A DNA stretch of 63,341 nucleotides from Segetibacter sp. (GCA_028288485.1 JAQBNO010000063.1:1-63341); one strand, 5' to 3'; counted from the first letter of the stretch, positions 1 to 63,341 are shown. Numbers and translations: made by a program. The notes: a model not told the origin generated them from the sequence alone.

Positions 1-41
1 CACCTTTTGCTGCAATAACATGAAGTTGATATTCTCGCTCT

Positions 42-1157
42 TTAAACGGCAGTTGTTATACTTCCGGGAGTAATAATTTTATTTTGATCAGCACTGGCCA
101 AAGCTGCAAAACACAACTCGAGGCTCCTCAAATTATTTTCCGCACTGTTGACCGGTTCCCGGTCTTCTTCAATTGCACATAAAAGCTCTCCCATTGTTCC
201 CTGGAAACCGTTTTCGAACCAACTGCCTTCCAATGGAATTTTAACTTCTCCATCTTCGGTATACAACTCCATTGTCGGCTGATTGTTTAATCCTGGTCCG
301 CGGCTTCTTAATGTACCTTTTGTACCAACAATCGTCGTTACATCTTCTTCACCCAGTTTTGTGTGCGCATTAAAAGCCATTGTCACCTGCGCCTCTTCAT
401 ACTTTATGATTGCTGCGCCTAATGCTGGCGGAGTATACATTTGTTGGCTATACCTGACTGCAGAAGCATACACACTTATCGCTTTCTGATCGTGCATAAA
501 ACTTGATGCGATATCAAACCAATGAATGGCAAAATCGAACAAGACCATGTGAGGCATGTTTTCAAAAGCCTGGTTTCCTGTTATCCATGTCTGGTCCCAC
601 TGAAGAGAGAAGTCAACGGAAAGCGGTCGGCCAATTAATCCTGCATTAATTGCATTTCGCATATAACTGAAGTGAGGCGCCCATCTGCCGTTTTGATTTA
701 CAGCAAGCTTTACACCGTTTGCTTTGGCGAGTTCAACAAGTTCTTTACCGTCCTTAAGGTCCAGTACAAATGGCTTTTGACTTAACACATGTTTTTTAGC
801 TCTTAATGCGTCCCTAACAATTGGAAGACGATCTTTTGGATGCGGTGTTATATCAACCACTTCAATATGGTCTTGTTCTAACAGCTTCTTATAATCATTA
901 TATACTGTTGCTCCTGGAAAATACTGATCTCTTTTTTGTGCTGCTTTCGACAGGGAATGATCTGCAATAGCTACAACATTCAACCCGAAGGTTTTATAGT
1001 TTTTAAGATGAAAATCACTTATTCCGCCTGTGCCTATTATTCCTATCGCAGGATTGTAGCCTTCAGGTTTTTTAGGAAGATAGTCAATGGCCGGGGCAGG
1101 AATTGTCTTAACCTGTTTTTCCGGGCTTAAGCCGTAATCATCATTTTCCGAACTCAT
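42..1157 (-). CDS. Gfo/Idh/MocA-family NAD(P)-dependent sugar oxidoreductase
   Basis: The 371-residue protein has an N-terminal Rossmann fold with the dinucleotide motif GIIGTGGIS at about residues 39-47. The usual EKP motif reads SQKPF near residue 125, so the Glu of the family consensus is Gln here. The C-terminal alpha/beta domain carries the family's His-containing stretch ([13 protein letters not shown]). These enzymes oxidise or reduce hydroxyls of sugars and cyclitols with NAD(P), in the cytoplasm; there is no signal peptide. It starts at the ATG at 1157 and overlaps the last 4 bases of the esterase remnant upstream, so it probably ends the operon that begins with the sugar isomerase at 2606. 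D-apiose dehydrogenase belongs to this superfamily, but nothing in the sequence fixes the substrate. Family call sure, substrate unknown. Confidence 0.9.
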
Positions 1158-1751
1158 GGGACAATAGTTTTATCAGTTAATTTATTAGGTTTTCTGGTTG
1201 GCTTCTGATCGCTTTCGTTTGAAATGCTTGCCGGCGAATGTATATACTGCTCCCAATCGTACTTTGTCACATCATGGTTTCCGGCCCTGATGCGATGACC
1301 AATTCCTCCGAAAACAGGTTGATGCAAAGCCGGAAAAGTATCGGCAAAAAATTCTTCAGTACCTAAAAAACGATAAACAGGATTTGCGGCTTTTGCCGTT
1401 AAAAATTTACCGTATGGATCTGCTCCTTTATCCAGTTCGGCACTGGCTATATAAACAGGGCGGGGAGCTATAAGGGCAACAACCATATGTTGGTCAAACT
1501 GCAAACTGCTTTCGTTACGGTTATACTTTTCAAAATTGATACAGAACCAATGGCGGTTTCCCTTGTTGAGCAGCTCCGCACCATCGCCTCCAAATTCGTT
1601 ACTTATCACCATTGCAAAACGGTTATCCTTTGCCCCGGCCCCAAACAGCCGATTTTCCCATTCTTGAAAATCCGAATAACATTACTTTTTTTGCATCTGC
1701 TTTTCGGTCAGTTTCGACAAAAGAACTAATGGAGTAATAAAGGATGCCCGT
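1154..1751 (-). pseudogene. CE15-like (glucuronoyl esterase) alpha/beta-hydrolase remnant, frameshifted and 5'-truncated
   Basis: The open frame 1612-1154 encodes 152 residues matching the C-terminal part of CE15-type esterases, with the catalytic-His region [12 protein letters not shown]. Upstream, in another frame, the coding signal continues: translating 1751 to about 1640 gives a segment ending [16 protein letters not shown], which holds the nucleophile motif G-F-S-R-x-G. The two pieces join if one G is removed from the G-rich run near 1640 (TGGGGCCGGGG). The frame upstream of 1751 hits a stop and the isomerase gene begins its 3' end at 1779, so the N-terminal half of the roughly 400-residue family is missing. 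CE15 enzymes cleave glucuronic-acid esters in plant cell walls. Either a true one-base insertion or, less likely, a sequencing error in the G run explains the shift; the missing N-terminus shows it is dead in any case. Confidence 0.75.
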
Positions 1752-1778
1752 TTATGAGCTTTCATCATTTTTCGGAAT

Positions 1779-2606
1779 TTATTTGTAAGTATACCTGTCT
1801 CTCAATAAATCCATCATATACTTATTAACTTCCCATTGATTGGTTATAGGCTGTTGCGTAAACGGTAAAGACACCATATACGGATACGGTCCAAACTCAG
1901 GCGTGATCGTCACAACAGCATCCTCCCCTTCTGCCCGCTTTCTTTCTATTATCTTATCCCACCATTCTATATGTTTATTAACTGCCTCCTGCCATTCAGG
2001 AACACGAGGGTCGGGAACCTGTGGTCCTTCGGGATAGCCAACTCGTGCATGAATGTGTTCTGTTCGTGAAATCGCAAGGTTTGTTGCTTCCTGCTGGTCT
2101 TCGAGAAATGATTCGGCAACATTTACCCAATGGGAAATATCAAGGGTTATTTTTAAATAAGGAATCCTGGAAAGATATCCTTTGGTAATATGTGCAGCAA
2201 ATGGAAACTTGTTACGGTGGGTTTCGTGATAGACAGGTACGCCTGTACTGGTTGCATGTTCTACCGCAACATCGATTAGTTGCTTGTTTTGTTCGAATGT
2301 AAAGAAGTCTTTGCCTGTTTGCGAATCTATCTTTAAAGCTTTGAATGGTTTGACCAGGTCTAACCAGGCTGCATATCGTTGATAATGTTTCGAAAAGTCG
2401 GCATCGTAAGTTCCATAGTGCTGAGGTATAACCTCTAGTCCGTGCTTTTCCAGTTTTTCCCATACTTCTTCCAGTTCGTCGTACGTAGTTTCATTAGGGA
2501 TGCCGTATTCAATACCATTATATCCAGCTTTCTTAACATTTATCAGGAACGTATCCCAGTCAATATTTTCGCAACCCCAGCGCGGACAGAAAAACTTAAG
2601 TTTCAT
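1779..2606 (-). CDS. Sugar phosphate isomerase/epimerase (xylose-isomerase-like TIM barrel)
   Basis: A 275-residue cytoplasmic TIM-barrel protein of the AP-endonuclease-2/xylose-isomerase-like superfamily. Probable divalent-metal ligands are visible in the expected order: Glu in VYHETHR, Asp in LDISHW, His in HIHARVG and Glu in TITPEFGPYPY. I chose the ATG at 2606 (MKLKFFCPRWG) because the barrel begins there; seven further codons are open upstream but add only hydrophobic residues. Members epimerise or isomerise keto sugars and sugar acids, and commonly sit beside Gfo/Idh oxidoreductases as here. Its 5' side is separated from susD1 by about 560 bases of repeat-rich DNA, so it probably has its own promoter. 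The 3-oxo-isoapionate decarboxylase of one apiose route is, as I recall, also a TIM barrel of this type, but no residue here proves that role. Confidence 0.85.
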   Translation of the reverse strand: MKLKFFCPRWGCENIDWDTFLINVKKAGYNGIEYGIPNETTYDELEEVWEKLEKHGLEVIPQHYGTYDADFSKHYQRYAAWLDLVKPFKALKIDSQTGKDFFTFEQNKQLIDVAVEHATSTGVPVYHETHRNKFPFAAHITKGYLSRIPYLKITLDISHWVNVAESFLEDQQEATNLAISRTEHIHARVGYPEGPQVPDPRVPEWQEAVNKHIEWWDKIIERKRAEGEDAVVTITPEFGPYPYMVSLPFTQQPITNQWEVNKYMMDLLRDRYTYK

Positions 2607-2725
2607 TAGTAGTAGTATTGTTAGCAAATGACTGTAAGATATTAATTCCAGGTGTGCCTTTTACCGCCTGGAAACATAGAGTTCACATAGAATAAACCTG
2701 CAGTGTTTACAAAAGCTTCGTCAAT

Positions 2726-2895
2726 CTCATGTCAAGGCTCAAGCCGCCTGGCTTCGTGATTGCAACAGGACTCCATAAGCTTCTTTTTCGCAGCGGCCGA
2801 CTTCGCATGTTTTTGAATGCCTTCTCCGCCGCGGCAGACCGGAACTGAACCTCATGATGTCCCTTATGCAATGACTGGTGTTGCACTTCTTTAAT
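2726..2895. repeat. Dispersed MITE-like repeat, copy A (about 170 bp)
   Basis: This stretch closely resembles 41337-41504 (roughly three quarters identical by eye). Shared blocks are AAGCCGCCTGGCTTCGT, CATAAGCTTCTTT, GCATGTTTTTGAATGCC or its variant, CTTCTCCGCCGCGGC, and CTTATGCAATGAC. CATAAG and CTTATG form inverted repeats about 85 bases apart. There is no credible coding frame. It fills the gap between susD1 and the isomerase. Confidence 0.7.
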
Positions 2896-3009
2896 GTCTG
2901 GTGTATACATCCGGCTCCTTTTAAATTTCAAAGAAACAAAAGTGAAATTGTTTAATTGAGGCACGGCTTCAGCCTCCACGAACCTTTCCTGCACCAGCAC
3001 CCTTCAAAA

Positions 3010-3067
3010 GTACAAGAGTGCGACGCAAGGATGTTTAACCGGAGTTACTACGCCGGCTCCAAAAAAA
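3010..3067 (+). repeat. Dispersed dyad-core element, copy 1 (forward)
   Basis: Contains GTACAAGAGTGCGACGCAA followed by GGATGTTTAA and ending in CCGGCTCCAAAAA. It lies about 100 bases beyond the susD1 stop codon. The core TGCGACGCA is a dyad with one central base. See the finding on the 17-copy family. Confidence 0.8.
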
Positions 3068-3163
3068 ACGCTCTCATCAAGAAAAGAAAAAAGGGAAGGT
3101 ATGAATACCTGTCCCCTTTTCATCTTTAAACGAAAAACCCTATGAGCTTCTTTATTGTCATTT

Positions 3164-4795
3164 TTAGTAGCCCTGGTTTTGAGGGATAGCTGCGCCGCTG
3201 TTTGCAACAATTACTTTTTGCGGAATAGGATATAACTCATTAGTAGGCTGAACGCTGGCTCCGCTTCGCGGATTGTACGCTTTAACCCGCTCAAATAGTT
3301 TGCCCATACGTGCTAATGTAACACGACGGGGTTCTTCAATATATAACTCTCTTGCACGCTCGTCGAGAATGAAATCGACGGTAGCCATACCTGAAGTAAT
3401 TGCACCGGCATTTGAACGGGCACGAACTACATTAATATCGTTGGCAGCAAGTTGCAAATCACCTTTACGTATATAAGCTTCTGCACGTAGCAGGTAGGTT
3501 TCGGCAAGGCGGATCATATACCAGTCTTTGAAAGTACGTCCATAAGAAGCACCCATTAATGCCTCCCCTTCAATTTTGCGTAACGTAGGGTAATGGTCAT
3601 ACATGGTATCGGCCTTCGGATTGTTCGGGTCAACCCTTTTACCGAAATATGCGGAGGCGGGATTGTTGAAATAAAAATCGCGGCGGATGTTATTACGTGA
3701 ATTACGGATGTCGTTAGGATCGTTCCAGACACTGTAGAGGAAATAGCTGGTACCGCGAACCCAACCCACGCCACGACCTAAAGAATCTGCTACAACCGTT
3801 CCTGCTTTATTATCCGGGTCTTTCAGGTTCCAGTAACGGTTACCGAATGCACGTAAAGTAGTATTACCCTGGTTTGCCAGCGCAATACCACCGGGAGTTT
3901 GAAATTCCATCTGTACAGCCCAAATCGTTTCCTTGTTTGCCGCCAGGTTTTGGTTTCTATCGCGGAATAAGTCGGAGTAAGCATCGCCGGGCTGGTTAAG
4001 CCAGTTACCAAAACGAGAAGTCATTAAACTGTGTCGTCCACCGGTAATTACTCTTGTTGCAGCTTCAATAGCTTTATCGTAGTCTTTTAAGTTGATGTTT
4101 ACTTCGGTTAATACATGATTTGCAGCGGCTTTAGCTATACGGCCGGGCAACGAAGCAGCATTAGGTAACCACTCGCGTGCAAACTCCAGGTCTTGCTGGG
4201 CAAATTTGTACACTTCTTCGCGTTTAGCTCTTGTAAAATCTCTTTTGTCTTCGGTATATACCCTGTCTACGATAGGCACTCCACCGTAAAGGTTAGCGAG
4301 GTAATTGTAAGCATAAGCCCTGAAGAACTTTGCTTCAGCTACTATTGCATTTTTTTCAGCTTCGCTTGCCCACGTTACTCCTGGCTTTTCTGCGCCTTCA
4401 ATAATGGTGTTTGCCCTTGGTATCATTTTCAGGTAAGCCCAATCCCAAATATCGTTTACCGAGTTTTGAACAGGGGTGAGCCATGTAGGATAATTGATGA
4501 AGTCGGCGAGGCCGTGGTCGCCTGTTGTAAAAACATCAGTACCAATATGCATGGCCCACATCTTTGCACCATCCTGGCCGAAATACAGGTCTCGTGCGCC
4601 TGAATGCAACGAAATGACAGCACTTTCAAATCCGGCTTTGTTTGTCAGTGTAGCCTCGGGGTTCATGAAAGCCAGCGGTATTTCATCGAGTATATCTTTT
4701 TTACAACCTGTTTGTGTAATGCATACTGACGCTGCTACCAGTAGCCCCAGGGCAATTCTATGTATGAAAGGAACCTTTATATTTCTTGTTTTCAT
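3164..4795 (-). CDS. susD-like: SusD/RagB-family outer-membrane glycan-binding lipoprotein (pair 1)
   Basis: A 543-residue SusD-like protein. The lipoprotein signal ends at the lipobox Cys in ITQTGCKKDILDE, and the helical TPR-like SusD core and typical C-terminal segment (RMGKLFERVKAYNP, ending NQGY) follow. The ATG at 4795 gives the signal peptide directly; the frame stays open further upstream but would run into susC. It lies 28 bases after susC1 and forms the usual SusC/D pair, in which SusD is the lid that captures glycan over the SusC channel. The LacI-type operator upstream of susC1 should control both genes. The glycan is not identifiable from SusD sequence; the neighbouring enzymes suggest a pectic side chain. 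Confidence 0.95.
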   Translation of the reverse strand: MKTRNIKVPFIHRIALGLLVAASVCITQTGCKKDILDEIPLAFMNPEATLTNKAGFESAVISLHSGARDLYFGQDGAKMWAMHIGTDVFTTGDHGLADFINYPTWLTPVQNSVNDIWDWAYLKMIPRANTIIEGAEKPGVTWASEAEKNAIVAEAKFFRAYAYNYLANLYGGVPIVDRVYTEDKRDFTRAKREEVYKFAQQDLEFAREWLPNAASLPGRIAKAAANHVLTEVNINLKDYDKAIEAATRVITGGRHSLMTSRFGNWLNQPGDAYSDLFRDRNQNLAANKETIWAVQMEFQTPGGIALANQGNTTLRAFGNRYWNLKDPDNKAGTVVADSLGRGVGWVRGTSYFLYSVWNDPNDIRNSRNNIRRDFYFNNPASAYFGKRVDPNNPKADTMYDHYPTLRKIEGEALMGASYGRTFKDWYMIRLAETYLLRAEAYIRKGDLQLAANDINVVRARSNAGAITSGMATVDFILDERARELYIEEPRRVTLARMGKLFERVKAYNPRSGASVQPTNELYPIPQKVIVANSGAAIPQNQGY

Positions 4796-4823
4796 TGTTT
4801 GTGTTTTTGTAATTACCATGGTT

Positions 4824-7800
4824 TTAGAAACTAACATTAATACCTGTGGTAATGGTACGCGGTGTAGGATAAAGCGTAGTAACCGTTCTGTTGCCACTTT
4901 CGGGATCCGGTCCCATCCAGTCGGTTTTTGTAGCCAGGTTTCTTCCACTAACATATACCCTCAGGTTGTTGATTTTTAAACGTGTTGTTACAGACTTTGG
5001 AAGTTCATAAGCTAATGAAACATCCTGCAGGCGAATAAAACTGCGATCAACATAATACTGAATACCTAAAGGATTGGTGAAGTTTAGGCCGGGACGTGTA
5101 TTTGACATATTTTCAGGGGTCCAGTAACCTGCATCAAGGAAGTTAACAGGGCGGCCAGGGAAACTACCTCCGTTAGTTGCATTACTTACATCCAGCAAGT
5201 TGAAACTTGATATATGGCCTTGCACTGAATTAACAAAGACAGACAATGAAAAACCGGCATAACGGAAAGTATTCGTTAAGCCCCAATTATATTTAGGAGA
5301 AGTTTGACCTATTATTTCCCTGTCGGCATCTGGTGTTATTTTACCGTCGCCATTCAAGTCTTTTACGCGAATCCACCCCGGTTTGTACCCGGTAGGCAGC
5401 ACATCTTTTTCCTGGTATATGCCGTCAAATACATAATCATAAGCCACTCCGATGGGGCGCCCGATAAACCAGTTATTCAGCACATCATGATCTTCCCTGC
5501 CATCTCCATTTCCATCTTTATAATTAATATGGTCGATGCTGGTTTTATTAGTTGAGAAAACTGCGTTAGTGCTCCATTCAAATTTCCCGTTTCGTATATT
5601 AACCGAGTTAATGCTTATGTCAACTCCCTTATTTGTAGTTTGTCCGAGGTTGATATATTGGTTGCTAAAGCCTGTGGTAGTACTCACCGCCTGCCTTTGC
5701 AACAAGTCGGTGGTTTTGCTTTGGTAAAATTCTATAGATCCGCCTAAGCGCCCTTTTAAAAATTCATAATCTATACCAATGTTAGCTCCATCAGTTGTTT
5801 CCCACCCAAGAGAAGATTGTGGCATAAATGCGGGATCAGAATATACACCTGTATAAGTTGAGCTTCCATCACCAAATACATACTGGTGGGTTATAAAGCG
5901 TCCTAAAGACTGGTAAGGTCCGCCTGCAATATTACCAACACGACCATATGATACTCTCAATTTCAGCAGATCAATAAAATTAACCTGCCTTAAGAATTCC
6001 TCATCAGAAGCAACCCATGCAAGAGCTGCTGATGGGAAGGTTCCATATTTTTTGTTCTCCCCAAACCTTGAAGAACCATCACGACGGGCAGTTAGGGTAA
6101 GAAGGTACCGACCTTTAAAGCGGTAATTCAACCGAGCCATAGAAGAAACTGCCCGTGACATTTGCGCATCGTTGGCTTCATTTGCAGTTGTTTGAGTTGT
6201 ACCAACGCTTAAGTTGTTATAACCAAGGGCATCATTAAATAAATTTGATGCTGCTGCACGGGTAATATCGTATTGATCCTGGTTCTGGCCATACAGCAAG
6301 GTTATATCAAAAGCATTGTCTGTATTAATTCTCTTGTTATAAGTAACAATGTTTTCGTACTGCCAGCTGGAATTTTGCTGGTTAAACCTGCTTGCACTTC
6401 CCTGGTTTATGTATCCTGCGCCAGGACGATTGTAAATAGGAATTGCGACATAGTTTTGCTCCCACCGCAAGTTAGCGTTGTAGTTAAACCTGTAACTTAA
6501 CCCGGGAATAAACGGTAGATCTATCACTGCAAAAGGCGTTGCAGTTAAGCTGCTTACCAAAGCCTTATTTTTTCTGGTTAAAGAATTAAATAAAGGATTG
6601 AATTGCAACTGGTCAACAACAGGAAAAGGAACAGGTTCTGTTTGAGCTGCATCATAGAACAATTTAGCATAGGGGCTTAATGAATAAGCCATTTCCATAG
6701 GAGGTCTTATTCCCGACATATCCCTGCGGCTAAACTGGCTGTTTAAACCAATCTTCAACCAACTTGTAACCTGGTTTTCTATGTTCGACCTTACAGTAAT
6801 TCTTTTTGCGTTGTCGTTTATTATTAAACCCTTATCGTTTACATACGCACCAGAAAGAAAATAGGAAGTCTTATCGCTACGGCCCGAAATGCTAAGATCG
6901 TAAGATTGAACCCCTGCATCCTGCGATACTACATCCCACGGATCAACTGTTTTACCAGCTTCAAGCATTTCAACTTCTGTAGTTTGCAGGTAATCTTTAA
7001 TTTTTGTTGGGTCAGCAACCTGGTTGAATGCCCTCCTGAAATCGAGTATTCTTCGCAGGTATCGTTCGGGCGTATATAACTGCATCTTCTTACTCCACCC
7101 CGAAGCACCATAAAAGCTATTAAAACGAATGGTAGGTTTTGTAGCAGTGCCTTTTTTAGTTGTAATCAGGATTACACCATTGGCAGCCCTCGTACCATAG
7201 ATTGCTGCAGAACTTACGTCCTTAAGGATTTCCATTGATTCAATATCATTCGGATTGATGTCAGAGTAATCTCCGTTAAAGAAAACGCCGTCAAGAATAA
7301 TCAATGGATCATTGTTACCACTAAGAGACCGTTGACCTCGAATTTGAATGGAACCTCCCTGACCCGGACGACCATTGTCAGTAAACTGAACGCCGGCAAC
7401 CCGACCCCGGAGCGCTTGTGTAAATGAGGTAGTAGGTGTATTGGCGATTTGATTCATGTCAACTTTCGCAATAGCACCAGTTACATTTTTTCTTGATTGC
7501 CGGCCATACCCTACAACGATCACCTCGTCAAGCTTGTTATTTCCGGGCACCAAACTTACCGCAACAACCGACTGTGCTCCCGGTGTTACTTCCCGGGTTG
7601 CAAAACCAATAAAACTGAATACTAAAACCGATTGAGGAGTCGGTACATTAATTCTAAACACACCTTGGTTATCCGTTGTTACCGTTTCAGTAGTCCCTTT
7701 TAAAGTAACGCTAACTTGCTGCATGGGCTCTCCTGCCTGGCTGGTTACTTTACCTGAAACGATTTTTTCCTGTGCAAACAGGGCAAAGGAGTTAATTAGA

Positions 7801-7847
7801 ACAATCAGAAACGCGGACAAGCATTTCCATGAGGGTTTACCTTTCAT
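4824..7847 (-). CDS. susC-like: SusC/RagA-family TonB-dependent glycan transporter (pair 1)
   Basis: A 1007-residue outer-membrane transporter. After a signal peptide (ending ALFAQ) comes a carboxypeptidase-regulatory-like domain (about residues 28-105, VSGKVTSQAGEPMQQVSVTLKG). The SusC plug follows, beginning near VIVVGYGRQSRKNVTGAI and containing the family motif SSAAIYGTRAANGVILITTKKG. The 22-strand barrel ends ITTGINVSF. It imports oligosaccharides using TonB energy, with SusD1 as lid. Its promoter region carries a LacI-type operator 150 bases before the start (7997-8016), almost identical to the one next to the lacI gene at 24.1 kb, so it is probably induced by that regulator's sugar ligand. 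Confidence 0.96.
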   Translation of the reverse strand: MKGKPSWKCLSAFLIVLINSFALFAQEKIVSGKVTSQAGEPMQQVSVTLKGTTETVTTDNQGVFRINVPTPQSVLVFSFIGFATREVTPGAQSVVAVSLVPGNNKLDEVIVVGYGRQSRKNVTGAIAKVDMNQIANTPTTSFTQALRGRVAGVQFTDNGRPGQGGSIQIRGQRSLSGNNDPLIILDGVFFNGDYSDINPNDIESMEILKDVSSAAIYGTRAANGVILITTKKGTATKPTIRFNSFYGASGWSKKMQLYTPERYLRRILDFRRAFNQVADPTKIKDYLQTTEVEMLEAGKTVDPWDVVSQDAGVQSYDLSISGRSDKTSYFLSGAYVNDKGLIINDNAKRITVRSNIENQVTSWLKIGLNSQFSRRDMSGIRPPMEMAYSLSPYAKLFYDAAQTEPVPFPVVDQLQFNPLFNSLTRKNKALVSSLTATPFAVIDLPFIPGLSYRFNYNANLRWEQNYVAIPIYNRPGAGYINQGSASRFNQQNSSWQYENIVTYNKRINTDNAFDITLLYGQNQDQYDITRAAASNLFNDALGYNNLSVGTTQTTANEANDAQMSRAVSSMARLNYRFKGRYLLTLTARRDGSSRFGENKKYGTFPSAALAWVASDEEFLRQVNFIDLLKLRVSYGRVGNIAGGPYQSLGRFITHQYVFGDGSSTYTGVYSDPAFMPQSSLGWETTDGANIGIDYEFLKGRLGGSIEFYQSKTTDLLQRQAVSTTTGFSNQYINLGQTTNKGVDISINSVNIRNGKFEWSTNAVFSTNKTSIDHINYKDGNGDGREDHDVLNNWFIGRPIGVAYDYVFDGIYQEKDVLPTGYKPGWIRVKDLNGDGKITPDADREIIGQTSPKYNWGLTNTFRYAGFSLSVFVNSVQGHISSFNLLDVSNATNGGSFPGRPVNFLDAGYWTPENMSNTRPGLNFTNPLGIQYYVDRSFIRLQDVSLAYELPKSVTTRLKINNLRVYVSGRNLATKTDWMGPDPESGNRTVTTLYPTPRTITTGINVSF

Positions 7848-7967
7848 ATGGCAAAATCTGTATTTATGGGGTTAAAAACTAAAACAATTCGTTATTTCGG
7901 AACCTGTAGAAAAAGTACTTCCCTCTTTTGCAAATAAGCAAAACAGGGTACGCAATTCTGATAGAAT

Positions 7968-8016
7968 ATTACGTAAATCTACCTAACAAAGAGAAATTTT
8001 TAAATCGATTTAAAAA
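7968..8016 (-). promoter_or_regulatory. LacI-type operator and probable promoter of susC1
   Basis: Positions 7997-8016 are a perfect 20-bp palindrome, TTTTTAAATCGATTTAAAAA, with the central CG typical of LacI-family operators. Next to it, at 7980-7992, is TACCTAACAAAGA, which is repeated in the same place beside the palindrome at 24.1 kb. Read on the minus strand this is TCTTTGTTAGGTA and contains TTTG, the -33 element of Bacteroidota promoters. I see no convincing -7 TAnnTTTG at the right spacing. The module points at susC1, whose start is about 130-150 bases away. Confidence 0.75.
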
Positions 8017-8079
8017 AATATTTGTTTGCTTTTTTCAAATATTTTTTTTCGTCCTGTATCACCCTTCGTTGATAACCTT

Positions 8080-8186
8080 TTGTTTACCCTTCGGCTCCGG
8101 TCAGGGTACAATGGGCCGAGCCGTAGGGTAAACAAACTGCTACGCTAAGTTCTATCGAAGAATTAAAAGTTGAACTGAGCGTAGCA
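8080..8186. repeat. Two adjacent strong inverted repeats
   Basis: Arms 8080-8097 and 8118-8135 (TTGTTTACCCTTCGGCTC and GAGCCGTAGGGTAAACAA) pair at 17 of 18 positions around a 20-base loop. Only two bases further on, arms 8138-8152 and 8172-8186 (TGCTACGCTAAGTTC and GAACTGAGCGTAGCA) pair at 14 of 15 around a 19-base loop. No T tract follows either stem on the minus strand, so they are not typical terminators. They could be paired palindromic mobile elements or structured RNA in the gap between GH2 and susC1. Confidence 0.7.
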
Positions 8187-8343
8187 ACGATGATTCTTAT
8201 AGAACAAAAAGCTGGTATCTAAAAACTATTAAATATCAAGACAGCAAAAACGAGTTCATTAGTAGGATGTTCAGTAGAATTATCGTTGCTTCCGGCAAAA
8301 AAACAGTCAACCTGTTAGTAACTGTTAGATGACAGGAGGCGGT

Positions 8344-8425
8344 TTATAATACCAGCACCCGTTTTCATAGCATCATCCTTGCGTCGCAATCACTTCATCT
8401 GCAAACCACTTTGCAGCTTAACTAT
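8344..8425 (-). repeat. Dispersed dyad-core element, copy 2 (reverse), extended form
   Basis: The core TTGCGTCGCAATCACTT sits inside a longer stretch that matches 49950-50025, including ATACCAGCA, TTTCATAGCA and ATCTGCA. Both extended copies lie upstream of a susC gene. A further common-looking stretch, 8529-8571, contains GTTACTTT and AAAGTAAC as inverted arms around TTTTCAAGAAAAAG. The rest of 7848-8689 shows no gene. Confidence 0.75.
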
Positions 8426-8689
8426 TGCTGCACTGAAAAGGCATAAAAAACAAATGGCGAAGTAACAGTAGCCATAAAGCTTAATCAAGGAAAAATGAAA
8501 GGAACCCGCTGTTTCGTTCCTTTCTTGAATTTTCTTTGGTTACTTTTTTCAAGAAAAAGAAAGTAACAAACCGGCCATAAAAAAGGCTTGAAATTAGACA
8601 GCGATTTGGAACAGTGCCCAGGTAAGTGGCACTGATTTCACAAAAAAACAAGTTGCTCTACATCCTCTTACATGAGACCGGACTAACTC

Positions 8690-11470
8690 TTACTTTCCCG
8701 AAAAATCAAAATACAAAATCATCTCCAGCCAGCGTTTTGGGTCTTTTTCATAATCATAAAAAACGTTCTTCATCCCCATCGGGCCGCTGTTTTCTGTCTT
8801 TTGGGTTTTGGTTCCAATGCCGGGAATGCCTTGTAAAAAAGATATATCTCCTGTTGGAAAATTAAGGACATAATTTCTCCACTGGTCTTCTTTATAAGCA
8901 GGTGTAAACAGTCTGAAAAATAAATCTTCGTTAGGGGTAAATACTTTAAAAGGCTGGCCTGTAGTGAGAAACTTACACCAGTACATATTACTGTGGTAAC
9001 CTTTGAATTCAGGATAAATAAAAGGAACTTCACCTGTTTCAGTATTGTTATAGTCTTTTTTCCAGACACCAAATTTGTTGCCTTTCAAACGATTCCTCCA
9101 AACGCGGTACGGGCCGTTGCCCATATACTCCACCCCTTTCATCTCACTTTCCGGAAACGAAAAATTAACACCGACTATTGAAGTAAAATAGTCTCCTGGA
9201 AAATAATTGACTTTCATCTTTACAATTCCGCTTGGATAGATCGTCCATTCCAAAACATTGTAGCTGTTTTTCCTGTCGAAAGTGGATGATATAATTAGAT
9301 TATTACCCTCGTATCGGTTGGTAAAATTTTTAAAATTGTTTACGCCTTCCTGTATTACCGGACCATTGGTAAAGAGGATGTTGCCTTTGCTATTTTTTAC
9401 GCTCACCAGTTTACCATTTATTTTATTGAAGGCAACAGTAATCCCATTTGCAGTAGCGGTAAAAACGGTATCCTTTTCAAGCAACTGAACCTTTTCATTT
9501 CGATGTTGAGGAAGCAAAGTTTCTACAAGATCAGCAGGGCGGGTTATAGGAAAACTCCAGGTAAAAATTTCTTTTTTATCAGCACCAAAAGCTGTTACAT
9601 ATAAAACATCGTACGACTTCCAGTTTTGCGGTAGTGATAACTGGAGACTTCCTTTTTGAAGTGGCTCAATGCTGGGGGGAGGAATTGTGCCCGTTGCTGC
9701 TGGTTTGGAGGTATCCTGCAAATTTTTTAGCGTCCACGAAAAACTACATTGGTTTGTATTGGTAAAATGATACCTGTTTTCCAAATTGATCCTTCCATCA
9801 AAACCTTCGGTCATTTCGCGGCGTTCAACATGTACCGGGCTCCATACTTCTTTGATTGTGAAGTAACTTCCTTCCTTTTGACGGTAGGGGCCGACAATGC
9901 CATCCGGACCCCGGTTTTTATCGGTATCGATTGAGTCATTTTTGTCTTTTCGCACAACTCCCTGGTCTGCATAATCCCAAAGAAAACCACCGGCATTTAA
10001 TGGATTGGACCACATGGCTTCCCAGTAATCCTCGAGTCCTGCCCCGTGACCACCATCGTACATGCCGTGCAAAAATTCGGTTGGCATAACGATGTTCTTT
10101 CCATGGTCGTAGTTTCCTACCCCGTAATTATACTCGCGATAATGTTGCGTATCAAAACCGCCAAAGGCTTCCCATGGATGAATGACCGGACGTTTCTGCA
10201 TATCGGCTTCAGCAAACACAGGATCAAGCGCATAATTATGGCCGCCCTCGTTTCCGTTTGCCCACATAATCACGCTTGGGTGATTTCCATTTTTAGCAAC
10301 CAGGGCCTTTGTAAGTTTGGTACCTGTTATGGTATCGTAGTTACCATGCCATCCGGCTAATTCATCCAAAACGTATAAACCAAGCGAATCGCATAATTCG
10401 TAAAAATGTTTGTCACCAGGATAGTGAGACATTCGCACCGCGTTCATGTTCATATCTTTCATTAACTGAACATCTAATAAACTCAGCCTCTCGCTCATCG
10501 TTCTGCCCGATGTAGGCCAGAAAGAATGACGGCAAACTCCCTTAAACTTCACCTTCGTTCCGTTCACATATACCCCGTCTCTTTCCCTTACTTCTACTGT
10601 CCGAAAACCAAAACGCTCTTTTGTCGTATGAACAGGTTGACCATTATTAAGCAAAGTATATTCAACCCTGTAAAGGTTAGGACTTTCGGAGGTCCAAAGC
10701 TTGGGCGATGAAACTGTAGTGTTTACGCGAACAACGGAATCTCCGTTGTTTATTTTTGCTGTGAATGCGTTACCGACCGGTTTTCCGTCCAACGTATACA
10801 ACTGTGCAGATACGGCGTTTGAAGAACGGACATTATCTATAAAAACGTTTGAAGTAAAATTACCTTTCGAATCAGCGTTTAAATCAACTCTTTTTATGTG
10901 TGCTGCCGGAAGTGCTTCTAAATAAACGGGACGAAAGATGCCGCCAAAAATCCAGAAGTCTCCTCTCCTTTCAGCCTGGTTAACCGATTCATTAGCTGAA
11001 TGTTTGGCAACTGTTGCTTCCAGTAAATTGTTCTTTCCATAGTTCAGCAGATTGGAGATATCGTATTTAAACCGATAATAAGAACCCTCATGAACAGGCC
11101 CGGCAGACTTACCATTTATCTTCACTTCAGTATCCGTCATGGCTCCTTCAAACACAATATCAATCACCTTCCCTTTCCAACCTGCAGGAACTTTAAAAGA
11201 GTACTTGTACAACCCCTTCTCCATACCCCGGTCTTTGTCTTTGGCAAAGCCATAATTGTATTTACCAAAACCCTGCAATTCCCAATTCGATGGAACAGGT
11301 ATGGTTGTCCATTTACCTGAATTACGACCTTCGGTACAGTAGAACTGCCACTTTACTGTGTTGTCTTCTCCCGTTCCCGATAAGTATTGAACCAAGGTTT
11401 CCTGGGCCTGCAAATTGCCAAAAGCAAGAATTGCCAAAACACTAAAAACATACACCAACAAACATCTCAT
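8690..11470 (-). CDS. Secreted glycoside hydrolase family 2 enzyme
   Basis: 926 residues with a signal peptide (ending NLQAQ). The GH2 order is clear: sugar-binding jelly roll (about residues 35-190, FWIFGGIFRPVYLE), immunoglobulin-like domain (190-290), then the catalytic TIM barrel. The barrel has acid/base Glu408 in WANGNEGG and the probable nucleophile Glu465 in MPTEFLHG. C-terminal beta-sandwich domains of the beta-galactosidase small-chain type follow (PFIYPEFKGYHSNMYW). GH2 includes beta-galactosidases, beta-glucuronidases and related exo-enzymes of pectin side chains. The substrate cannot be read from these motifs. It is 25 bases after the SGNH esterase stop region, at the distal end of the enzyme operon, and probably acts in the periplasm. 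Confidence 0.9.
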   Translation of the reverse strand: MRCLLVYVFSVLAILAFGNLQAQETLVQYLSGTGEDNTVKWQFYCTEGRNSGKWTTIPVPSNWELQGFGKYNYGFAKDKDRGMEKGLYKYSFKVPAGWKGKVIDIVFEGAMTDTEVKINGKSAGPVHEGSYYRFKYDISNLLNYGKNNLLEATVAKHSANESVNQAERRGDFWIFGGIFRPVYLEALPAAHIKRVDLNADSKGNFTSNVFIDNVRSSNAVSAQLYTLDGKPVGNAFTAKINNGDSVVRVNTTVSSPKLWTSESPNLYRVEYTLLNNGQPVHTTKERFGFRTVEVRERDGVYVNGTKVKFKGVCRHSFWPTSGRTMSERLSLLDVQLMKDMNMNAVRMSHYPGDKHFYELCDSLGLYVLDELAGWHGNYDTITGTKLTKALVAKNGNHPSVIMWANGNEGGHNYALDPVFAEADMQKRPVIHPWEAFGGFDTQHYREYNYGVGNYDHGKNIVMPTEFLHGMYDGGHGAGLEDYWEAMWSNPLNAGGFLWDYADQGVVRKDKNDSIDTDKNRGPDGIVGPYRQKEGSYFTIKEVWSPVHVERREMTEGFDGRINLENRYHFTNTNQCSFSWTLKNLQDTSKPAATGTIPPPSIEPLQKGSLQLSLPQNWKSYDVLYVTAFGADKKEIFTWSFPITRPADLVETLLPQHRNEKVQLLEKDTVFTATANGITVAFNKINGKLVSVKNSKGNILFTNGPVIQEGVNNFKNFTNRYEGNNLIISSTFDRKNSYNVLEWTIYPSGIVKMKVNYFPGDYFTSIVGVNFSFPESEMKGVEYMGNGPYRVWRNRLKGNKFGVWKKDYNNTETGEVPFIYPEFKGYHSNMYWCKFLTTGQPFKVFTPNEDLFFRLFTPAYKEDQWRNYVLNFPTGDISFLQGIPGIGTKTQKTENSGPMGMKNVFYDYEKDPKRWLEMILYFDFSGK

Positions 11471-11495
11471 GTCTACCTGATTTACAACTTTTAAT

Positions 11496-12266
11496 TTATC
11501 CTTTCACGGCCTTCAGCCATGCTTCTGCCATTAACCTTGCTCCTGCAACCGAGGGATGAACACCATCATTGGTCCAGTAAACGCCTGGAGCAGAACTTTG
11601 TGCTTTATCAAAAACACTTTGGTAAGGAATGAATACAGCATCAAAACTATCTGCAATTTCACGTGCAGCTTTCCGGTATTCATCAAAGGCAGGAAACCAT
11701 TTTTCATCCACAGCTTTGGTACCCGTTACAGCAAACGGCTCTCCTATAATCAACTTTACATCTGGAAACTTTTGCTTTGTCCTGTCAAGTAAAGCCCTCA
11801 GATCCTTATTATAAACATCAACGGTTCCTTCATACCTGCCGAGCAGTTTATGCCAGAAATCGTTCACACCAATCAATATGCTCAGCACCTGCGGTTTTAA
11901 ATCCAAAGCATCCTTTTCCCAACGTTCTGCCAACTGGTAAACCTTATTTCCGCTGATGCCCCTGTTATAAATCTTCAGGTTTTTATCCGCATGTTTAAAC
12001 AACATTTCTGCTGCTGCAAGCATTGCATAACCATTACCTAAAGCAGATGCATTGTTAACACTGCTGTCGTCCTTTTTTCTTCCCGCATCGGTTATGGAGT
12101 CTCCCTGGAAAAGAATCACCTCATCCTTTTCAATGGTTACTCTTTTTTTAGATGTTTCTGCTGCGAAAGCAGTGGAAATAATCTGCGGAATACTTAAACC
12201 CATAGCGGTTACCAGGGAGGTATTCTTTAAAAAATTTCTACGCGAAACTTCTTTTTGCTGCTGCAT
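11496..12266 (-). CDS. Secreted SGNH/GDSL-family esterase with Tat-type signal
   Basis: 256 residues. The leader has a twin-arginine motif (SRRNFLKNTS) followed by a hydrophobic stretch ending TAFA. The SGNH blocks are all present: block I Ser in LFQGDSITDAG, block II Gly in NRGISGNK, block III Asn in IGVNDFWH, and block V Asp/His in TNDGVHPS. Such enzymes remove acetyl groups from plant polysaccharides, and RG-II carries acetyl esters. It is placed directly between the GH140-like gene and a GH2 gene, 26 bases before the latter, which suggests co-transcription. Alternative: a lipase- or arylesterase-like activity of the same fold. Only the sugar-esterase context favours deacetylation. Confidence 0.87.
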   Translation of the reverse strand: MQQQKEVSRRNFLKNTSLVTAMGLSIPQIISTAFAAETSKKRVTIEKDEVILFQGDSITDAGRKKDDSSVNNASALGNGYAMLAAAEMLFKHADKNLKIYNRGISGNKVYQLAERWEKDALDLKPQVLSILIGVNDFWHKLLGRYEGTVDVYNKDLRALLDRTKQKFPDVKLIIGEPFAVTGTKAVDEKWFPAFDEYRKAAREIADSFDAVFIPYQSVFDKAQSSAPGVYWTNDGVHPSVAGARLMAEAWLKAVKG

Positions 12267-12380
12267 ATTTTTTATTTGTAGTGTTTTTATTAAACCCGGA
12301 TCGATGCAGGTAACTTAATCTCCGTTGTTCTTTTAAAGGGCATTTTTTGGGTTCAGGCTTTTTGAATATAATGTAGCTCC

Positions 12381-12422
12381 GGTTGTGTCACTCACTTTTA
12401 CTGTAACCATTCTATTCAGCAC
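12381..12422 (-). repeat. Dispersed dyad-core element, copy 3 (reverse, GTGACAC variant)
   Basis: GGTTGTGTCACTCACTTTTA followed by CTGTAACCATTCTATTCAGC matches 25394-25440 almost throughout. The dyad core here is GTGTCAC rather than TGCGTCGCA. Confidence 0.7.
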
Positions 12423-12431
12423 CCCATTCAA

Positions 12432-13826
12432 CTAAACTTTATCTAAAATTAATACCCAATCATTTCCTTCTTTCGGTTCTCCCGGCGGATTAAACGCTGT
12501 TACTCCTTTGTTCAAAAAAGCACCTATCTCTTTAGTACTCCCATCAACCGGGCTGTACCACGTTGCTTTTACACTTGTTCCGCCAATCTTACCCATGTTA
12601 ACTTTAAAGTTCTTACCTGTATAGGCATAAATGAAAGCGTAGTTCTTACCTCTTGTTGCAAGTAAGTAATCATACTTTATTCCTTGTTTGCCTGCAATCA
12701 TTGATTGATCCGGCACCCTTTCGAAATAGGGGCGCGAAAGCAGTAGATTTTTCAAATGTTTCATTTGCCCGGCACCCGGATGATTGATAGCATCAAACCA
12801 ATAAAACCGGGAACCAAAGGCTTTTCCTTTATCAGTTGGTTTATGAAACTGCATGATGCTGTTGTGACCATAGGTATATCCACTACCTCCTGCAAAAACA
12901 CTCCAGTAGCCATATCTTCTAACATCCCTGTCCTGCCAGTAAGGTAAAGTGGTGTCGTGTAAACCATAGGGGATTTGTTCATAAGAAGGTTCACCATCTA
13001 AAGTGGGCTTTACAGGTTTTTTGCTGTAATCAAGGTTGATGAACCTCCAGTTGTCTTCGCCAAAACGGTGAGGTTCCGACATGGAAGTGTCCTGTGCATA
13101 GTTGCGGTGGCCCGACTGAAACATGTTAAAATCCAACCAGTCTTCATTATGAAACCACGAGGAAGAAGTAGTGCGACCGCGCGGATGAAAGGTTATAAGA
13201 TGATTTGGATCTTTTTCATTTAGAGTTTGTCCGATGGTTTTCCAAACATTCAAAGAGTCGCTGCCTTTAATATCCCCACCATTTATCCAGATAATATTGG
13301 GTTTGTTCTTGTACCTGTCCGCGATCCAGCCCGCGTATATTTTTGCTTTTTCCGTGTTTACTAAACCACTTTTTACATTGCCACCCCAAACAGGTACCAG
13401 TCCCATATAAATACCCCTTTTTGCAGCTTCATCAATTATAAAATCAATGTGGTCCCAGAAATCGTATTGAACAGAGTCTGAAAAAGAATTGCCTTCAGTT
13501 ATTTTAGGAGTTGCTACGTTCCTTTTTATAAGGGCAGTATCACCATAGGCATTTACCGCGCTAACGCCATGTATCAAACTTACCTGTATTACATTGAAAC
13601 CTTTTTGTTGCCTGTCTTCCAGGTATTTTAGCGCTTCTTCCCGGTTAAGTTTAGCAAACAATAACCAACCTGTGTCGCCCAACCAGAAAAACGGTTCTCC
13701 GTTTTCTTTAATGAAATATCTTCCATCTGCCGAAATGCGCAGTTTACCCACCGTTTCAACTTGTGCTGTTGAAGAAGAGGCCATAAGTATAGCAACTAAA
13801 AAAGCAAGATACTTGCGATGAATCAT
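12432..13826 (-). CDS. Secreted GH140-like apiosidase (DUF4038 catalytic domain)
   Basis: 464 residues with a signal peptide (ending SSTAQ). The catalytic TIM barrel of the apiosidase-like family (DUF4038) starts with the hallmark FFWLGDTGWLLF at about residues 46-57. Candidate catalytic acids are Asp185 in IIWINGGDIKGSD and Glu279 in PTLDGEPSYEQ. The C-terminal beta-sandwich (about 375-464) is the domain often labelled a putative collagen-binding domain. GH140 of Bacteroides thetaiotaomicron (BT1012) cleaves the bond between apiose and the galacturonan backbone in RG-II. Length and domain order fit that enzyme. It is the strongest link between this locus and apiose-containing pectin. The gene is bracketed by inverted copies of the dispersed element (12381 and 14261). 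Family sure; exact linkage specificity inferred. Confidence 0.88.
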   Translation of the reverse strand: MIHRKYLAFLVAILMASSSTAQVETVGKLRISADGRYFIKENGEPFFWLGDTGWLLFAKLNREEALKYLEDRQQKGFNVIQVSLIHGVSAVNAYGDTALIKRNVATPKITEGNSFSDSVQYDFWDHIDFIIDEAAKRGIYMGLVPVWGGNVKSGLVNTEKAKIYAGWIADRYKNKPNIIWINGGDIKGSDSLNVWKTIGQTLNEKDPNHLITFHPRGRTTSSSWFHNEDWLDFNMFQSGHRNYAQDTSMSEPHRFGEDNWRFINLDYSKKPVKPTLDGEPSYEQIPYGLHDTTLPYWQDRDVRRYGYWSVFAGGSGYTYGHNSIMQFHKPTDKGKAFGSRFYWFDAINHPGAGQMKHLKNLLLSRPYFERVPDQSMIAGKQGIKYDYLLATRGKNYAFIYAYTGKNFKVNMGKIGGTSVKATWYSPVDGSTKEIGAFLNKGVTAFNPPGEPKEGNDWVLILDKV

Positions 13827-13960
13827 TTTCGTTATAGTTTTTAAGTCATACCCATTCTGTAACCAATATTCGTCATTACGAGTGCTTATTTCCGATCCTT
13901 GGAATAGTTCATTGAAAATGACATGGCAAAAAGCCCTTATTACAGTAAAACGTTGCCGTC

Positions 13961-14130
13961 ATTTCGAGGAACGAAGCAATCTGCTCTTACAATTTAATAG
14001 GCTTTCAAACTTCAAACAGCAGATTGCTTCGAAAAGCTTCCCAAGCCTGCAATGACAGGTCCGTTTTTGTCATTCCCACACAGGAGGAATCCCGGTCGCT
14101 CTAAGAAGATTCCTCGTACCTCGGAATGAC
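13961..14130. repeat. Hairpin-forming intergenic repeats of the GTCATTCC/GGAATGAC type
   Basis: Perfect 14-base arms CGAAGCAATCTGCT (13972-13985) and AGCAGATTGCTTCG (14018-14031) form one hairpin. GTCATTCC (14069-14076) and GGAATGAC (14123-14130) bound a second unit containing AGGAGGAATCCC and GATTCCTCGTACC. The second unit belongs to the same family as the tandem array at 51.65-51.9 kb. No gene is visible in 13827-14397. Confidence 0.8.
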
Positions 14131-14260
14131 ATGCCGTTTGTTATGCTGCCGTAGGAAGCGTCCCAGTCGCACTAATAATGAACCTCATTTTTCATTTCTG
14201 CGTTCATCCGCAAGGTGGTCATTCCAATAACCCCTTACTTTGCCGAATGTTGTAACCTCA

Positions 14261-14313
14261 GTACAAGGGAGTGACACAACGATGTTGAAAAAAGGAATTC
14301 TGCTGGCTCCCAA
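14261..14313 (+). repeat. Dispersed dyad-core element, copy 4 (forward, GTGACAC variant)
   Basis: GTACAAGGGAGTGACACAAC followed by GATGTTGAAA and, further on, GGCTCCCAAAAAC. It lies about 85 bases beyond the stop of the GH2-malectin gene. Confidence 0.75.
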
Positions 14314-14321
14314 AAACCCTT

Positions 14322-14392
14322 CACCGTTATTCACCATTCACTATTCACCGCTATTCACCATTCACCCTTCACCATTCACCATTCACAACTCA
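14322..14392. repeat. Short tandem array of TTCACYAT-like units
   Basis: Imperfect tandem copies of ATTCACC and CACTATTC-like 7-9-base units run up to 6 bases from the stop codon of the GH2-malectin gene. Related arrays occur at 27045-27080 and 34081-34152. Confidence 0.75.
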
Positions 14393-14397
14393 AAACC

Positions 14398-17300
14398 TTA
14401 CTGCACATCCAGGCTATTCACGCTCACCCCTTCCGCATCTTTGGATGTCAGCCTTACTTTATAATTGCCTGCATTTATCATTGAACCCGATGAACTGTTA
14501 ATGTAATTGTTCTTTGTTGGCCTTGTTGGTGTAAACTCTACGTTCTCTTCCCGCATCAAGGTTCCGTCGGCCATTAACAATTGCAGTTTACCGGTAATGT
14601 TTTTAGTATGCGGATTGTTATACGAAATAGTGAATGAATAAGTATCAGCCGCCCCGACGGCTATATTCCATTCAAGTACATTATTTGCCGATGCCTTTTC
14701 AAATATGGCGCGTTCTTTCCCATCAACTTTTCCTTTGGTTAGGCCAGGCCCTTCAAGACTTGCGTTTACAGCTTTGTAAGAAGTGACAGTTTTAAGATCG
14801 TAAGCAGGTTCTATATTAGATGCAGGTACAACGGTAACCGTGTACATCGATGCATTGAGCGCATTGTTTCCAAGAGAGACAGTGCTGCCTTTTGGGAACC
14901 TTTTTCTTAAAGCTATAAACTCTTGTCCCACATTATTTTTAATAACCGTCTTTGTGTCTTCAAAATCTTTAAGCCATTCCGGTCTTTGCTTTATCGTGGC
15001 ATCGAGGCCGATAAAAACATCTGCTTCAGTGGTCACATCAAATTGTACCAATTTAGATGTCTCGCTTGTAATCTTTGGCGTTCTTATCCACTCTGCTCCG
15101 TAAAAGTTGGAAGGAAGTGAACTAAAAGCAATTTTATCGTTTGTGTATAATGTGTCACCTGTATTTAACCACTCTTCCGGCGACCATGCATTATTTGTTT
15201 GGTTGCTGGTTGGCTTCACGTTAGTTATGATAGATGGAGACCTGGGAGCGGGTTTTAAAGCAGCATTTGCTGTTGCTATAGCGATAGCCGAAATAACGGC
15301 CTGGCCGGAAGCGGCACGAGGGAAGGAAATAACGAGTTTACCGCCTGTAACCTTTGCCCTGACTACTCTTTTTAAAGCAGCATCGTGGCCTACTTCTTTC
15401 CAAATATCGACGTCATTCAATTCTGTTTTCCCGTTTACAGCAACATCAAAAAGACGCCAGCCTGTACAATCCATTCCACCGCCGGTTCCTAACCAGGGTT
15501 CGGTAAAATATAACTCAACCCAGTATTCTCCATCCTGAACGGGAAACTCGTAACTCAGCTTTTCGCGGCCATACCTGAATGACTGGAACAACTTCCAGTC
15601 CATCGTACCTTTTACAGGGTCATTGGTTTTTCGTTGGCTTGCAAAATAAGAAGGCATACCGGGAAAATCTTTTGTCCAGGAAACGGAGCCCCAGGTATTG
15701 TTACCAGTTTTGTTACGGTCAGCCAACCAGGTGTTACCGTTCCTATCAACATAATCAGGACCGCCACAATTTACCCGGTACAAATAATTAAGATTAGGCT
15801 GCGGGGCTATAATAGGTTTTGAATCTTTTGAAAAAAGATTAAAGCCAGGTGCCTGGGGCAAATGGTTTAAAACAATATAATCAACTGCCACTTCTTTCCC
15901 GTTTACATAACCTACAGCATACAATACATTATAACTGACGTCTACTTTATCCCATTGAAAATGGGTTCCAATACCTTGCCTTGTTCTCCTTCCCAAGGAT
16001 CTTGTACGAACATCGTTGAACAATTCTACTTCATCACAATTGGAATAAACCGTGATGCTGTCTTTCAAACCGGGTTTAGTCCACCTGTCGGGCCATGTAT
16101 GCGACACTATATAAACCATCGGCTCTTTTTCTTTCGGTGCATAGTTTGAGCGATACATGTAAAATACATCAAGGGGTTCTTCCCAGGGAGTAAACAGGCC
16201 CTTGTAATTGACAGGCCCTATCCTGTCCGGTTCTCTATAACCCTCTCCGCCCTGCACTCTTCCGGGATTGTCGTGCGAACTAAATAGCCACATATAATGA
16301 CCTGCAGCTTTATCTCTCACCGTCTCTGCAAGCCTTACTTTCATTTCCATCAGTTGTGTCATCCGGTCTTCGCTGTAAACGCCGTTTTGATTAAACGGCC
16401 CTTCTGTATGCAGGTCCAAAGTTCTCCATGCTCCATACTCACCTATTAAGATCTGTCGCTTTACATCTTCAGCATAGGTCGTAGGGTCGCCGCCGTACGT
16501 TCCTGTCCAGTTTTGCGGTACATCCCAGTCGGTTCCTGTTCCACCATTACAGGTAGTTACAAGCCGCTGAGAAGAAGATGTGGGGTCAAGCAGTCTTATC
16601 AAATCAGTACATTCCTGTGCAAATTCCGTTGGTAATTTGCTTTCATTTTGTAATCCCCACATTACAATGGAAGGGCTGTTCCGTCTTTCTTTTACCCACT
16701 CTGTTAACAGCTTTTTGAAGTTGGTTTTGAACTCGGGCGTATCGTACCAGATATGTGCCCCGTTTTGTGTCCACCATAGTATTCCCAAGCTATCCCAGTA
16801 GTTATTATATCGAAGGTTGTGCGGCGAATGTCCGTCGCGAAAAGCATTAAAGCCAGCGGCTTTCATTTGCATCACCCTCGTCTTAATTTGCTCTGCACCA
16901 AATGCATGGCTCTTACCTAACTGGTGTTCATACTCGGCAATACCATTAATGAACACAGGCTTGCCATTTAGGAAAAACTGGTTAGTCGAAGAAGCTTTAC
17001 CTATCGGCCAGCTTATCCATCTTATTCCATAAGGTATTGTAAGTCGGTCAACTACTTTCCCGTTTTCAACTACTTCAGATACTACATTGTATAAATAAGG
17101 ATCTTCCAGTGACCAAAGACGGGGATTACTGATGACAGGAGGTTCCTGCTTTATTAAAGCAACAGTTCCAGGAAGCACTTTCTGGTTTGTTCTTGTTTCA
17201 ATAATCTTAACCCCATTTTTATTTTCTAGCCTGTTTACTACAGTTATGTTTTTTGCAACTGCTCCATAGTTTTTAACTTCTGTTGTTAAATGTAACTGAG

Positions 17301-17991
17301 CAGATGCGGAGGAGACAGTGGTATCGTTCCAAATATGAACACCAAAAGGTTCTATACGAACGGGGTCTGTTATTACCAGGTGAACAGGACGCACGATGCC
17401 TAATGGTTGTGAACCTTCAGAAAAACCGCGTTCATCTGAACAGCCGCCGCAAACCCAGGGAAGGTCTTTGATGTTGGCCGGGTGGTCAGCACGAACGGCA
17501 AGTATGTTAGACTTGTTGTTTAAGTTTATCTTATCGGTAACATCAATCGTAAAAGTCGTTCTTCCACCGGCATGATAACCGGCTTTTTTGCCATTCAGCC
17601 ACACGGTGGCATAAGAACCTACTCCTTCAAAGAACAGGAAATAACGCTGTCCCGCTTTTTGCGGTTTTACTGTAAATCTTTTGCGATACCATGCATAACC
17701 GTGACGATTTCCATGTCGCATTCGCCGGTAACCATGATAGTCGTCCCAGTTGTGCGGAACGTCGACCTGCTTCCAGTTTTTGTCATTAAAGGTTGTTTTT
17801 TCAAAACCATCAAAAGCAGTTTTATTATTATCATCAACAACAGAACGCCAACCTTTATCGAGAGAAATATCTGTTCGAAGATTGGTTTGGCAAAAAGCAG
17901 TTGAAATACCAAAGACGATCGATAAAACAGTTACGACAAACGCCGTGGTCTTTTTATTGTAAACTGAAATGTTCCTGTTCAACACATTCAT
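14398..17991 (-). CDS. Large secreted GH2 enzyme with malectin-like domain
   Basis: 1197 residues from the ATG at 17991 (MNVLNRN..., signal ending TAFCQ); the frame is open further upstream, but that would overlap GH95. Domains: GH2 sugar-binding domain (about 40-205), immunoglobulin-like domain (205-325), and catalytic barrel with acid/base Glu450 (MWGLQNESK) and nucleophile Glu518 (LIGEYGAW). Next comes a malectin-like carbohydrate-binding domain starting near LYRVNCGGPDYVDRNG and ending with VISAIAIA, then about 250 residues of beta-rich C-terminus. The start is 1 base after the GH95 stop, so the two are translationally coupled. Malectin domains bind di- and oligosaccharides and may hold the enzyme on its glycan. 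Likely an exo-beta-glycosidase of the beta-galactosidase/glucuronidase group; substrate unknown. Confidence 0.88.
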   Translation of the reverse strand: MNVLNRNISVYNKKTTAFVVTVLSIVFGISTAFCQTNLRTDISLDKGWRSVVDDNNKTAFDGFEKTTFNDKNWKQVDVPHNWDDYHGYRRMRHGNRHGYAWYRKRFTVKPQKAGQRYFLFFEGVGSYATVWLNGKKAGYHAGGRTTFTIDVTDKINLNNKSNILAVRADHPANIKDLPWVCGGCSDERGFSEGSQPLGIVRPVHLVITDPVRIEPFGVHIWNDTTVSSASAQLHLTTEVKNYGAVAKNITVVNRLENKNGVKIIETRTNQKVLPGTVALIKQEPPVISNPRLWSLEDPYLYNVVSEVVENGKVVDRLTIPYGIRWISWPIGKASSTNQFFLNGKPVFINGIAEYEHQLGKSHAFGAEQIKTRVMQMKAAGFNAFRDGHSPHNLRYNNYWDSLGILWWTQNGAHIWYDTPEFKTNFKKLLTEWVKERRNSPSIVMWGLQNESKLPTEFAQECTDLIRLLDPTSSSQRLVTTCNGGTGTDWDVPQNWTGTYGGDPTTYAEDVKRQILIGEYGAWRTLDLHTEGPFNQNGVYSEDRMTQLMEMKVRLAETVRDKAAGHYMWLFSSHDNPGRVQGGEGYREPDRIGPVNYKGLFTPWEEPLDVFYMYRSNYAPKEKEPMVYIVSHTWPDRWTKPGLKDSITVYSNCDEVELFNDVRTRSLGRRTRQGIGTHFQWDKVDVSYNVLYAVGYVNGKEVAVDYIVLNHLPQAPGFNLFSKDSKPIIAPQPNLNYLYRVNCGGPDYVDRNGNTWLADRNKTGNNTWGSVSWTKDFPGMPSYFASQRKTNDPVKGTMDWKLFQSFRYGREKLSYEFPVQDGEYWVELYFTEPWLGTGGGMDCTGWRLFDVAVNGKTELNDVDIWKEVGHDAALKRVVRAKVTGGKLVISFPRAASGQAVISAIAIATANAALKPAPRSPSIITNVKPTSNQTNNAWSPEEWLNTGDTLYTNDKIAFSSLPSNFYGAEWIRTPKITSETSKLVQFDVTTEADVFIGLDATIKQRPEWLKDFEDTKTVIKNNVGQEFIALRKRFPKGSTVSLGNNALNASMYTVTVVPASNIEPAYDLKTVTSYKAVNASLEGPGLTKGKVDGKERAIFEKASANNVLEWNIAVGAADTYSFTISYNNPHTKNITGKLQLLMADGTLMREENVEFTPTRPTKNNYINSSSGSMINAGNYKVRLTSKDAEGVSVNSLDVQ

Positions 17992-17992
17992 C

Positions 17993-20821
17993 CTAAATAC
18001 TTTTAAGCTCCACATTAAGTCTGTAAGTTTTCCCCTTTTCAGTTTTGATTTCTGTTGTTTTGTCACCATATTTTAGCAGGCAATCGTTACCGGTCTTAGA
18101 CAAAACTTCCACCTGCTGTAGTTGTCCTTTTTGCCATGTAAGGTTCAAAACAAATCCGCCTCTTACACAAATACCTTTGATTTCACCATTAGGCAGAGCT
18201 GATGGTAAAGCAGGTAACAGTTCAATATATTTTGTATGACTTTGCACCAACATTTCTCCTAATCCGGCAGCGCCTCCAAAATTGCCATCAATCTGGAATG
18301 GTGGATGTGCATCGAATAGATTGCGGTAAACGCCGCCCCTTTCACCTCCTGATGCGCCTTCAGCAGGACTAAGCAGTTTATTCATCATCATCATTGCATG
18401 GTCTCCATCTTTAAATCTTGCCCACAAGTTTACTTTCCACGCTAAACTCCAGCCGGTACCTTCATCGCCGCGGTACAACAACGACTGTCTTGCAGCTTTC
18501 ATCATATTTGCCGAATCCCAGGTAATATCTGTTCCCGGGTGTACCCCCCATAAATGAGATACATGCCGGTGTTTCTCCGTTGTATCTTCAACATCCTGCA
18601 TCCACTCCTGCAGATTTCCTAGCTTGCCAATTTTATTAGGCGCTATCTGGGCGATCTTTTCTGCCAGGGTTTGTGCAAACTCTTTGTCTGTATTTAAAAT
18701 GTCGGCGGCCTTTATGCAACTTTTAAACAAATCCCTGATGATTTGATGGTCCATTGTTGGCCCCGCTACTAGCCCCCGATGCTCGGGTGAGTTTGAAGGT
18801 GTACTGATTAAATAACCGGTAACAGGGTCTTTAATTAAGAAGTTTACAAAAAAGCTGGCCGCATCTTTCATTATTGGATATGCCCTTTTTTGCAAAAATT
18901 CTTTGTCCTGCGTAAACAGGTAATGCTCCCATAAATGGTAACTCAGCCATCCTGCTCCTGTAACCCATACACCATGATTGGATGCGTTTATCGGAGCAGT
19001 TCCCCTCCACAAATCGGTGTTGTGATGCAGCACCCAACCAGGTGCACCATAATGGGCTTTTGCGGTTAATTTTCCTGCTTCTGCTGCCTCATCAATTAAA
19101 TTAAACAGGGGCTCGGCACACGCAGATAAATTCAACATTTCCGCAGGCCAGTAATTCATTTGAAGGTTGATGTTAGTAGTATACTTACTGCCCCAGGGCG
19201 GTGTTAGTAAATTATTCCAAATGCCCTGTAAGTTAGCCGCCTGGCCTCCCGGACGGGAAGAAGATATCAATAAATAACGGGCATATTGAAAATAGAGGGT
19301 AACAAGAGATGGATCTGAGACGTTGTTATATTTCAGGATCCTTTCATCAGTCGGTAAATCCTGGTTATTGCTGCTTCCAAGATTTAACGACAACGTATTG
19401 AAGTACGACTCATAATCTTTAGTATGAGTTTCTTTTATAACCTCGTACTTTTTGCCTTTAATATTTTGTAAAGCTTGTTTAGCAATAACACCGGGGTTAC
19501 CAGAAACATCTTTGTAACTTTTAAAACTGGTAGCAGCTGTAAGATAAAGTGTTACTTCATCTGCACCCGTAATCGATATTTTATCATTTGCTGAAATTAC
19601 TTTGCCGCCAACAGCAGTTACATGCAAATAACTTACACCATTTAAAACACCGTTTCGAACCTTTAGAGACAGCCCGATTGTGTTGTTATCTATTCTCTTT
19701 GTGGAAGAAAGTTTATGCGGACTTTCAAGCAATGCATCCAAATTGAGCATGCCCCCCTTACTGGCTGTAAGATGCATAACAACGGCATTACCCGGAGCTG
19801 TTGCTAAATATTCACGGGTATAAGTAACGCCGTCTTTTGTATACGAAACACGTGAAACCGCATTGGTTATATCCAGTTCGCGGCGATAATTAGTAACATT
19901 GTTTGCGTTTTTAAAACGCATATATACATCGCCAAACGGCTGGTAACTTGCTTCGAACTGCGGAAATGCAGGCGGATTAGTGTCTTGCACCCAATACTTC
20001 CATGTTGTGTTTAATTCCAAACCATTTTTATTACTTCCTCCTTCAGGGTAAACAAAAAATGATTTAGCTGCGTTTTTCACGCCTGTTAATCCGCCCTTGT
20101 CGTACCAGTTAATTACGTGGATAGCTATTTGATTCTTTCCAGCCTTAAGTACCGATGATGGTATGACGTACCTGCGATTGCCCGAGATGCCTTCTTTTGT
20201 CCCGATTTGTTTTCCGTTCACATAAGTAAAGTCAAGGTCTCTGATGCGACCAAGTTCTATTACCAAATTTTTACCCACCCAGTCCTGCGGTAAATTGAAA
20301 GATGTTCTGAACCAGGCTGCTCCATCCTCTCCCTCAAGATAGGTTTCTTCCCAACCCTCTGGCGTTGGCAGTTTCATTTCTTTCCAGGCTGCGTCGTTAA
20401 ACGAAGTAGCTGAGGGGGCTGTATTGGAACGAACTTTATTAAACCAGGCATTTTTCAACGAATCATAATCATCTTCATTACTCTTCCTGCCCATGAAATG
20501 TTTTGCCGCCATATCTTCCGCTTCCTTTTGCTTGCCCTCGAAAAGCAATTGGCGAATAGGTTGAAGATAGTTAACGGCACCGTCGCGATGATGTGGACGT
20601 GGGCCATCGGTCCATAGGGTTCCTTCATTAAATTGGACCCTTTCCTCACTTACTCCGCCATAAATCATCGCTCCCATCCTTCCGTTTCCTATGGGTAAAG
20701 CATCAGTCCACTTTTGGGAGGGCTGTTTATACCATAGTTTCAAATCCCGCTTTACAGCCTGACCTCTTGTATTAAAACAGGTTAAGGCGAAAACCATTGC
20801 TAAAAAGCTACTTATTTTCAT
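17993..20821 (-). CDS. Secreted GH95 alpha-L-fucosidase/alpha-L-galactosidase with an inserted jelly-roll domain
   Basis: 942 residues, longer than the roughly 800 typical of GH95. After a signal peptide the family opening LWYKQPSQKWTDALPIGNGRMGAM is clear. Around residues 120-285 it is interrupted by a beta-sandwich resembling the GH2 sugar-binding domain (GAAWFRTSFNLPQDW, VNGKQIG). The GH95 beta-domain resumes at PFGDVYMRF. In the (alpha/alpha)6 barrel the conserved residues are present: NIN in TTNINLQMNYWPAE, the Glu of TPSNSPEH, His of KHRHVSHLWG and Asp of FQIDGNFGG. GH95 removes alpha-L-fucose or alpha-L-galactose, both found in RG-II side chain A. It precedes GH2-malectin by 1 base and follows ThuA by 30 bases. 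Confidence 0.92.
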   Translation of the reverse strand: MKISSFLAMVFALTCFNTRGQAVKRDLKLWYKQPSQKWTDALPIGNGRMGAMIYGGVSEERVQFNEGTLWTDGPRPHHRDGAVNYLQPIRQLLFEGKQKEAEDMAAKHFMGRKSNEDDYDSLKNAWFNKVRSNTAPSATSFNDAAWKEMKLPTPEGWEETYLEGEDGAAWFRTSFNLPQDWVGKNLVIELGRIRDLDFTYVNGKQIGTKEGISGNRRYVIPSSVLKAGKNQIAIHVINWYDKGGLTGVKNAAKSFFVYPEGGSNKNGLELNTTWKYWVQDTNPPAFPQFEASYQPFGDVYMRFKNANNVTNYRRELDITNAVSRVSYTKDGVTYTREYLATAPGNAVVMHLTASKGGMLNLDALLESPHKLSSTKRIDNNTIGLSLKVRNGVLNGVSYLHVTAVGGKVISANDKISITGADEVTLYLTAATSFKSYKDVSGNPGVIAKQALQNIKGKKYEVIKETHTKDYESYFNTLSLNLGSSNNQDLPTDERILKYNNVSDPSLVTLYFQYARYLLISSSRPGGQAANLQGIWNNLLTPPWGSKYTTNINLQMNYWPAEMLNLSACAEPLFNLIDEAAEAGKLTAKAHYGAPGWVLHHNTDLWRGTAPINASNHGVWVTGAGWLSYHLWEHYLFTQDKEFLQKRAYPIMKDAASFFVNFLIKDPVTGYLISTPSNSPEHRGLVAGPTMDHQIIRDLFKSCIKAADILNTDKEFAQTLAEKIAQIAPNKIGKLGNLQEWMQDVEDTTEKHRHVSHLWGVHPGTDITWDSANMMKAARQSLLYRGDEGTGWSLAWKVNLWARFKDGDHAMMMMNKLLSPAEGASGGERGGVYRNLFDAHPPFQIDGNFGGAAGLGEMLVQSHTKYIELLPALPSALPNGEIKGICVRGGFVLNLTWQKGQLQQVEVLSKTGNDCLLKYGDKTTEIKTEKGKTYRLNVELKSI

Positions 20822-20851
20822 ATGGTAAAAATAATTTCGATTAAGAATTAC

Positions 20852-21790
20852 TTATTTTTTAAAAGTCGTTGGATAATCTGTTTCTGACCGAACAATCACC
20901 CGGTTTTTGTTCAACTCCTTCACGGGCAAAGAATAAGCTACCTTACCTGTAGCCAACCATTCAGTAGCCCGGATCAATATGGTTTGAAAGCCAAGGCACC
21001 TATAACTTACGGGGTACTGTTCGCCCTTCCACAAATGGCCCATACTCGAATTATATACCCTGCCTTTTCCGTAGGTAACCACCCATTCTACCGGCCATAT
21101 TTTATTAGTTGCAGTATCATAAGCTGAAGACAAAACGGTGAGGTTTTCAGCTGGGCCACGGGCATAAGTGTACAATTCCATCGATGGAGTTATCCATTGT
21201 TTTGGAAAACCTTTATGAATTGGATGTTTGGCAACAATGTTTACAACTGCATCAAACCGTTTTCCATGATTGGTACCGCTTCCTTGTGCCGGCGGAATAC
21301 GCATAATCTTATTTTTTTTATCCAGTTCAATTGCATAACCTGTCTCCTTTGGCCGCCACCCGAGGCCGATCATTTTATCATATTCCTTCCAATGTGAGAA
21401 AGCGTTGTTTGCAGAATGCAGGATATACAATCCTCCGCCCGACCTTACATATTCTTCCAAACTCTTTTCTACTCTTTCCGGCCAGCGGAGTGTTTTGTTT
21501 TGAATATTATTCGAATTTTGAATAATAACATCGTACTCACCAAATTGCGGATTCCAACTCCGCCATCCAGTATCATTAGGTGTTGATGGTGAAGTAGAAA
21601 TCTTAACATTGAAAAGACCGGTTTCTTCCAATATGTCTTTTGTCAGTTTACTTGTCTGTTCCCAGTCATGATTGCTAAAACCATCAACAACAAGCACATT
21701 AATTTTCTGATGACTTTTTTGTGTCATAGCATTAATGCTAATAACACATGTAAAAACAAGAAAATAATATTTCGTTAGATATACCTTCAT
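20852..21790 (-). CDS. Secreted ThuA-like (trehalose-utilisation) domain protein
   Basis: 312 residues with a signal peptide (MKVYLTKYYFLVFTCVISINA). A single ThuA-like domain covers most of the protein, with the flavodoxin/class-I glutamine amidotransferase-like fold. Visible landmarks are INVLVVDGFSNHDWEQT, YDVIIQNSN, VRSGGGLYILHSANNAF and a terminal GKGRVYNSSMGHLWKGE. The catalytic role of ThuA-like proteins is not established; they are frequent in carbohydrate loci of Bacteroidota and Planctomycetota. It lies 30 bases before GH95 and is likely the first gene of the ThuA-GH95-GH2 operon. The domain call is firm, the function unknown. Confidence 0.87.
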   Translation of the reverse strand: MKVYLTKYYFLVFTCVISINAMTQKSHQKINVLVVDGFSNHDWEQTSKLTKDILEETGLFNVKISTSPSTPNDTGWRSWNPQFGEYDVIIQNSNNIQNKTLRWPERVEKSLEEYVRSGGGLYILHSANNAFSHWKEYDKMIGLGWRPKETGYAIELDKKNKIMRIPPAQGSGTNHGKRFDAVVNIVAKHPIHKGFPKQWITPSMELYTYARGPAENLTVLSSAYDTATNKIWPVEWVVTYGKGRVYNSSMGHLWKGEQYPVSYRCLGFQTILIRATEWLATGKVAYSLPVKELNKNRVIVRSETDYPTTFKK

Positions 21791-21853
21791 CTTTCTCGAG
21801 TTATAAAGCTTGTTAGGGGAATTTTTTATGGGCCTAACATTATGCCCTCAATC

Positions 21854-21880
21854 AACATTCTTGCGTCGCACACTTGTACT
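21854..21880 (-). repeat. Dispersed dyad-core element, copy 5 (reverse)
   Basis: CAACATTCTTGCGTCGCACA followed by CTTGTAC lies 65 bases upstream of the ThuA-like gene. Together with the forward copy at 22115 it frames an otherwise featureless 412-base gap in which I see no gene. Confidence 0.8.
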
Positions 21881-22114
21881 TTTTGTTCTATTATCATCCC
21901 TTTTCAACTTGTTAACCCGGCACCGCACGAAGACCAAAGCCGAAGCCTTCCCCATTCCCCCGGGGTACTTCCTCATCCGTCCAAATCATTCCTTTTTACC
22001 TTCTTTTCATTCAAATTACCAGCATCACTATCTACACATTGAATACGAAGAGCCATATTCCTGCATCTTCAACAACACATGAACAAAGACCAATAGAATT
22101 ACCCTAAGATGAAC

Positions 22115-22165
22115 GAAATGCGACGCAACGATGATAAACCGGAGTACTAATGCCTGTACCAAAAT
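22115..22165 (+). repeat. Dispersed dyad-core element, copy 6 (forward)
   Basis: AAATGCGACGCAACGATGAT followed by AAACCGGAGTACTAATGCC lies about 40-90 bases beyond the stop of the beta-propeller gene. The tail AACCGGAGTTACTA is shared with copy 1 at 3010. Confidence 0.8.
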
Positions 22166-22202
22166 TCACAGGAGTTCTCACTATCAAATATTTGATTTTC
22201 TC

Positions 22203-23909
22203 TTATTCCAGTGTTTTCATTTTAGCATCTAAAACATCCCGGTTTAATTTCACTTTTATCATTCCTAAAGGATGAAACCTTTTTGATGTATTGATAGCTG
22301 CATATACAATTGTATATACATCATTTCCTTCGTCTATGAGGCACATTGGGGTTCGCATGATATCCCACCATTTATCTACTTTGGTTGTAAAAGGGAGGTA
22401 GTGCGCTTCGGACCAATGATAACCGTCTTTCGACACAGTATAGGCAACCATGTTAGGTAAATGATGTCCCCATCCTTCCGGGCCGCCATCGTAAACTGCC
22501 AGGTACAATCCGTTGAGCATCTGGTAAACAATAGGGTTTTCAACAAACCAGGGATGAATGCTTTTTATGGGATTAATGGTAGTATCGAGCCTTGTCCAGG
22601 GCCCTTCAAGCGACTTAGATTTTGCCAATCCTACAAACCAGCCTTTGCCCATTTTTGCCGGGTAATCTTCTCTTTTAAGGTAAGGGTAGGCACCAGAAAA
22701 AAAGCCCAGCCAATGATCTTTAACAGGGTAAGGGAAAAATGAAGCGACTCCCTGTCGGCCTTCCCATAGCTGTGTATCCAGGCCCGGCTCCATGATAATC
22801 TTTCCCTCTCCATAAGGGCCACCAATACCTTCGATGCCCGCTGTTTGCGATTCTGTCACCCACATACGGCCAAAGGAATGGTTAGGCGAAATTTCTTTGG
22901 ATACCGTATAGGTTAAATAATAGCCATACCACCTGTTCTTCTCCTTGTTAAAAACAGGATTAAATGACCAGATAGCGCCCCGGCGATCGTTAAAAGGATT
23001 ATCATCGTTGGTAACAGCATACGTGCCGCTGGCCTGGTAAACAGTTGATTGACGCGTCCAATTAATTGCATCTTTACTGCTCCAATGACCAATGCGTGTT
23101 TTTACCCGGTCGAAATAAGCTTCAACCCCTTTTTCGCCTGCACGTTCAGTCGGAAACATATGATAGGTGTCACCAACTTTTACACAGGCGCCTGCTTCAA
23201 AACCTCCCTGTATACCTTCGGTTCCCGGCATACCTTCATCAACTACGGGTTTACCAGGTCCGCCAATAATTTCAAACAACGGCTTTTCATCATAAAATCC
23301 TTCCACAATAAATGGCTCCCATAAACGACCGTCGGGTAGTTGAACATCACGGGCTGGGATAGTTTGTTTTGCGTCAATTACACCTAATAAAGTAAATTGG
23401 GTATTTGGTTTTGACAAGTTGATAGCGTGTGTGCCTTTGGGATAATTTATAACATACACATCAATTGCCGGTAAGCCTGTAATCGTTACGGCGTTTTTTA
23501 AAACCGGTTCGGCCTGCAGTTTACCTTTTCCGAAATCGAGCGTAGAAAGGTTTAAGATAACGGGATTGCTACTGTCTCTGCTTATGCCTACCAGTAACCT
23601 AACGGGCCGACTAAAATGAATCTTTAAGGGTTCGGGTTGAAAACCCGGTTTTCCATTGTAATAGCCTTTGATGCCTGTTAACCCATTTATTTCAGGAGCA
23701 ATTTTTACAATGCTGTTTTTCTTTGATAAAAACACATTTGCAAACTCTGCGGTTTTAAATGTTTTATAGACCGGTGATAATATTTTAAATGAAGCTTGTC
23801 TCCATAGTGCCGGCAGCTTTTTTGTTCCGTGTTCTTTAAAAGATGCTTTTTGCGCAATTGAAGCGTTAGCAATAAATAGAAATAATATAATGGCTTTGAC
23901 AGCTTTCAT
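22203..23909 (-). CDS. Secreted five-bladed beta-propeller glycoside-hydrolase-like protein
   Basis: 568 residues with a signal peptide (ending NASIAQ). The N-terminal about 190 residues form a beta-rich domain with no recognised family. Residues about 200-560 read as a GH43/GH32/GH130-type propeller, with the repeated pattern of an acidic residue beside W/Y motifs: GGFEAGACVKVGDTYHMFPTE, GAIWSFNPVF, WRQ-like blades and FVENPIVYQMLNGLYLAVYDGG. These folds serve arabinofuranosidases, xylosidases, phosphorylases and the RG-II-active family GH137. I cannot place it in one of these. It begins the minus-strand operon facing lacI and shares the LacI-type operator module at 24.1 kb, so it should be regulated together with susC1. 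Confidence 0.7.
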   Translation of the reverse strand: MKAVKAIILFLFIANASIAQKASFKEHGTKKLPALWRQASFKILSPVYKTFKTAEFANVFLSKKNSIVKIAPEINGLTGIKGYYNGKPGFQPEPLKIHFSRPVRLLVGISRDSSNPVILNLSTLDFGKGKLQAEPVLKNAVTITGLPAIDVYVINYPKGTHAINLSKPNTQFTLLGVIDAKQTIPARDVQLPDGRLWEPFIVEGFYDEKPLFEIIGGPGKPVVDEGMPGTEGIQGGFEAGACVKVGDTYHMFPTERAGEKGVEAYFDRVKTRIGHWSSKDAINWTRQSTVYQASGTYAVTNDDNPFNDRRGAIWSFNPVFNKEKNRWYGYYLTYTVSKEISPNHSFGRMWVTESQTAGIEGIGGPYGEGKIIMEPGLDTQLWEGRQGVASFFPYPVKDHWLGFFSGAYPYLKREDYPAKMGKGWFVGLAKSKSLEGPWTRLDTTINPIKSIHPWFVENPIVYQMLNGLYLAVYDGGPEGWGHHLPNMVAYTVSKDGYHWSEAHYLPFTTKVDKWWDIMRTPMCLIDEGNDVYTIVYAAINTSKRFHPLGMIKVKLNRDVLDAKMKTLE

Positions 23910-24067
23910 GATAAATAATGCATGGATTAATATTAGCAGATTTTAAAATAAAACAAGCTGAAAACCGGCCTATCGGTTAAAAATTTAGAGAGAGCGCACC
24001 TTAAAGCGATGAAATTTATTTGTATAAATAATAGCTGTTTCGACTTCATATGGCATTTGATTGTACG

Positions 24068-24183
24068 CGGGAACAGAAGAAAGTACCTAACAAAGAAAAA
24101 CTTTTTAAATCGATTTAAAAAGTTTTAACGGTAATTTTTAAAAAAATTGTACAATTCCATTTAATAGTATTAAAACGATTTAA
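24068..24183. promoter_or_regulatory. LacI-type operators between the beta-propeller gene and lacI
   Basis: A perfect palindrome extends from 24101 to 24122; its inner 20 bases (24102-24121) are identical to the susC1 operator. TACCTAACAAAGA at 24084-24096 also recurs beside that operator with the same order and near-identical spacing, and its TTTG on the minus strand points at the beta-propeller gene. A weaker operator-like site, TTAAAACGATTTAA (24170-24183), lies 50 bases before lacI and overlaps another dyad, TTTAATAGTATTAAA (24160-24174). The arrangement suggests autoregulation and control of the divergent operon. Confidence 0.75.
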
Positions 24184-24231
24184 TTTCGGGTACAACGTAT
24201 ATAAAATTAATTTTACAGTTCAAGTAACACA

Positions 24232-25290
24232 ATGAGTAGAAAGCGAATAACCATTTATGATCTTGCTAAAGCCTTGAACATTTCTGCTTCGTATGTTTCC
24301 CGGGCCCTTAATAACGACCCTTTTATAAACGAAAAGGTTAAGGAACAGGTTAAGGCAAAAGCTGAGGAACTGAATTACCAACAAAATGCAAATGCTTTTA
24401 ACTTAAGGAAGGGCATTACAAGAACAATCGGCGTAGTTGTTCCAAAAATTAACGAGATATTTTTTGCCAATGCTATTGCTGGTATTGAAGAAGCCTGCTC
24501 AAAAAATAATTATAACCTGATCATTTGCCAGTCGGCAGAATCATTAAAAAAAGAAATAAAGGCTGTAGAAACGCTGATACAGCAAAATGTTGACTGTATC
24601 ATTATCTCGGTTACCATGGAGACCGATTCAAGCGAACACCTTCGACGGGTAATCGAAAATAAAATGCACCTCATCCAGTTTGATCGGGTAAGAAACGATG
24701 TTGACAGTTTCAAGGTTGAAAATGATAATTTGCAAGCTGCCTATATCGCAGTGCAACATTTAATACAACAAGGATACAAAAAAATAGCCCATATAGGCGG
24801 ACCAGGCTTCCTTAAAGTTTTTAACGACAGGAAGCAGGGATATATGAAAGCGATGCAGGAAGCAGGTTTAAAAATACCATCCACCTACATGACAGAAGGA
24901 GACCTGACTAAAACAACAGGTCATAGTGCCGCAACCGCCCTCCTTTCAAAAAGTAATCATCCCGATGCCTTTTTCTGTTCATCCGATAATATTGCTTTCG
25001 GCGTGTTGCAGGCTGCTGCTGCAATGAAAATTAAGGTGCCACAGGAATTAGGGGTCATGGGTTTTCAAAACGAACCGTTTGATGAACTGTTGATACCCAG
25101 CCTTTCTTCTATAGAGCAAAACAGCAAGGAACTGGGTAAACATGCGGCTGATATATATTTCAACATTTTAGCTTCTGCGAAAACCCCTTCCGTACCGTCA
25201 ACTGAGGTAATTCAATGCGCTCTCGAGGAACGCGATTCGACAAGAAAGAATGTGGTATCGGCTACAGCGGAGAGTGCAGTTTCAATGTAA
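24232..25290 (+). CDS. LacI/GalR-family transcriptional regulator
   Basis: 352 residues. The N-terminal helix-turn-helix is typical (ITIYDLAKALNISASYVSRALNNDP, residues about 6-30), followed by the hinge region and a periplasmic-binding-protein-like sensor domain (TIGVVVPKINEIFFANAIAGIEEA to SSIEQNSKELGKHAAD). It binds a sugar or sugar-phosphate effector and operators with a central CG. It is the only plus-strand gene in the window and sits next to two such sites. The identical palindrome upstream of susC1 predicts that it controls SusC/D pair 1 and the enzyme operon together. The last 20 residues (RKNVVSATAESAVSM) go beyond the usual domain end. Confidence 0.95.
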   Translation: MSRKRITIYDLAKALNISASYVSRALNNDPFINEKVKEQVKAKAEELNYQQNANAFNLRKGITRTIGVVVPKINEIFFANAIAGIEEACSKNNYNLIICQSAESLKKEIKAVETLIQQNVDCIIISVTMETDSSEHLRRVIENKMHLIQFDRVRNDVDSFKVENDNLQAAYIAVQHLIQQGYKKIAHIGGPGFLKVFNDRKQGYMKAMQEAGLKIPSTYMTEGDLTKTTGHSAATALLSKSNHPDAFFCSSDNIAFGVLQAAAAMKIKVPQELGVMGFQNEPFDELLIPSLSSIEQNSKELGKHAADIYFNILASAKTPSVPSTEVIQCALEERDSTRKNVVSATAESAVSM

Positions 25291-25393
25291 TAGTTTTATT
25301 CGATGATGTACTTTGTTTGCAAAACTATTTAGCTTGTATCGTTATCAGTAATATACCGACTCTGTTTTGGTAACAAGCAAAATAACTCCTTTC

Positions 25394-25440
25394 AACATCG
25401 TTGTGTCACTCACTTTTACCGGACCATTCTTCATTCAGCC
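25394..25440 (-). repeat. Dispersed dyad-core element, copy 7 (reverse, GTGACAC variant)
   Basis: CAACATCGTTGTGTCACTCA followed by CTTTTACCGGACCATTCTTC, near-identical to copy 3 at 12381. It lies about 100 bases after the plus-strand lacI stop, in the convergent gap 25291-25520, where no other gene is seen. Confidence 0.8.
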
Positions 25441-25520
25441 TTTTTCATCTAATACCTTCAACAAACAACGGGATATTACAGAATGTAAGACCATGAAAAC
25501 CAGTTCGAAGATTTCTCGAA

Positions 25521-27041
25521 TTAAACCAACTCCGTTTGCTCCGTTCTTACAACCTTATTACCACCTATTGCAGTTTGCCAACCAGAATAATATTCTTTAA
25601 TCTTTTTATTGCTTTGGCGCGGAGAAACAATCGATTTATTTGTGTTCAAACTTTTTAGATGTTCGAGGTCGCGGAAGATACCTGCTTTCAGTCCGGCCAT
25701 ATATGCTGCACCTAATGCAGATACATCTGACTGGCCAATATTCACAACCTCCTTACATAATAAGTCTGCCAGGAATTGCAATACAAACTGGTTAGATGTA
25801 ATTCCACCGTCTACCATCAGTTGCTGTAATTCTATCGCTGTATCTAATTCCATGGCCACAATTACATCTTTTATCTGGTATGGAATAGATTCTAAAGCAG
25901 CCCTTACAACATGATTTTTGTTTGTGCCAAAAGTGAGGCCCGATATTTCTGCTTTCCGGTTCATATCCCAATGGGGAGCGCCGAGGCCGCTGAAGGCAGG
26001 TACAAGATAAACACCACCATTGTCAGCAACAGCGGTTGCCATTGTTTCCGTTTGTTTGCTGTCAGTGATTAATCCTAATTCATTTTTCAACCATTCAATG
26101 GTTGCTCCGCAGGTAACAATTACGCCTTCCAAGGCATAATTCACCGTATCCTCTGTACTCCAGCAGATGGTGCTTATCATGCCGTTTTTTGACTCTTTAA
26201 GTTCTTCTCCAATGTTCATGATTATAGAGCAGCCTGTGCCGAGTGTTGCTTTTGCAGTACCGGGTGTAAAACATCCTTCACCAAAGGCAGCGGCATGAGA
26301 GTCTCCGATCATCCCGGTGATATCTATTTCATCCGGCAACAAGCCATTAAAATCTGACCGGCCAAATAAAGCTGACGATGTTTTTGTTTCGGGGAGATTG
26401 AGTGCAGACAGCGCAAACTTGCTTAATAGTTCCTTGTCCCAATCAAGTTCATTTAAATTGAAGAACAAGGTTCTTGATGCATTAGTATAATCGGTAAAGT
26501 AACTTTTACCACCGGTTAATTTATACAAGAGCCATGTATCTACAGTACCAAAACACGCCTTTCCATCATCTATCGCTGTTCTTACCTTTTCATCATTTTC
26601 ATACAACCACACCAGCTTACTTCCCGAAAAATAAGGGTCAATGATTAACCCGGTTTTTGACTTAATCATTTCTTCAAGACCTTCCTGCTTCCATCGCTCA
26701 CAAACAGTTATGGAACGCTTGCATTGCCATACAATTGCGTTGTACAAAGGTTTACCGGTATCATCCCAAACTATAAAGGTTTCACGCTGGTTAGAAATAC
26801 CGCAGGCTTTAATGTTTTCCAGGTTTCCACCTTTTGCCTTAAAGTCATCCAGGCATTTCGCAATTGAGTCCAATACATTTTTGTAGATATCCCCAGGGTC
26901 CTGCTCAACAAAACCGTTATCTGTATAAAATGTTTTTAATGGTTCCAAACCTCTTGCAAAAGGCTTTCCTTCTTCATCAAAAAGTATGGTTTTTGTACTG
27001 CTGGTTCCCTGGTCGACAGCGAGAATGTATGAATTAGTCAA
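25521..27041 (-). CDS. FGGY-family carbohydrate kinase (candidate D-apulose kinase)
   Basis: About 506 residues of the FGGY kinase family, closest in pattern to glycerol kinase. It shows the N-terminal phosphate loop ILAVDQGTSSTKTILFDE, the second-domain ATP motifs LGTGCSIIMNIG and MVDGGITSNQFVLQFLADLL, and GAAYMAGLKAG. No ATG exists before the first phosphate motif. I favour a TTG start at 27041 (giving MTNSYILAVDQGT), because 14 more codons upstream only translate a short tandem repeat. It would phosphorylate the ketose produced by the isomerase at 34.2 kb. D-apulose kinase is in this family, and the ABC importer and split transketolase lie next to it. Alternatives are a glycerol- or ribulokinase-like activity. 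It is 450 bases from the ABC permease and may have its own promoter. Confidence 0.9.
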   Translation of the reverse strand: MTNSYILAVDQGTSSTKTILFDEEGKPFARGLEPLKTFYTDNGFVEQDPGDIYKNVLDSIAKCLDDFKAKGGNLENIKACGISNQRETFIVWDDTGKPLYNAIVWQCKRSITVCERWKQEGLEEMIKSKTGLIIDPYFSGSKLVWLYENDEKVRTAIDDGKACFGTVDTWLLYKLTGGKSYFTDYTNASRTLFFNLNELDWDKELLSKFALSALNLPETKTSSALFGRSDFNGLLPDEIDITGMIGDSHAAAFGEGCFTPGTAKATLGTGCSIIMNIGEELKESKNGMISTICWSTEDTVNYALEGVIVTCGATIEWLKNELGLITDSKQTETMATAVADNGGVYLVPAFSGLGAPHWDMNRKAEISGLTFGTNKNHVVRAALESIPYQIKDVIVAMELDTAIELQQLMVDGGITSNQFVLQFLADLLCKEVVNIGQSDVSALGAAYMAGLKAGIFRDLEHLKSLNTNKSIVSPRQSNKKIKEYYSGWQTAIGGNKVVRTEQTELV

Positions 27042-27044
27042 TGC

Positions 27045-27080
27045 TGGTGAGTTGTGAGTTGTGAGTTGTGAGTTGTGAAT
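27045..27080. repeat. GAGTTGTGA tandem repeat at the kinase 5' end
   Basis: Four imperfect copies of GTGAGTTGTGA-type units immediately precede the preferred kinase start. Read in frame they would encode HNSQLTTHNS, which has no family counterpart. Confidence 0.8.
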
Positions 27081-27435
27081 CAATGTCGTTTACTTAAGCT
27101 AATAATTTAAGACGCTAATTAATCTCCAGCCTTACTTCATGCCGGGTTTGAAAAATCAAGAAACGAACGATAACAGACCGTTCCTTTTATTGTTCTACGA
27201 TATAGCCTTAGTGCTACTGCGGCTGCGACATTTGTTTTTCATGCGTATTTTGATTAACACGATTATCCTTTGCCGGCGTCATTATACCCCTGCGCACGCC
27301 GGATATTTTCGAGCCCGTTGCATCGATTACGCATCGAATAAGTAACACGTTCAGTAAACGATGTTGAATGGACAATGGCATTGGTTTTTACTCGCAATTG
27401 ACATTCACCGCTCACCTATTGAATGTGATTACCCG

Positions 27436-27490
27436 GTACAAGAGTGCGACGCAACGATGTTTAATAGTAGCATATTTGTTTGGCTCCGAA
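27436..27490 (+). repeat. Dispersed dyad-core element, copy 8 (forward)
   Basis: GTACAAGAGTGCGACGCAAC followed by GATGTTTAATAGTAGC and then TTGGCTCCGAA, about 45-100 bases beyond the permease stop. The remainder of 27084-27435 shows no gene. Confidence 0.85.
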
Positions 27491-27534
27491 TCATTTACTT
27501 ATTAACTCTTGACCTTTTAACTAATTAATTACTT

Positions 27535-28539
27535 TTAATCATTTTTCGAATTCGCTTTGTCAATCATTACGGCCAAGAGGATAACGAAACCTTTTACAAC
27601 CTGTTGCCAAAAGGGTGATACGTTTAAAAGAACCAACCCATTATTAAGTACCCCGATAATAATTGCACCGAGAACGGTTCCCATAATACTTCCCCTTCCG
27701 CCCGACAAAGAAGTACCGCCAATAACAACGGCGGCAATGGCATCGAGTTCGTAGGTGATACCTGCATTTGGCTGTGCCGAATCGAGCCTTGATGTAACTA
27801 TAATACCACCTATTGCGGCTAGTCCGCCGGCAATGGTATAAACAGCAATCTTTATTCTATTAATATTGATGCCGGAAAGTTTAGCGGCATTTTCGTTTCC
27901 GCCTATCGCGTAAACATAACGGCCAAAACGGGTTTTATTTGTAACGACGACTGCAGCTATAACGATGATGCCTGAAATCCAAACCGGTAAGGGGATACCT
28001 AAGAACCAGCCTGTACCCAGAAAAGCAAAGTTTTCGCCAAGGCTGGAAATTGGAAAACCTTTGGTCCATAACATGGTAAAGCCCCTGGCAATGGTAAGTA
28101 CGGCAAGCGTGGCCACAAAAGGCGGCACTTTGAAACGGGTGATGGTCCAGCCATTGAACGCACCTAGTAAAGCACCTGTTAATAAGCCGGCGACTACTGC
28201 ACCTAATAATGTAAAACCTATGTAAAGATTCCCGGCTGGTATTTCAATTCCGTTTCTAAGCAGGCCGGCAGTTATGGCTCCTGCTAACGCCAGTACAGAA
28301 CCTACAGACAAATCTATGCCGGCAGTAAGAACAACGAGGGTCATCCCGGTTGCAATGCAGATGTTTACTGAAATCTGGCGCATGACGTTCCATGCATTAT
28401 CAACAGTAAAAAATTTATCGGAAAGTAAACTGATCGTCAAACACAGTATTACCAATGCAATCAACGACTGGAACTTTGCCAACGAACTACCATATTTTTT
28501 CATGTTGCTTTCAGGGGTCGATTTTGCTAGGGCTTGCAT
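27535..28539 (-). CDS. Ribose-type sugar ABC transporter permease
   Basis: 334 residues of the BPD_transp_2 / RbsC family, with about 8-10 hydrophobic segments. The family signature is in VVLTAGIDLSVGSVLALAGAITAG, and the cytoplasmic coupling region is GGNENAAKLSGININRIK. It forms the inner-membrane channel for the substrate-binding lipoprotein at 30.8 kb and the ATPase at 28.5 kb, from which it is separated by only 4 bases. Such importers are uncommon in Bacteroidota, which mostly use SusC/D plus secondary transporters, so a D-apiose-type cassette acquired by transfer is plausible (inference). The sugar cannot be read from the permease. Confidence 0.93.
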   Translation of the reverse strand: MQALAKSTPESNMKKYGSSLAKFQSLIALVILCLTISLLSDKFFTVDNAWNVMRQISVNICIATGMTLVVLTAGIDLSVGSVLALAGAITAGLLRNGIEIPAGNLYIGFTLLGAVVAGLLTGALLGAFNGWTITRFKVPPFVATLAVLTIARGFTMLWTKGFPISSLGENFAFLGTGWFLGIPLPVWISGIIVIAAVVVTNKTRFGRYVYAIGGNENAAKLSGININRIKIAVYTIAGGLAAIGGIIVTSRLDSAQPNAGITYELDAIAAVVIGGTSLSGGRGSIMGTVLGAIIIGVLNNGLVLLNVSPFWQQVVKGFVILLAVMIDKANSKND

Positions 28540-28543
28540 GTTT

Positions 28544-30052
28544 TTATATGGTTTTTGGGATAGCTGCTTTTAAAATAGTATTTTCTGTCGCTTCGCTTAC
28601 GGGTATTTCGGCTGTTATCGAACCTTCAGCCATCACGAGAATCCTATCTGATACAGCAAGAATTTCGGGCAGCTCAGAAGAAACCATGATGATACCTAAA
28701 CCGGCATCTGCCAATTGTAAAATGAGTTTATATATCTCGTTTTTGGCATTAATGTCAATACCCCGTGTTGGTTCATCCAACATTAAAACTTTCGGACCTT
28801 TCGCGAGCCACTTCGCCAAAACGATTTTTTGCTGGTTTCCCCCGCTGAGGTTTTTTGCCATTTGGCCATGAGAAGAAGTTTTGATCTTTAGTTCTCCTAT
28901 GTATTTTTCTGCCAGTTCAGCTTCTTTATTTTCATTCAAAAGTCCGCCCACCTGTAAATCTTTAAGTGTAGTGAGGCTGATATTTTTCTTTACATCAAGC
29001 CCCGGCACCAAACCATCTTTTTTCCTGTCTTCCGGCACCAGCGCCAAACCTGCATCAATTGCATCAGCGGGTGATTTGAACTTAACTTTGTTTCCTTCGA
29101 CAAATATTTCACCCTCAAACCGTTTTGGATGTAAGCCAAATAATGTCTCCACCAGTTCTGTTCGGCCTGCACCCATTAACCCAAAAATTCCAACGATCTC
29201 ACCTTTTCCCAAGGTGAAAGAGATGTTGGTCAAAATGTTTTCACCCGACTTTCCGCGATGCTTCAAGCCAATATTTTCAACCCGTAAAAGTTCTTCTCTA
29301 TGCGCATATTGGGCAGCTTGTTTTCTCATGACCTTTATCTCACGGCCCACCATTTTTTGAATCAGCGTATCGTTATTCACCCCTGCCATTTCACCACTTT
29401 CAACAGCACAGCCGTCTCTCAAGACAATAAACGTATCTGCAATTTTGAATAGTTCATCCAGTTTGTGTGATATATATACGATGGTTTTATTTTCTTTTTT
29501 CAGGTCGTTAATAATGGCAAACAATACTTCCACCTCATGCTCGCTGATGGCAGAAGTAGGTTCATCCATGATAATAACTTCCGACTCAGTCAGCAAAGCT
29601 TTTGCTATTTCAACCACCTGCTGTTGACCAACCTTTAAATCGGCTACTAAGGCATCGGGTTCAACATCCAATTTTAATTTTCTTAAAAGGGACTGAACCT
29701 TCTGCCTCATCGCCTTTTTGTCTAAAAACCCCCAGGTATTTATGATCTCGCGACCTAAGAAAATATTTTCTGTAATGGTTAAGTAAGGAATGAGATTCAG
29801 CTCCTGGTGAATAATGGCTATTCCGCACTCCTGGGCGTCCTTAATGCAGGTAAAGGACACATGTTTATTTTTATAGAGAATTCTTCCTTCGTATTCGCAG
29901 TACACTCCGGAAAGAATCTTCATTAAAGTAGACTTCCCTGCGCCGTTTTCTCCTAGTATCGCATTCACCTTACCTGCATGCAGTTGCATGCAAACGTTGT
30001 TTAAGGCAACTACTCCCGGAAATTTTTTAGTTATGTTTTCTACGGCTAACAA
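28544..30052 (-). CDS. Ribose-type sugar ABC transporter, dual ATPase
   Basis: 502 residues with two fused ABC ATPase domains, as in RbsA/MglA. The first has Walker A GENGAGKSTLMKIL, signature LKVGQQQVVEIAKAL and Walker B VIIMDEPTSA. The second has a degenerate Walker A (GLMGAGRTEL), signature LSGGNQQKIVLAKWL and Walker B VLMLDEPTRGID, the normal asymmetry of this family. The start is TTG at 30052, since the in-frame codons upstream reach a stop within two triplets. It is 37 bases after DUF2291 and 4 bases before the permease, so the four transport genes form one operon. Confidence 0.95.
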   Translation of the reverse strand: MLAVENITKKFPGVVALNNVCMQLHAGKVNAILGENGAGKSTLMKILSGVYCEYEGRILYKNKHVSFTCIKDAQECGIAIIHQELNLIPYLTITENIFLGREIINTWGFLDKKAMRQKVQSLLRKLKLDVEPDALVADLKVGQQQVVEIAKALLTESEVIIMDEPTSAISEHEVEVLFAIINDLKKENKTIVYISHKLDELFKIADTFIVLRDGCAVESGEMAGVNNDTLIQKMVGREIKVMRKQAAQYAHREELLRVENIGLKHRGKSGENILTNISFTLGKGEIVGIFGLMGAGRTELVETLFGLHPKRFEGEIFVEGNKVKFKSPADAIDAGLALVPEDRKKDGLVPGLDVKKNISLTTLKDLQVGGLLNENKEAELAEKYIGELKIKTSSHGQMAKNLSGGNQQKIVLAKWLAKGPKVLMLDEPTRGIDINAKNEIYKLILQLADAGLGIIMVSSELPEILAVSDRILVMAEGSITAEIPVSEATENTILKAAIPKTI

Positions 30053-30089
30053 TCTTTATGGCTTTAATCAGGTGACAAAGAAATATGAC

Positions 30090-30728
30090 TTACTGTTTTA
30101 CGATCTTCAGACCAACCGGTACTACTTCAATTTCTTCAAGACTAACATGCGCCTGGTTTAATTCTATAGCTCCCGCAAATTGAACCAAGTCTCCTTTTTT
30201 TACCCGCGATTTAAATGGAGGCAACACTTCGCTTCGGATAATTTTATTGATCTCGGCCGATACGTTATTAAAATCCATCGTGTTGTTGAATTCATTAATA
30301 TTGATTAGCCCTGATGCATCTCTCACCGCATTGCCAAAGACGAATTCAGTCGCAATTTTAATTTCTTTTTGCGCCGAATCGTTTTTTAGTAATAGTGATA
30401 CAGCATCGTCCCCAATTGCAGTTATTACACCTTCGCCTTTAACCAGGAAATATTTTATGTTTCCAATACCAAGGGCGTGAGAATACTTCTGAAAAGTTGA
30501 TTCCGGTTCTGCATGTACTTTTTGAATTAGTTCCTGCAGTTCTATCGCATTGCTTAGTTGAGGAGTAAGCTTAACAGTAAGATAATTGCTGGCATAAGTA
30601 ACAGCGTCAAATTCTTTCGACACAGCCGCTGCCTTTACTTCGTCTAATTTTTTAAAATAAACAGAATTGTAGGCTACTACCAGGAGTAGTACAATAGCTG
30701 CTATATTTTTTATGGCTTTCTTTTGCAT
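30090..30728 (-). CDS. DUF2291 membrane-anchored periplasmic protein
   Basis: 212 residues. One N-terminal membrane segment (about 8-24, IAAIVLLLVVAYNSVYF) is followed by a periplasmic beta-rich domain with the DUF2291 pattern: an Ala-Ser-rich start (FDAVTYASNYL), GKGEGVI-like glycines and VRDASGLININEFNNTMDFNNVSAEIN. DUF2291 proteins are known mainly as neighbours of ribose-type ABC importers and have no proven function. Here it sits between the binding protein and the ATPase in the same operon, which is the classical position. A role in assembly or in substrate handling of the importer is inference. Confidence 0.85.
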   Translation of the reverse strand: MQKKAIKNIAAIVLLLVVAYNSVYFKKLDEVKAAAVSKEFDAVTYASNYLTVKLTPQLSNAIELQELIQKVHAEPESTFQKYSHALGIGNIKYFLVKGEGVITAIGDDAVSLLLKNDSAQKEIKIATEFVFGNAVRDASGLININEFNNTMDFNNVSAEINKIIRSEVLPPFKSRVKKGDLVQFAGAIELNQAHVSLEEIEVVPVGLKIVKQ

Positions 30729-30788
30729 GCAAACACGTTAGTAAGGTTTATACGTTATGGGGCGAGAAGTAAACTGCTAATTTTTGCG

Positions 30789-31757
30789 CTATTTCTTTTG
30801 TTGGTCCGGCTCTTTCTTGCCATAGGCAATATAATCGTCCACATTTTTTTCTGTAACCAATTCAACAGCAACCGGCATTTTTTTAGGGAAATCTTTTTTC
30901 CCTTTAAAATACTCGTCTGCGTAACGTGCAGCGGTTTCTGCCATTACCTGGGGAAACTGCATGGCAGTCGCTTCAATTTTGCCGTCCTTAATGGCGTTAA
31001 CTGCGTCCTCTGCCCCATCGAAGCCAAATACTTTTACATGGTCAGCTTTCCCGGCTGCTACCAATGCCTGGTATGCTCCCATTGCCATTGCGTCGTTGCC
31101 ACAAAAAACAGCATCAATGTCTGGATTAGCCTGTAAAATCGATTCTAATACTTCCATCGCTTTGTTGCGGTCAAAGTCTGCACTTTGTTGAGCAACCATT
31201 TTCAGGTTAGGATAATGATCTACAAGACTATGAAACCCTTTTGAACGGTTCCAGGTATTGTTGTCGCTTACCAAACCTAGCAGTTCAACATACTTTCCCT
31301 GTTTGTTCATTTTTTCGACAAAGTATTTTCCTAAAGCAACGCAGCCGGAATAGCTGTCTGAAAGAATTTGTGAAGTAGCGCCGTCTGTTGTGTTCACCTC
31401 GCGGTCCATGCAAAATACCGGTACGCTTGCGGCTTTGGCTCTCATAACATTCGCCACAGAACCTTCGGCGTCAGTTGGATTGAACAGTATAGCGTTAAAG
31501 CCCGAAGCTATTGCATTTTCAAAATGGTCCGTTTCTAAAGATGTGTTGTTTTGTGAATCGAAGATCTTTGATTCATAGCCTAATTTTTTTGCCTGTGCCG
31601 ATGCTTTTTCTGCAAGGAAAACGAACCATGGATTGTTAAGTGTAGAAACAATGACTGCAATTTTTTTAGGCTGTTCCGATGTTGTTTTATTCTTACAACC
31701 CCATAGCAGGCCAAACGAAAAAATGAGCAGTAAAAAATATTTTTTTTCTTTTATCAT
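30789..31757 (-). CDS. Sugar ABC transporter substrate-binding lipoprotein
   Basis: 322 residues of the Peripla_BP_4 (ribose-binding) family. The lipobox is LLWGCKNK, so the mature protein is lipid-anchored in the periplasm. Landmarks are VIVSTLNNPWFVFLAEKA, NAILFNPTDAEG (ligand-contacting Asp), FCMDREVNT (conserved DR), DAVFCGNDAMAMGA and KVFGFDGAEDA. It delivers a monosaccharide to the permease at 27.5 kb. In the published D-apiose work, binding proteins of this family were the starting point for finding the pathway; together with the linked isomerase, kinase and transketolase this makes D-apiose the best guess. Ribose or another pentose remains possible. Confidence 0.92.
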   Translation of the reverse strand: MIKEKKYFLLLIFSFGLLWGCKNKTTSEQPKKIAVIVSTLNNPWFVFLAEKASAQAKKLGYESKIFDSQNNTSLETDHFENAIASGFNAILFNPTDAEGSVANVMRAKAASVPVFCMDREVNTTDGATSQILSDSYSGCVALGKYFVEKMNKQGKYVELLGLVSDNNTWNRSKGFHSLVDHYPNLKMVAQQSADFDRNKAMEVLESILQANPDIDAVFCGNDAMAMGAYQALVAAGKADHVKVFGFDGAEDAVNAIKDGKIEATAMQFPQVMAETAARYADEYFKGKKDFPKKMPVAVELVTEKNVDDYIAYGKKEPDQQKK

Positions 31758-31786
31758 GGCAAGTAATCGTTAGGGAATCGTAAGAC

Positions 31787-31885
31787 TTTTCGTAGTGTTC
31801 TTCGTGCTTCGTAGTGTACTTCGTGTTCTGAAAGAGGAGCACAAAATGCACGAAGTGAACACAAAGTGCACAAAGGAAAAGGCCG
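31787..31885. repeat. Imperfect inverted repeat of TTCGTGTTC-type units
   Basis: CTTCGTAGTGTACTTCGTG and CACGAAGTGAACACAAAG-like arms, themselves built of repeated TTCGTG units, form a large imperfect hairpin in the 162-base gap between the transketolase C-subunit and the binding protein. It may reduce or terminate read-through. Confidence 0.6.
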
Positions 31886-31919
31886 AACTAATTTCTATTT
31901 TTTAACTTTAGAAAGTTCG

Positions 31920-32888
31920 TCAAAGTCTTTCTAAGAGCTTCAATGCAGCCTCTGCAATACCTTTTTCAGAAATACCATAATGACTTAATATTTCTGTTTG
32001 AGAACCTGTGACCGTATACTCGTCGGGTATACCCATTAATTTAAACGGATTATGAAACCTGTTCTGCAATAAATAAGAAGCACAAGCCTCTCCTAAACCT
32101 CCGTAAACACTATGTTCTTCTACTGTTATAATTGCTTTTCCAGATAAAGCTACATAAGCCAACAAATCATAATCGAGCGGTTTAATCGTGTGCATGCTGA
32201 TAACCGTTGTAGTTATGTCAAATTCAGACTCCAGTTTTTTTGCTGCCTGTAATGCAGGATACACTGTTTCACCGTTTGCAATAATTACAAGGTCCTCGCC
32301 TTCTCTTATGATCCGCCCTTTACCAAATGCAAAATCGCTTTCTTCTTCCGGGGTTAATAACGGCATTACTTTTTTTCCAAAACGCAGGTATATGGGCTGC
32401 TTTAATTCGGCCGCCTTCCTGATTGCCTGTTCTGTTTCAAAATTGTCTGCCGGTGCAACGATGATAAGGTTATTAATTGCCCGAAGAACGGCGTAATCAT
32501 GCAGGCTATGATGGGTTGTTCCTAAGGCGCCATAACTTACTCCTGCACTTATACCAACCAGTTTTACGGGGTTATCGGAATAAGCTACATCATTTTTAAT
32601 TTGCTCCAATGCCCTTGCTGTAAGAAAACATGCAGGCGAAACGGCAAATGCTTTTTTACCTGCAGAAGCAAGCCCCGCAGCTACGCCCACCAGGTTTTGT
32701 TCAGCTATTCCTATTTCAACAATCTGCTTAGGAAACTTTTGACCAAAAGGAGCGAGTTTTCCAGAACCACGTGAATCGCTCGTTACAGCAACAATGTCTT
32801 TATCGTTAGCAGCTAATGCTTGCAGCGTTTCAGAAAAAACTTCCAGGTTAGCTTTGTCAATTCCTATTTTTTCAACAGTAAGTCCCAC
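31920..32888 (-). CDS. aptB-like: Transketolase-type enzyme, C-terminal subunit (candidate D-apulose-4-phosphate transketolase)
   Basis: 322 residues covering the pyrimidine-binding and C-terminal domains of transketolase. The catalytic Glu that activates thiamine diphosphate is in IVEIGIAEQNLVG, and the substrate-side His pair is in GTTHHSLHDYA. The start is GTG at 32888. With the adjacent N-terminal subunit, 24 bases upstream, it forms a two-chain transketolase. D-Apulose-4-phosphate transketolase (AptA/AptB in Actinobacillus) has exactly this split architecture and moves a ketol unit to an aldose phosphate. Other split transketolases exist, for example sulfosugar ones, so the substrate rests on gene context: ABC importer, FGGY kinase and fucose-isomerase-like enzyme. 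Confidence 0.87.
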   Translation of the reverse strand: MGLTVEKIGIDKANLEVFSETLQALAANDKDIVAVTSDSRGSGKLAPFGQKFPKQIVEIGIAEQNLVGVAAGLASAGKKAFAVSPACFLTARALEQIKNDVAYSDNPVKLVGISAGVSYGALGTTHHSLHDYAVLRAINNLIIVAPADNFETEQAIRKAAELKQPIYLRFGKKVMPLLTPEEESDFAFGKGRIIREGEDLVIIANGETVYPALQAAKKLESEFDITTTVISMHTIKPLDYDLLAYVALSGKAIITVEEHSVYGGLGEACASYLLQNRFHNPFKLMGIPDEYTVTGSQTEILSHYGISEKGIAEAALKLLERL

Positions 32889-32912
32889 AAAAAATGATTT
32901 AGTTATTAATTC

Positions 32913-33737
32913 TTATAAATCTGCTAAAGCACCGTCCAATTCCTCCATTGCATTTGCATACTGGTCGGGCGTTGGCACGCCATGATGCCACTTCAATACA
33001 TTCTCCATATAACTTATTCCTTTGCCTTTAACCGTATGTGCAATTACAAGGCTGGGTTTATCTGTTGCAAAAGGCAGGGCCTGGAAAGTTTCTTTAAGGG
33101 CCTTAAAATCATGGCCATTTACATGGCGAACTTCCCAGCCAAAGCTTTCAAACTTTCCATCTATAGGGTCGGTATTACATACTTCTGCTGTTGTACCTGA
33201 TATTTGTAATTTATTATGGTCTATAATAGCACAGAGGTTATCGAGTTTATAATGCGCAGCCGTTAATGCAGCTTCCCAATTAGAGCCTTCAGGCAGTTCG
33301 CCATCACCTAAAAGAGTGAATACACGAAAGTCTTTATTATCCATTTTTGCAGCGATAGCAGTACCCACACTAATTGGTAAGCCATGACCAAGGGCACCTG
33401 TATTTTGTTCTATACCATGCACCTTTCTTGTAGGGTGACCTATGTAGTGTGACTTATACTTACAGAGTGTTTCCAAATCACTTTCGGGGAAAAAGCCTTT
33501 ATCAGCCAACACAACAAAAAGTGCTTCCACACAATGTCCTTTACTTTGAATATACCTGTCCCGGTCTGGCGACTTAAAGTTGTGTGGCCCGACATTCATT
33601 GTATGGTTATACAATACGGTCAAAATATCGATGCACGACAAACTTCCACCCGTGTGACCTGCTTTTGCGCCATATATATACTTCAGGATGTTCTTCCGGT
33701 AAGCTATCGATTTTATTGCTAATTCCTTTTCAGTCAT
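32913..33737 (-). CDS. aptA-like: Transketolase-type enzyme, N-terminal subunit
   Basis: 274 residues from the ATG at 33737 (MTEKELAIKS); the 19 extra codons upstream translate non-conserved sequence. It is the thiamine-diphosphate pyrophosphate-binding half. Landmarks are AGHTGGSLSCIDILT, QSKGHCVEALF, GSLGHGL-type GALGHGLPISVG, and the GDG...N metal-diphosphate motif LGDGELPEGSNWEAA...IIDHNK. The C-terminal part ends GISYMENVLKWHHGVPT, matching the end of this domain in transketolase. It starts the transketolase-ABC transport operon that runs down to 27.5 kb. A reverse dispersed element sits about 130 bases upstream. Confidence 0.88.
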   Translation of the reverse strand: MTEKELAIKSIAYRKNILKYIYGAKAGHTGGSLSCIDILTVLYNHTMNVGPHNFKSPDRDRYIQSKGHCVEALFVVLADKGFFPESDLETLCKYKSHYIGHPTRKVHGIEQNTGALGHGLPISVGTAIAAKMDNKDFRVFTLLGDGELPEGSNWEAALTAAHYKLDNLCAIIDHNKLQISGTTAEVCNTDPIDGKFESFGWEVRHVNGHDFKALKETFQALPFATDKPSLVIAHTVKGKGISYMENVLKWHHGVPTPDQYANAMEELDGALADL

Positions 33738-33865
33738 ATTATGCCCCCAGCCCCTAAAGGGGAGTTTTAAAAGCGCGTTGATTTCCCAAAGCACCTTTAT
33801 TTTGAAATTTGTTTCAGGTCGGTATGAAAAATTATTTTTGGGTTACCGGCAGTGGTGCTTTCGGC

Positions 33866-33891
33866 AACATCGTTGCGTCGCACTCTTGTAC
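33866..33891 (-). repeat. Dispersed dyad-core element, copy 9 (reverse)
   Basis: CAACATCGTTGCGTCGCACT followed by CTTGTAC; an ACCGGCAGTGGTGCTTTCGG tail lies just before it. It faces the forward copy at 33999 across about 110 bases. Confidence 0.85.
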
Positions 33892-33998
33892 TTATTGGCC
33901 ACCATTTAACGAAGTATGCAAGGCTTTAAAACAGCGGGGAACTAAATTTTGTTGAAAACAATACACCCTTTTGCTTCGCGCCGGGAAGAATACTAAAA

Positions 33999-34058
33999 GT
34001 ACAAGTGAGTGACACAACGATGTTTAATAGTATTCCAAATGTTGGTCCCCAAAAACCA
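33999..34058 (+). repeat. Dispersed dyad-core element, copy 10 (forward, GTGACAC variant)
   Basis: GTACAAGTGAGTGACACAAC followed by GATGTTTAATAGTATT and TTGGTCCCCAAAAACC, about 95 bases beyond the isomerase stop. Confidence 0.85.
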
Positions 34059-34080
34059 ACTAAAGCAAAAGTGCTATTTA

Positions 34081-34152
34081 CGATTCACAATTCCCCATTC
34101 ACTACTCACTGCTCACTACCGGGCACTCAAGGTTGCCCATTTCACCACTCAC
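34081..34152. repeat. ATTCACTA-like short tandem array at the isomerase 3' end
   Basis: CATTCACTACTCACTGCTCA-like units run up to the isomerase stop codon and appear to provide it (the TAG lies in CACTATTCCCC). The family is the same as at 14322. Confidence 0.7.
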
Positions 34153-35576
34153 TATTCCCCATGCTGGTACACTTCCCAACCCATATAATTACCCATTGCT
34201 TCTTTTAGTATACCTGCAGTCTTTGACGCATTCATTACTACGTGATGTTCGAACCCGTTCCTGCATACGTACTGCATCAATCCCTGTAGGTTAGATATCT
34301 GTGCTACCGCTCTTGTACCGAACGTATTCAATGCATCATCGGTCAATGCACCTTCGCCAACATAAGCTTTTATAATTCCTTTCGGGTCGTCGGTACTAAT
34401 TCTGCCGTAAGTAAGCGGTGATGCAGGGGTACGACCGGCCAAAGCGCCAAAGGTATTTTCTTCACCAACCGTTGTACCAAGAATGGGCGCAGTACTTATT
34501 TCAATATCAGGAAGGAATGATTTTGCCCAGTTGCCGCAATGGAACAACACACATTTCTCATCGTCATCTGCGTAGTTGTTATTCCAGTCAACCAAAGCAC
34601 TTGGAGAGCCGGAGGCAAGTTGCATAGCATACATACTTAGGGTACCGGTAACATCAACCTCGCATGCACTTGGTAACATATTCTCGCTCATCATACTCAT
34701 GCTCGTACACACGTTACAGCCATAGTTTTGCTGTAACGAAGTCCAGCATTGAATTGCTGTTGCATCGAGGGCATGTTCTTCCATAAAGAAGTTGAGTGCA
34801 ACATCGAGTTTCGCGATCTGTATTAATTTATCTTCCGGCGTTCGGCCGGTAGGGGTATACGCTTTAATTTTATCGAGCCTTTCCTTAACGCTGTTGTCAG
34901 CAATAGTCAGCCTGTTTGCATGACCGAGGATATGCGACAAATCAACCGTTACAACAGAGATGCCGTTACGTTGTAAAATTTTCTCACTATAACGAACCGT
35001 ATTAAATGCACCCGGTCTTGCACCGACCGCGCCAATCCTTACCCGGCGCAATCCTCTAACCACCCGGCAGGTAGCGACAAAATTATTCAGGTCGTTAATA
35101 AAACTTGGGTCAGAAGGATGAACTACGTGTTTTGTAGTTAGGGAATACTTTATTCCATATTGGTAGAAGTTATTGCAGACAGAAATCTTACCGCACCATG
35201 CGTCTCTACGGCGGGCAACATCCATTTTATTCAAATCATCGGGGTATGCCTGCACCAACACAGGAACATTCAAGTCGGCTAATTTAAGCGTTTCAGCCAC
35301 TCCCTTTTCGTCGCCAAAATTGGGGAGTACAACAAGCACTCCCATTATTTCGTCGGCAAATCTTTTAAAGAGCGTTGCACATTTCTGTGATTCCTGGAAA
35401 GTTTCCACACCGCCAAGCTTCGTTTCATTTTCATCAAGCATTACCGGTTTGATGCCTGTTTTTGCAAAGGCTTGCAAAAGGTCAGCACGGCATTCGCCTA
35501 CTAATTTATCAGGGAAAAAATCACGGTTACCAATAATTACTCCTAACGTAATTTTTTCGTTTGTTTTTATTTCCAT
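34152..35576 (-). CDS. L-fucose-isomerase-like aldose-ketose isomerase (candidate D-apiose isomerase)
   Basis: 474 residues from the ATG at 35576 (MEIKTNEKITLGVIIGNR). Two N-terminal Rossmann-like domains (about 1-170 and 170-300) precede the C-terminal catalytic domain of L-fucose/L-arabinose isomerases. Probable metal ligands are Glu306 in SACEVDVTG, Asp330 in LVDWNNNY and His346 in VLFHCGN, matching the Glu/Asp/His set of the family. It would turn an imported aldose into its ketose for the FGGY kinase. The described D-apiose isomerase belongs to this group, as I recall. Fucose itself is less likely because no fuculose aldolase is present. It sits 40 bases after the DeoR regulator and is likely co-transcribed with it. 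Confidence 0.85.
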   Translation of the reverse strand: MEIKTNEKITLGVIIGNRDFFPDKLVGECRADLLQAFAKTGIKPVMLDENETKLGGVETFQESQKCATLFKRFADEIMGVLVVLPNFGDEKGVAETLKLADLNVPVLVQAYPDDLNKMDVARRRDAWCGKISVCNNFYQYGIKYSLTTKHVVHPSDPSFINDLNNFVATCRVVRGLRRVRIGAVGARPGAFNTVRYSEKILQRNGISVVTVDLSHILGHANRLTIADNSVKERLDKIKAYTPTGRTPEDKLIQIAKLDVALNFFMEEHALDATAIQCWTSLQQNYGCNVCTSMSMMSENMLPSACEVDVTGTLSMYAMQLASGSPSALVDWNNNYADDDEKCVLFHCGNWAKSFLPDIEISTAPILGTTVGEENTFGALAGRTPASPLTYGRISTDDPKGIIKAYVGEGALTDDALNTFGTRAVAQISNLQGLMQYVCRNGFEHHVVMNASKTAGILKEAMGNYMGWEVYQHGE

Positions 35577-35616
35577 TTTTTTCTTTATGAGAAGCTTCTG
35601 GTTAGATTGATGTTTC

Positions 35617-36381
35617 TTACCCTGCAATTATTAGTTCAATTTCATGGTCTTTAAACACTGCTCTGTGTTTATCTTCGATGCCGGGATCGGTAATGATATA
35701 GTCGATCAACGATAATGCACCAAGACTGGCAAAGGCGCTTTTTCCGATTTTACTTGAATCAGCTACGAGGTAGGTAGTATCGGCAGATTCGATCATCGCT
35801 TTTTTTACAACAAGGTCGCTGATGCTCGGATAAGTAAGTCCCGATTTTAATGATATACCGGCGGTCGCTAAAAACAGTTTTTGAACATTAAGACCTTTAA
35901 AAAAATCGGCAGCTTTCTGACCTGTTAACGAAAGCGTTGGTGGTTTAAATTCTCCGCCAGTAACAATTACGTCAATTCCAGGTTCTGCACCTAACATCAA
36001 GGCTATATTCAAAGCATTGGTAATAACCGTAAGCTCTTTAAAACCTTTCAGTTTTTTAGCGATTTCAGTAGTTGTTGACCCGGAATCTAAAATTATGGTA
36101 TCACCACTTTCAATAAATTCAAGACACTTTTTTGCTATCAGTTCTTTCTTATCTATGTGATCCTGGTTTCCAAGGGAAAAAGCCTGTACCTGGTCTTTGA
36201 TATTTTTAAGAAAGGCACCTCCGTGTTCCTTGATCACCAACCCGTCCTTTTCAAGCTTCTCCAAGTCCTGCCGGATAGTAACTTCAGTAACTTTAAAAAT
36301 TCTGGCGAGGTCAATTACTTTCGCAGATCCATCTTCCTTAATTAATTCGAGGATCTTTTCCCGTCTTTGATTCGGTATCAT
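35617..36381 (-). CDS. DeoR-family transcriptional regulator
   Basis: 254 residues from the ATG at 36381 (MIPNQRREKILELIKEDG); a GTG six codons upstream is the alternative. The N-terminal DeoR helix-turn-helix (IDLARIFKVTEVTIRQDLEKLEKDG) is followed by the sugar-phosphate-sensing domain with ILDSGSTTTEIAKKL, VTGGEFKPPTLSLTG and LVADSSKIGKSAFAS. These regulators usually repress sugar catabolic operons and are released by a phosphorylated intermediate. It is first in a probable operon with the isomerase. The expected target is the apiose-type catabolic and transport genes; upstream DNA (36430-36490) is very A-rich with CGAA repeats, which may hold its operator. Confidence 0.93.
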   Translation of the reverse strand: MIPNQRREKILELIKEDGSAKVIDLARIFKVTEVTIRQDLEKLEKDGLVIKEHGGAFLKNIKDQVQAFSLGNQDHIDKKELIAKKCLEFIESGDTIILDSGSTTTEIAKKLKGFKELTVITNALNIALMLGAEPGIDVIVTGGEFKPPTLSLTGQKAADFFKGLNVQKLFLATAGISLKSGLTYPSISDLVVKKAMIESADTTYLVADSSKIGKSAFASLGALSLIDYIITDPGIEDKHRAVFKDHEIELIIAG

Positions 36382-36581
36382 GGCCGGATAGTTAGTCACA
36401 ATAAAAAAAGGGCTTTTTTTTGGGAAGTTATATTTTCCGGTTCGAAGATAAACGAAAAAAATAATAAATAAAAGAAAAAAAAGGAAGTTGCATTATTTAG
36501 AAAATTTTAATCCACTTTCCTTTAATTACGACCCGACCTAATAAGCCGGCGGGCAAAAGTGATTTACCACTTAATGTTAAT

Positions 36582-36632
36582 TTAAAAAGGTGTTGCTTTT
36601 GTAATTCTTTTATTTGACAGGAAACAACACCT
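36582..36632 (-). terminator. Stem-loop with T tract, probable transcription terminator
   Basis: On the minus strand AGGTGTTG (36632-36625) pairs with CAACACCT (36595-36588) and is followed directly by a short T run. The loop is long (29 bases), so strength is uncertain. It sits after GH127 and before the DeoR promoter region. Confidence 0.45.
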
Positions 36633-36715
36633 GGCATTTCCTTAGCCCGGGAGGAGGTTACCAATCAGCACTTACCCGGCTCTTCCTGAGCCACATAACA
36701 TCCGCTTATTTTTAC

Positions 36716-36745
36716 TATAAACACGTTGCTCCTCTGGAGCAACCT
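36716..36745 (-). terminator. Perfect 8-bp hairpin just after GH127
   Basis: GTTGCTCC and GGAGCAAC (36727-36734, 36738-36745) form a perfect stem with a 3-base loop, 22 bases after the GH127 stop. No strong T run follows. The preceding CTATAAACA resembles the openings of the repeats at 44377 and 44799 (CTACAAATATT), so it may be a repeat-family hairpin rather than a dedicated terminator. Confidence 0.5.
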
Positions 36746-36766
36746 CCACGTCTTACTACTTTGCAT

Positions 36767-38800
36767 TTACCTCGAAACCGGCATCCATACCGTCATTTCA
36801 GAATGTCCGCGATTACCCCATGCATAATATGGAACCAATTTTACGGGAACCTGGACAGGAGCTTTTTTAGAAACTTCACGATATAAAGTGTTCCAGTTTG
36901 TTGGAGATATTACATCCGCCTTCGCTTCTAATGACATGATATCACTGTTTTCAATTCTTATCATTTTAGGCGTAAACTGACTGTGAATTGGCAGAGACAA
37001 ACCGAAGACTTTATTATTTTTTGAAAGATCAGTAGACTCGAGGCAATAAACAACAGGTCCTCTTTTAACTGTTACCTGGTTACGTGTTTCCTCCACCAAA
37101 GGATTTGCTTCAATCAATTTCGCATCCATGGGAAGTATTAATTCAATTTTATCGCGTGTAGCCCATTTTCTTTTTAACTCAGTATACTGTCCCGGCGTAA
37201 CAACACCCGTGTATGGTTTACCATTAATTGAAATTTGCGCTTTATCAGCCCATCCCGGGATACGCATAAATACAGAAAATTCTTTTCCTGGTGCCTGGTC
37301 AACAGTTACTGTAACATTGCCATCCCATGGGTAGTTGGTAACCTGGTTCAATTTTAAAGGAGAGCCATCTTTAAGGGTTGTGGAAACATTACTTCCACCG
37401 TATAAATTAAACCAAACTCCTTTATCTGAAATACTGTAGGCGTAGTTGCTTACTTCGGCTATCGTACGAACCACGTTCGGAGGGCAGCAATTGGACAAGG
37501 AAATATAACCGACCCTGTCTTTTGACCAACGTTGCTGAAACGGCAGATCATCGGAAAAAGCAAGTGGATTTGTATACAGGAACTTCTTACCGTTAAGACT
37601 GATACCGGATAACACACTGTTGTATAAAGCCAGCTCCATAACATCTGCATATTTGGCTTCACCTGTTAAGAGGAGCATTCTGTAGTTCCAAAGAACATTG
37701 CCAATATTTGCGCAGGTTTCGTTGTGGGCGGTAAAATTTGGAAGCTGGTAATCACGTCCGTAGGCCTGGTGGATCTTCTGCACATAATCAGGTTTATACA
37801 CTGTACCGTCGGGAGAAACTCCATCATACAAAGAACCGCAGCCGCCTGTTACATACATTTTCCGGTTAACCACATCATTCCACATTACATCGAGTCGGTT
37901 TATCAAAGATGTATCGCCGGTCTCGGCATATAAATCAGCAACACCGGCATATAAATAATTTGCGCGTACTGCATGACCTGTTACTTTCGTTTGTTGGCGA
38001 AACGGAATACGGTCCTGGTTGTCGTCTGTTCCGTCATTGATTTTTCCTTTTATGTCGATAAGGTGTTTGGCAAGTTCGAGGTAGCGGGGGTCGCGGGTAG
38101 TGCGGTACATTTCGACCACACCCATATAATGTGAAGGACAAATGGCATTGCGGGCAAGCGCAGGTGAAGCTTTTTGATAAAAGTTATAGAGATATTCGGT
38201 CGCTTTTTTTGCAATGTCCAGGAAATTCGTTTTTCCTGTCACCCGGTTGTGTATAGTTGCAGCGGTCATGAGGTGACCGATATTATAAGCTTCAAAACTA
38301 AGGCGGTCTTCAAACTGGTTTGCAACGCCGGTTTTTCTCTGGTTGATCATCGCTTTTGTGTATATATAACCATCTTCCCTTTGTGATTTCCCGATTGTAG
38401 TTATGGCTTTATCGAGCATTTCATCCAGCTTTTTATCGCGGGTAATTGCGTACATGGTAACGACGGCTTCCATGGTCTTGTAGAAGTCGCCATCATGAAA
38501 CGATGGACCTTTATGGGAACCGGTATCAAGACCTGCAGCTATTTCGAAGTTTTTGTAAGCATGGCTGATATTGGCATCGGTATACACATTCCAAATATTA
38601 GGAACCATGGAATCTCTGCAAACACGGAAGCGATCGGCCCAAAAACCTTTCGTCCATCTCACATCTTCAATATCTAAACCTGAGAGTTTAGCATAAGCGC
38701 TTTTTGAGGTATTCACCAGTCCTTTGTCCTGCGCTTGCAATCGATTTAACAGCAGAAGCCCGATAAGGAAAAAAGCAAGCAAAACGTTTTTTTGTTTCAT
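36767..38800 (-). CDS. Secreted GH127-family glycoside hydrolase
   Basis: 677 residues with a signal peptide (ending NRLQAQ). It is a DUF1680/GH127 (alpha/alpha)6-barrel enzyme: opening motif VRWTKGFWADRFRVCRDSMVP, middle motif GHAVRANYLYAGVADLYAETGD. All zinc-thiolate residues of the family are present: Glu361 and Cys363 in HNETCANIGN, and the Cys438-Cys439 pair in SNCCPPNVVRT. A C-terminal beta-domain follows (GPVVYCLESTDLS). GH127 enzymes hydrolyse beta-L-arabinofuranosides, and a member acts on a branched acidic sugar in the RG-II locus of Bacteroides. The gene stands alone between the DeoR-isomerase operon and the BASS transporter, with about 500 bases upstream. Confidence 0.93.
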   Translation of the reverse strand: MKQKNVLLAFFLIGLLLLNRLQAQDKGLVNTSKSAYAKLSGLDIEDVRWTKGFWADRFRVCRDSMVPNIWNVYTDANISHAYKNFEIAAGLDTGSHKGPSFHDGDFYKTMEAVVTMYAITRDKKLDEMLDKAITTIGKSQREDGYIYTKAMINQRKTGVANQFEDRLSFEAYNIGHLMTAATIHNRVTGKTNFLDIAKKATEYLYNFYQKASPALARNAICPSHYMGVVEMYRTTRDPRYLELAKHLIDIKGKINDGTDDNQDRIPFRQQTKVTGHAVRANYLYAGVADLYAETGDTSLINRLDVMWNDVVNRKMYVTGGCGSLYDGVSPDGTVYKPDYVQKIHQAYGRDYQLPNFTAHNETCANIGNVLWNYRMLLLTGEAKYADVMELALYNSVLSGISLNGKKFLYTNPLAFSDDLPFQQRWSKDRVGYISLSNCCPPNVVRTIAEVSNYAYSISDKGVWFNLYGGSNVSTTLKDGSPLKLNQVTNYPWDGNVTVTVDQAPGKEFSVFMRIPGWADKAQISINGKPYTGVVTPGQYTELKRKWATRDKIELILPMDAKLIEANPLVEETRNQVTVKRGPVVYCLESTDLSKNNKVFGLSLPIHSQFTPKMIRIENSDIMSLEAKADVISPTNWNTLYREVSKKAPVQVPVKLVPYYAWGNRGHSEMTVWMPVSR

Positions 38801-38961
38801 AAATTCTTATTGAAAAGTACCTGTTAGTTTATCTAATTTTAAGGGTTTGCGTAATTATTTTGCAAATCACCTTTATTTTAATTGTCCATGTTTTGTCTTT
38901 CTTTTTCGTGGTAAAAAAAGAAACAAAAAATCAAGACTTAATAAAAAATGCTAAAATGAAA

Positions 38962-39003
38962 TAAGTCGCAACGGTTGAATAAGATTGGACTATCTGCGAC
39001 TTA
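38962..39003. repeat. 9-bp inverted repeat upstream of GH127
   Basis: TAAGTCGCA and TGCGACTTA (38962-38970, 38995-39003) are perfect arms around 24 bases. They lie 160-200 bases upstream of the GH127 start. This could be a regulator site or a hairpin; I cannot tell. Confidence 0.45.
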
Positions 39004-39170
39004 CGTACTAAAGACATACCTGTACCCTGGTAACATTTATTTCATTTCTTAACGCCTGACCTATTAATTTTCTTAACGCATTTTTTATAAGGTCGGTTCT
39101 TTCTACGGAAACCTGCAATAATTGCGTAAGAGGTGCGAGCATTAGAAAATATGTTGAAGAACTATTTGCG

Positions 39171-39232
39171 GTACAAGTGTGCGACGCAACGATGTTAAAT
39201 AGAAATACTGATGTCGGGCTCAAAAAAAGAAA
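39171..39232 (+). repeat. Dispersed dyad-core element, copy 11 (forward)
   Basis: GTACAAGTGTGCGACGCAAC followed by GATGTTAAATAGAAATACTG and CGGGCTCAAAAAAAG, about 70-130 bases beyond the BASS transporter stop. Confidence 0.85.
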
Positions 39233-39299
39233 ATCTTAACTACTATTTTGCAGCCTTAAATACATAGTCCCACGTTTTTTCATCTATTTCCTATGTTTG

Positions 39300-40619
39300 C
39301 TATATAACCACTTCCGGCTTGCTTTGAACTTCGGCGGCTTCACTTCTTTCTTCTTGTACCGGTTTACGACGCCAGTAGTTAGCTAAAATAGAACCGGAGA
39401 TATTCATCCACGGACTGAACACCGCGGATGCAAGACCTACCGTTCCTAACTTGCCCATACCTCCTGCCAGGCCAGAGGCCATACCGCCGTTTTGAAGACC
39501 TACTTCAAAAGCAATGGTACGGGCAGAGTTTTTATCGAACTTAAATGCACGGCTTATCCAATACCCAAAAAAGTAACCGGCAGCATTGTGAAAAATGGAG
39601 GTTAAAAATAACAATAAACCAACCTGCATGAGGTTATCGCGACCAGCGGCCGTAGTTACAGTTGTAAAGTAAACGATACCAAACATAGACACGTACGGCA
39701 TAAAGCTATCGAGCTGTTTAAAACGGACCGACAACAAATGATATAAAAAACCGACAACAACTGCACCGGCAAAAAAGCTTAGAACCTCAGCAGATTGCAG
39801 GAATGCGTGAGGAAGGTTTGCGTCCAAAAATTGCCATGTACCAAAGGGAAGAGACACCAGCCACGCCAGCGCTACAATCACCGCTATTTTTACCTTACGC
39901 CATCCATTGGGTGAAGCTGTCTTAAGGTAATCGTGCAAAAGGCCGGCACCAATGGGAACGATAACAATTTTAATGATCTCCATCATCATATCCAGGAACT
40001 TTATATGGATCAGCGTGCCTGCCAGCAGCTTCATTAACAAAGGGGTAAGAAATGGCGCGGCCAGCGTTGTAATAGCGGTAACGGCGACTGATAAAACAAG
40101 GTTTGCACGTGCTATATAAACCATAACATTAGAAGCCAACCCGCTGGAACATGAACCGATCAAAATAATACCGGCAGCAATTTCAGGTTCAAAATGAAAA
40201 ATTTTGGTCAGTAAAAACCCAACCATAGGCATTATAGAAAAATGACACAAAAGGCCGATTAACACTCCCCTGCCCGTACTTCCCAAACCTGTAAAATCTT
40301 TTAAACTCATTTGGAGTCCCATGCCAAACATCACCAATTGAACAACTAGTAAAATCAGCCATTTATTCCTTAAATCGAAGTCGCCCCATTTTAAAAATGC
40401 AGTTGGATAAATCATTCCTGCAACCACCGCTGTAATAATCCATGCGGTGTATTGATAGCCTTTTAAAGCAGGTATGGCGCCTATACCAATGGCAAACAAA
40501 ACCGAGAGAGCGAGTGCGGAGGGCCTCCAAATACTGCTTTGATCGATAACCAATCCAGTGATAAGCAATAAAAGAGAAAGCCCACTAAGCACCAGGCAAA
40601 TTTTCCTGAATGTATTCAT
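39300..40619 (-). CDS. BASS-family (bile acid:Na+ symporter-like) anion transporter
   Basis: 439 residues with about 11-12 membrane segments. The core is BASS/SBF, with the two crossing-helix motifs: SCSSGLASNVMVYIARANLVLS and EVGLQNGGMASGLA, the latter being the classic E-x-G-x-Q-N. Two extra N-terminal membrane segments (about 8-60) precede the core. BASS proteins move organic anions with sodium; plant BASS6 moves glycolate. It overlaps no gene but follows the racemase-like gene by 19 bases, so it serves the same pathway. Given the neighbouring acid-sugar kinase and RuBisCO-like protein, uptake of a sugar acid or export of a two-carbon acid is likely (inference). Confidence 0.9.
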   Translation of the reverse strand: MNTFRKICLVLSGLSLLLLITGLVIDQSSIWRPSALALSVLFAIGIGAIPALKGYQYTAWIITAVVAGMIYPTAFLKWGDFDLRNKWLILLVVQLVMFGMGLQMSLKDFTGLGSTGRGVLIGLLCHFSIMPMVGFLLTKIFHFEPEIAAGIILIGSCSSGLASNVMVYIARANLVLSVAVTAITTLAAPFLTPLLMKLLAGTLIHIKFLDMMMEIIKIVIVPIGAGLLHDYLKTASPNGWRKVKIAVIVALAWLVSLPFGTWQFLDANLPHAFLQSAEVLSFFAGAVVVGFLYHLLSVRFKQLDSFMPYVSMFGIVYFTTVTTAAGRDNLMQVGLLLFLTSIFHNAAGYFFGYWISRAFKFDKNSARTIAFEVGLQNGGMASGLAGGMGKLGTVGLASAVFSPWMNISGSILANYWRRKPVQEERSEAAEVQSKPEVVI

Positions 40620-40638
40620 AAGGCATCAATATTTGATA

Positions 40639-41298
40639 TTACATGACAGAAGCGAGGTGTTTAATAGCTTGCGGAGGACTGGCAATAATAGGCACCCGCT
40701 TATCTTCGTCACTGAGTGTATCTACCACACGAGCCATCGATGCCTGCGCAAGCAGTATAACATCAACCTTAGTAGATAATTCTTTTAATGCCTCTGCTAC
40801 CATGGCGTCGTGTTTTGCAGCATCCCCACTCATTAAGGCTTCAAAAGCACCTTCACAAAGTTTCGACGTAAGTTCAATTTCTTTACCTGCAATAGCAGCC
40901 CTGCGCCTTACCAGGTCACTTGTAGGAGCCAGAGTGGTTGGCAGTGTTGCCACCACACCAATTCTTCTTCCTGTTTGTACGGCAAGGTCAGCCATAGGTT
41001 GGTCTACCCTTAATACCGGCACGTTGGTTAAAGCGGCTGCCGCCTCTACTGCTGAGCCAATCGAAGAACAGGTCACCAGTATGTGGTCTGCGCCTGCCGC
41101 TTCTGCTGAGCCTACGTACTCAACTACCCTTCTCGCGGTTTGGGGCGTTAATTCGCCTTTGGCAATAACATCTTTAATAAGGCTGTCGTCAACAATATTA
41201 AAAACATGTACACCTGGCAAAAACTGGTTGCAAAGTTGTTGGAACACCGGCACCAGTGTTGCCGAAGTATGAATTAATCCTAATGTTTTTGGCTTCAT
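40639..41298 (-). CDS. Asp/Glu-racemase-superfamily protein lacking the second catalytic Cys
   Basis: 219 residues of the Asp/Glu/hydantoin racemase superfamily, with two similar Rossmann-like halves. The first catalytic Cys is clear in HILVTCSSIGSAVEAA. In the second half, where LLGC(T/A)- is expected, the sequence reads VILLAQASMARVVD, so the second Cys is replaced by Ala/Gln. A classical two-base racemase mechanism therefore seems lost; single-Cys members such as decarboxylases and isomerases of this fold are known. It lies 19 bases before the BASS transporter and 350 bases after the kinase-RuBisCO-like pair. A role on a sugar-acid intermediate is inferred from neighbours. Confidence 0.8.
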   Translation of the reverse strand: MKPKTLGLIHTSATLVPVFQQLCNQFLPGVHVFNIVDDSLIKDVIAKGELTPQTARRVVEYVGSAEAAGADHILVTCSSIGSAVEAAAALTNVPVLRVDQPMADLAVQTGRRIGVVATLPTTLAPTSDLVRRRAAIAGKEIELTSKLCEGAFEALMSGDAAKHDAMVAEALKELSTKVDVILLAQASMARVVDTLSDEDKRVPIIASPPQAIKHLASVM

Positions 41299-41336
41299 AA
41301 TTATTTATTGTTTATTTTTTCATTAGCCCTGTTAAC

Positions 41337-41504
41337 CTCATCTCAAAAGCTCAAGCCGCCTGGCTTCGTCGTTGCAACACGACTGCATAAGCTTCTTTAA
41401 AAAACTGCTACGCATGTTTTTCGATGCCTTCTCCGCCGCGGCGCATTGGCACTGAACCTTATGATGTCGCTTATGCAATGACCGGTGTTAGAACTTTTAT
41501 TAGA
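41337..41504. repeat. Dispersed MITE-like repeat, copy B (about 170 bp)
   Basis: Homologous to 2726-2895. Perfect inverted arms GCATAAGC (41385-41392) and GCTTATGC (41469-41476) bound the central part. No coding frame is conserved between the two copies. Confidence 0.7.
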
Positions 41505-41550
41505 TGCACTTTTTGTTTTATTTTTTTTGTAGTCATCATCAAATCTCTAT

Positions 41551-41580
41551 TCATCGTCGGTTGCGTCGCACACTTGTGCG
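41551..41580 (-). repeat. Dispersed dyad-core element, copy 12 (reverse)
   Basis: TCGGTTGCGTCGCACACTTG followed by TGCG, 72 bases after the kinase stop and 250 bases before the racemase-like start. Confidence 0.8.
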
Positions 41581-41651
41581 ACATAGTTTTATTCATCTTC
41601 TTCTTCCCGTTTGCGCTACAATTTGTCATTGCTGATTCGATATGCGAACCT

Positions 41652-43055
41652 TTAGCGCAATTCTTTCCCTTCGAACAGCATTCCGAAATAATCTTTACTT
41701 CCCACCTGGCCGCCTTTAAAATTAACCTCCAATCCGTCAACAGGGGAACCTGGAGCGTGGGCTTTACATAAAGGTGCACCAGGCGTTAGGGGAGCAATCA
41801 TCTCTACAGCTTCAATTCCCAATGCTCTTCCTACATAACTTGAAGTATCTCCGCCGGCAATTACTATTCTTTTTAATGATGTTTGTTCTGCAACTGCCCT
41901 TACGATTTCACCTAAGGCTGAACCAAATAACCTCGAGGTAGTTGCCTGTATCATTGCTTCGTCAAAACCTTTACGTGCAAAAATTTCGGCTGTCTTTGTT
42001 ACTCTTTCATCGTCGTTACCGCGGCTGGTATGCAGTATTACATTCGTCCCTCCATTTATTAAGGAAACAGCTTCTTTTACATGTTTTTTAATGGTTTCTG
42101 AACAACCATGGTTTGCCACTATAACTGCTGTATCCAAAGCAATTTCAGCAAATCCATTTGCTAATGCCCAGGTTATTTGTCCAGAAGTTACCGGGGAGCA
42201 ACTTCCGGAGGCAACAAGCAGCGGCCCTGAGTTACCCGGTTCTTTCCACTCCTGCACGGGTTGCAACAAACCTTTTTGGATCCAATATTCACCCAAAGCC
42301 ATTTCAATTCCCGAAGAGCCGGCAGAGAAAAGTGGTTTTTGAGGGTCAGCATATTTATCAATCAATGCTCCTATACCCTTCATTTGTTCCTGGTACAACG
42401 CATCGAACAAAACTATTTCAGCCCCGTTTTCAATAACCCCTTGTAAAACTTCGGCCGCTTCTGCTTTTGGCAGAACAACCTGTAGGATATCTACCAGTCC
42501 TATACTTTTGGTTGTTTGTTTTGAAAGATGCAGGCGAAGGTCGCTTTCTTCAGCAGGAGTAACCGGGTGCCTGCTCATAGATGGATGCCGGTCTAACCTG
42601 AAAATCTTTCCTGTGCTTCCAATGCCCAAGCGGGCAAAGAGGTTTCCGAAAACACAATGACGGCCAAGAGCAGGAGCGCCAACCAAAAGTGGAACAAATG
42701 GTGCCTGAAAGATCTCTGCGGCAATATCAATTGCTTTTCCGATACTTCCTATAACAGGTGAAGAATCAAAGGTTGAGCACACTTTATAATGAACATGCCG
42801 CGCACCCAATGCTTTTAATGCTAAAAAAGCAGGACGAAGTTCTTGTTCCATTTCCGCAGGCGCCATTGAACGCGACCTGCCTGCTACACCAATAGCCCTT
42901 AGCCCGGGGTACCGGGCTAACTGCCCGGCTGTTGGCGGTTCTATAAAAAGAACAGTCTTTGCTCCAGCCCTACTCAAAGATTCAAGGGCATCTGTAGAGC
43001 CGGTGAAGTCGTCGCCATAGTAGGCAAGAAGCAAATTGTTTTGTGTATTCATCAT
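41652..43055 (-). CDS. oiaK-like: DUF1537 four-carbon-acid-sugar-type kinase (candidate 3-oxo-isoapionate kinase)
   Basis: 467 residues. The N-terminal sugar-binding domain opens with LLAYYGDDFTGSTDALESL and contains KVCSTFDSSPVIGSIGKA. The C-terminal nucleotide-binding domain contains VASGSCSPVTSGQITWA, ILHTSRGNDD and VIAGGDTSSYVGRALG, all typical of DUF1537/OtnK kinases, which phosphorylate acid sugars. Its ATG overlaps the stop of the RuBisCO-like gene (ATGA, 43052-43055), so the two proteins are tightly coupled. That pair is the hallmark of the described D-apionate route, where OiaK makes 3-oxo-isoapionate-4-phosphate for a RuBisCO-like enzyme. Threonate or erythronate kinase is the alternative, but those clusters use aldolases rather than a RuBisCO-like partner. 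Confidence 0.88.
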   Translation of the reverse strand: MMNTQNNLLLAYYGDDFTGSTDALESLSRAGAKTVLFIEPPTAGQLARYPGLRAIGVAGRSRSMAPAEMEQELRPAFLALKALGARHVHYKVCSTFDSSPVIGSIGKAIDIAAEIFQAPFVPLLVGAPALGRHCVFGNLFARLGIGSTGKIFRLDRHPSMSRHPVTPAEESDLRLHLSKQTTKSIGLVDILQVVLPKAEAAEVLQGVIENGAEIVLFDALYQEQMKGIGALIDKYADPQKPLFSAGSSGIEMALGEYWIQKGLLQPVQEWKEPGNSGPLLVASGSCSPVTSGQITWALANGFAEIALDTAVIVANHGCSETIKKHVKEAVSLINGGTNVILHTSRGNDDERVTKTAEIFARKGFDEAMIQATTSRLFGSALGEIVRAVAEQTSLKRIVIAGGDTSSYVGRALGIEAVEMIAPLTPGAPLCKAHAPGSPVDGLEVNFKGGQVGSKDYFGMLFEGKELR

Positions 43056-44299
43056 TTTTTCTTGCCAAATTTTTCAACCGACTTTCCAAATGCTGCATAT
43101 TGTTTTGCAGCCTGTTCAACAGTTAGTCCATCCACTGCGGCCTGCCATGCCTGTTGTAATGCTACCACGCCTCCGGCTGGTCCATCAGGATGTGCCATAA
43201 TACCTCCGCCGGCCATATACAGCAAATCTATTGTTTTTGTTCGCCGGTATGTTTCAGGAGCTTGTCCACCCCATTGCCCTGAAGAAACTACAGGCAAAAC
43301 AGAATAACCGCCCAACATAGGTTTTAAACAAGCTTCAATAGAACGAACCACGGAATCATCCGATTCCCAAAATTTATTTTGAATACCGTTTACATGAATT
43401 TGATCAACACCGGCGAGTCTCCATAATTTCTGGTAAGCAGGAAACTCAATTCCTAATAACGGGTGACGGTTCAACATACCCCAGCCATTGCGATGACCGT
43501 GAATAGCTAACTCTCCCTGGTCGCAGATCTTTTTTACACCCGATAAACCAACACTGTTTAAACTAACCATGGCACAAGTACCGCCGCTTAATACTATTTT
43601 TTCGTAGTGTTTCAGCATCGAATCCATTTCATCGCTGATATTGAACGCGTACATTACCTTTTTGCCGGTCTTATCTGCATGTTCATTAATAACCTTCATG
43701 ATAACATCTACCCTTTCATCAAAAGGCGAATTAGCGGCAGAGGAAAGCAACTCATCGTCTTTAATAAAATCGATACCTGCTTCGGCTAATGTTTTCACCA
43801 GTTCTGCCGTTTGCTGTGGGGTCATTCCAAGGCTCGGTTTAATGATGGTACCAATCAACGGACGGTCATTAACACCGGTAAGTTTACGGCAACCTTCTAT
43901 ACCAAAACGAGGACCTTTAAAATGGTCGCCATAGGAAGCCGGCACTTCGAGCTCCATTAATTTTAACCCGGTAAATTGAGTAATCTCGTACAAGTTGCCC
44001 TGTAATGTTGATACCAACACGGGCAGGTTATACCCGAAATTTTCAATCGACCACGATACTTCAACATTTGCCCTGTGGTATTCTTTCTTGCCAGAAACGG
44101 CACCGGGAATAGCAGGATGATCCACTGTTTCCAAATGCTCTATCGATTCTACCCGTGCGGCAAAACGTTGTTTTAATTCTTCCGTTTCGCCGGGTACAGA
44201 AACAAATGTTCCTGAAGACTGTTCGCCTGCTAACACAGCCGCGGCAACCTCCACATCGTAAGGGGTTTCTATAAAATATTTTGCTGTAATTCTTTCCAT
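43052..44299 (-). CDS. oiaX/oiaT-like: RuBisCO-like protein (form IV), candidate 3-oxo-isoapionate-4-phosphate-processing enzyme
   Basis: 415 residues with the RuBisCO large-subunit fold. The active-site landmarks are kept: Lys154 in GTIIKPSLG, the carbamate lysine and metal ligands Lys180-Asp181-Asp182-Glu183 in FIKDDE, His267/His269-Arg270 in IHGHRNGW, His302, Lys309 near the loop-6 position, Ser340-Gly341, and the phosphate-binding GGG at 364-366. The normal loop-6 sequence GKxEG is replaced by NKFWES, so it should not be a carboxylase. Form-IV proteins carry out isomerase, decarboxylase or transcarboxylase reactions. Coupling to a DUF1537 kinase matches OiaX (decarboxylase) or OiaT (transcarboxylase/hydrolase) of apionate catabolism, and a retained carbamate lysine is consistent with metal-enolate chemistry. 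Confidence 0.9.
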   Translation of the reverse strand: MERITAKYFIETPYDVEVAAAVLAGEQSSGTFVSVPGETEELKQRFAARVESIEHLETVDHPAIPGAVSGKKEYHRANVEVSWSIENFGYNLPVLVSTLQGNLYEITQFTGLKLMELEVPASYGDHFKGPRFGIEGCRKLTGVNDRPLIGTIIKPSLGMTPQQTAELVKTLAEAGIDFIKDDELLSSAANSPFDERVDVIMKVINEHADKTGKKVMYAFNISDEMDSMLKHYEKIVLSGGTCAMVSLNSVGLSGVKKICDQGELAIHGHRNGWGMLNRHPLLGIEFPAYQKLWRLAGVDQIHVNGIQNKFWESDDSVVRSIEACLKPMLGGYSVLPVVSSGQWGGQAPETYRRTKTIDLLYMAGGGIMAHPDGPAGGVVALQQAWQAAVDGLTVEQAAKQYAAFGKSVEKFGKKK

Positions 44300-44376
44300 T
44301 ATTAATCGGGTATAAAAACGGGCTTTACTATTATAAACATCATATTACCGGTGCGGTGCGTCAACCAACAAAAAAT

Positions 44377-45128
44377 AATTCTACAAATATTAGCGGTGCT
44401 CTTCAACCAATTTTGTGCAAACGCTGTTCATCGAAATTCTTTTTGTTGCGGCGGGAAATGCGACAATCGGCATGCACCCTTTTCTTATAAAAATACTCGT
44501 TACCATACTTATTTTGTTCATCTGTGTTTGCCCTTTCATTTTAACCGTGGTTTAGGTAAGCTCCTTTTACGGCCGGTATCAAAAGATCTGGTAGAAGTAT
44601 AAAATGGACTATACCATTAGTATCGCCTTTTATAACCGTCCCATCTGTATGCCTGGCCGCTTCCGTTACAAATAAACGAAAGGAAATAACACCATCGCTT
44701 TTTCAAGGTGCATATCACACTGTCGCTATTATTTGTTTTGACACCACAGGTTTTTATGTCCTCATCTTGTTGTTTCACCCATAGCTATCGAATATCTTGA
44801 TTCTACAAATATTATCGGTGCCCTGCACCTGTAAATATTTAGGTAAACGCTGTTCTCGAAATATGAATGGTACGCTGCAATAACACCAGAAGCAACGAAT
44901 AAACCATGACCGTCTGATTACCGTTACACACTTAAGAGCAAACCCGATCACACTTCGAAATTCTTTTCTTCATTGCGAAAATTACGACAATTGGCCTGCA
45001 CCCTTTTTCTTATACAAATACTTCACTTGTTAGCCTACTTATTTTGTTCATCCCGGTGTTTCACTTTCGTCTTAAGCGATTAAATTAGCGTCCTTTTACA
45101 GTTGCTATGAAAAGATACGGTTGAAGTG
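44377..45128. repeat. Diverged duplicated non-coding unit in a 928-bp gap
   Basis: 44377-44600 and 44799-45128 share, in the same order, TTCTACAAATATTA-CGGTGC, AAACGCTGTTC, TTCGAAATTCTTTT, CGACAAT-GGC, TTTTCTTATA-AAATACT, CTTATTTTGTTCATC and CTCCTTTTAC or its variant. The second copy carries about 100 extra bases after AAACGCTGTTC. In it GGTGC-CCT-GCACC forms a small hairpin. No frame is conserved; it may be a decayed mobile or structured element. Confidence 0.65.
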
Positions 45129-45173
45129 AGTGACACAACCGGGGTTGCACAAAAGAACAAATGCCGGCCTCAA
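45122..45173 (+). repeat. Dispersed dyad-core element, copy 13 (forward, GTGACAC variant)
   Basis: TGAAGTGAGTGACACAACCG with the tail GCCGGCCTCAAAAAGAAAA, 55-105 bases beyond the susD2 stop. Confidence 0.75.
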
Positions 45174-45227
45174 AAAGAAAATCTAACCAACTCTTTTCTG
45201 TAACCATTTTTAAACAGTCTTCTATTC

Positions 45228-46742
45228 CTAATAACCCGGGTTTTGGATCAACTTGGGATCTACGAGGATTTCATTAAACGGTATCGGGAAAAGCAACCTG
45301 TTTGCGGTAACATTGTAAGTACTTGATACCAGGTTTGGATACTTGCCGCTTGTTTTTAACGCTGCTCCATAAGCACTCATTACAGGCACTGCCTTACCTG
45401 TGCGAACCAGATCTAACCACCTTTTATTTTCAAAAGCCAGTTCAAACCTTCTTTCGTTCAAAATGATATCGCGAAGTTGTACCTGGTCGGTTGTCGTAAT
45501 AGTTGCAGCGCCTGCACCAAAAGCCCTGTCTCGAACGAGGTTTAAATAAGGCAATGCCTGGTTTGACTTGCCTTGTTCGTTCAAGGCCTCGGCCAAAAAC
45601 AACAAAACTTCGGCATAACGGTAAACCGGCCAGTTTTCATCGGTATTAGGCGAAGAACCGTTGGGAGCAGGCAGTGGCAGGTGAAGGTATTTTTTTACAT
45701 ATGGCTGTGCTACAAAAGCACTGTTAACTGTGTATCCATCGGCAATTGATGCGCCTTTTCTTTTATCGCCCGTGGCATATGCCGCAAGTATATTCTCTGA
45801 TGGAATGTTCCAACCGCCCGTATTCTGGTTATTAAAAGTAAAGCCTGTTATGGGCGACAAGTTGGTAAGATTAGGCATAAAAACATAAGCGAAGGAACTT
45901 TGTAACCCCAGGTTGCCTTGCTGGTATTGCACTTCAAAAACAGACTCAGCGTTGTTTTTATTTGAAGGAACAAAAAATGCAGCATAGTCTGAAAGCAGGG
46001 AGTATTGTGTTGAGTTTACCACCGCCCGTAAAGCTGTTTCGGCGTCGGCCCATTGTTTTAAGACCACGTAAACATTTCCCAATAATGTTTGTGCTGCACC
46101 TGACGTGGCACGTCCCTTTTCCTGTGCGGCTTTATTTGGTAACAGCGTTGCCGCTTCTTTCGCGTCTTTTATAATCTGCGCGTATACTTCGGCTTTTGGC
46201 GTGCGGGCTAAAGTTGATCGTACACCAATGATCTCGTCGGCAGAACCAGCAGTTGGCGTAAGGACAAGAGGAACATCGCCAAAATATTGTACCAGGTCGA
46301 AATAAGCCAACGAACGCAAAAAAAGTTCCTGGCCTTTTAAATTCTTTTTGACGTTCTCATCAAAGGTGGCAGCATCAATTCTTGCAAGCACTTCATTGGC
46401 ATAAGCAATGATGCGGTAATTAAAAGTCCATTTTGTTGCTACCGGCTCTGCCGTTGGATTGTCGATAAAGTCGGCTATTTCTTCCCTCACCAAGTTACCG
46501 CGGTTGGTATTGTTGTAGATATAGTGGGTGTTATCAGAACGCATTTCGCCCATTATATAAGCGCTGTTATACACGTTACGCAAAGGAGCGTAAGTAGCAT
46601 TAACTGCCTGTGTAAAATCGTTTTGGGTTTTAAAGAAATTGTTGGAACTGATAAAGGTTTCAGGAGCTATGTCCAAAAAATCTTTTTTGCACGAAGCAAA
46701 TGTGGTGAGCGCCAAACCAGCTATTAATATCTTGATTTTCAT
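45228..46742 (-). CDS. susD-like: SusD/RagB-family outer-membrane glycan-binding lipoprotein (pair 2)
   Basis: 504 residues with lipoprotein signal MKIKILIAGLALTTFASCKKDFLD. The SusD core shows GRATSGAAQTLLGNVYVVLKQW, ENWPVYRYAEVLLFLAEALNEQGK and ELAFENKRWLDLVRTGKA, and the C-terminus is IPFNEILVDPKLIQNPGY. It lies 57 bases after susC2. In sequence pattern it is nearer to the RagB/SusD_N-type subfamily of pair 3 than to pair 1, whose middle region differs, which suggests at least two glycan types. No LacI-type operator like that of pair 1 is seen before this pair. Confidence 0.95.
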   Translation of the reverse strand: MKIKILIAGLALTTFASCKKDFLDIAPETFISSNNFFKTQNDFTQAVNATYAPLRNVYNSAYIMGEMRSDNTHYIYNNTNRGNLVREEIADFIDNPTAEPVATKWTFNYRIIAYANEVLARIDAATFDENVKKNLKGQELFLRSLAYFDLVQYFGDVPLVLTPTAGSADEIIGVRSTLARTPKAEVYAQIIKDAKEAATLLPNKAAQEKGRATSGAAQTLLGNVYVVLKQWADAETALRAVVNSTQYSLLSDYAAFFVPSNKNNAESVFEVQYQQGNLGLQSSFAYVFMPNLTNLSPITGFTFNNQNTGGWNIPSENILAAYATGDKRKGASIADGYTVNSAFVAQPYVKKYLHLPLPAPNGSSPNTDENWPVYRYAEVLLFLAEALNEQGKSNQALPYLNLVRDRAFGAGAATITTTDQVQLRDIILNERRFELAFENKRWLDLVRTGKAVPVMSAYGAALKTSGKYPNLVSSTYNVTANRLLFPIPFNEILVDPKLIQNPGY

Positions 46743-46799
46743 GTTTTTCGTTTTGTTCTTTTAACTATTACTACTGCTTTTAAGGTTTGTATCTACCTC

Positions 46800-49700
46800 T
46801 TAAAAACCAACGTTGACGCCAAATGTGAAGGTTCTTGGTACAGGATAAGCACCCTGGTCAAGGCCTTGTGCTAATGGATTTTCACCACCGGTATTTACTT
46901 CAGGATTTGAACCCTGGTACTTTGTAAATACCAACGCTTGCTGAACGCTGCTGTAAAGACGTATATTCTTAAAAGTCTGTTTGTTTCTTAAAGGCAGGTT
47001 GTAACCTAGTGTGATATTTTTAATAGTTAAAAAACTTCCATCAGTAACCCATGTTGTATTGGCATTCCTGAAAAGACCTGTAGTTCCAGCCAGGGTGCTT
47101 GGATATCGTCCGTTCCCGGGATTTTGTTCTGACTTCCACCTGTTGGCTACATCTTTGGTTACGTTGAAAACTCCATCGAGGTTGTTGGTGTATTCAAGTG
47201 CAGTATTCATAATATCGTTGCCGTAAGAGCCCGAAGCAACAATTGAAAGATCGAAGTTTTTATACATGAATGTATTGGTGATGCCGAAGATAAAATCAGG
47301 ATTGGGATTGCCGATTATTGTTCTGTCGTCAACGGTAATTACACCGTTACCATTCACATCTCTCATTTTTGCAGAACCTACTTTCGACGTTTGGAATTTA
47401 GGCGACTTATCATAGTCGGCCTGGTTGGCGTACACACCTTCGAATACGTATCCCCATAACATTCCAATTGGTTGTCCAACCCTCGTAATGTTACGATCAG
47501 TTCCGCCTCCAAGGGAAGCATTTGCAGTTCCCAGTTGTTCTACGTTGTTCTTGTTGAACGAGATATTAAAATCTGTATTCCACCTGAATTTATTAACGAG
47601 GTTCTGAGAGCTTACAACAAACTCATGTCCCCAGAATTTCAGTTTGCCAATATTAGCCTGGAAGTTAGAGAAACCTGTATAAGTAGGAACGGGCACATTA
47701 AATAAAAGGCCGTCTGTAGTTTTGGTATAAAAATCGTAGCTGAAAGAAAGGCGGCTGCCAAGCAACCCTACATCTACACCAAAGTCAAATTGTTTTGTTT
47801 TTTCCCAGCCTAGTGTTGAATTGGCTAAGGTAGAAACCATGTTACCCGGAGCAAGTGTATTATTAAAAACATAGTTATTGGTATTACCACTGTTTACAGA
47901 ACTTACATTAGCATAATAGGTATAGTTACCAATATTGTTATTGCCTGTTTCACCATAGCTGCTTCTAAGCTTCAGTAAAGAAACCGCTTTTACATGGGCC
48001 ATAAAGTTCTCATCAGATATGATCCATCCCGCTGATACTGACGGAAAGTTACCCCACTTATTATCCGACCCGAAACGCGATGATCCGTCGCGACGTATTG
48101 AAGCAGTAAGGAGATACTTGCCTTTGTAATTATAAGACGCCCTTCCTATATAAGAGAGCAAACTCCATTCCTGTATATCACTGGCAGGAGTAAAGGTTGT
48201 TGCCGCACTTAAAGTACGCACCACGTCGTTTGGGTAATTTGTTGCAGCCACATTACTCACATCGCTTCTGAATTTCTGAACTGTATAACCCCCCAAAACA
48301 TCAAAATTATGACCACCAACTACTTTTTTATATGCAGCCGTATTTTCTGACAGCCATGAAAAAAACTGGTTATTGTTTACAGTCAGATCGCCTGAAGCCC
48401 TTGGAACGGCCTGGTTAACGGCGGCAGAAGTTGAAGGCACATAGTTATTAAATAATCTTTGTCCTACTTCAGCATTTATCGACGTTTTAAGCGTTAGTCC
48501 TTTCACAGCTTCGTACTCAAGAAAAGCATTTGATAATAACCTGCTGTTTTTTGTTGTTGCATCTGCCTCAACTGCTACCCGGTACCAGTTTGGATTTGGA
48601 AGCGAACCCGGGTGAGCTGCGGTTACAGGTAAACTTCCGTCAGGATTGATGGCAGGAGCCAGTGGAGATGATACGATAGCGCTTGTAAAAAGACTGCCCG
48701 ATGTAAACGGTCCACCATCTGTAGGCCTGCCCGTTGTGACAGAAAAAACAGGGGCAAGATTAACACCTATTCTCAACTTATCGCTGAAGCGGTAGTCTGA
48801 ATTAAGACGGGCGGAAAACCTTTTGTAATTTGAATTAATCAGTACGCCCTCCTGGTTAAAAAAGCCTAAAACTGCGGAGGTACTAAATTTGTCTCTGCCT
48901 GCAGAGAGTGTTACGCTATAATTCTGAATAGGAGCGGTTCTTGTGATCATTTTAAACCAATTGGTTCCCTCTCCTATTGTATTAAGATCAATGTTGTTAA
49001 AGTAATCGACTTTTGCTTTATACGCAGCATACCCTGCAGCAGTCGCAGGTACTACATTTTCAATGAGTAGTTCGCGTTGATATTGGGTAAATTCTCTTGC
49101 ATCCATCACGTTAGGAACACCTCTTGAAGGAATTTGCTGAACTCCATAAAAAGCATTTACACCAACAGTTGCCTGGCCCGATCTAGCTCTTTTGGTTGTA
49201 ACGATCACCACACCATTACTTGCCCTTGAACCATACAACGAAGTAGAAGCTGCATCTTTTAAAACAGTGATCGTTTCAATTTCATCAGGATTTAATGTGC
49301 TCAGGTCGCCTGTTATTGGAAATCCGTCTACTACATACAATGGCTGGTTGCCGGCAGATATAGACGCCTGTCCTCTTATGCGTACACTCATACCTTCACC
49401 CAATCGCCCCGTTGTTTGTAAAATCTGCACGCCAGCAAGTCTGCCTTGTAGTTTTTGTGTTACCTGCGCAACAGGTATATCCTGTAATTCTTTTGCATTG
49501 ACCGACTGAACTGCTCCTGTCGTTGTTCTTCGTGTTGAAGTTCCGTATGCTACAACCACAACGTTTGCCATGGCTTGGGTAGATTGCTTTAATGCAAAGT
49601 CGATGGAAGTTCGGCCGTTTACCGCTAATTCCTGCGCTTCGTATCCAACAACTGAAATCTGCAAACTTCCGTTAGCAGGTACTGAAATACTAAATCTTCC

Positions 49701-49895
49701 TTCTGCGTTCGTGGCCGTTCCGGTACCCGTTCCTTTCACCACTACACTAGCGCCGGTTACGGGTTGGCCCTGTTCATCTTTCACGGTTCCGGTTACAGTT
49801 CTTGATTGTGAAAAAACGGTAAGTGAAAAAATGAAAAGAAATAAAGTAAGCAAGAGCTTCGCTCTATTGAACGAAGCAGGCAATCGAAATTTCAT
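46800..49895 (-). CDS. susC-like: SusC/RagA-family TonB-dependent glycan transporter (pair 2)
   Basis: 1031 residues. The signal ends SLTVFSQ; then come a carboxypeptidase-regulatory-like domain (TVTGTVKDEQGQPVTGASVVVKG), the plug (VVVVAYGTSTRRTTTGAVQSVNAKEL, ASTSLYGSRASNGVVIVTTKR) and the barrel ending RTFTFGVNVGF. It pairs with susD2 57 bases downstream and is preceded, 206 bases upstream, by a DUF1593 enzyme gene. The reverse dispersed element at 49950-50025 lies in its 5' region, in the same extended form as the one before susC1. Confidence 0.96.
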   Translation of the reverse strand: MKFRLPASFNRAKLLLTLFLFIFSLTVFSQSRTVTGTVKDEQGQPVTGASVVVKGTGTGTATNAEGRFSISVPANGSLQISVVGYEAQELAVNGRTSIDFALKQSTQAMANVVVVAYGTSTRRTTTGAVQSVNAKELQDIPVAQVTQKLQGRLAGVQILQTTGRLGEGMSVRIRGQASISAGNQPLYVVDGFPITGDLSTLNPDEIETITVLKDAASTSLYGSRASNGVVIVTTKRARSGQATVGVNAFYGVQQIPSRGVPNVMDAREFTQYQRELLIENVVPATAAGYAAYKAKVDYFNNIDLNTIGEGTNWFKMITRTAPIQNYSVTLSAGRDKFSTSAVLGFFNQEGVLINSNYKRFSARLNSDYRFSDKLRIGVNLAPVFSVTTGRPTDGGPFTSGSLFTSAIVSSPLAPAINPDGSLPVTAAHPGSLPNPNWYRVAVEADATTKNSRLLSNAFLEYEAVKGLTLKTSINAEVGQRLFNNYVPSTSAAVNQAVPRASGDLTVNNNQFFSWLSENTAAYKKVVGGHNFDVLGGYTVQKFRSDVSNVAATNYPNDVVRTLSAATTFTPASDIQEWSLLSYIGRASYNYKGKYLLTASIRRDGSSRFGSDNKWGNFPSVSAGWIISDENFMAHVKAVSLLKLRSSYGETGNNNIGNYTYYANVSSVNSGNTNNYVFNNTLAPGNMVSTLANSTLGWEKTKQFDFGVDVGLLGSRLSFSYDFYTKTTDGLLFNVPVPTYTGFSNFQANIGKLKFWGHEFVVSSQNLVNKFRWNTDFNISFNKNNVEQLGTANASLGGGTDRNITRVGQPIGMLWGYVFEGVYANQADYDKSPKFQTSKVGSAKMRDVNGNGVITVDDRTIIGNPNPDFIFGITNTFMYKNFDLSIVASGSYGNDIMNTALEYTNNLDGVFNVTKDVANRWKSEQNPGNGRYPSTLAGTTGLFRNANTTWVTDGSFLTIKNITLGYNLPLRNKQTFKNIRLYSSVQQALVFTKYQGSNPEVNTGGENPLAQGLDQGAYPVPRTFTFGVNVGF

Positions 49896-49949
49896 AATAG
49901 TTGTTTTTGGTCAGGGATAAATGGTTAGAATTCGATTTGTATTAGTTTG

Positions 49950-50025
49950 TGATACCAGCAGCAGTATTTCATAGCAGCATCGTTGCGTCGCAATCACTTT
50001 ATCTGCATGGCAATTGGCAGCTTTT
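49950..50025 (-). repeat. Dispersed dyad-core element, copy 14 (reverse), extended form
   Basis: ATACCAGCAGCAGTATTTCA followed by TAGCAGCATCGTTGCGTCGC and AATCACTTTATCTGCATGG, matching 8344-8425 over about 75 bases. Confidence 0.8.
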
Positions 50026-50101
50026 GTCTTTATGTGTAACCTGCTGCGAACACGCTGAGGTCTCTTATAAAAAACTGAAGTATTAAACAAGTTGTATTTG
50101 T

Positions 50102-51508
50102 CTACGGCATTACAACAAGTATTACCCTTTGATACCTTGTTAAGGCAGGAGTCCCGTTATCAGTCACTTTAAGTATTACATGAACTGTTTCCGGCTGAAC
50201 GACTTTTGGAGCAAGCAGACTCACTTTTGCATTGTCCTTATTTTTTATTTCCAGCGGGTCTTTAAACTTGTAGCTCCCTGCTTCGCCATAATACATCCAT
50301 TCAAATGAAAGCTTATTTCCATCAGGATCGGTTGAGTTACTGCCATCTAAAGAAACGGTTTCGCCTGTTTTTACCTGCAAATAAGCAGGATGATTTAAGG
50401 CAGCTTTGGGCGGATGATTCGCTTCTTTATAGCCTTTAACCGTCCAGTCCATTCTTGCCGCAAAGTCATTTTGAACCGCTTGCCTCCATCTCCATATGGT
50501 GGCTTTATTACTGGTGTGATAGTTACTGTCAACACCCATTACTTCATCAACTGCATCGCTCCAAATTGGTCTTGTTTCAGTTTCATAAAACCATTTCTGC
50601 AACCGTGGTGTATAGTATTCGTACCGGCCGCCCCAACCGCCATAATCGGGATGTTCAGGATCGTTAAGGCCGTTATTGATAAGTCCTAAAAATGAAGGTG
50701 TATCACCTTCCATCATAAATTTTGTAATCGGATATTTTGCTCCCAACGGCCCATGATTGTTACGCACATTTTCATCCAGCCATGGGTTGTTAACTATACT
50801 GAAGTTTGCCCCTGTAAATCTTCCATGAAATTTATCGCCGCTAATGCCTGCCCAGGTTGAATAATTGTAAGCACCGGCAGCATGATAACCCGGACTAACA
50901 ATATAAAACAGGTTTGGAAAGGTTTTTCTGATCCATGGACCGGCATCGTCCTGGTCGGAAATAGTGTGAACTCTTAATTTGGCAACTGCTTCTTCCAATT
51001 GTTTTGGAGGCCTTGTCATTTTTATTTTCCAGAGAGCCTGGGCAAGGCAGTTTGAACCGCCCCAAACACATACCCAAAGTGGACGATTATCTTTTTTGTC
51101 CAGGGCAGCAATTATCCAGTCTGAACCTTCCGAGTCTTTGCCGGCTCCTACTGCCATCATGCCAAAACCAGAAAATCCTTCTTTTACTATACTCAATAAA
51201 TACTTCTCTTCAGGATACCCTTTTTCGTGAAGCAGCAGATTGTCTCTTACCTGTCCGTAAGCATTCACCAGTTCCCGGATTTTTTCCGGGGCGGGTTTAT
51301 CTTTTTTGTGGACAGAAGTTGTTGCTACCAGGCCTTCTACATCCCAGTTATTGGAGTAGGTCAAAAAGCGAATGGTTGACTGGGTATCATCGGGTTCGTT
51401 TTCGATATCCGTTAATACCATTACCCGTAACTTTTCACCTGGCGGTTGTGCCTTAATTGCTGTCTGAAGCAGTAAAAGCGATAATCCAATAACAATAAAA
51501 TTCTTCAT
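50102..51508 (-). CDS. Secreted DUF1593 (nucleoside-hydrolase-like) protein
   Basis: 468 residues from the ATG at 51508 (signal [21 protein letters not shown]). The N-terminal DUF1593 domain has the nucleoside-hydrolase-like aspartates in [21 protein letters not shown], plus [15 protein letters not shown] and [14 protein letters not shown]-terminal beta-sandwich (about 375-468) follows ([21 protein letters not shown]), of the cadherin/immunoglobulin type. DUF1593 occurs in many plant-glycan loci, and one relative was called a cellulose-binding protein, but no activity is established. It lies directly before susC2/D2 and probably handles the same glycan. Confidence 0.85.
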
Positions 51509-51539
51509 TTCTACTTTAAGAAGGTTTTGAAAATAATCG

Positions 51540-51950
51540 ATGTTCGTCATTGCAGGACGTGCGCAGCCCGGCGAAGAAATCTGCTGCCAACTAATCGGCC
51601 TGCTTTTAGTGCAGGAGTTTGCTTCGTTCCTGCCAATGCCAGTGGCGTTTTGTCATTCCCACGTAGGAGGAATCCCACTCGAATTAGAAGATTGCTCGTA
51701 CCCGGAATGCCAGTGTCGTTTTTGTCATTCCGACGTAGGAGGAATCCTATCCGCGTTAAGAGATTCCTCGTACCTCGGAATGACAATGCCGTTTTTGTCA
51801 TTCCGACGTAGGAGGAATCCCACTCGAATTAGAAGATTGCTCGTACCCGGAATGCCAGTGGCGTTTTTGTCATTCCGACGTAGGAGGAATCCCACATCGC
51901 ATGTCATTTTCAATGAACTTTTCGCGGGACCGAAAATTAACCCGTCGCAA
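51540..51950. repeat. Tandem array of about 72-bp GTCATTCC repeats
   Basis: GTCATTCC begins at 51652, 51724, 51797 and 51869, giving periods of 72, 73 and 72. Each unit contains GTAGGAGGAATCC and ends in GATT(G/C)CTCGTACC(C/T)-GGAATG, so each can fold on itself. A diverged leader (GTCATTGCAGGACGTGCGCA) starts at 51546 and a diverged tail ends near 51950. The open frames through it are repeat artefacts. No gene is seen in 51551-52169. Confidence 0.85.
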
Positions 51951-52035
51951 TGACGGAGGATAATAAGAAGTTTGCACCCGGAAACAAACTTTCCAATAAA
52001 GGCTAAAGTTGCACATCGATTTGCCGATGAATGTA

Positions 52036-52085
52036 ATGCGACGCAACTATGTCGCCTGTCGTTATGAAGCTGGTAACATAAAAAA
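52036..52085 (+). repeat. Dispersed dyad-core element, copy 15 (forward, diverged)
   Basis: GTAATGCGACGCAACTATGT, 85-135 bases beyond the susD3 stop. It has the same GAATGTAATGCGACGCAAC lead-in as the copy at 61180. Confidence 0.75.
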
Positions 52086-52169
52086 CATCACCGAAACGAC
52101 CAGGCCAGCCAAAAAATACTACTACCCGTATTATTTAAAGCAGCAGTATTTATACATTCTTATCAACTT

Positions 52170-53588
52170 TTAATAGCCTTTGTTCTGCGTTATTACAGGG
52201 TTTTGTTGCCTTACAATTTCAGGAACCGGAACCAGCAGCTTATCCTGGGTAATAGCTTTGCCTTTAGCAGATAAAACGGGGATAGCCCTATTAGTACGTT
52301 TTAAATCGAACCAACGGTGAAATTCCAAAGCCAGCTCCACTCTTCTTTCATGCTCTATTGCTAGTTCCAATGTTGGATATTTGGCAGTTGGATAAGATGC
52401 TGTACCAAAAAGAGGCATACCAGCCCGCGCTCTCACTAAATTCAAAGAAGCAGCATTTCCGGTAGCTTCAGCTAACATAAGAAGTGCATCGGCATAACGC
52501 AATACCATGAAGTTATTGCTAGCGTAAGCAGTACCACCCTGCACTACAGCATTGGCATCAAGCCACTTTTTGGGAAACTTTTGCGCAACAAATACATTTC
52601 CGTTCTGGTAACCTTTCGAGATTGAAATATCTTGTCTTACATCACCCGTTTCGTATTCATTCCACAGATCGTCTGTTACCTGGTTCATACCACCACCGTA
52701 AAACTGAAATATATTTGTATTTGGGAAAAAGCCCTGGTGATACCTGCTATAAGGGTTAGCAGGGTTTCCGCCAATATGCTGAATTTCAAAAATCGACTCT
52801 TTTGTATTTTTTACATTGCCACCCCATAATGCTGCATATGTTGGCAACAAGTCATATTCCTTACTATTAACAACTTCTGTTAACACTGTTGCCGCTTTTG
52901 CCTTATCTCCCATCGTAATGTATATTTTACCTAACAGGGTTTGCGCTGCCCCTTTTGAAGCTTTGCCTTTTACTGTTATTTTAGATTGCAGCGGCAATTT
53001 CTCTGCAGCAAACTGAACGTCTTTAATTATTTGAGCGTAAACATCGGCCTGCGTAGAACGTGATACAGCGTAGCTCTCTTCACCAGTTAAGGGAGTTAAC
53101 ACCACAGGAACATCGCCCCATATACGAACCAAGTTAAAATATTGCAAGCCTCGCAAAAACATCAGTTCAGCTTTTACGCCTTCTTTGTAAGCTGCCTCAA
53201 CTTCGGCTCCATCAATCTTTGACAGTACGACGTTTATGTTATATAGTCCTTTGTAACACTCCTGCCAGAACTGGTATAACATAGTGTTGTTAGGCCGTAA
53301 AGCATAATCTTTAAAAGCCCATTTGTCTGCTTCAATACCAGAAATATTATATACTATGGCATTATCACTCATTTGCTCACTTACATAAGAAACCGGCCCT
53401 TCGGGATGGTAGGTTGTATACAACGAGTTGTAGGCTGCATTTACAGCCAGGTCGAAATCGGCTTTTGTCTTGAAGAAATTCTCAGCATTTGCATTCGATA
53501 TCGGCGCACGTTCCAAGAAAGATTTTTTGCAACTGAATGCCATCACCGCCAGGAAGCAGAAGGCAAGAATTCGTGAAATCGTTTTCAT
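52170..53588 (-). CDS. susD-like: SusD/RagB-family outer-membrane glycan-binding lipoprotein (pair 3)
   Basis: 472 residues with lipoprotein signal MKTISRILAFCFLAVMAFSCKKSFLERAP. The SusD core is clear: GKASKGAAQTLLGKIYITMGDKAKA, ALLMLAEATGN and ERRVELALEFHRWFDLKRT, ending VITQNKGY. It lies 36 bases after susC3. The number of residues between the helical repeats is shorter than in pairs 1 and 2. The pair is preceded by a DUF5060/DUF5605 glycosidase gene, which makes an apiose- or other pectin-derived oligosaccharide a reasonable cargo (inference). Confidence 0.95.
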   Translation of the reverse strand: MKTISRILAFCFLAVMAFSCKKSFLERAPISNANAENFFKTKADFDLAVNAAYNSLYTTYHPEGPVSYVSEQMSDNAIVYNISGIEADKWAFKDYALRPNNTMLYQFWQECYKGLYNINVVLSKIDGAEVEAAYKEGVKAELMFLRGLQYFNLVRIWGDVPVVLTPLTGEESYAVSRSTQADVYAQIIKDVQFAAEKLPLQSKITVKGKASKGAAQTLLGKIYITMGDKAKAATVLTEVVNSKEYDLLPTYAALWGGNVKNTKESIFEIQHIGGNPANPYSRYHQGFFPNTNIFQFYGGGMNQVTDDLWNEYETGDVRQDISISKGYQNGNVFVAQKFPKKWLDANAVVQGGTAYASNNFMVLRYADALLMLAEATGNAASLNLVRARAGMPLFGTASYPTAKYPTLELAIEHERRVELALEFHRWFDLKRTNRAIPVLSAKGKAITQDKLLVPVPEIVRQQNPVITQNKGY

Positions 53589-53624
53589 ATAATAAATTTA
53601 TACTTAATTAGTTTTATACCTGGT

Positions 53625-56600
53625 TTACAGGTCGGTTTTAATACCAAATGTGATAATGCGAGGCACAGGATACGAACCATAATCTACACCTATGAAAGCT
53701 CCTGATGGCGCCTGTATTCCTGATGGTGCAAGACCGTTTGCGCCGGCAGAATAACTTGTAGCATTATAGGTAGTATTCTCAGGATCGTAATTGATGTACT
53801 TACTGAACAAATGCACATTTTCTGCATTAATATAAATCCGTGTATTCTTTAAAGGTGTCCTGGCTAGTAATTTTTCAGGAAGGGTATAAGAAATGCGAAT
53901 GTTTTTGATGCGGACAAAAGATGCATCTTCTACCCAATAATTCGAGTATTGACTTTGCAACCCTGTGTTTGCAAGTGTTGCCCTGAAGTGTTTGCCATCT
54001 CCGGGCTCAGCTTCTGATCTCCACCTGTTCACAACACCCGAAAACATATTACGTCCATTGTTCCACCAGCCCAGGTAACGAACGTTCTGGTTAGTGATTT
54101 CACCACCAAATGATCCTTGTAACATAGCAGAAACTTCAAGTCCTTTATACGAGAAAGTGTTGGTAATACCGCCAATGAAATCAGGCTGGTAGTTCCCGAT
54201 GTTCGTTCTGTCGTCGCCGGTTATTTTGCCGTCGTTGTTTACATCTCTTACTATAGGATCGCCTGGTTTTGTAGTTGCATCATGCGGGTATCCGTCTATT
54301 TCTTTTTGATTTTTAAACACCCCATCAAACACATAACCGTAGAAGTTTGAGATAGGCTGACCTACTTCTGTTTTTACTGCAACAGCATAGTCTGTATAAA
54401 TGATCGGGGCATTACCCGGGCCTAATTGTAAAACTTTGTTCCTGTTCAATGAAAAGTTTACGTCGGTGGTCCAGTTAAAATCACCCACCACATTTTTTGT
54501 TGTAAGGGCAAGCTCAACTCCCCTATTTTGCATTCTGCCTATGTTGGTAAGTTGTGTTGAAAACCCTGTAATATCAGGGATGGGCACGTTCAGCAACATA
54601 TCTTTTGTGATAGAGTTATAAAAATCAGCAGAAAGATTAACCCTGTTCTTCAAGAACCTCATGTCGAAGCCGATGTTAAACTGGCTTGTTTTTTCCCATC
54701 TTAATAATTCGTTTGGAATGGTTGTAACACTTTGACCATTCAATAAAGTACCACCTGATGCATAGTTAGCGTTAGACGCACCTAACAAACTGATTGCACC
54801 ATAATTCGGAATTTGATTGTTTCCCGACATTCCATAACTGGCGCGAAACTTAAGGAAGTTGATGGCGTTCACATTTTTCATGAAATCCTCATCCGAAACA
54901 ACCCAACCTGCTGACATAGAAGGGAAATAACCCCATCTTCTTTGAGATCCAAACCTTGAACTTCCATCACGACGAATTGCTCCTGACAAGAAGTACTTAT
55001 TTTTAAAATTGTAATTGACCCTCGACAAATACGAAAGCATCGACCATTCTGTTGCGAAAGAAGAAACACCATTATAGGTTGTTCCTGCATTTAACGTTTG
55101 TACAAGGTCGTTTGCAAAACCTGCAGCACTGGCCCCGGCTGCTTCGTCCCTTTGTTCCTGGGCGGTATAACCAGCTAAAATATTTAAGCTATGATCACCA
55201 AAATGTTTATCGTAGTTAAGCGTATTCTCTGTTAGCCAGTTCAACATAAAACTGTTGCCGGTTGAAGCAGAAGAATTGAGCAAAGAAGAGTATCCATAGC
55301 CCTGGTTTTTGAACACATAAAAATCGTTCTTAGAGTTAGCGAGATTAGCGCTGATACTTGAACGGAACTTCAGACCTTTAATAATAGAATATTCAAGGAA
55401 ACCTGTTCCAAGGGTGTTGAAAGACTTATTTTGTTTATCAATAAACCTGGTTAGCGAATAAGGATGCCACAGGTTCATGTCGCCGTAAGAAATGAAGCGA
55501 TTCCAAACAGAATTCGGATCGCGATAACCCAAATTACCATTTTCGTTATATACCGGAAAAATCGGGTCACTCTGAATACCAAGGCTAATCACATCACTCT
55601 TTCCTTGTGTTCCATCTGTTCTGTCGTAAATAGCAGTTACACCAAGGTTAAGGCCTACATTCACTTTTTCAGAAACTTTATGCCTGATGTTTGAGCGAAG
55701 GGTTAAGCGCTTGTAATAATTACGGTCGAGAACCGCGTCCTGCGACAGGTAAGCAGTTGAAAACAAAAACTGCGTTTTATCTGTACCACCTGATACTGAT
55801 ACCTGTGCGTTTTGAGAAGGAGCTGTCCGAAACATTACATCCTGCCAATCGGTGCCTTTTCCGAATTGAGCCGGGTTGGTTATAAAATCTTCAGGTATTT
55901 TATAGTTAGACGGACGAACACTGTTAGGATCACCAGCCTGCCGTCCACCACCTAAATCTACCCATGCATTGTTATGTGCATCAATATAATATTGGATCCA
56001 CTGTTGTGCATCCATCATATTCACCTTCCTGGTTACTTTTTGTATGCCATATTCATACCCTGCGCTTACCGTGCTTCTACCTGCCTTACCCAGCTTTGTA
56101 GTTATGATAATAACGCCGTTTGCACCACGTGAACCGTAAATAGCGGCAGAAGAAGCATCTTTTAATACCTCTACAGATTCGATGTCCTGCGGGTTGATCA
56201 TGTTGAGGTTAAAGTTTTCAAGGGGAACACCATCAACTACCATCAATGGGTTAGTACCTGCGGTAATAGAACTGATACCGCGAATACGTATGATAGGTGA
56301 CTGCCCTGGTGCTCCTTGTGCCTGTGTAATGTTTACACCGGCTACCTGTCCTGCCAAAGCCTGGGTCACATTACTGAAGGAGCGATCTTTAAAACGATCA
56401 AAACCAACAGAAACTACAGAGCCCGTTACAGCTTTTTTCGTTTGCGTACCATAACCTACCACCACTACATCATTTAATGTACTTGCTGTGGCATCGAGTG
56501 ATATACTAACAGTACCCTTGTTTCCCGCATTTACTGTTTTCGCTGTATAACCCACGGAAGAAAAAGTGAGGCTTTCTCCTGCAGGAACGTTCCTTAAACG

Positions 56601-56792
56601 AAAAGTTCCATCGGGGGCAGATATAGTAGAAGCGCCACTTTTAGCCTGAACGGTTACACCCGGTAAAGGACCTCCTTTCTCATCAGTAATTTTTCCGGTT
56701 ACTTCCCCGGTTTGTGCAAACACCTGCAGCGTAAGCAATGCAAACGTTAGCAGCAAAAGACCTTTAAAAGTCTTGTAAATTTTAAAATTCAT
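53625..56792 (-). CDS. susC-like: SusC/RagA-family TonB-dependent glycan transporter (pair 3)
   Basis: 1055 residues, the longest of the three. The signal ends TLQVFAQ; the regulatory-like domain is EVTGKITDEKGGPLPGVTVQAKSG, the plug is VVVVGYGTQTKKAVTGSVVSV and SSAAIYGSRGANGVIIITTK, and the barrel ends PVPRIITFGIKTDL. It pairs with susD3 36 bases downstream. A reverse dispersed element (56956) and a DUF5060 glycosidase gene lie upstream. Transport is TonB-dependent across the outer membrane. Confidence 0.96.
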   Translation of the reverse strand: MNFKIYKTFKGLLLLTFALLTLQVFAQTGEVTGKITDEKGGPLPGVTVQAKSGASTISAPDGTFRLRNVPAGESLTFSSVGYTAKTVNAGNKGTVSISLDATASTLNDVVVVGYGTQTKKAVTGSVVSVGFDRFKDRSFSNVTQALAGQVAGVNITQAQGAPGQSPIIRIRGISSITAGTNPLMVVDGVPLENFNLNMINPQDIESVEVLKDASSAAIYGSRGANGVIIITTKLGKAGRSTVSAGYEYGIQKVTRKVNMMDAQQWIQYYIDAHNNAWVDLGGGRQAGDPNSVRPSNYKIPEDFITNPAQFGKGTDWQDVMFRTAPSQNAQVSVSGGTDKTQFLFSTAYLSQDAVLDRNYYKRLTLRSNIRHKVSEKVNVGLNLGVTAIYDRTDGTQGKSDVISLGIQSDPIFPVYNENGNLGYRDPNSVWNRFISYGDMNLWHPYSLTRFIDKQNKSFNTLGTGFLEYSIIKGLKFRSSISANLANSKNDFYVFKNQGYGYSSLLNSSASTGNSFMLNWLTENTLNYDKHFGDHSLNILAGYTAQEQRDEAAGASAAGFANDLVQTLNAGTTYNGVSSFATEWSMLSYLSRVNYNFKNKYFLSGAIRRDGSSRFGSQRRWGYFPSMSAGWVVSDEDFMKNVNAINFLKFRASYGMSGNNQIPNYGAISLLGASNANYASGGTLLNGQSVTTIPNELLRWEKTSQFNIGFDMRFLKNRVNLSADFYNSITKDMLLNVPIPDITGFSTQLTNIGRMQNRGVELALTTKNVVGDFNWTTDVNFSLNRNKVLQLGPGNAPIIYTDYAVAVKTEVGQPISNFYGYVFDGVFKNQKEIDGYPHDATTKPGDPIVRDVNNDGKITGDDRTNIGNYQPDFIGGITNTFSYKGLEVSAMLQGSFGGEITNQNVRYLGWWNNGRNMFSGVVNRWRSEAEPGDGKHFRATLANTGLQSQYSNYWVEDASFVRIKNIRISYTLPEKLLARTPLKNTRIYINAENVHLFSKYINYDPENTTYNATSYSAGANGLAPSGIQAPSGAFIGVDYGSYPVPRIITFGIKTDL

Positions 56793-56949
56793 ACGGCATG
56801 ATTGAAGCGTTAAAAATTATCTTTTTAAGAAACGTGTATTGAAGAAATTATAAAATGTACTGTTGGGTTTTAGCAGGTACTGGAGTGTTTTACTTGAGGT
56901 TTCATAAAAAGTACTATTAGTTTTTAATGAGCCCGGCTGTGTTTCTACT

Positions 56950-56985
56950 ATTTTTCATCGTTGCGTCGCACACTTGTGCTATTTG
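56950..56985 (-). repeat. Dispersed dyad-core element, copy 16 (reverse)
   Basis: TTTTCATCGTTGCGTCGCAC followed by ACTTGTGC, 160 bases upstream of susC3 and about 50-80 bases after the DUF5060 gene stop. Confidence 0.85.
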
Positions 56986-57032
56986 TTCAATATGCACCAA
57001 TGCACGAGCTTTTCAGGCGGAAGTATAGTAAT

Positions 57033-58622
57033 TTAAATTCTTGTTAGTCGAATTGCCAGGTAAGGTTTTACCGGCAGCCTGATCTTCTTCGATTGTTTAT
57101 CTGCTATTCTATAATCTATTGGTTCTGCCAGTTCAAAAGTGTCTTCCACCGGTGTTATTGTCATGTTCCATGTATCAATTACTTCGGCTTTAAACTTTGC
57201 ACCGGCAGAAGGAGCGTTCTTTTTAGGTAAATTAAAAAACCACTCGCTTTGCATTTGCTTACCAAAGTATATTATGTAATGATTGCTGTCTGCCTGCGAC
57301 GTCTTATGGTCTTTCCATGGATCCGCCAGCTCTAAAGGGCCGGGGCCTTCTTCGAGTATTTTTCTTAAAAACCCTATCCGTACCGGGCTCGTACCATTAA
57401 ACTTTCCACCTTCAGCCCAGAATATTACGTCTTCAGGAGTTTTGAGCGTTTCTCCATGTGTTACATACGTTCCGGCAATTACACCTTGCCAAAAAGCTTC
57501 GGTCATTTCCTCGCCGCTTAGCCGTCCCCAACGGGAAGGAATGTTGCCTTCATAACAAACCTCATCATAAATAACAGGTTTGAAATACACATCTCTTAAT
57601 AACACAGCGCGACCAAAATCTTCAACCAGTGAGCCGTTCTGTATGCTTACATGGGTGAACTCCGGTTTCCAGTTATCGTAATAAACACTCCCGTTATGTA
57701 TAGAGCATAAATGCCGGTAAGGATCATTCGCAACAACAGCTTTTGAATAGTCATCCCAATCCTGCCGCGGCTTTGTTTTAATAAAATCAAATTCATTCGC
57801 CATCGACCACCAAACGTTTTTGAATGCAGAAAGCCTTGCAACGAGGTATTTGATATATCGCAGATCGTTCTCTTTGCCCATATTGTCAAATCCCCATTTC
57901 CCTTTGTCGTACGGATGAAATATGATTAGATCAACTTCAATTCCCAACTTATCGAGGTCTGTTATTCTTTTCTCTAAATGCTGAAAAAACAACGGGTCAA
58001 ACGTAGTAAAATCCCATTCGTATTTAATGTCTTCTCCTGTTTTGGTTTGCGATTTTGCCTTGTACGGATATAGTTCTGGTGGTGTTTCTACGTGTACATA
58101 GGTTTTTGGGAAAACACACATTCTTACCTTATTAAAACGTGCAGTTGCCAGCGAACGCAGGGTTTCTTCCTGCAAAGCATTCGGTTGATGCGTCCAGGCA
58201 TAAATAGTGGTTCCAAAAGGATAATAATTTTTTCCGTCGGCGTAACTAAAATTATAGGTTCCATTAACGATTACGGGACCGTGGTTTTGAGGAGATGGAT
58301 TTACACAGGTAAATTTTCCGGCCTTATTATTTAGCGCCTTGCTATTGCTTTTTGTACGAAAATTCCACTCGCCCGTTTCAGTGGGCATAAAACGGATCTT
58401 ATAAACTCCGTTACCGTCGTAAAAGCCGGTTGTTGTAATTTTCTTAGTCCCTTTTGTAAAGTCAGCCGTTAACCAGTTGTCATTAAAAGGATTTCCCGTG
58501 GAACTACCTTTTAACTCTACTTCAAACCTTCCCCACCTCTCTACAGGATCTGCAACAGAACTTATTTGCGCAAAAGAAAGAATGGTACAAAAAGAGAAGA
58601 GAAGAATAAGTACAATTTTCAT
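57033..58622 (-). CDS. Secreted DUF5060/DUF4038-DUF5605 glycosidase-like protein
   Basis: 529 residues with signal MKIVLILLFSFCTILSFAQ. An N-terminal DUF5060 beta-sandwich (about 24-110, VERWGRFEVELKG, MPTETGEWNFRTKSN) precedes a TIM barrel related to the DUF4038 apiosidase group (FGTTIYAWTHQ, FNKVRMCVFPKTY). Likely catalytic acids are Glu277 in WWSMANEFDF and Glu354 in IYDEVCYEGN. A C-terminal DUF5605-like beta-domain ends the protein. Relatives are called putative glycosidases without a fixed substrate. Kinship with GH140 makes a second apiose-active enzyme conceivable. It sits upstream of susC3/D3. Confidence 0.83.
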   Translation of the reverse strand: MKIVLILLFSFCTILSFAQISSVADPVERWGRFEVELKGSSTGNPFNDNWLTADFTKGTKKITTTGFYDGNGVYKIRFMPTETGEWNFRTKSNSKALNNKAGKFTCVNPSPQNHGPVIVNGTYNFSYADGKNYYPFGTTIYAWTHQPNALQEETLRSLATARFNKVRMCVFPKTYVHVETPPELYPYKAKSQTKTGEDIKYEWDFTTFDPLFFQHLEKRITDLDKLGIEVDLIIFHPYDKGKWGFDNMGKENDLRYIKYLVARLSAFKNVWWSMANEFDFIKTKPRQDWDDYSKAVVANDPYRHLCSIHNGSVYYDNWKPEFTHVSIQNGSLVEDFGRAVLLRDVYFKPVIYDEVCYEGNIPSRWGRLSGEEMTEAFWQGVIAGTYVTHGETLKTPEDVIFWAEGGKFNGTSPVRIGFLRKILEEGPGPLELADPWKDHKTSQADSNHYIIYFGKQMQSEWFFNLPKKNAPSAGAKFKAEVIDTWNMTITPVEDTFELAEPIDYRIADKQSKKIRLPVKPYLAIRLTRI

Positions 58623-58639
58623 TTGGCTATTTCTTTACA

Positions 58640-58790
58640 TAGTCCCGCGAAAAGGACCTAAGAACAAGATTTTTATAAACAATCGAAATATAACAAAACG
58701 AAAATATCGAAAAGAAATGAAAGAAAAGAATAAAAAAAGAAAATATTTTTAAATAAAGGAAAACGAAAGAAAAAAATAGGGATAGATATA
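58640..58790. other. Purine-rich A/G tract upstream of the DUF5060 gene
   Basis: Between 58681 and 58790 the plus strand is nearly all A and G, with repeated CGAAA and GAAA units (AACGAAAATATCGAAAAGAA). It covers the promoter region of the gene that starts at 58622. A similar but shorter A-rich, CGAA-containing tract lies before the DeoR gene (36430-36490). Confidence 0.5.
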
Positions 58791-58814
58791 GTAAAATGGG
58801 GTTGCTTTATTCAA

Positions 58815-59230
58815 TTAATCTTTGCCATGGAAAACAGTCATGACAAAAGTTGTATTAGCCGTGAAGTTCTTCCTGGCATTTGCCGGCTCCTTTGCATCCC
58901 GGCAACGCTCAATAACTAACCAGCCGCTCCATTTCATTTCGTCTAAAGCCTGCTTAGCTCTTTTTATATGCAGCCTTGTATTGTTCTGCAGCCAAATTCC
59001 ATCTGTGTCGTTACAACAAATTTGTATAATATTCTCTTTAGCTAATATTTTAAGTTCAGCATGTAAATCCCGGTCATTCTTTAATGGGTTGGAGAAATTG
59101 AAATAACTTTTAATAGCTGGTGAATTAATGTCTTCCAATAATCTCAATTCCTCTTTTGCGTCCGGCGCGGTTTCAATACCAATTACCACTCCTGCATCTT
59201 GGCCATCTTCCCGGTCACCCTTACACGACT
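58815..59230 (-). pseudogene. C-terminal remnant of a sugar phosphate isomerase/epimerase
   Basis: The frame gives about 125-140 residues matching the C-terminal half of xylose-isomerase-like TIM barrels: DAGVVIGIETAPDAKEELRLLE, SPAIKSYFNFSN and WSGWLVIERCRD. The N-terminal half (about 150 residues) is absent; upstream DNA has only short frames, none recognisable. The remaining C-terminus keeps a metal-ligand-like Glu (GIE) but lacks the N-terminal active-site strands. It is probably dead. Confidence 0.7.
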
Positions 59231-59469
59231 TACAACAGAGTTTCTTACCTCTGGATTTTTAACAGGTCGCATTGTACTCCTGATGGAAGAAAAGCAAGCT
59301 TTACATTCTTTGTAAACCGGTCGGAGTTTCTATTTTTTCTTGAAAAGTAAAATTGACAAATACCATTGACAACAGGTAAATGAAGATGATTACAAGGTCC
59401 CAAACCCGAAGATTTCTCATTAGCTATATTAGAGAACCTGTTAATTAAAGTTTACCGATATGATTACAC

Positions 59470-59615
59470 GTTACAGGTTGCCAGTTACAAGTGTCTTAAG
59501 AAAGATACGTGTCACAACTACCGGCAGACAACCTTCACCATGTAAGCTGCAACATACAACCTGCATCGTGTAACCAGCAACCTGTAACCTGAGACGGGCA
59601 ACCTGTAACAGGCAA
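59470..59615. repeat. Degenerate CAACCTGTAAC-type short repeats
   Basis: Imperfect copies of GCAACCTGTAAC and relatives recur about ten times, running up to the stop codon of the sialidase-fold gene at 59620. No gene is visible in 59231-59619. Confidence 0.75.
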
Positions 59616-59619
59616 CCTC

Positions 59620-60702
59620 CTAATACGGCCACAAACCATTTTCTATTTTTTTACCTACCAATTTCGAGGGATCTATTTTCACGTATTTCAGCTTTTGCCT
59701 TCTCCATGTGTAGACAATGTGTACCATTCCATCGCGTGATTGAATAATAGAAGGATAGGAATATTGACTGATAGGAGAATCTTCCAGGACAACGGCTGCA
59801 TACCAGGTCTTACCGTCGGTAGAATAAGACAAATTCAATGGCGTCCGTGGTCCTTTTGGTTCGCCCTTTGGATCTACAATGTGATTGTAGACAAGCAGGT
59901 GCCTTCCATCCTGTAGGGTAACCGCATCAGTTCCCGAGTTATTGTTTGGCAGGTTAGTTTTTGCTAAAGGAGACCATGTTTCCCCGTTGTCGGAAGACCA
60001 TGATTCTAATATGGCTCTATTCCTGCTTCGTGCAAGTATTTGCAGCTTTCCATCTTTATGAATTAGGATGCTGGGCTGAATTGCATTTAATGTTTTTCCG
60101 TCGTTGATTGGTCCAACCATCTTCCATGTTTTACCAAAATCGTTTGATACTTCAAAGTGGACCTTCCATCCATCTCCCTCTTTACTTGAAGGAGCAATAA
60201 GTTTTTGCTTAGCAACTAAAACCGGCTTGTTTTTGACCGGCCCTATAAAACCTGCAGGCAAGGCCTTACCCTCCGACCAGGTTATGCCATTGTCTTTCGA
60301 TGTTTTCATCCACCCTTTCCATGTTGACGGGCTTGGTCCTATTTTATAAAACAACAATAAATCACCGCCGGGAACCTGGTACAACACAGGGTTCCATGTG
60401 GGGTAACGAAGTGTATCATTTTGAATGCCGTTTGCAACAGGTACAGGTTTTGTCCATTTCTTACCTTCTTTCCTACACACGTAAATTTCCACGTCAGGAT
60501 TTCTTTCTTTGGTGCCACCGAAAAAAGCACTTACCAACCCTTTTGGTGTTTCAACGATTGTTACTGAGTGACATTCGGGGAAAGGTGCCTCATCATAAAT
60601 AAATTCGTCTTCAACTATCCCACTTTTAAAAGGAGGTGTTTGTGCTGCAACGCCCATACATCCTAAACCTATCATTACCAATATTCCAAGTAATTTTTTC
60701 AT
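59620..60702 (-). CDS. Secreted sialidase-fold (BNR_2) exo-glycosidase-like protein
   Basis: 360 residues from the ATG at 60702 (signal MKKLLGILVMIGLGCMGVAAQ); a second ATG two codons upstream is equally possible. Four Asp-box-type turns are visible: SKDNGITWSEG, SNDFGKTWKM, SSDNGETWSP and STDGKTWYA. Further landmarks are APFPECHSVTIVETPKG and RYPTWNPVLYQ. It belongs to the BNR_2 group usually labelled exo-alpha-sialidase. A plant-glycan locus argues against sialic acid; GH33-type enzymes of RG-II loci act on Kdo-like acids instead. The activity cannot be decided from these motifs. Standing among gene remnants, it may be a surviving part of a decayed operon. Confidence 0.75.
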   Translation of the reverse strand: MKKLLGILVMIGLGCMGVAAQTPPFKSGIVEDEFIYDEAPFPECHSVTIVETPKGLVSAFFGGTKERNPDVEIYVCRKEGKKWTKPVPVANGIQNDTLRYPTWNPVLYQVPGGDLLLFYKIGPSPSTWKGWMKTSKDNGITWSEGKALPAGFIGPVKNKPVLVAKQKLIAPSSKEGDGWKVHFEVSNDFGKTWKMVGPINDGKTLNAIQPSILIHKDGKLQILARSRNRAILESWSSDNGETWSPLAKTNLPNNNSGTDAVTLQDGRHLLVYNHIVDPKGEPKGPRTPLNLSYSTDGKTWYAAVVLEDSPISQYSYPSIIQSRDGMVHIVYTWRRQKLKYVKIDPSKLVGKKIENGLWPY

Positions 60703-60752
60703 AACCATTCTTGTTGTTAATGAGATTTCAAATCGTAATCTTCACGGGTATC

Positions 60753-61050
60753 TTATTGATTTGGCTTTGCTGCCTTCCCAGCCGCCGCTTTATCTGCCGC
60801 TTTTTTGGCTTTGACAGCATCCGTGTACTCTTTTTACATTTGCCGCCAGTTACCGCCGTTATTGTTCAGCAACTGCTCGCTTTTGGTTTTGTATATTTCA
60901 AAGATCGCCGAAATCGCGTTCATTTTTTTTATAATCCACTGCCTGTTCCCGGGCCTGCCTGAGAAAAGCAAGAATCGTTGATTCTTCTTTGTCTGTCATG
61001 TTTGGAACGATAGCTTTGTAACCCTTCATTGTAAAAGCAACTTTGCCTAC
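60753..61050 (-). pseudogene. DUF3826 protein remnant with frameshift and nonsense codon
   Basis: Translating the minus strand gives GKVAFTMKGYKAIVPNMTDKEESTILAFLRQAREQAVDYKK, a DUF3826 pattern. The frame then breaks in a run of eight A (60921-60930 region, plus-strand Ts). Removing one A resumes with ISAIFEIYKTKSEQLLNNN, then WRQM followed by an in-frame TAA where Tyr is expected, and finally KEYTDAVKAKKAADKAAAGKAAKPNQ and a stop at 60753. The N-terminus is also absent. DUF3826 proteins are small secreted proteins of glycan loci with no known function. Confidence 0.7.
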
Positions 61051-61179
61051 TTTATTTATTTATTTAAGGATTAGCTATTGTTTTTCCATTTATCATCCTT
61101 TGTTTTGTACCCTTTTTAAAGTTGATTCTGCACAGGAATATCAGGTTACCATTGCCTTTGAAACTCAAGATCAATAGCA

Positions 61180-61245
61180 GTACAAAGGATGAATGTAATG
61201 CGACGCAACCATGTTAAATCACGGATCAAATGGTTGTTCCCAAAA
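61180..61245 (+). repeat. Dispersed dyad-core element, copy 17 (forward)
   Basis: GTACAAAGGATGAATGTAAT followed by GCGACGCAACCATGTTAAAT and GGTTGTTCCCAAAAG. It overlaps the 3' end of the truncated esterase frame and supplies its stop codon. Confidence 0.8.
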
Positions 61246-61629
61246 GCTTCGGCAGCCTCGCCCTTTGCTTCTTTTTGCATCGGCAAACCTGCTGCTTTTA
61301 GCCATCATAAACTCCATGTTTGACTGACCGGCGCACACCCACACTTCGCCGACAAGCATGTTATTAAGTTTGATAGCAGAGCTGCCACTTATCGTTATAG
61401 TAACAGGCTTATCTGAGGCAGGCATATTATCAAGATGAACGATCCATTTGGCAGAAGTATCAGCAGGTATCTTCTTTACCTGTTTGCCAAATATTACAGT
61501 TACCTTCTCTCCTGCTAATGCGTGACCCCATATAGCAACCGGTTGGTTTCGCTGTAGTACCATATTGCTTCCAATCACTTGTGGCAATGTTATCTCAGCT
61601 GATACATTTAGAGAAAGCACCAACTCCAC
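61219..61629 (-). pseudogene. N-terminal fragment of a sialate O-acetylesterase-like SGNH protein
   Basis: 136 residues. The start ITLPQVIGSNMVLQRNQPVAIWG and the catalytic Ser block GEVWVCAGQSNMEFMMA are typical of the family, which is usually about 480-650 residues. Homology stops within a few residues after the Ser block, where the sequence turns into KSKGRG-like unrelated residues and the dispersed element begins. The remaining SGNH blocks are absent, so the gene is truncated. It starts 31 bases after the end of the neighbouring sialidase-fold gene. Confidence 0.75.
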
Positions 61630-61659
61630 GACAAAGACAAAGCGATGTGTTTTACAGCA

Positions 61660-63341
61660 TTACTGAGCAGCAGTTTTAAACGATGTAATATAATAAACCG
61701 CCTCTTTATCTTTTTCGCCGGCGCGAGGTAATTTTTCATGCATCGGATCTGTGGGCGTGTCAGCATCGGGAAATCTCCTCACTTCCCCTGTGCGAAATAC
61801 AACGCGTTCAATAGAATCAAGCGGCGCAAAGAATAAACCGGGAGAAAGTGCTTTACCGTTAACTGCTGTAGTATAAAAGCGTGTATCGGCATTTAATTCA
61901 ACACGAACATTGAGCGGTTCATTTGCCTTGTACTTCGCCAGGTTTCTGTTACGATAGCCTGCTTTCGTTAAAAAGACACCGCCTGTATCTAACATCAACC
62001 TTACACCTGCTGCACCTTTTGCATTTTGAAATTCTATATGAAGTGTTCCATTATTGTTTTGTTGCGGTATCACCGTAAACTCTACGACTATTCTTTTACT
62101 TGCAGGAACCACTCTTTCAGCCCTGGAATAATCATGAGGGTCACTATCTTTTAAAGTCAAGGCTTTTGTTCCGTTATTCATTCTTTCTACTGAAACAGGT
62201 GCCCACAAACCGCTGTTATAATTCCAGGATTTTAGCTCGTCACCTACCCGCATGTTGTTGAACACTTCGTTAACATGTTCATTTACCCTATCCACTACAG
62301 GCACAGGAACACTTGCTACCCAAATATCTTCCTTATTCATGCTATACGTTACCCACATTTTACCATTGGGTGGCGTGCCATTTCCTTCAACAATTCCACG
62401 TACATATTGAGGGCCGTACGACTTATAAGCTCCACCATAACGCATTGTTGATATCTCGCCATTCACCAATAAAAGATTTTTATAGTCAAGGCCGTTATCA
62501 CTTACAGACAAAGCGAGTGGCCAGCGAAATTCTGAAGGATTATATACGGTTGCATACTTATTATCGCTCATCCTTTGTCCCCAGATCTTCGCATTGCTGT
62601 TCACCAACTTTGGAGCTCTTGCTGCATTTTCAGGCCACGATTTACCATTGTCGTTGCTAATAGCAGTTAACCCATTTTTCCACAGACCAACCACCCGTCT
62701 GTCGGGCAAATGATAGAAACTAAATGCTTTATATTCTTTCTTTAATGGAATAAGCGGATCATCCCGGTCTGCTTCTTCATTCCATTGTTGCGTAATTAAT
62801 GGATTACCTAAAACCTCGTTACAGGCTTCTATGAATTCTTTGTCTTTAGCTGACGTATAAAAAGGATAGGAAGTGTTTTTCTCGTTGAACTTATGGTTAT
62901 AACGGATAAAATAAATAGGACCAAAAGAACCGTCTTTATAAATTTCGCGAACCACACGGCCAATTCCTAATCCATCATTCGGATCATCATGATCACCTAC
63001 AATCAAGCCGTAATAGGCAAAAGCAAGCAACCTGTTATTCTTCGCCACATGAAATCCCATCCGCTGGTGATTAACGGAGTACATATTTTTAGCCACTTCT
63101 TTGCGTCCTTCTTTGGTGGTTCCGTCGGGTATCTTATATTTTGGGAAAGCAACAACGGGCTTCGTCCAGTCATAACCATTTTTTGATGAAAGAATCAAAG
63201 TTTGCCCGGGCGGAACGTGTTCCCCAACAGGGTTACTCAGGTATTCAACATAGAAAGTATTGTTCCAGTAAGCGATCATGGGTGCATGATTATAGGTCCA
63301 ACCAAAACCTTCTGCCTGTTCAGGATGCTCACGGTTAGCCC
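61660..63341 (-). CDS. Sialidase-fold beta-propeller glycosidase or lyase, 5' end beyond the window
   Basis: The frame is open to the last base: upstream of the Met at 63279 it continues HPEQAEGFGWTYNHAP, so at least 560 residues are encoded and the start is outside. Motifs are NHAPMIAYWNNTFYVEYLSNPVGEHVPPGQ, SSKNGYDWTKP, SNDNGKSWPE and WGQRMSDNKYATVYNPSEFRWPLA. A C-terminal lectin-like domain follows (about 380-540 of the visible part, WNYNSGLWAPVSVERM to VYYITSFKTAAQ). The propeller resembles the seven-bladed enzymes of rhamnose-glucuronic acid chemistry (GH145 and PL42 families). I am sure of the fold class but not of the family. Confidence 0.7.
   Translation of the reverse strand, partial: ANREHPEQAEGFGWTYNHAPMIAYWNNTFYVEYLSNPVGEHVPPGQTLILSSKNGYDWTKPVVAFPKYKIPDGTTKEGRKEVAKNMYSVNHQRMGFHVAKNNRLLAFAYYGLIVGDHDDPNDGLGIGRVVREIYKDGSFGPIYFIRYNHKFNEKNTSYPFYTSAKDKEFIEACNEVLGNPLITQQWNEEADRDDPLIPLKKEYKAFSFYHLPDRRVVGLWKNGLTAISNDNGKSWPENAARAPKLVNSNAKIWGQRMSDNKYATVYNPSEFRWPLALSVSDNGLDYKNLLLVNGEISTMRYGGAYKSYGPQYVRGIVEGNGTPPNGKMWVTYSMNKEDIWVASVPVPVVDRVNEHVNEVFNNMRVGDELKSWNYNSGLWAPVSVERMNNGTKALTLKDSDPHDYSRAERVVPASKRIVVEFTVIPQQNNNGTLHIEFQNAKGAAGVRLMLDTGGVFLTKAGYRNRNLAKYKANEPLNVRVELNADTRFYTTAVNGKALSPGLFFAPLDSIERVVFRTGEVRRFPDADTPTDPMHEKLPRAGEKDKEAVYYITSFKTAAQ

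Follow-up and report, generated by a model that had tools for sequence, protein, structure and literature searches.

Evidence for a D-apiose operon and a candidate aceric acid cassette within a probable RG-II utilisation locus of Segetibacter

A RuBisCO-like protein (RLP), an OiaK-like kinase, an Asp/Glu-racemase-fold protein (AspRac) proposed to be an aldose-ketose isomerase, and an SBF importer form a cassette that, judged from gene identities and neighbourhoods, rather probably catabolises aceric acid in Bacteroidota; a related trio is carried by an alphaproteobacterial plasmid. The cassette is located in a 63,341-nucleotide stretch of DNA from Segetibacter sp. (JAQBNO010000063.1), the whole of which is referred to as the window. 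The window appears to belong to a locus for RG-II utilisation in which two catabolic modules each serve one sugar; for the apiose module this assignment is likely. A division into positions 25521-36399 for D-apiose and positions 39300-44299 for aceric acid has roughly an even chance of being right. The apiose route is of a known kind and the aceric acid route is probably previously undescribed; titles and abstract openings in the open full-text literature yield no description of the fate of aceric acid after its release from RG-II. An earlier note on this DNA missed the identity of the GH127 enzyme at 36767-38800 as an aceric acid hydrolase and overlooked the transporter, the Asp/Glu-racemase-like protein, the OiaK-like kinase, and the OiaX-like RLP at 39300-44299. 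The genes that the note listed have open frames at the coordinates it gave, and these are intact. Locations written with two dots are on the minus strand.

The window encodes several hydrolases of the kind that act on RG-II. The GH140 apiosidase (12432..13826; PF13204, 390.6 bits) has PDB 3kzs/5msy as its best structural match (481 bits). Its residues Asp185, the D of GGD, and Glu279, the E of DGEP, are aligned with the same motifs of 3kzs/5msy, as had been expected of the catalytic acids of BT1012, which we take to be PDB 5msy. Two GH2 enzymes (8690-11470 and 14398-18069; Pfam) and a GH95 candidate for RG-II side-chain hydrolysis (17993..20821; PF22124, 575 bits; PDB 7kmq and 4ufc) lie nearby. 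The GH127 enzyme (36767..38800), hereafter AceA, scores 1174.7 bits against the aceric acid hydrolase model NF049879, above the cut-off of 950 bits, and its closest solved relative is PDB 5mqo (837.6 bits). A SusD/SusC pair (45228..49895; PF07980, PF14322, PF07715) is positioned upstream of the RLP cassette, and a BT1020-like RG-II enzyme (61660..63339; PF24067, PF22585) is truncated at the contig end.

The operon at 25521-36399 resembles enterobacterial non-oxidative D-apiose clusters, and the predicted route is supported by homology and gene content. Carter et al. are said to have described this pathway in 2018 as an apiose isomerase, an apulose kinase, and a split apulose-4-phosphate transketolase (MetaCyc PWY-8089). 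The operon encodes a DeoR-family regulator (35617..36399; PF00455, PF08220), a fucose-isomerase-like candidate D-apiose isomerase (34152..35627; PF02952, Fucose_iso_C), the N-terminal, TPP-binding subunit (32913..33794; PF00456) and the C-terminal subunit (31920..32888; PF02779, PF02780) of a split transketolase, an RbsB-like sugar-binding lipoprotein (30789..31757; PF13407), a DUF2291 lipoprotein (30090..30728; PF10054, 198 bits), an RbsA-like ATPase with two domains (28544..30052; PF00005), an RbsC-like permease (27535..28539; PF02653), and an FGGY kinase, a candidate D-apulose kinase of GlpK-like lineage (25521..27083; PF00370, PF02782). GH140 would free D-apiose, RbsABC would take it up, and the isomerase would turn it into D-apulose; after phosphorylation by the FGGY kinase, the split transketolase would cleave the product.

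The true start of the isomerase is probably about 20 codons downstream of the annotated one, as suggested by the starts of its homologues. The protein is 54% identical over 466 residues to a Klebsiella protein encoded beside transketolase and FGGY kinase genes, and the type occurs in clusters of Klebsiella, Sodalis, and Rahnella together with a split transketolase, an FGGY kinase, a sugar-binding protein, DUF2291, RbsA, and RbsC. The ten further plasmid matches are only 24-29% identical and mostly belong to the fucose/arabinose isomerase family. The N-terminal and C-terminal transketolase subunits are 49-50% and 41% identical, respectively, to those of E. coli SE15 and Klebsiella, and the RbsB-like lipoprotein is 44%, 43%, and 35% identical to those of the R. 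etli apiose locus, Klebsiella, and E. coli SE15. The FGGY kinase is 43-44% identical to GlpK versus 36-39% to the kinases of enterobacterial apiose clusters, and it scores 571 bits against TIGR01311 (cut-off, 590). However, the closest non-Bacteroidota match among the plasmids of the collection is a Caballeronia kinase (49%) in a transketolase/RbsABC/DUF2291 cluster, with which it forms a clade (100/100). Pfam matches and open frames agree with the earlier note on the intact GH140, RbsABC-type importer with DUF2291, isomerase, FGGY kinase, and split transketolase; its interpretation is partly supported, with homology and gene content favouring the non-oxidative apiose route. Its condition that isomerase and kinase should not group with enzymes of fucose, arabinose, or erythritol metabolism has a mixed outcome: the isomerase agrees with it, and the kinase is nearer GlpK.

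The RLP (43052..44299) scores 515 bits against the OiaX model NF042437, and the DUF1537 sugar-acid kinase (41652..43055), whose gene shares 4 bp with that of the RLP, scores 462 bits against the OiaK model NF042436. The cut-off of both models is 700, a weak test because R. etli OiaK itself scores only 476. Six RLPs from Proteobacteria and haloarchaea, R. etli OiaX among them, share 50-53% identity with this RLP, and the RLPs of Bacteroidota form a separate clade (96/96). Fourteen RLP positions are cassette-specific compared with 11 reference RLPs; Q100, N190, and V338, placed by motif, are beside the catalytic motifs. The importer (39300..40619; PF01758) is of the SBF/BASS family and PanS-like (NF047939, 210 bits; cut-off, 400). 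AspRac (40639..41298; PF01177) has an AlphaFold pLDDT of 96 and matches Asp/Glu racemases in Foldseek with TM scores of up to 0.80. By motif mapping by eye, Cys77 is present in 68/68 sequences and the position of the second racemase Cys is Gln185 in 68/68.

We infer the substrate, the role of the isomerase, the order of the steps, and the products as follows. Aceric acid would be freed by the adjacent GH127 enzyme and taken up in anionic form through the SBF transporter. AspRac would isomerise the aldose to the 2-ketose HOOC-C(OH)(CHOH-CH3)-CO-CH2OH, a β-keto acid that equals 3-oxo-isoapionate plus one methyl group. The OiaK-like kinase would phosphorylate the CH2OH group, and the RLP would decarboxylate the product, as OiaX does 3-oxo-isoapionate-4-phosphate, to 5-deoxy-L-xylulose 1-phosphate. 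This sequence, from import through isomerisation and phosphorylation to decarboxylation by the RLP, is the favoured reading, with about even odds of being right. RhaD, the aldolase of the rhamnose pathway, could split 5-deoxy-L-xylulose 1-phosphate into DHAP and acetaldehyde.

The cassette recurs across Bacteroidota, with orthologs in named isolates of, for example, Pedobacter, Mucilaginibacter, and Segetibacter. In tblastn searches of 80 loci, viewed to 10 kb or less on either side of the RLP gene, the RLP is found in 80, OiaK in 75, AspRac in 77, and SBF in 75, and the strict gene order is kept in 61/78. We also used 72 RLP-bearing whole genomes: 22 from a set of 244 Chitinophagaceae genomes, and 50 of other Bacteroidota families, taken from the 80 loci (named isolates outside Chitinophagaceae and L052). 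AspRac is present in exactly the same 22 of the 244 genomes as the RLP. AceA is above cut-off in 22/22 RLP-bearing Chitinophagaceae genomes versus 41/244 overall, and in 50/50 of the others; 19 of the 41 AceA-positive Chitinophagaceae genomes have no RLP. The RG-II marker BT1020 is likewise present in 22/22, so co-occurrence ties the cassette to RG-II rather than to aceric acid alone, and only adjacency points to aceric acid. In 23/78 loci the gene just upstream of the RLP, in the same orientation, is AceA (gaps of -54 to 128 bp), a count to which close relatives (Pedobacter, Chitinophagaceae) contribute in part; the next commonest upstream genes occur in 6 loci each. The trait requires at least 7 changes on the RLP tree (75 rows). 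Of the 22 Chitinophagaceae genomes, 11 have an AceA match no more than 150 bp from the RLP match, and 0 have a BT1020 match as close; in 3 genomes AceA and the RLP are on different contigs, and in one they are 717 kb apart. AceA is outside the view in 44/80 loci.

On the alphaproteobacterial plasmid, from Croceibacterium, the RLP and OiaK occur with an AspRac that is 56% identical to that of the window, accompanied by transketolase and FGGY genes. No ApnO, ApsD, or ApnL is found in the 188,250 of its 200,048 bases read, nor is an SBF importer or a window-type isomerase found on it. The GH127 beside its RLP scores 87 bits against NF049879, below the cut-off of 950, and by that model is not an aceric acid hydrolase.

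It is unlikely that the cassette serves another RG-II acid, in which case aldolase cleavage of Dha or Kdo would yield a product that is isomerised to 3-oxo-tetronate, phosphorylated, and decarboxylated to DHAP. 3-oxo-tetronate is the same β-keto acid without the branch, and the kinase weakly matches the 3-oxo-tetronate kinase model (NF043035; 184.9 bits, below the cut-off of 350). A BT1020-like gene, presumably for Dha release, is in view in 11/80 loci and follows the RLP in three, where OiaK is not found in view. However, the cassette encodes no aldolase, and the gene most often found right next to the RLP is AceA. In none of the 22 Chitinophagaceae genomes, 18 of which carry both on a single contig, does BT1020 come within 5 kb. 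In addition, a second DUF1537 kinase on the Croceibacterium plasmid, with PdxA and a DHDPS-family protein, suits such an acid better.

Somewhat more doubtful is an OiaT-like RLP, a transcarboxylase/hydrolase that would convert phosphorylated acerulose to lactate and 3-phosphoglycerate with no need of an aldolase. None of the four cassette genes encodes an aldolase, and Tpi-like and RpiB homologues are in view in 0/80 loci. The RLP is about equidistant from R. etli OiaX (51%) and the RLPs of Microvirga, Cupriavidus, Azospirillum, and Bradyrhizobium (51-53%), assumed here to be OiaT-like; the views of those four lack annotated TPI/RpiB, and three have enolase or pyruvate kinase nearby. However, OiaX is the best curated model for the RLP, with no OiaT model matched for comparison, and the residue pair at 100/338 agrees with neither reference group. 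The lack of TPI/RpiB is not diagnostic, as a Sinorhizobium RLP that is OiaX-like at these residues has none in view either. RhaD (TIGR02632) is above cut-off in 22/22 RLP genomes (one copy with an internal stop), so an aldolase is available.

That the apiose system alone matters and its neighbours are unrelated is improbable. Every expected gene is in the operon, and the isomerase and transketolase resemble those of apiose-type clusters, of which one has been tied to growth: according to PMC13001218, E. coli strains with the apiose cluster grow on D-apiose. That E. coli cluster has no isomerase. Against this reading, the cassette adjoins the operon on the same strand, and among the genomes tested the RLP is found only in those with RG-II markers (AceA in 72/72). 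Apiose degradation by Bacteroides and Clostridia is also stated in PMC13001218, citing Carter et al. 2018, which weakens the earlier remark that no described Bacteroidota example was known.

The gene for ApnO, the enzyme that supplies the known substrate of the RLP from apiose, is not found in 6/6 RLP genomes, including that of the window, or in the 80 loci, which counts for aceric acid as the substrate; 4/4 control plasmids, chosen for carrying ApnO, are matched. The gene annotated 'phosphogluconate dehydrogenase C-terminal' is taken from its context to be ApnO. ApnO is absent from view at four other RLP/kinase loci too, so its absence is not cassette-specific. ApnL homologues occur in 0/80 loci, and ApsD-like matches are at most 26% identical. 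It is very improbable that the RLP and kinase form an oxidative (apionate) branch of D-apiose catabolism beside the non-oxidative one. In favour of such a branch, OiaX and OiaK are the best curated models and the RLP/DUF1537 kinase pair is present, the isomerase co-occurs with the RLP above expectation (15/22 RLP genomes versus 3/19 other AceA-positive Chitinophagaceae genomes), and apiose-operon genes are in the RLP view in the window and 10/77 loci, Segetibacter among them. Against it, ApnO is not found in the genomes and loci above, 7/22 RLP genomes have no isomerase, 5/20 isomerase genomes have no RLP, and the extra SBF importer would be superfluous.

For catabolism of aceric acid, the locus offers a candidate gene per step, leaving a question that a handful of enzyme assays can address. 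If correct, the route would add a substrate to the RuBisCO superfamily and extend its catabolic reach, and would give the Asp/Glu racemase fold a new reaction, that of a sugar isomerase, for which we know of no precedent.

AspRac matches the Asp/Glu racemase superfamily in fold, but the second of the two catalytic Cys residues is the invariant Gln185; single-Cys racemases exist. The R. etli OiaK and OiaX genes are adjacent and in the same order as those of the window, with proteins 44% and 51% identical, respectively, to the kinase and RLP here. In contrast to the R. etli locus, AspRac and an SBF importer occur here, no ApnO, ApnL, or close ApsD is found, and the RLP has different residues at 100, 190, 321, and 338. 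With the RG-II enzymes of B. thetaiotaomicron, which we take to be named BT1003, BT1012, and BT1020, the window shares the GH127 aceric acid hydrolase, the GH140 apiosidase, and the BT1020-like enzyme. In the control genome of Bacteroides ihuae, AceA is above cut-off and the RLP is not found, whereas the window carries both. The apiose operon has the isomerase, both transketolase subunits, and RbsB, DUF2291, RbsA, and RbsC in common with non-oxidative D-apiose clusters. In contrast to those clusters, it has a DeoR-type regulator in place of an annotated sugar-binding regulator, its kinase is on a different FGGY branch from the enterobacterial ones, and it sits amid RG-II hydrolases.

The GH127 protein encoded at 36767-38800 (AceA) scores 1174.7 bits on the curated aceric acid hydrolase model NF049879, well over the cut-off of 950, and its best solved relative is PDB 5mqo (837.6 bits). 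Just upstream of this gene and on the same strand, the region 39300-44299 encodes an SBF-family transporter (39300-40619), an Asp/Glu-racemase-like protein (AspRac, 40639-41298), a kinase (41652-43055), and a RuBisCO-like protein (RLP, 43052-44299). The earlier note, which described the locus as an apiose system, overlooked both the aceric acid hydrolase identity of the GH127 and this cassette. The best model for the kinase is the 3-oxo-isoapionate kinase OiaK (462 bits) and that for the RLP is OiaX (515 bits), each score lying below the cut-off of 700. The sub-cut-off scores alone do not indicate a new function, because the OiaK of R. etli, which comes from an apiose-type locus, also falls below the OiaK cut-off (476 bits).

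The four genes behave as one unit. Five relatives whose genomes match RLP strongly all keep the order RLP, kinase, AspRac, SBF, and a small extra frame precedes SBF in the cassette of genome G003. A sixth relative (G002) has an RLP that is 51% identical and a kinase split in two pieces. A scan of named genomes gave 168 relatives, of which the best 80 were analysed; its patterns were derived from Bacteroidota RLPs, which biases these loci towards that clade. Among them, tblastn finds the RLP in 80/80 loci, the kinase in 75/80, AspRac in 77/80, and SBF in 75/80, and the strict order is kept in 61 of the 78 that have an RLP ORF. Neighbourhoods were viewed over ±10 kb or less with ORFs from a simple script, and the cassette gene counts were rechecked by tblastn. 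Loci L045, L054, and L089 are short contigs, and L032 is an isolated RLP gene whose genome has another RLP copy (L031) inside a cassette. RLP and AspRac occur in the same 22 of 244 Chitinophagaceae genomes. The RLP tree holds 77 of the 80 loci, since 3 fell out through ORF calling or length. It separates the cassette RLPs as a single clade (96/96) from 6 reference RLPs, with a long-branch warning among the references. A contig assigned to Verrucomicrobia (L086) holds a full cassette with an RLP that is 77% identical, reflecting either transfer or a binning error. In Hymenobacter loci L059, L067, L088, L091, L102, and L109, the gene immediately upstream of RLP belongs to an AP_endonuc_2 (xylose-isomerase-like) cluster; it could encode an alternative isomerase or an additional one.

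An aceric acid hydrolase scoring above the cut-off is present in 22/22 RLP-bearing Chitinophagaceae genomes versus 41/244 overall (hypergeometric 2e-20, a p value that ignores relatedness). It is also present in 50/50 RLP-bearing genomes of other Bacteroidota families, which correspond to 50 of the 80 loci, selected as isolates with names and not from Chitinophagaceae, with L052 added, and include two with no kinase in view (L074 and L077). However, the RG-II marker enzyme BT1020 likewise occurs in 22/22 RLP-bearing Chitinophagaceae genomes. Genome-level co-occurrence is therefore no proof of aceric acid and says no more than that the cassette belongs to bacteria that degrade RG-II; since AceA and BT1020 co-occur equally, only adjacency discriminates aceric acid from RG-II in general. 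AceA is directly upstream of RLP on the same strand in 23/78 loci, separated by -54 to 128 bp, and the next commonest upstream genes account for 6 each. Across the 75 rows of the RLP tree, 23 of which have this arrangement, it changes at least 7 times. Within 150 bp of RLP, AceA is found in 11/22 Chitinophagaceae genomes and BT1020 in 0/22, with coordinates copied by hand and the genes on different contigs in some genomes. Among the 80 loci, the genes in view of RLP are AceA in 36, BT1020 in 11, FGGY in 7, TKc in 5, and GH140 in 4. Counting against the link, 19 of the 41 hydrolase-bearing Chitinophagaceae genomes are without RLP; RLP was also not found in the hydrolase-bearing control genome of Bacteroides ihuae. 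Another RG-II acid, for example a Dha-derived 3-oxo-tetronate, is a less likely substrate. Among the open-licence literature matches listed, there is no description of aceric acid catabolism beyond hydrolysis.

A second phylum is represented by the Croceibacterium plasmid NZ_CP156083.1 (loci L117, L151, and L154-L156), of which 188,250 of 200,048 bases were read. RLP and kinase adjoin a GH127, and an AspRac (56% identical) is located elsewhere on the plasmid with an MFS transporter. The plasmid further carries a split transketolase, an FGGY kinase, a GH95, and relatives of several hydrolases from the window, and it looks like an RG-II/pectin catabolic plasmid. No SBF, window-type isomerase, ApnO, ApsD, or ApnL was found in the 188,250 bases. 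The GH127 beside RLP scores far too low on the aceric acid hydrolase model to be taken as an independent aceric acid hydrolase; therefore, the plasmid supports the grouping of RLP, kinase, and AspRac as a trio but not the proposed substrate. At 124-133 kb, PdxA, a DHDPS-family protein, and an iron-containing alcohol dehydrogenase are neighbours of a second DUF1537 kinase. The protein beside the AspRac gene is 44% identical to a window protein (57033-58622) composed of DUF5060, distant apiosidase-like, and DUF5605 parts. A module of two CaiB-type CoA-transferases, a solute-binding-like protein, a GFO/IDH oxidoreductase, and a MaoC hydratase lies beside the cassette in L034, L037, L045, L050, L057, L078, and other loci. 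It has counterparts at about 155-165 kb of the plasmid (L156 and L117; best matches 41-64% identical) and may constitute a second RG-II acid pathway that has yet to be described.

The models best matched by the kinase and RLP belong to the oxidative D-apiose route, but the cassette probably does not encode that route. The OiaX-type loci of R. etli, Microvirga, and Sinorhizobium hold ApnO together with ApsD- and ApnL-type genes. The R. etli ApnO query matches none of the 6 RLP genomes (out of 72) that were searched whole, the window's included, and matches 4/4 plasmids known to carry ApnO. Homologues of ApnO, ApnL, Tpi-like protein, and RpiB are found in 0/80 loci, and the ApsD-like matches across these loci, which are GFO/IDH proteins, do not exceed 26% identity. 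The absence of ApnO is not a peculiarity of this cassette, because the proteobacterial RLP/kinase loci L145, L147, L148, and L149 show none in view either; it thus argues only against apionate, not for aceric acid. The apiose isomerase is missing from 7/22 RLP genomes, and RLP from 5/20 isomerase genomes. AceA-positive genomes with RLP have the isomerase more often than those without (15/22 versus 3/19; p 0.001, ignoring relatedness), an association that we read as some RG-II degraders investing in rare-sugar catabolism and others not. On Agrobacterium, Bradyrhizobium, and Rhizobium plasmids (L145, L147, and L149), RLP and a DUF1537 kinase are accompanied by an SDR-type gene and TRAP/ABC/permease transporters, with no annotated ApnO in view. 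The RLP/DUF1537 kinase pair seems to be reused for other beta-keto acid sugars.

For aceric acid, a pathway can be proposed from background and inferred, not computed, chemistry (the aceric acid structure, the OiaK, OiaX, and OiaT reactions, and RhaD stereochemistry). 3-Oxo-isoapionate is HOOC-C(OH)(CH2OH)-CO-CH2OH, and the 2-ketose of aceric acid would presumably be HOOC-C(OH)(CHOH-CH3)-CO-CH2OH. Given this likeness, little change would be needed for an OiaK-like kinase and a decarboxylating RLP to act on the latter. AspRac, the sole cassette enzyme left for the step from aldose to ketose, would supply the 2-ketose, which the kinase and RLP would convert to 5-deoxy-L-xylulose 1-phosphate. We take the (3R,4S) configuration of this product to be that handled by rhamnulose-1-phosphate aldolase (RhaD). 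All 22 RLP genomes, including the window's, have a RhaD match above the cut-off of TIGR02632, although the copy in genome G080 has an internal stop. RhaD is also common in RLP-negative genomes (10/14, making 32/36 with and without RLP together), so its presence shows feasibility only.

The predicted model of AspRac (pLDDT 96) has the Asp/Glu racemase fold. Cys77 is present in 68/68 sequences, and the second racemase Cys is apparently replaced by Gln185 in 68/68 (motifs mapped by eye), which would fit single-base chemistry. In RLP, fourteen positions distinguish the cassette proteins: at least 95% of the 79 sequences share a residue that none of the 11 reference RLPs has. Positions 100, 190, and 338 among them lie, by motif, next to the catalytic Asn, metal-ligand, and Ser-Gly loops. 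These residues suggest a third specificity. RLP may instead work like the transcarboxylase/hydrolase OiaT, yielding lactate and 3-phosphoglycerate, a less likely reading than decarboxylation in the manner of OiaX.

The window spans an entire 63,341-base contig of a 6.4 Mb assembly. The GH140, RbsABC with DUF2291, fucose-isomerase-like enzyme, FGGY kinase, split transketolase, GH2/GH95/GH127, and SusC/D listed in the earlier note are all found where it placed them, with intact frames, and the GH140 acids Asp185 (GGD) and Glu279 (DGEP) align with the motifs of PDB 3kzs/5msy. No RNA element over gathering score was found within the window, and no PDB relative of the GH2 at 8690 at E 1e-60. A 568-residue protein (22203-23909) has no Pfam match and only weakly matches the C-terminal part of an alpha-galacturonidase model.

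In the apiose operon (25521-36399), the isomerase shares 54% identity with a Klebsiella protein and has no PDB relative at E 0.01. Its Klebsiella, Sodalis, and Rahnella counterparts adjoin a split transketolase, FGGY kinase, RbsB-type SBP, DUF2291, RbsA, and RbsC; the remaining 10 plasmid matches are only 24-29% identical. The FGGY kinase, the operon's least certain part, scores 571 bits on the glycerol kinase model (cut-off 590) and shares 43-44% identity with GlpK. In the plasmid collection, the closest match from beyond Bacteroidota is a Caballeronia protein (49%) encoded within a TK/SBP/DUF2291/RbsA/RbsC cluster. The two kinases form a clade (100/100) apart from GlpK and from the enterobacterial kinases, with long branches noted, so the window kinase is probably not an ortholog of the enterobacterial apulose kinase. 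From the likeness of the isomerase and transketolase, the gene content, and the transketolase-linked Caballeronia kinase clade, the operon very probably encodes the non-oxidative D-apiose route already known, its kinase coming from a different FGGY branch. The isomerase occurs in 20/244 Chitinophagaceae genomes; two isomerase-bearing genomes (G095 and G131) are without RLP and without an aceric acid hydrolase over the cut-off. The route proposed in the earlier note is thus upheld as very probable, but its novelty in Bacteroidota is weakened: PMC13001218, citing Carter et al. 2018 (also cited in PMC6302742 and PMC10103415), states that apiose is degraded by Bacteroides and Clostridia, so apiose use in this phylum is not new in principle. 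According to the same paper, D-apiose supports growth of strains with a cluster of the E. coli SE15 kind (PMC13001218). The window proteins are 49% (TKn), 41% (TKc), 39% (kinase), and 35% (SBP) identical to those of the SE15 cluster, which has two SDRs where the window has the isomerase.
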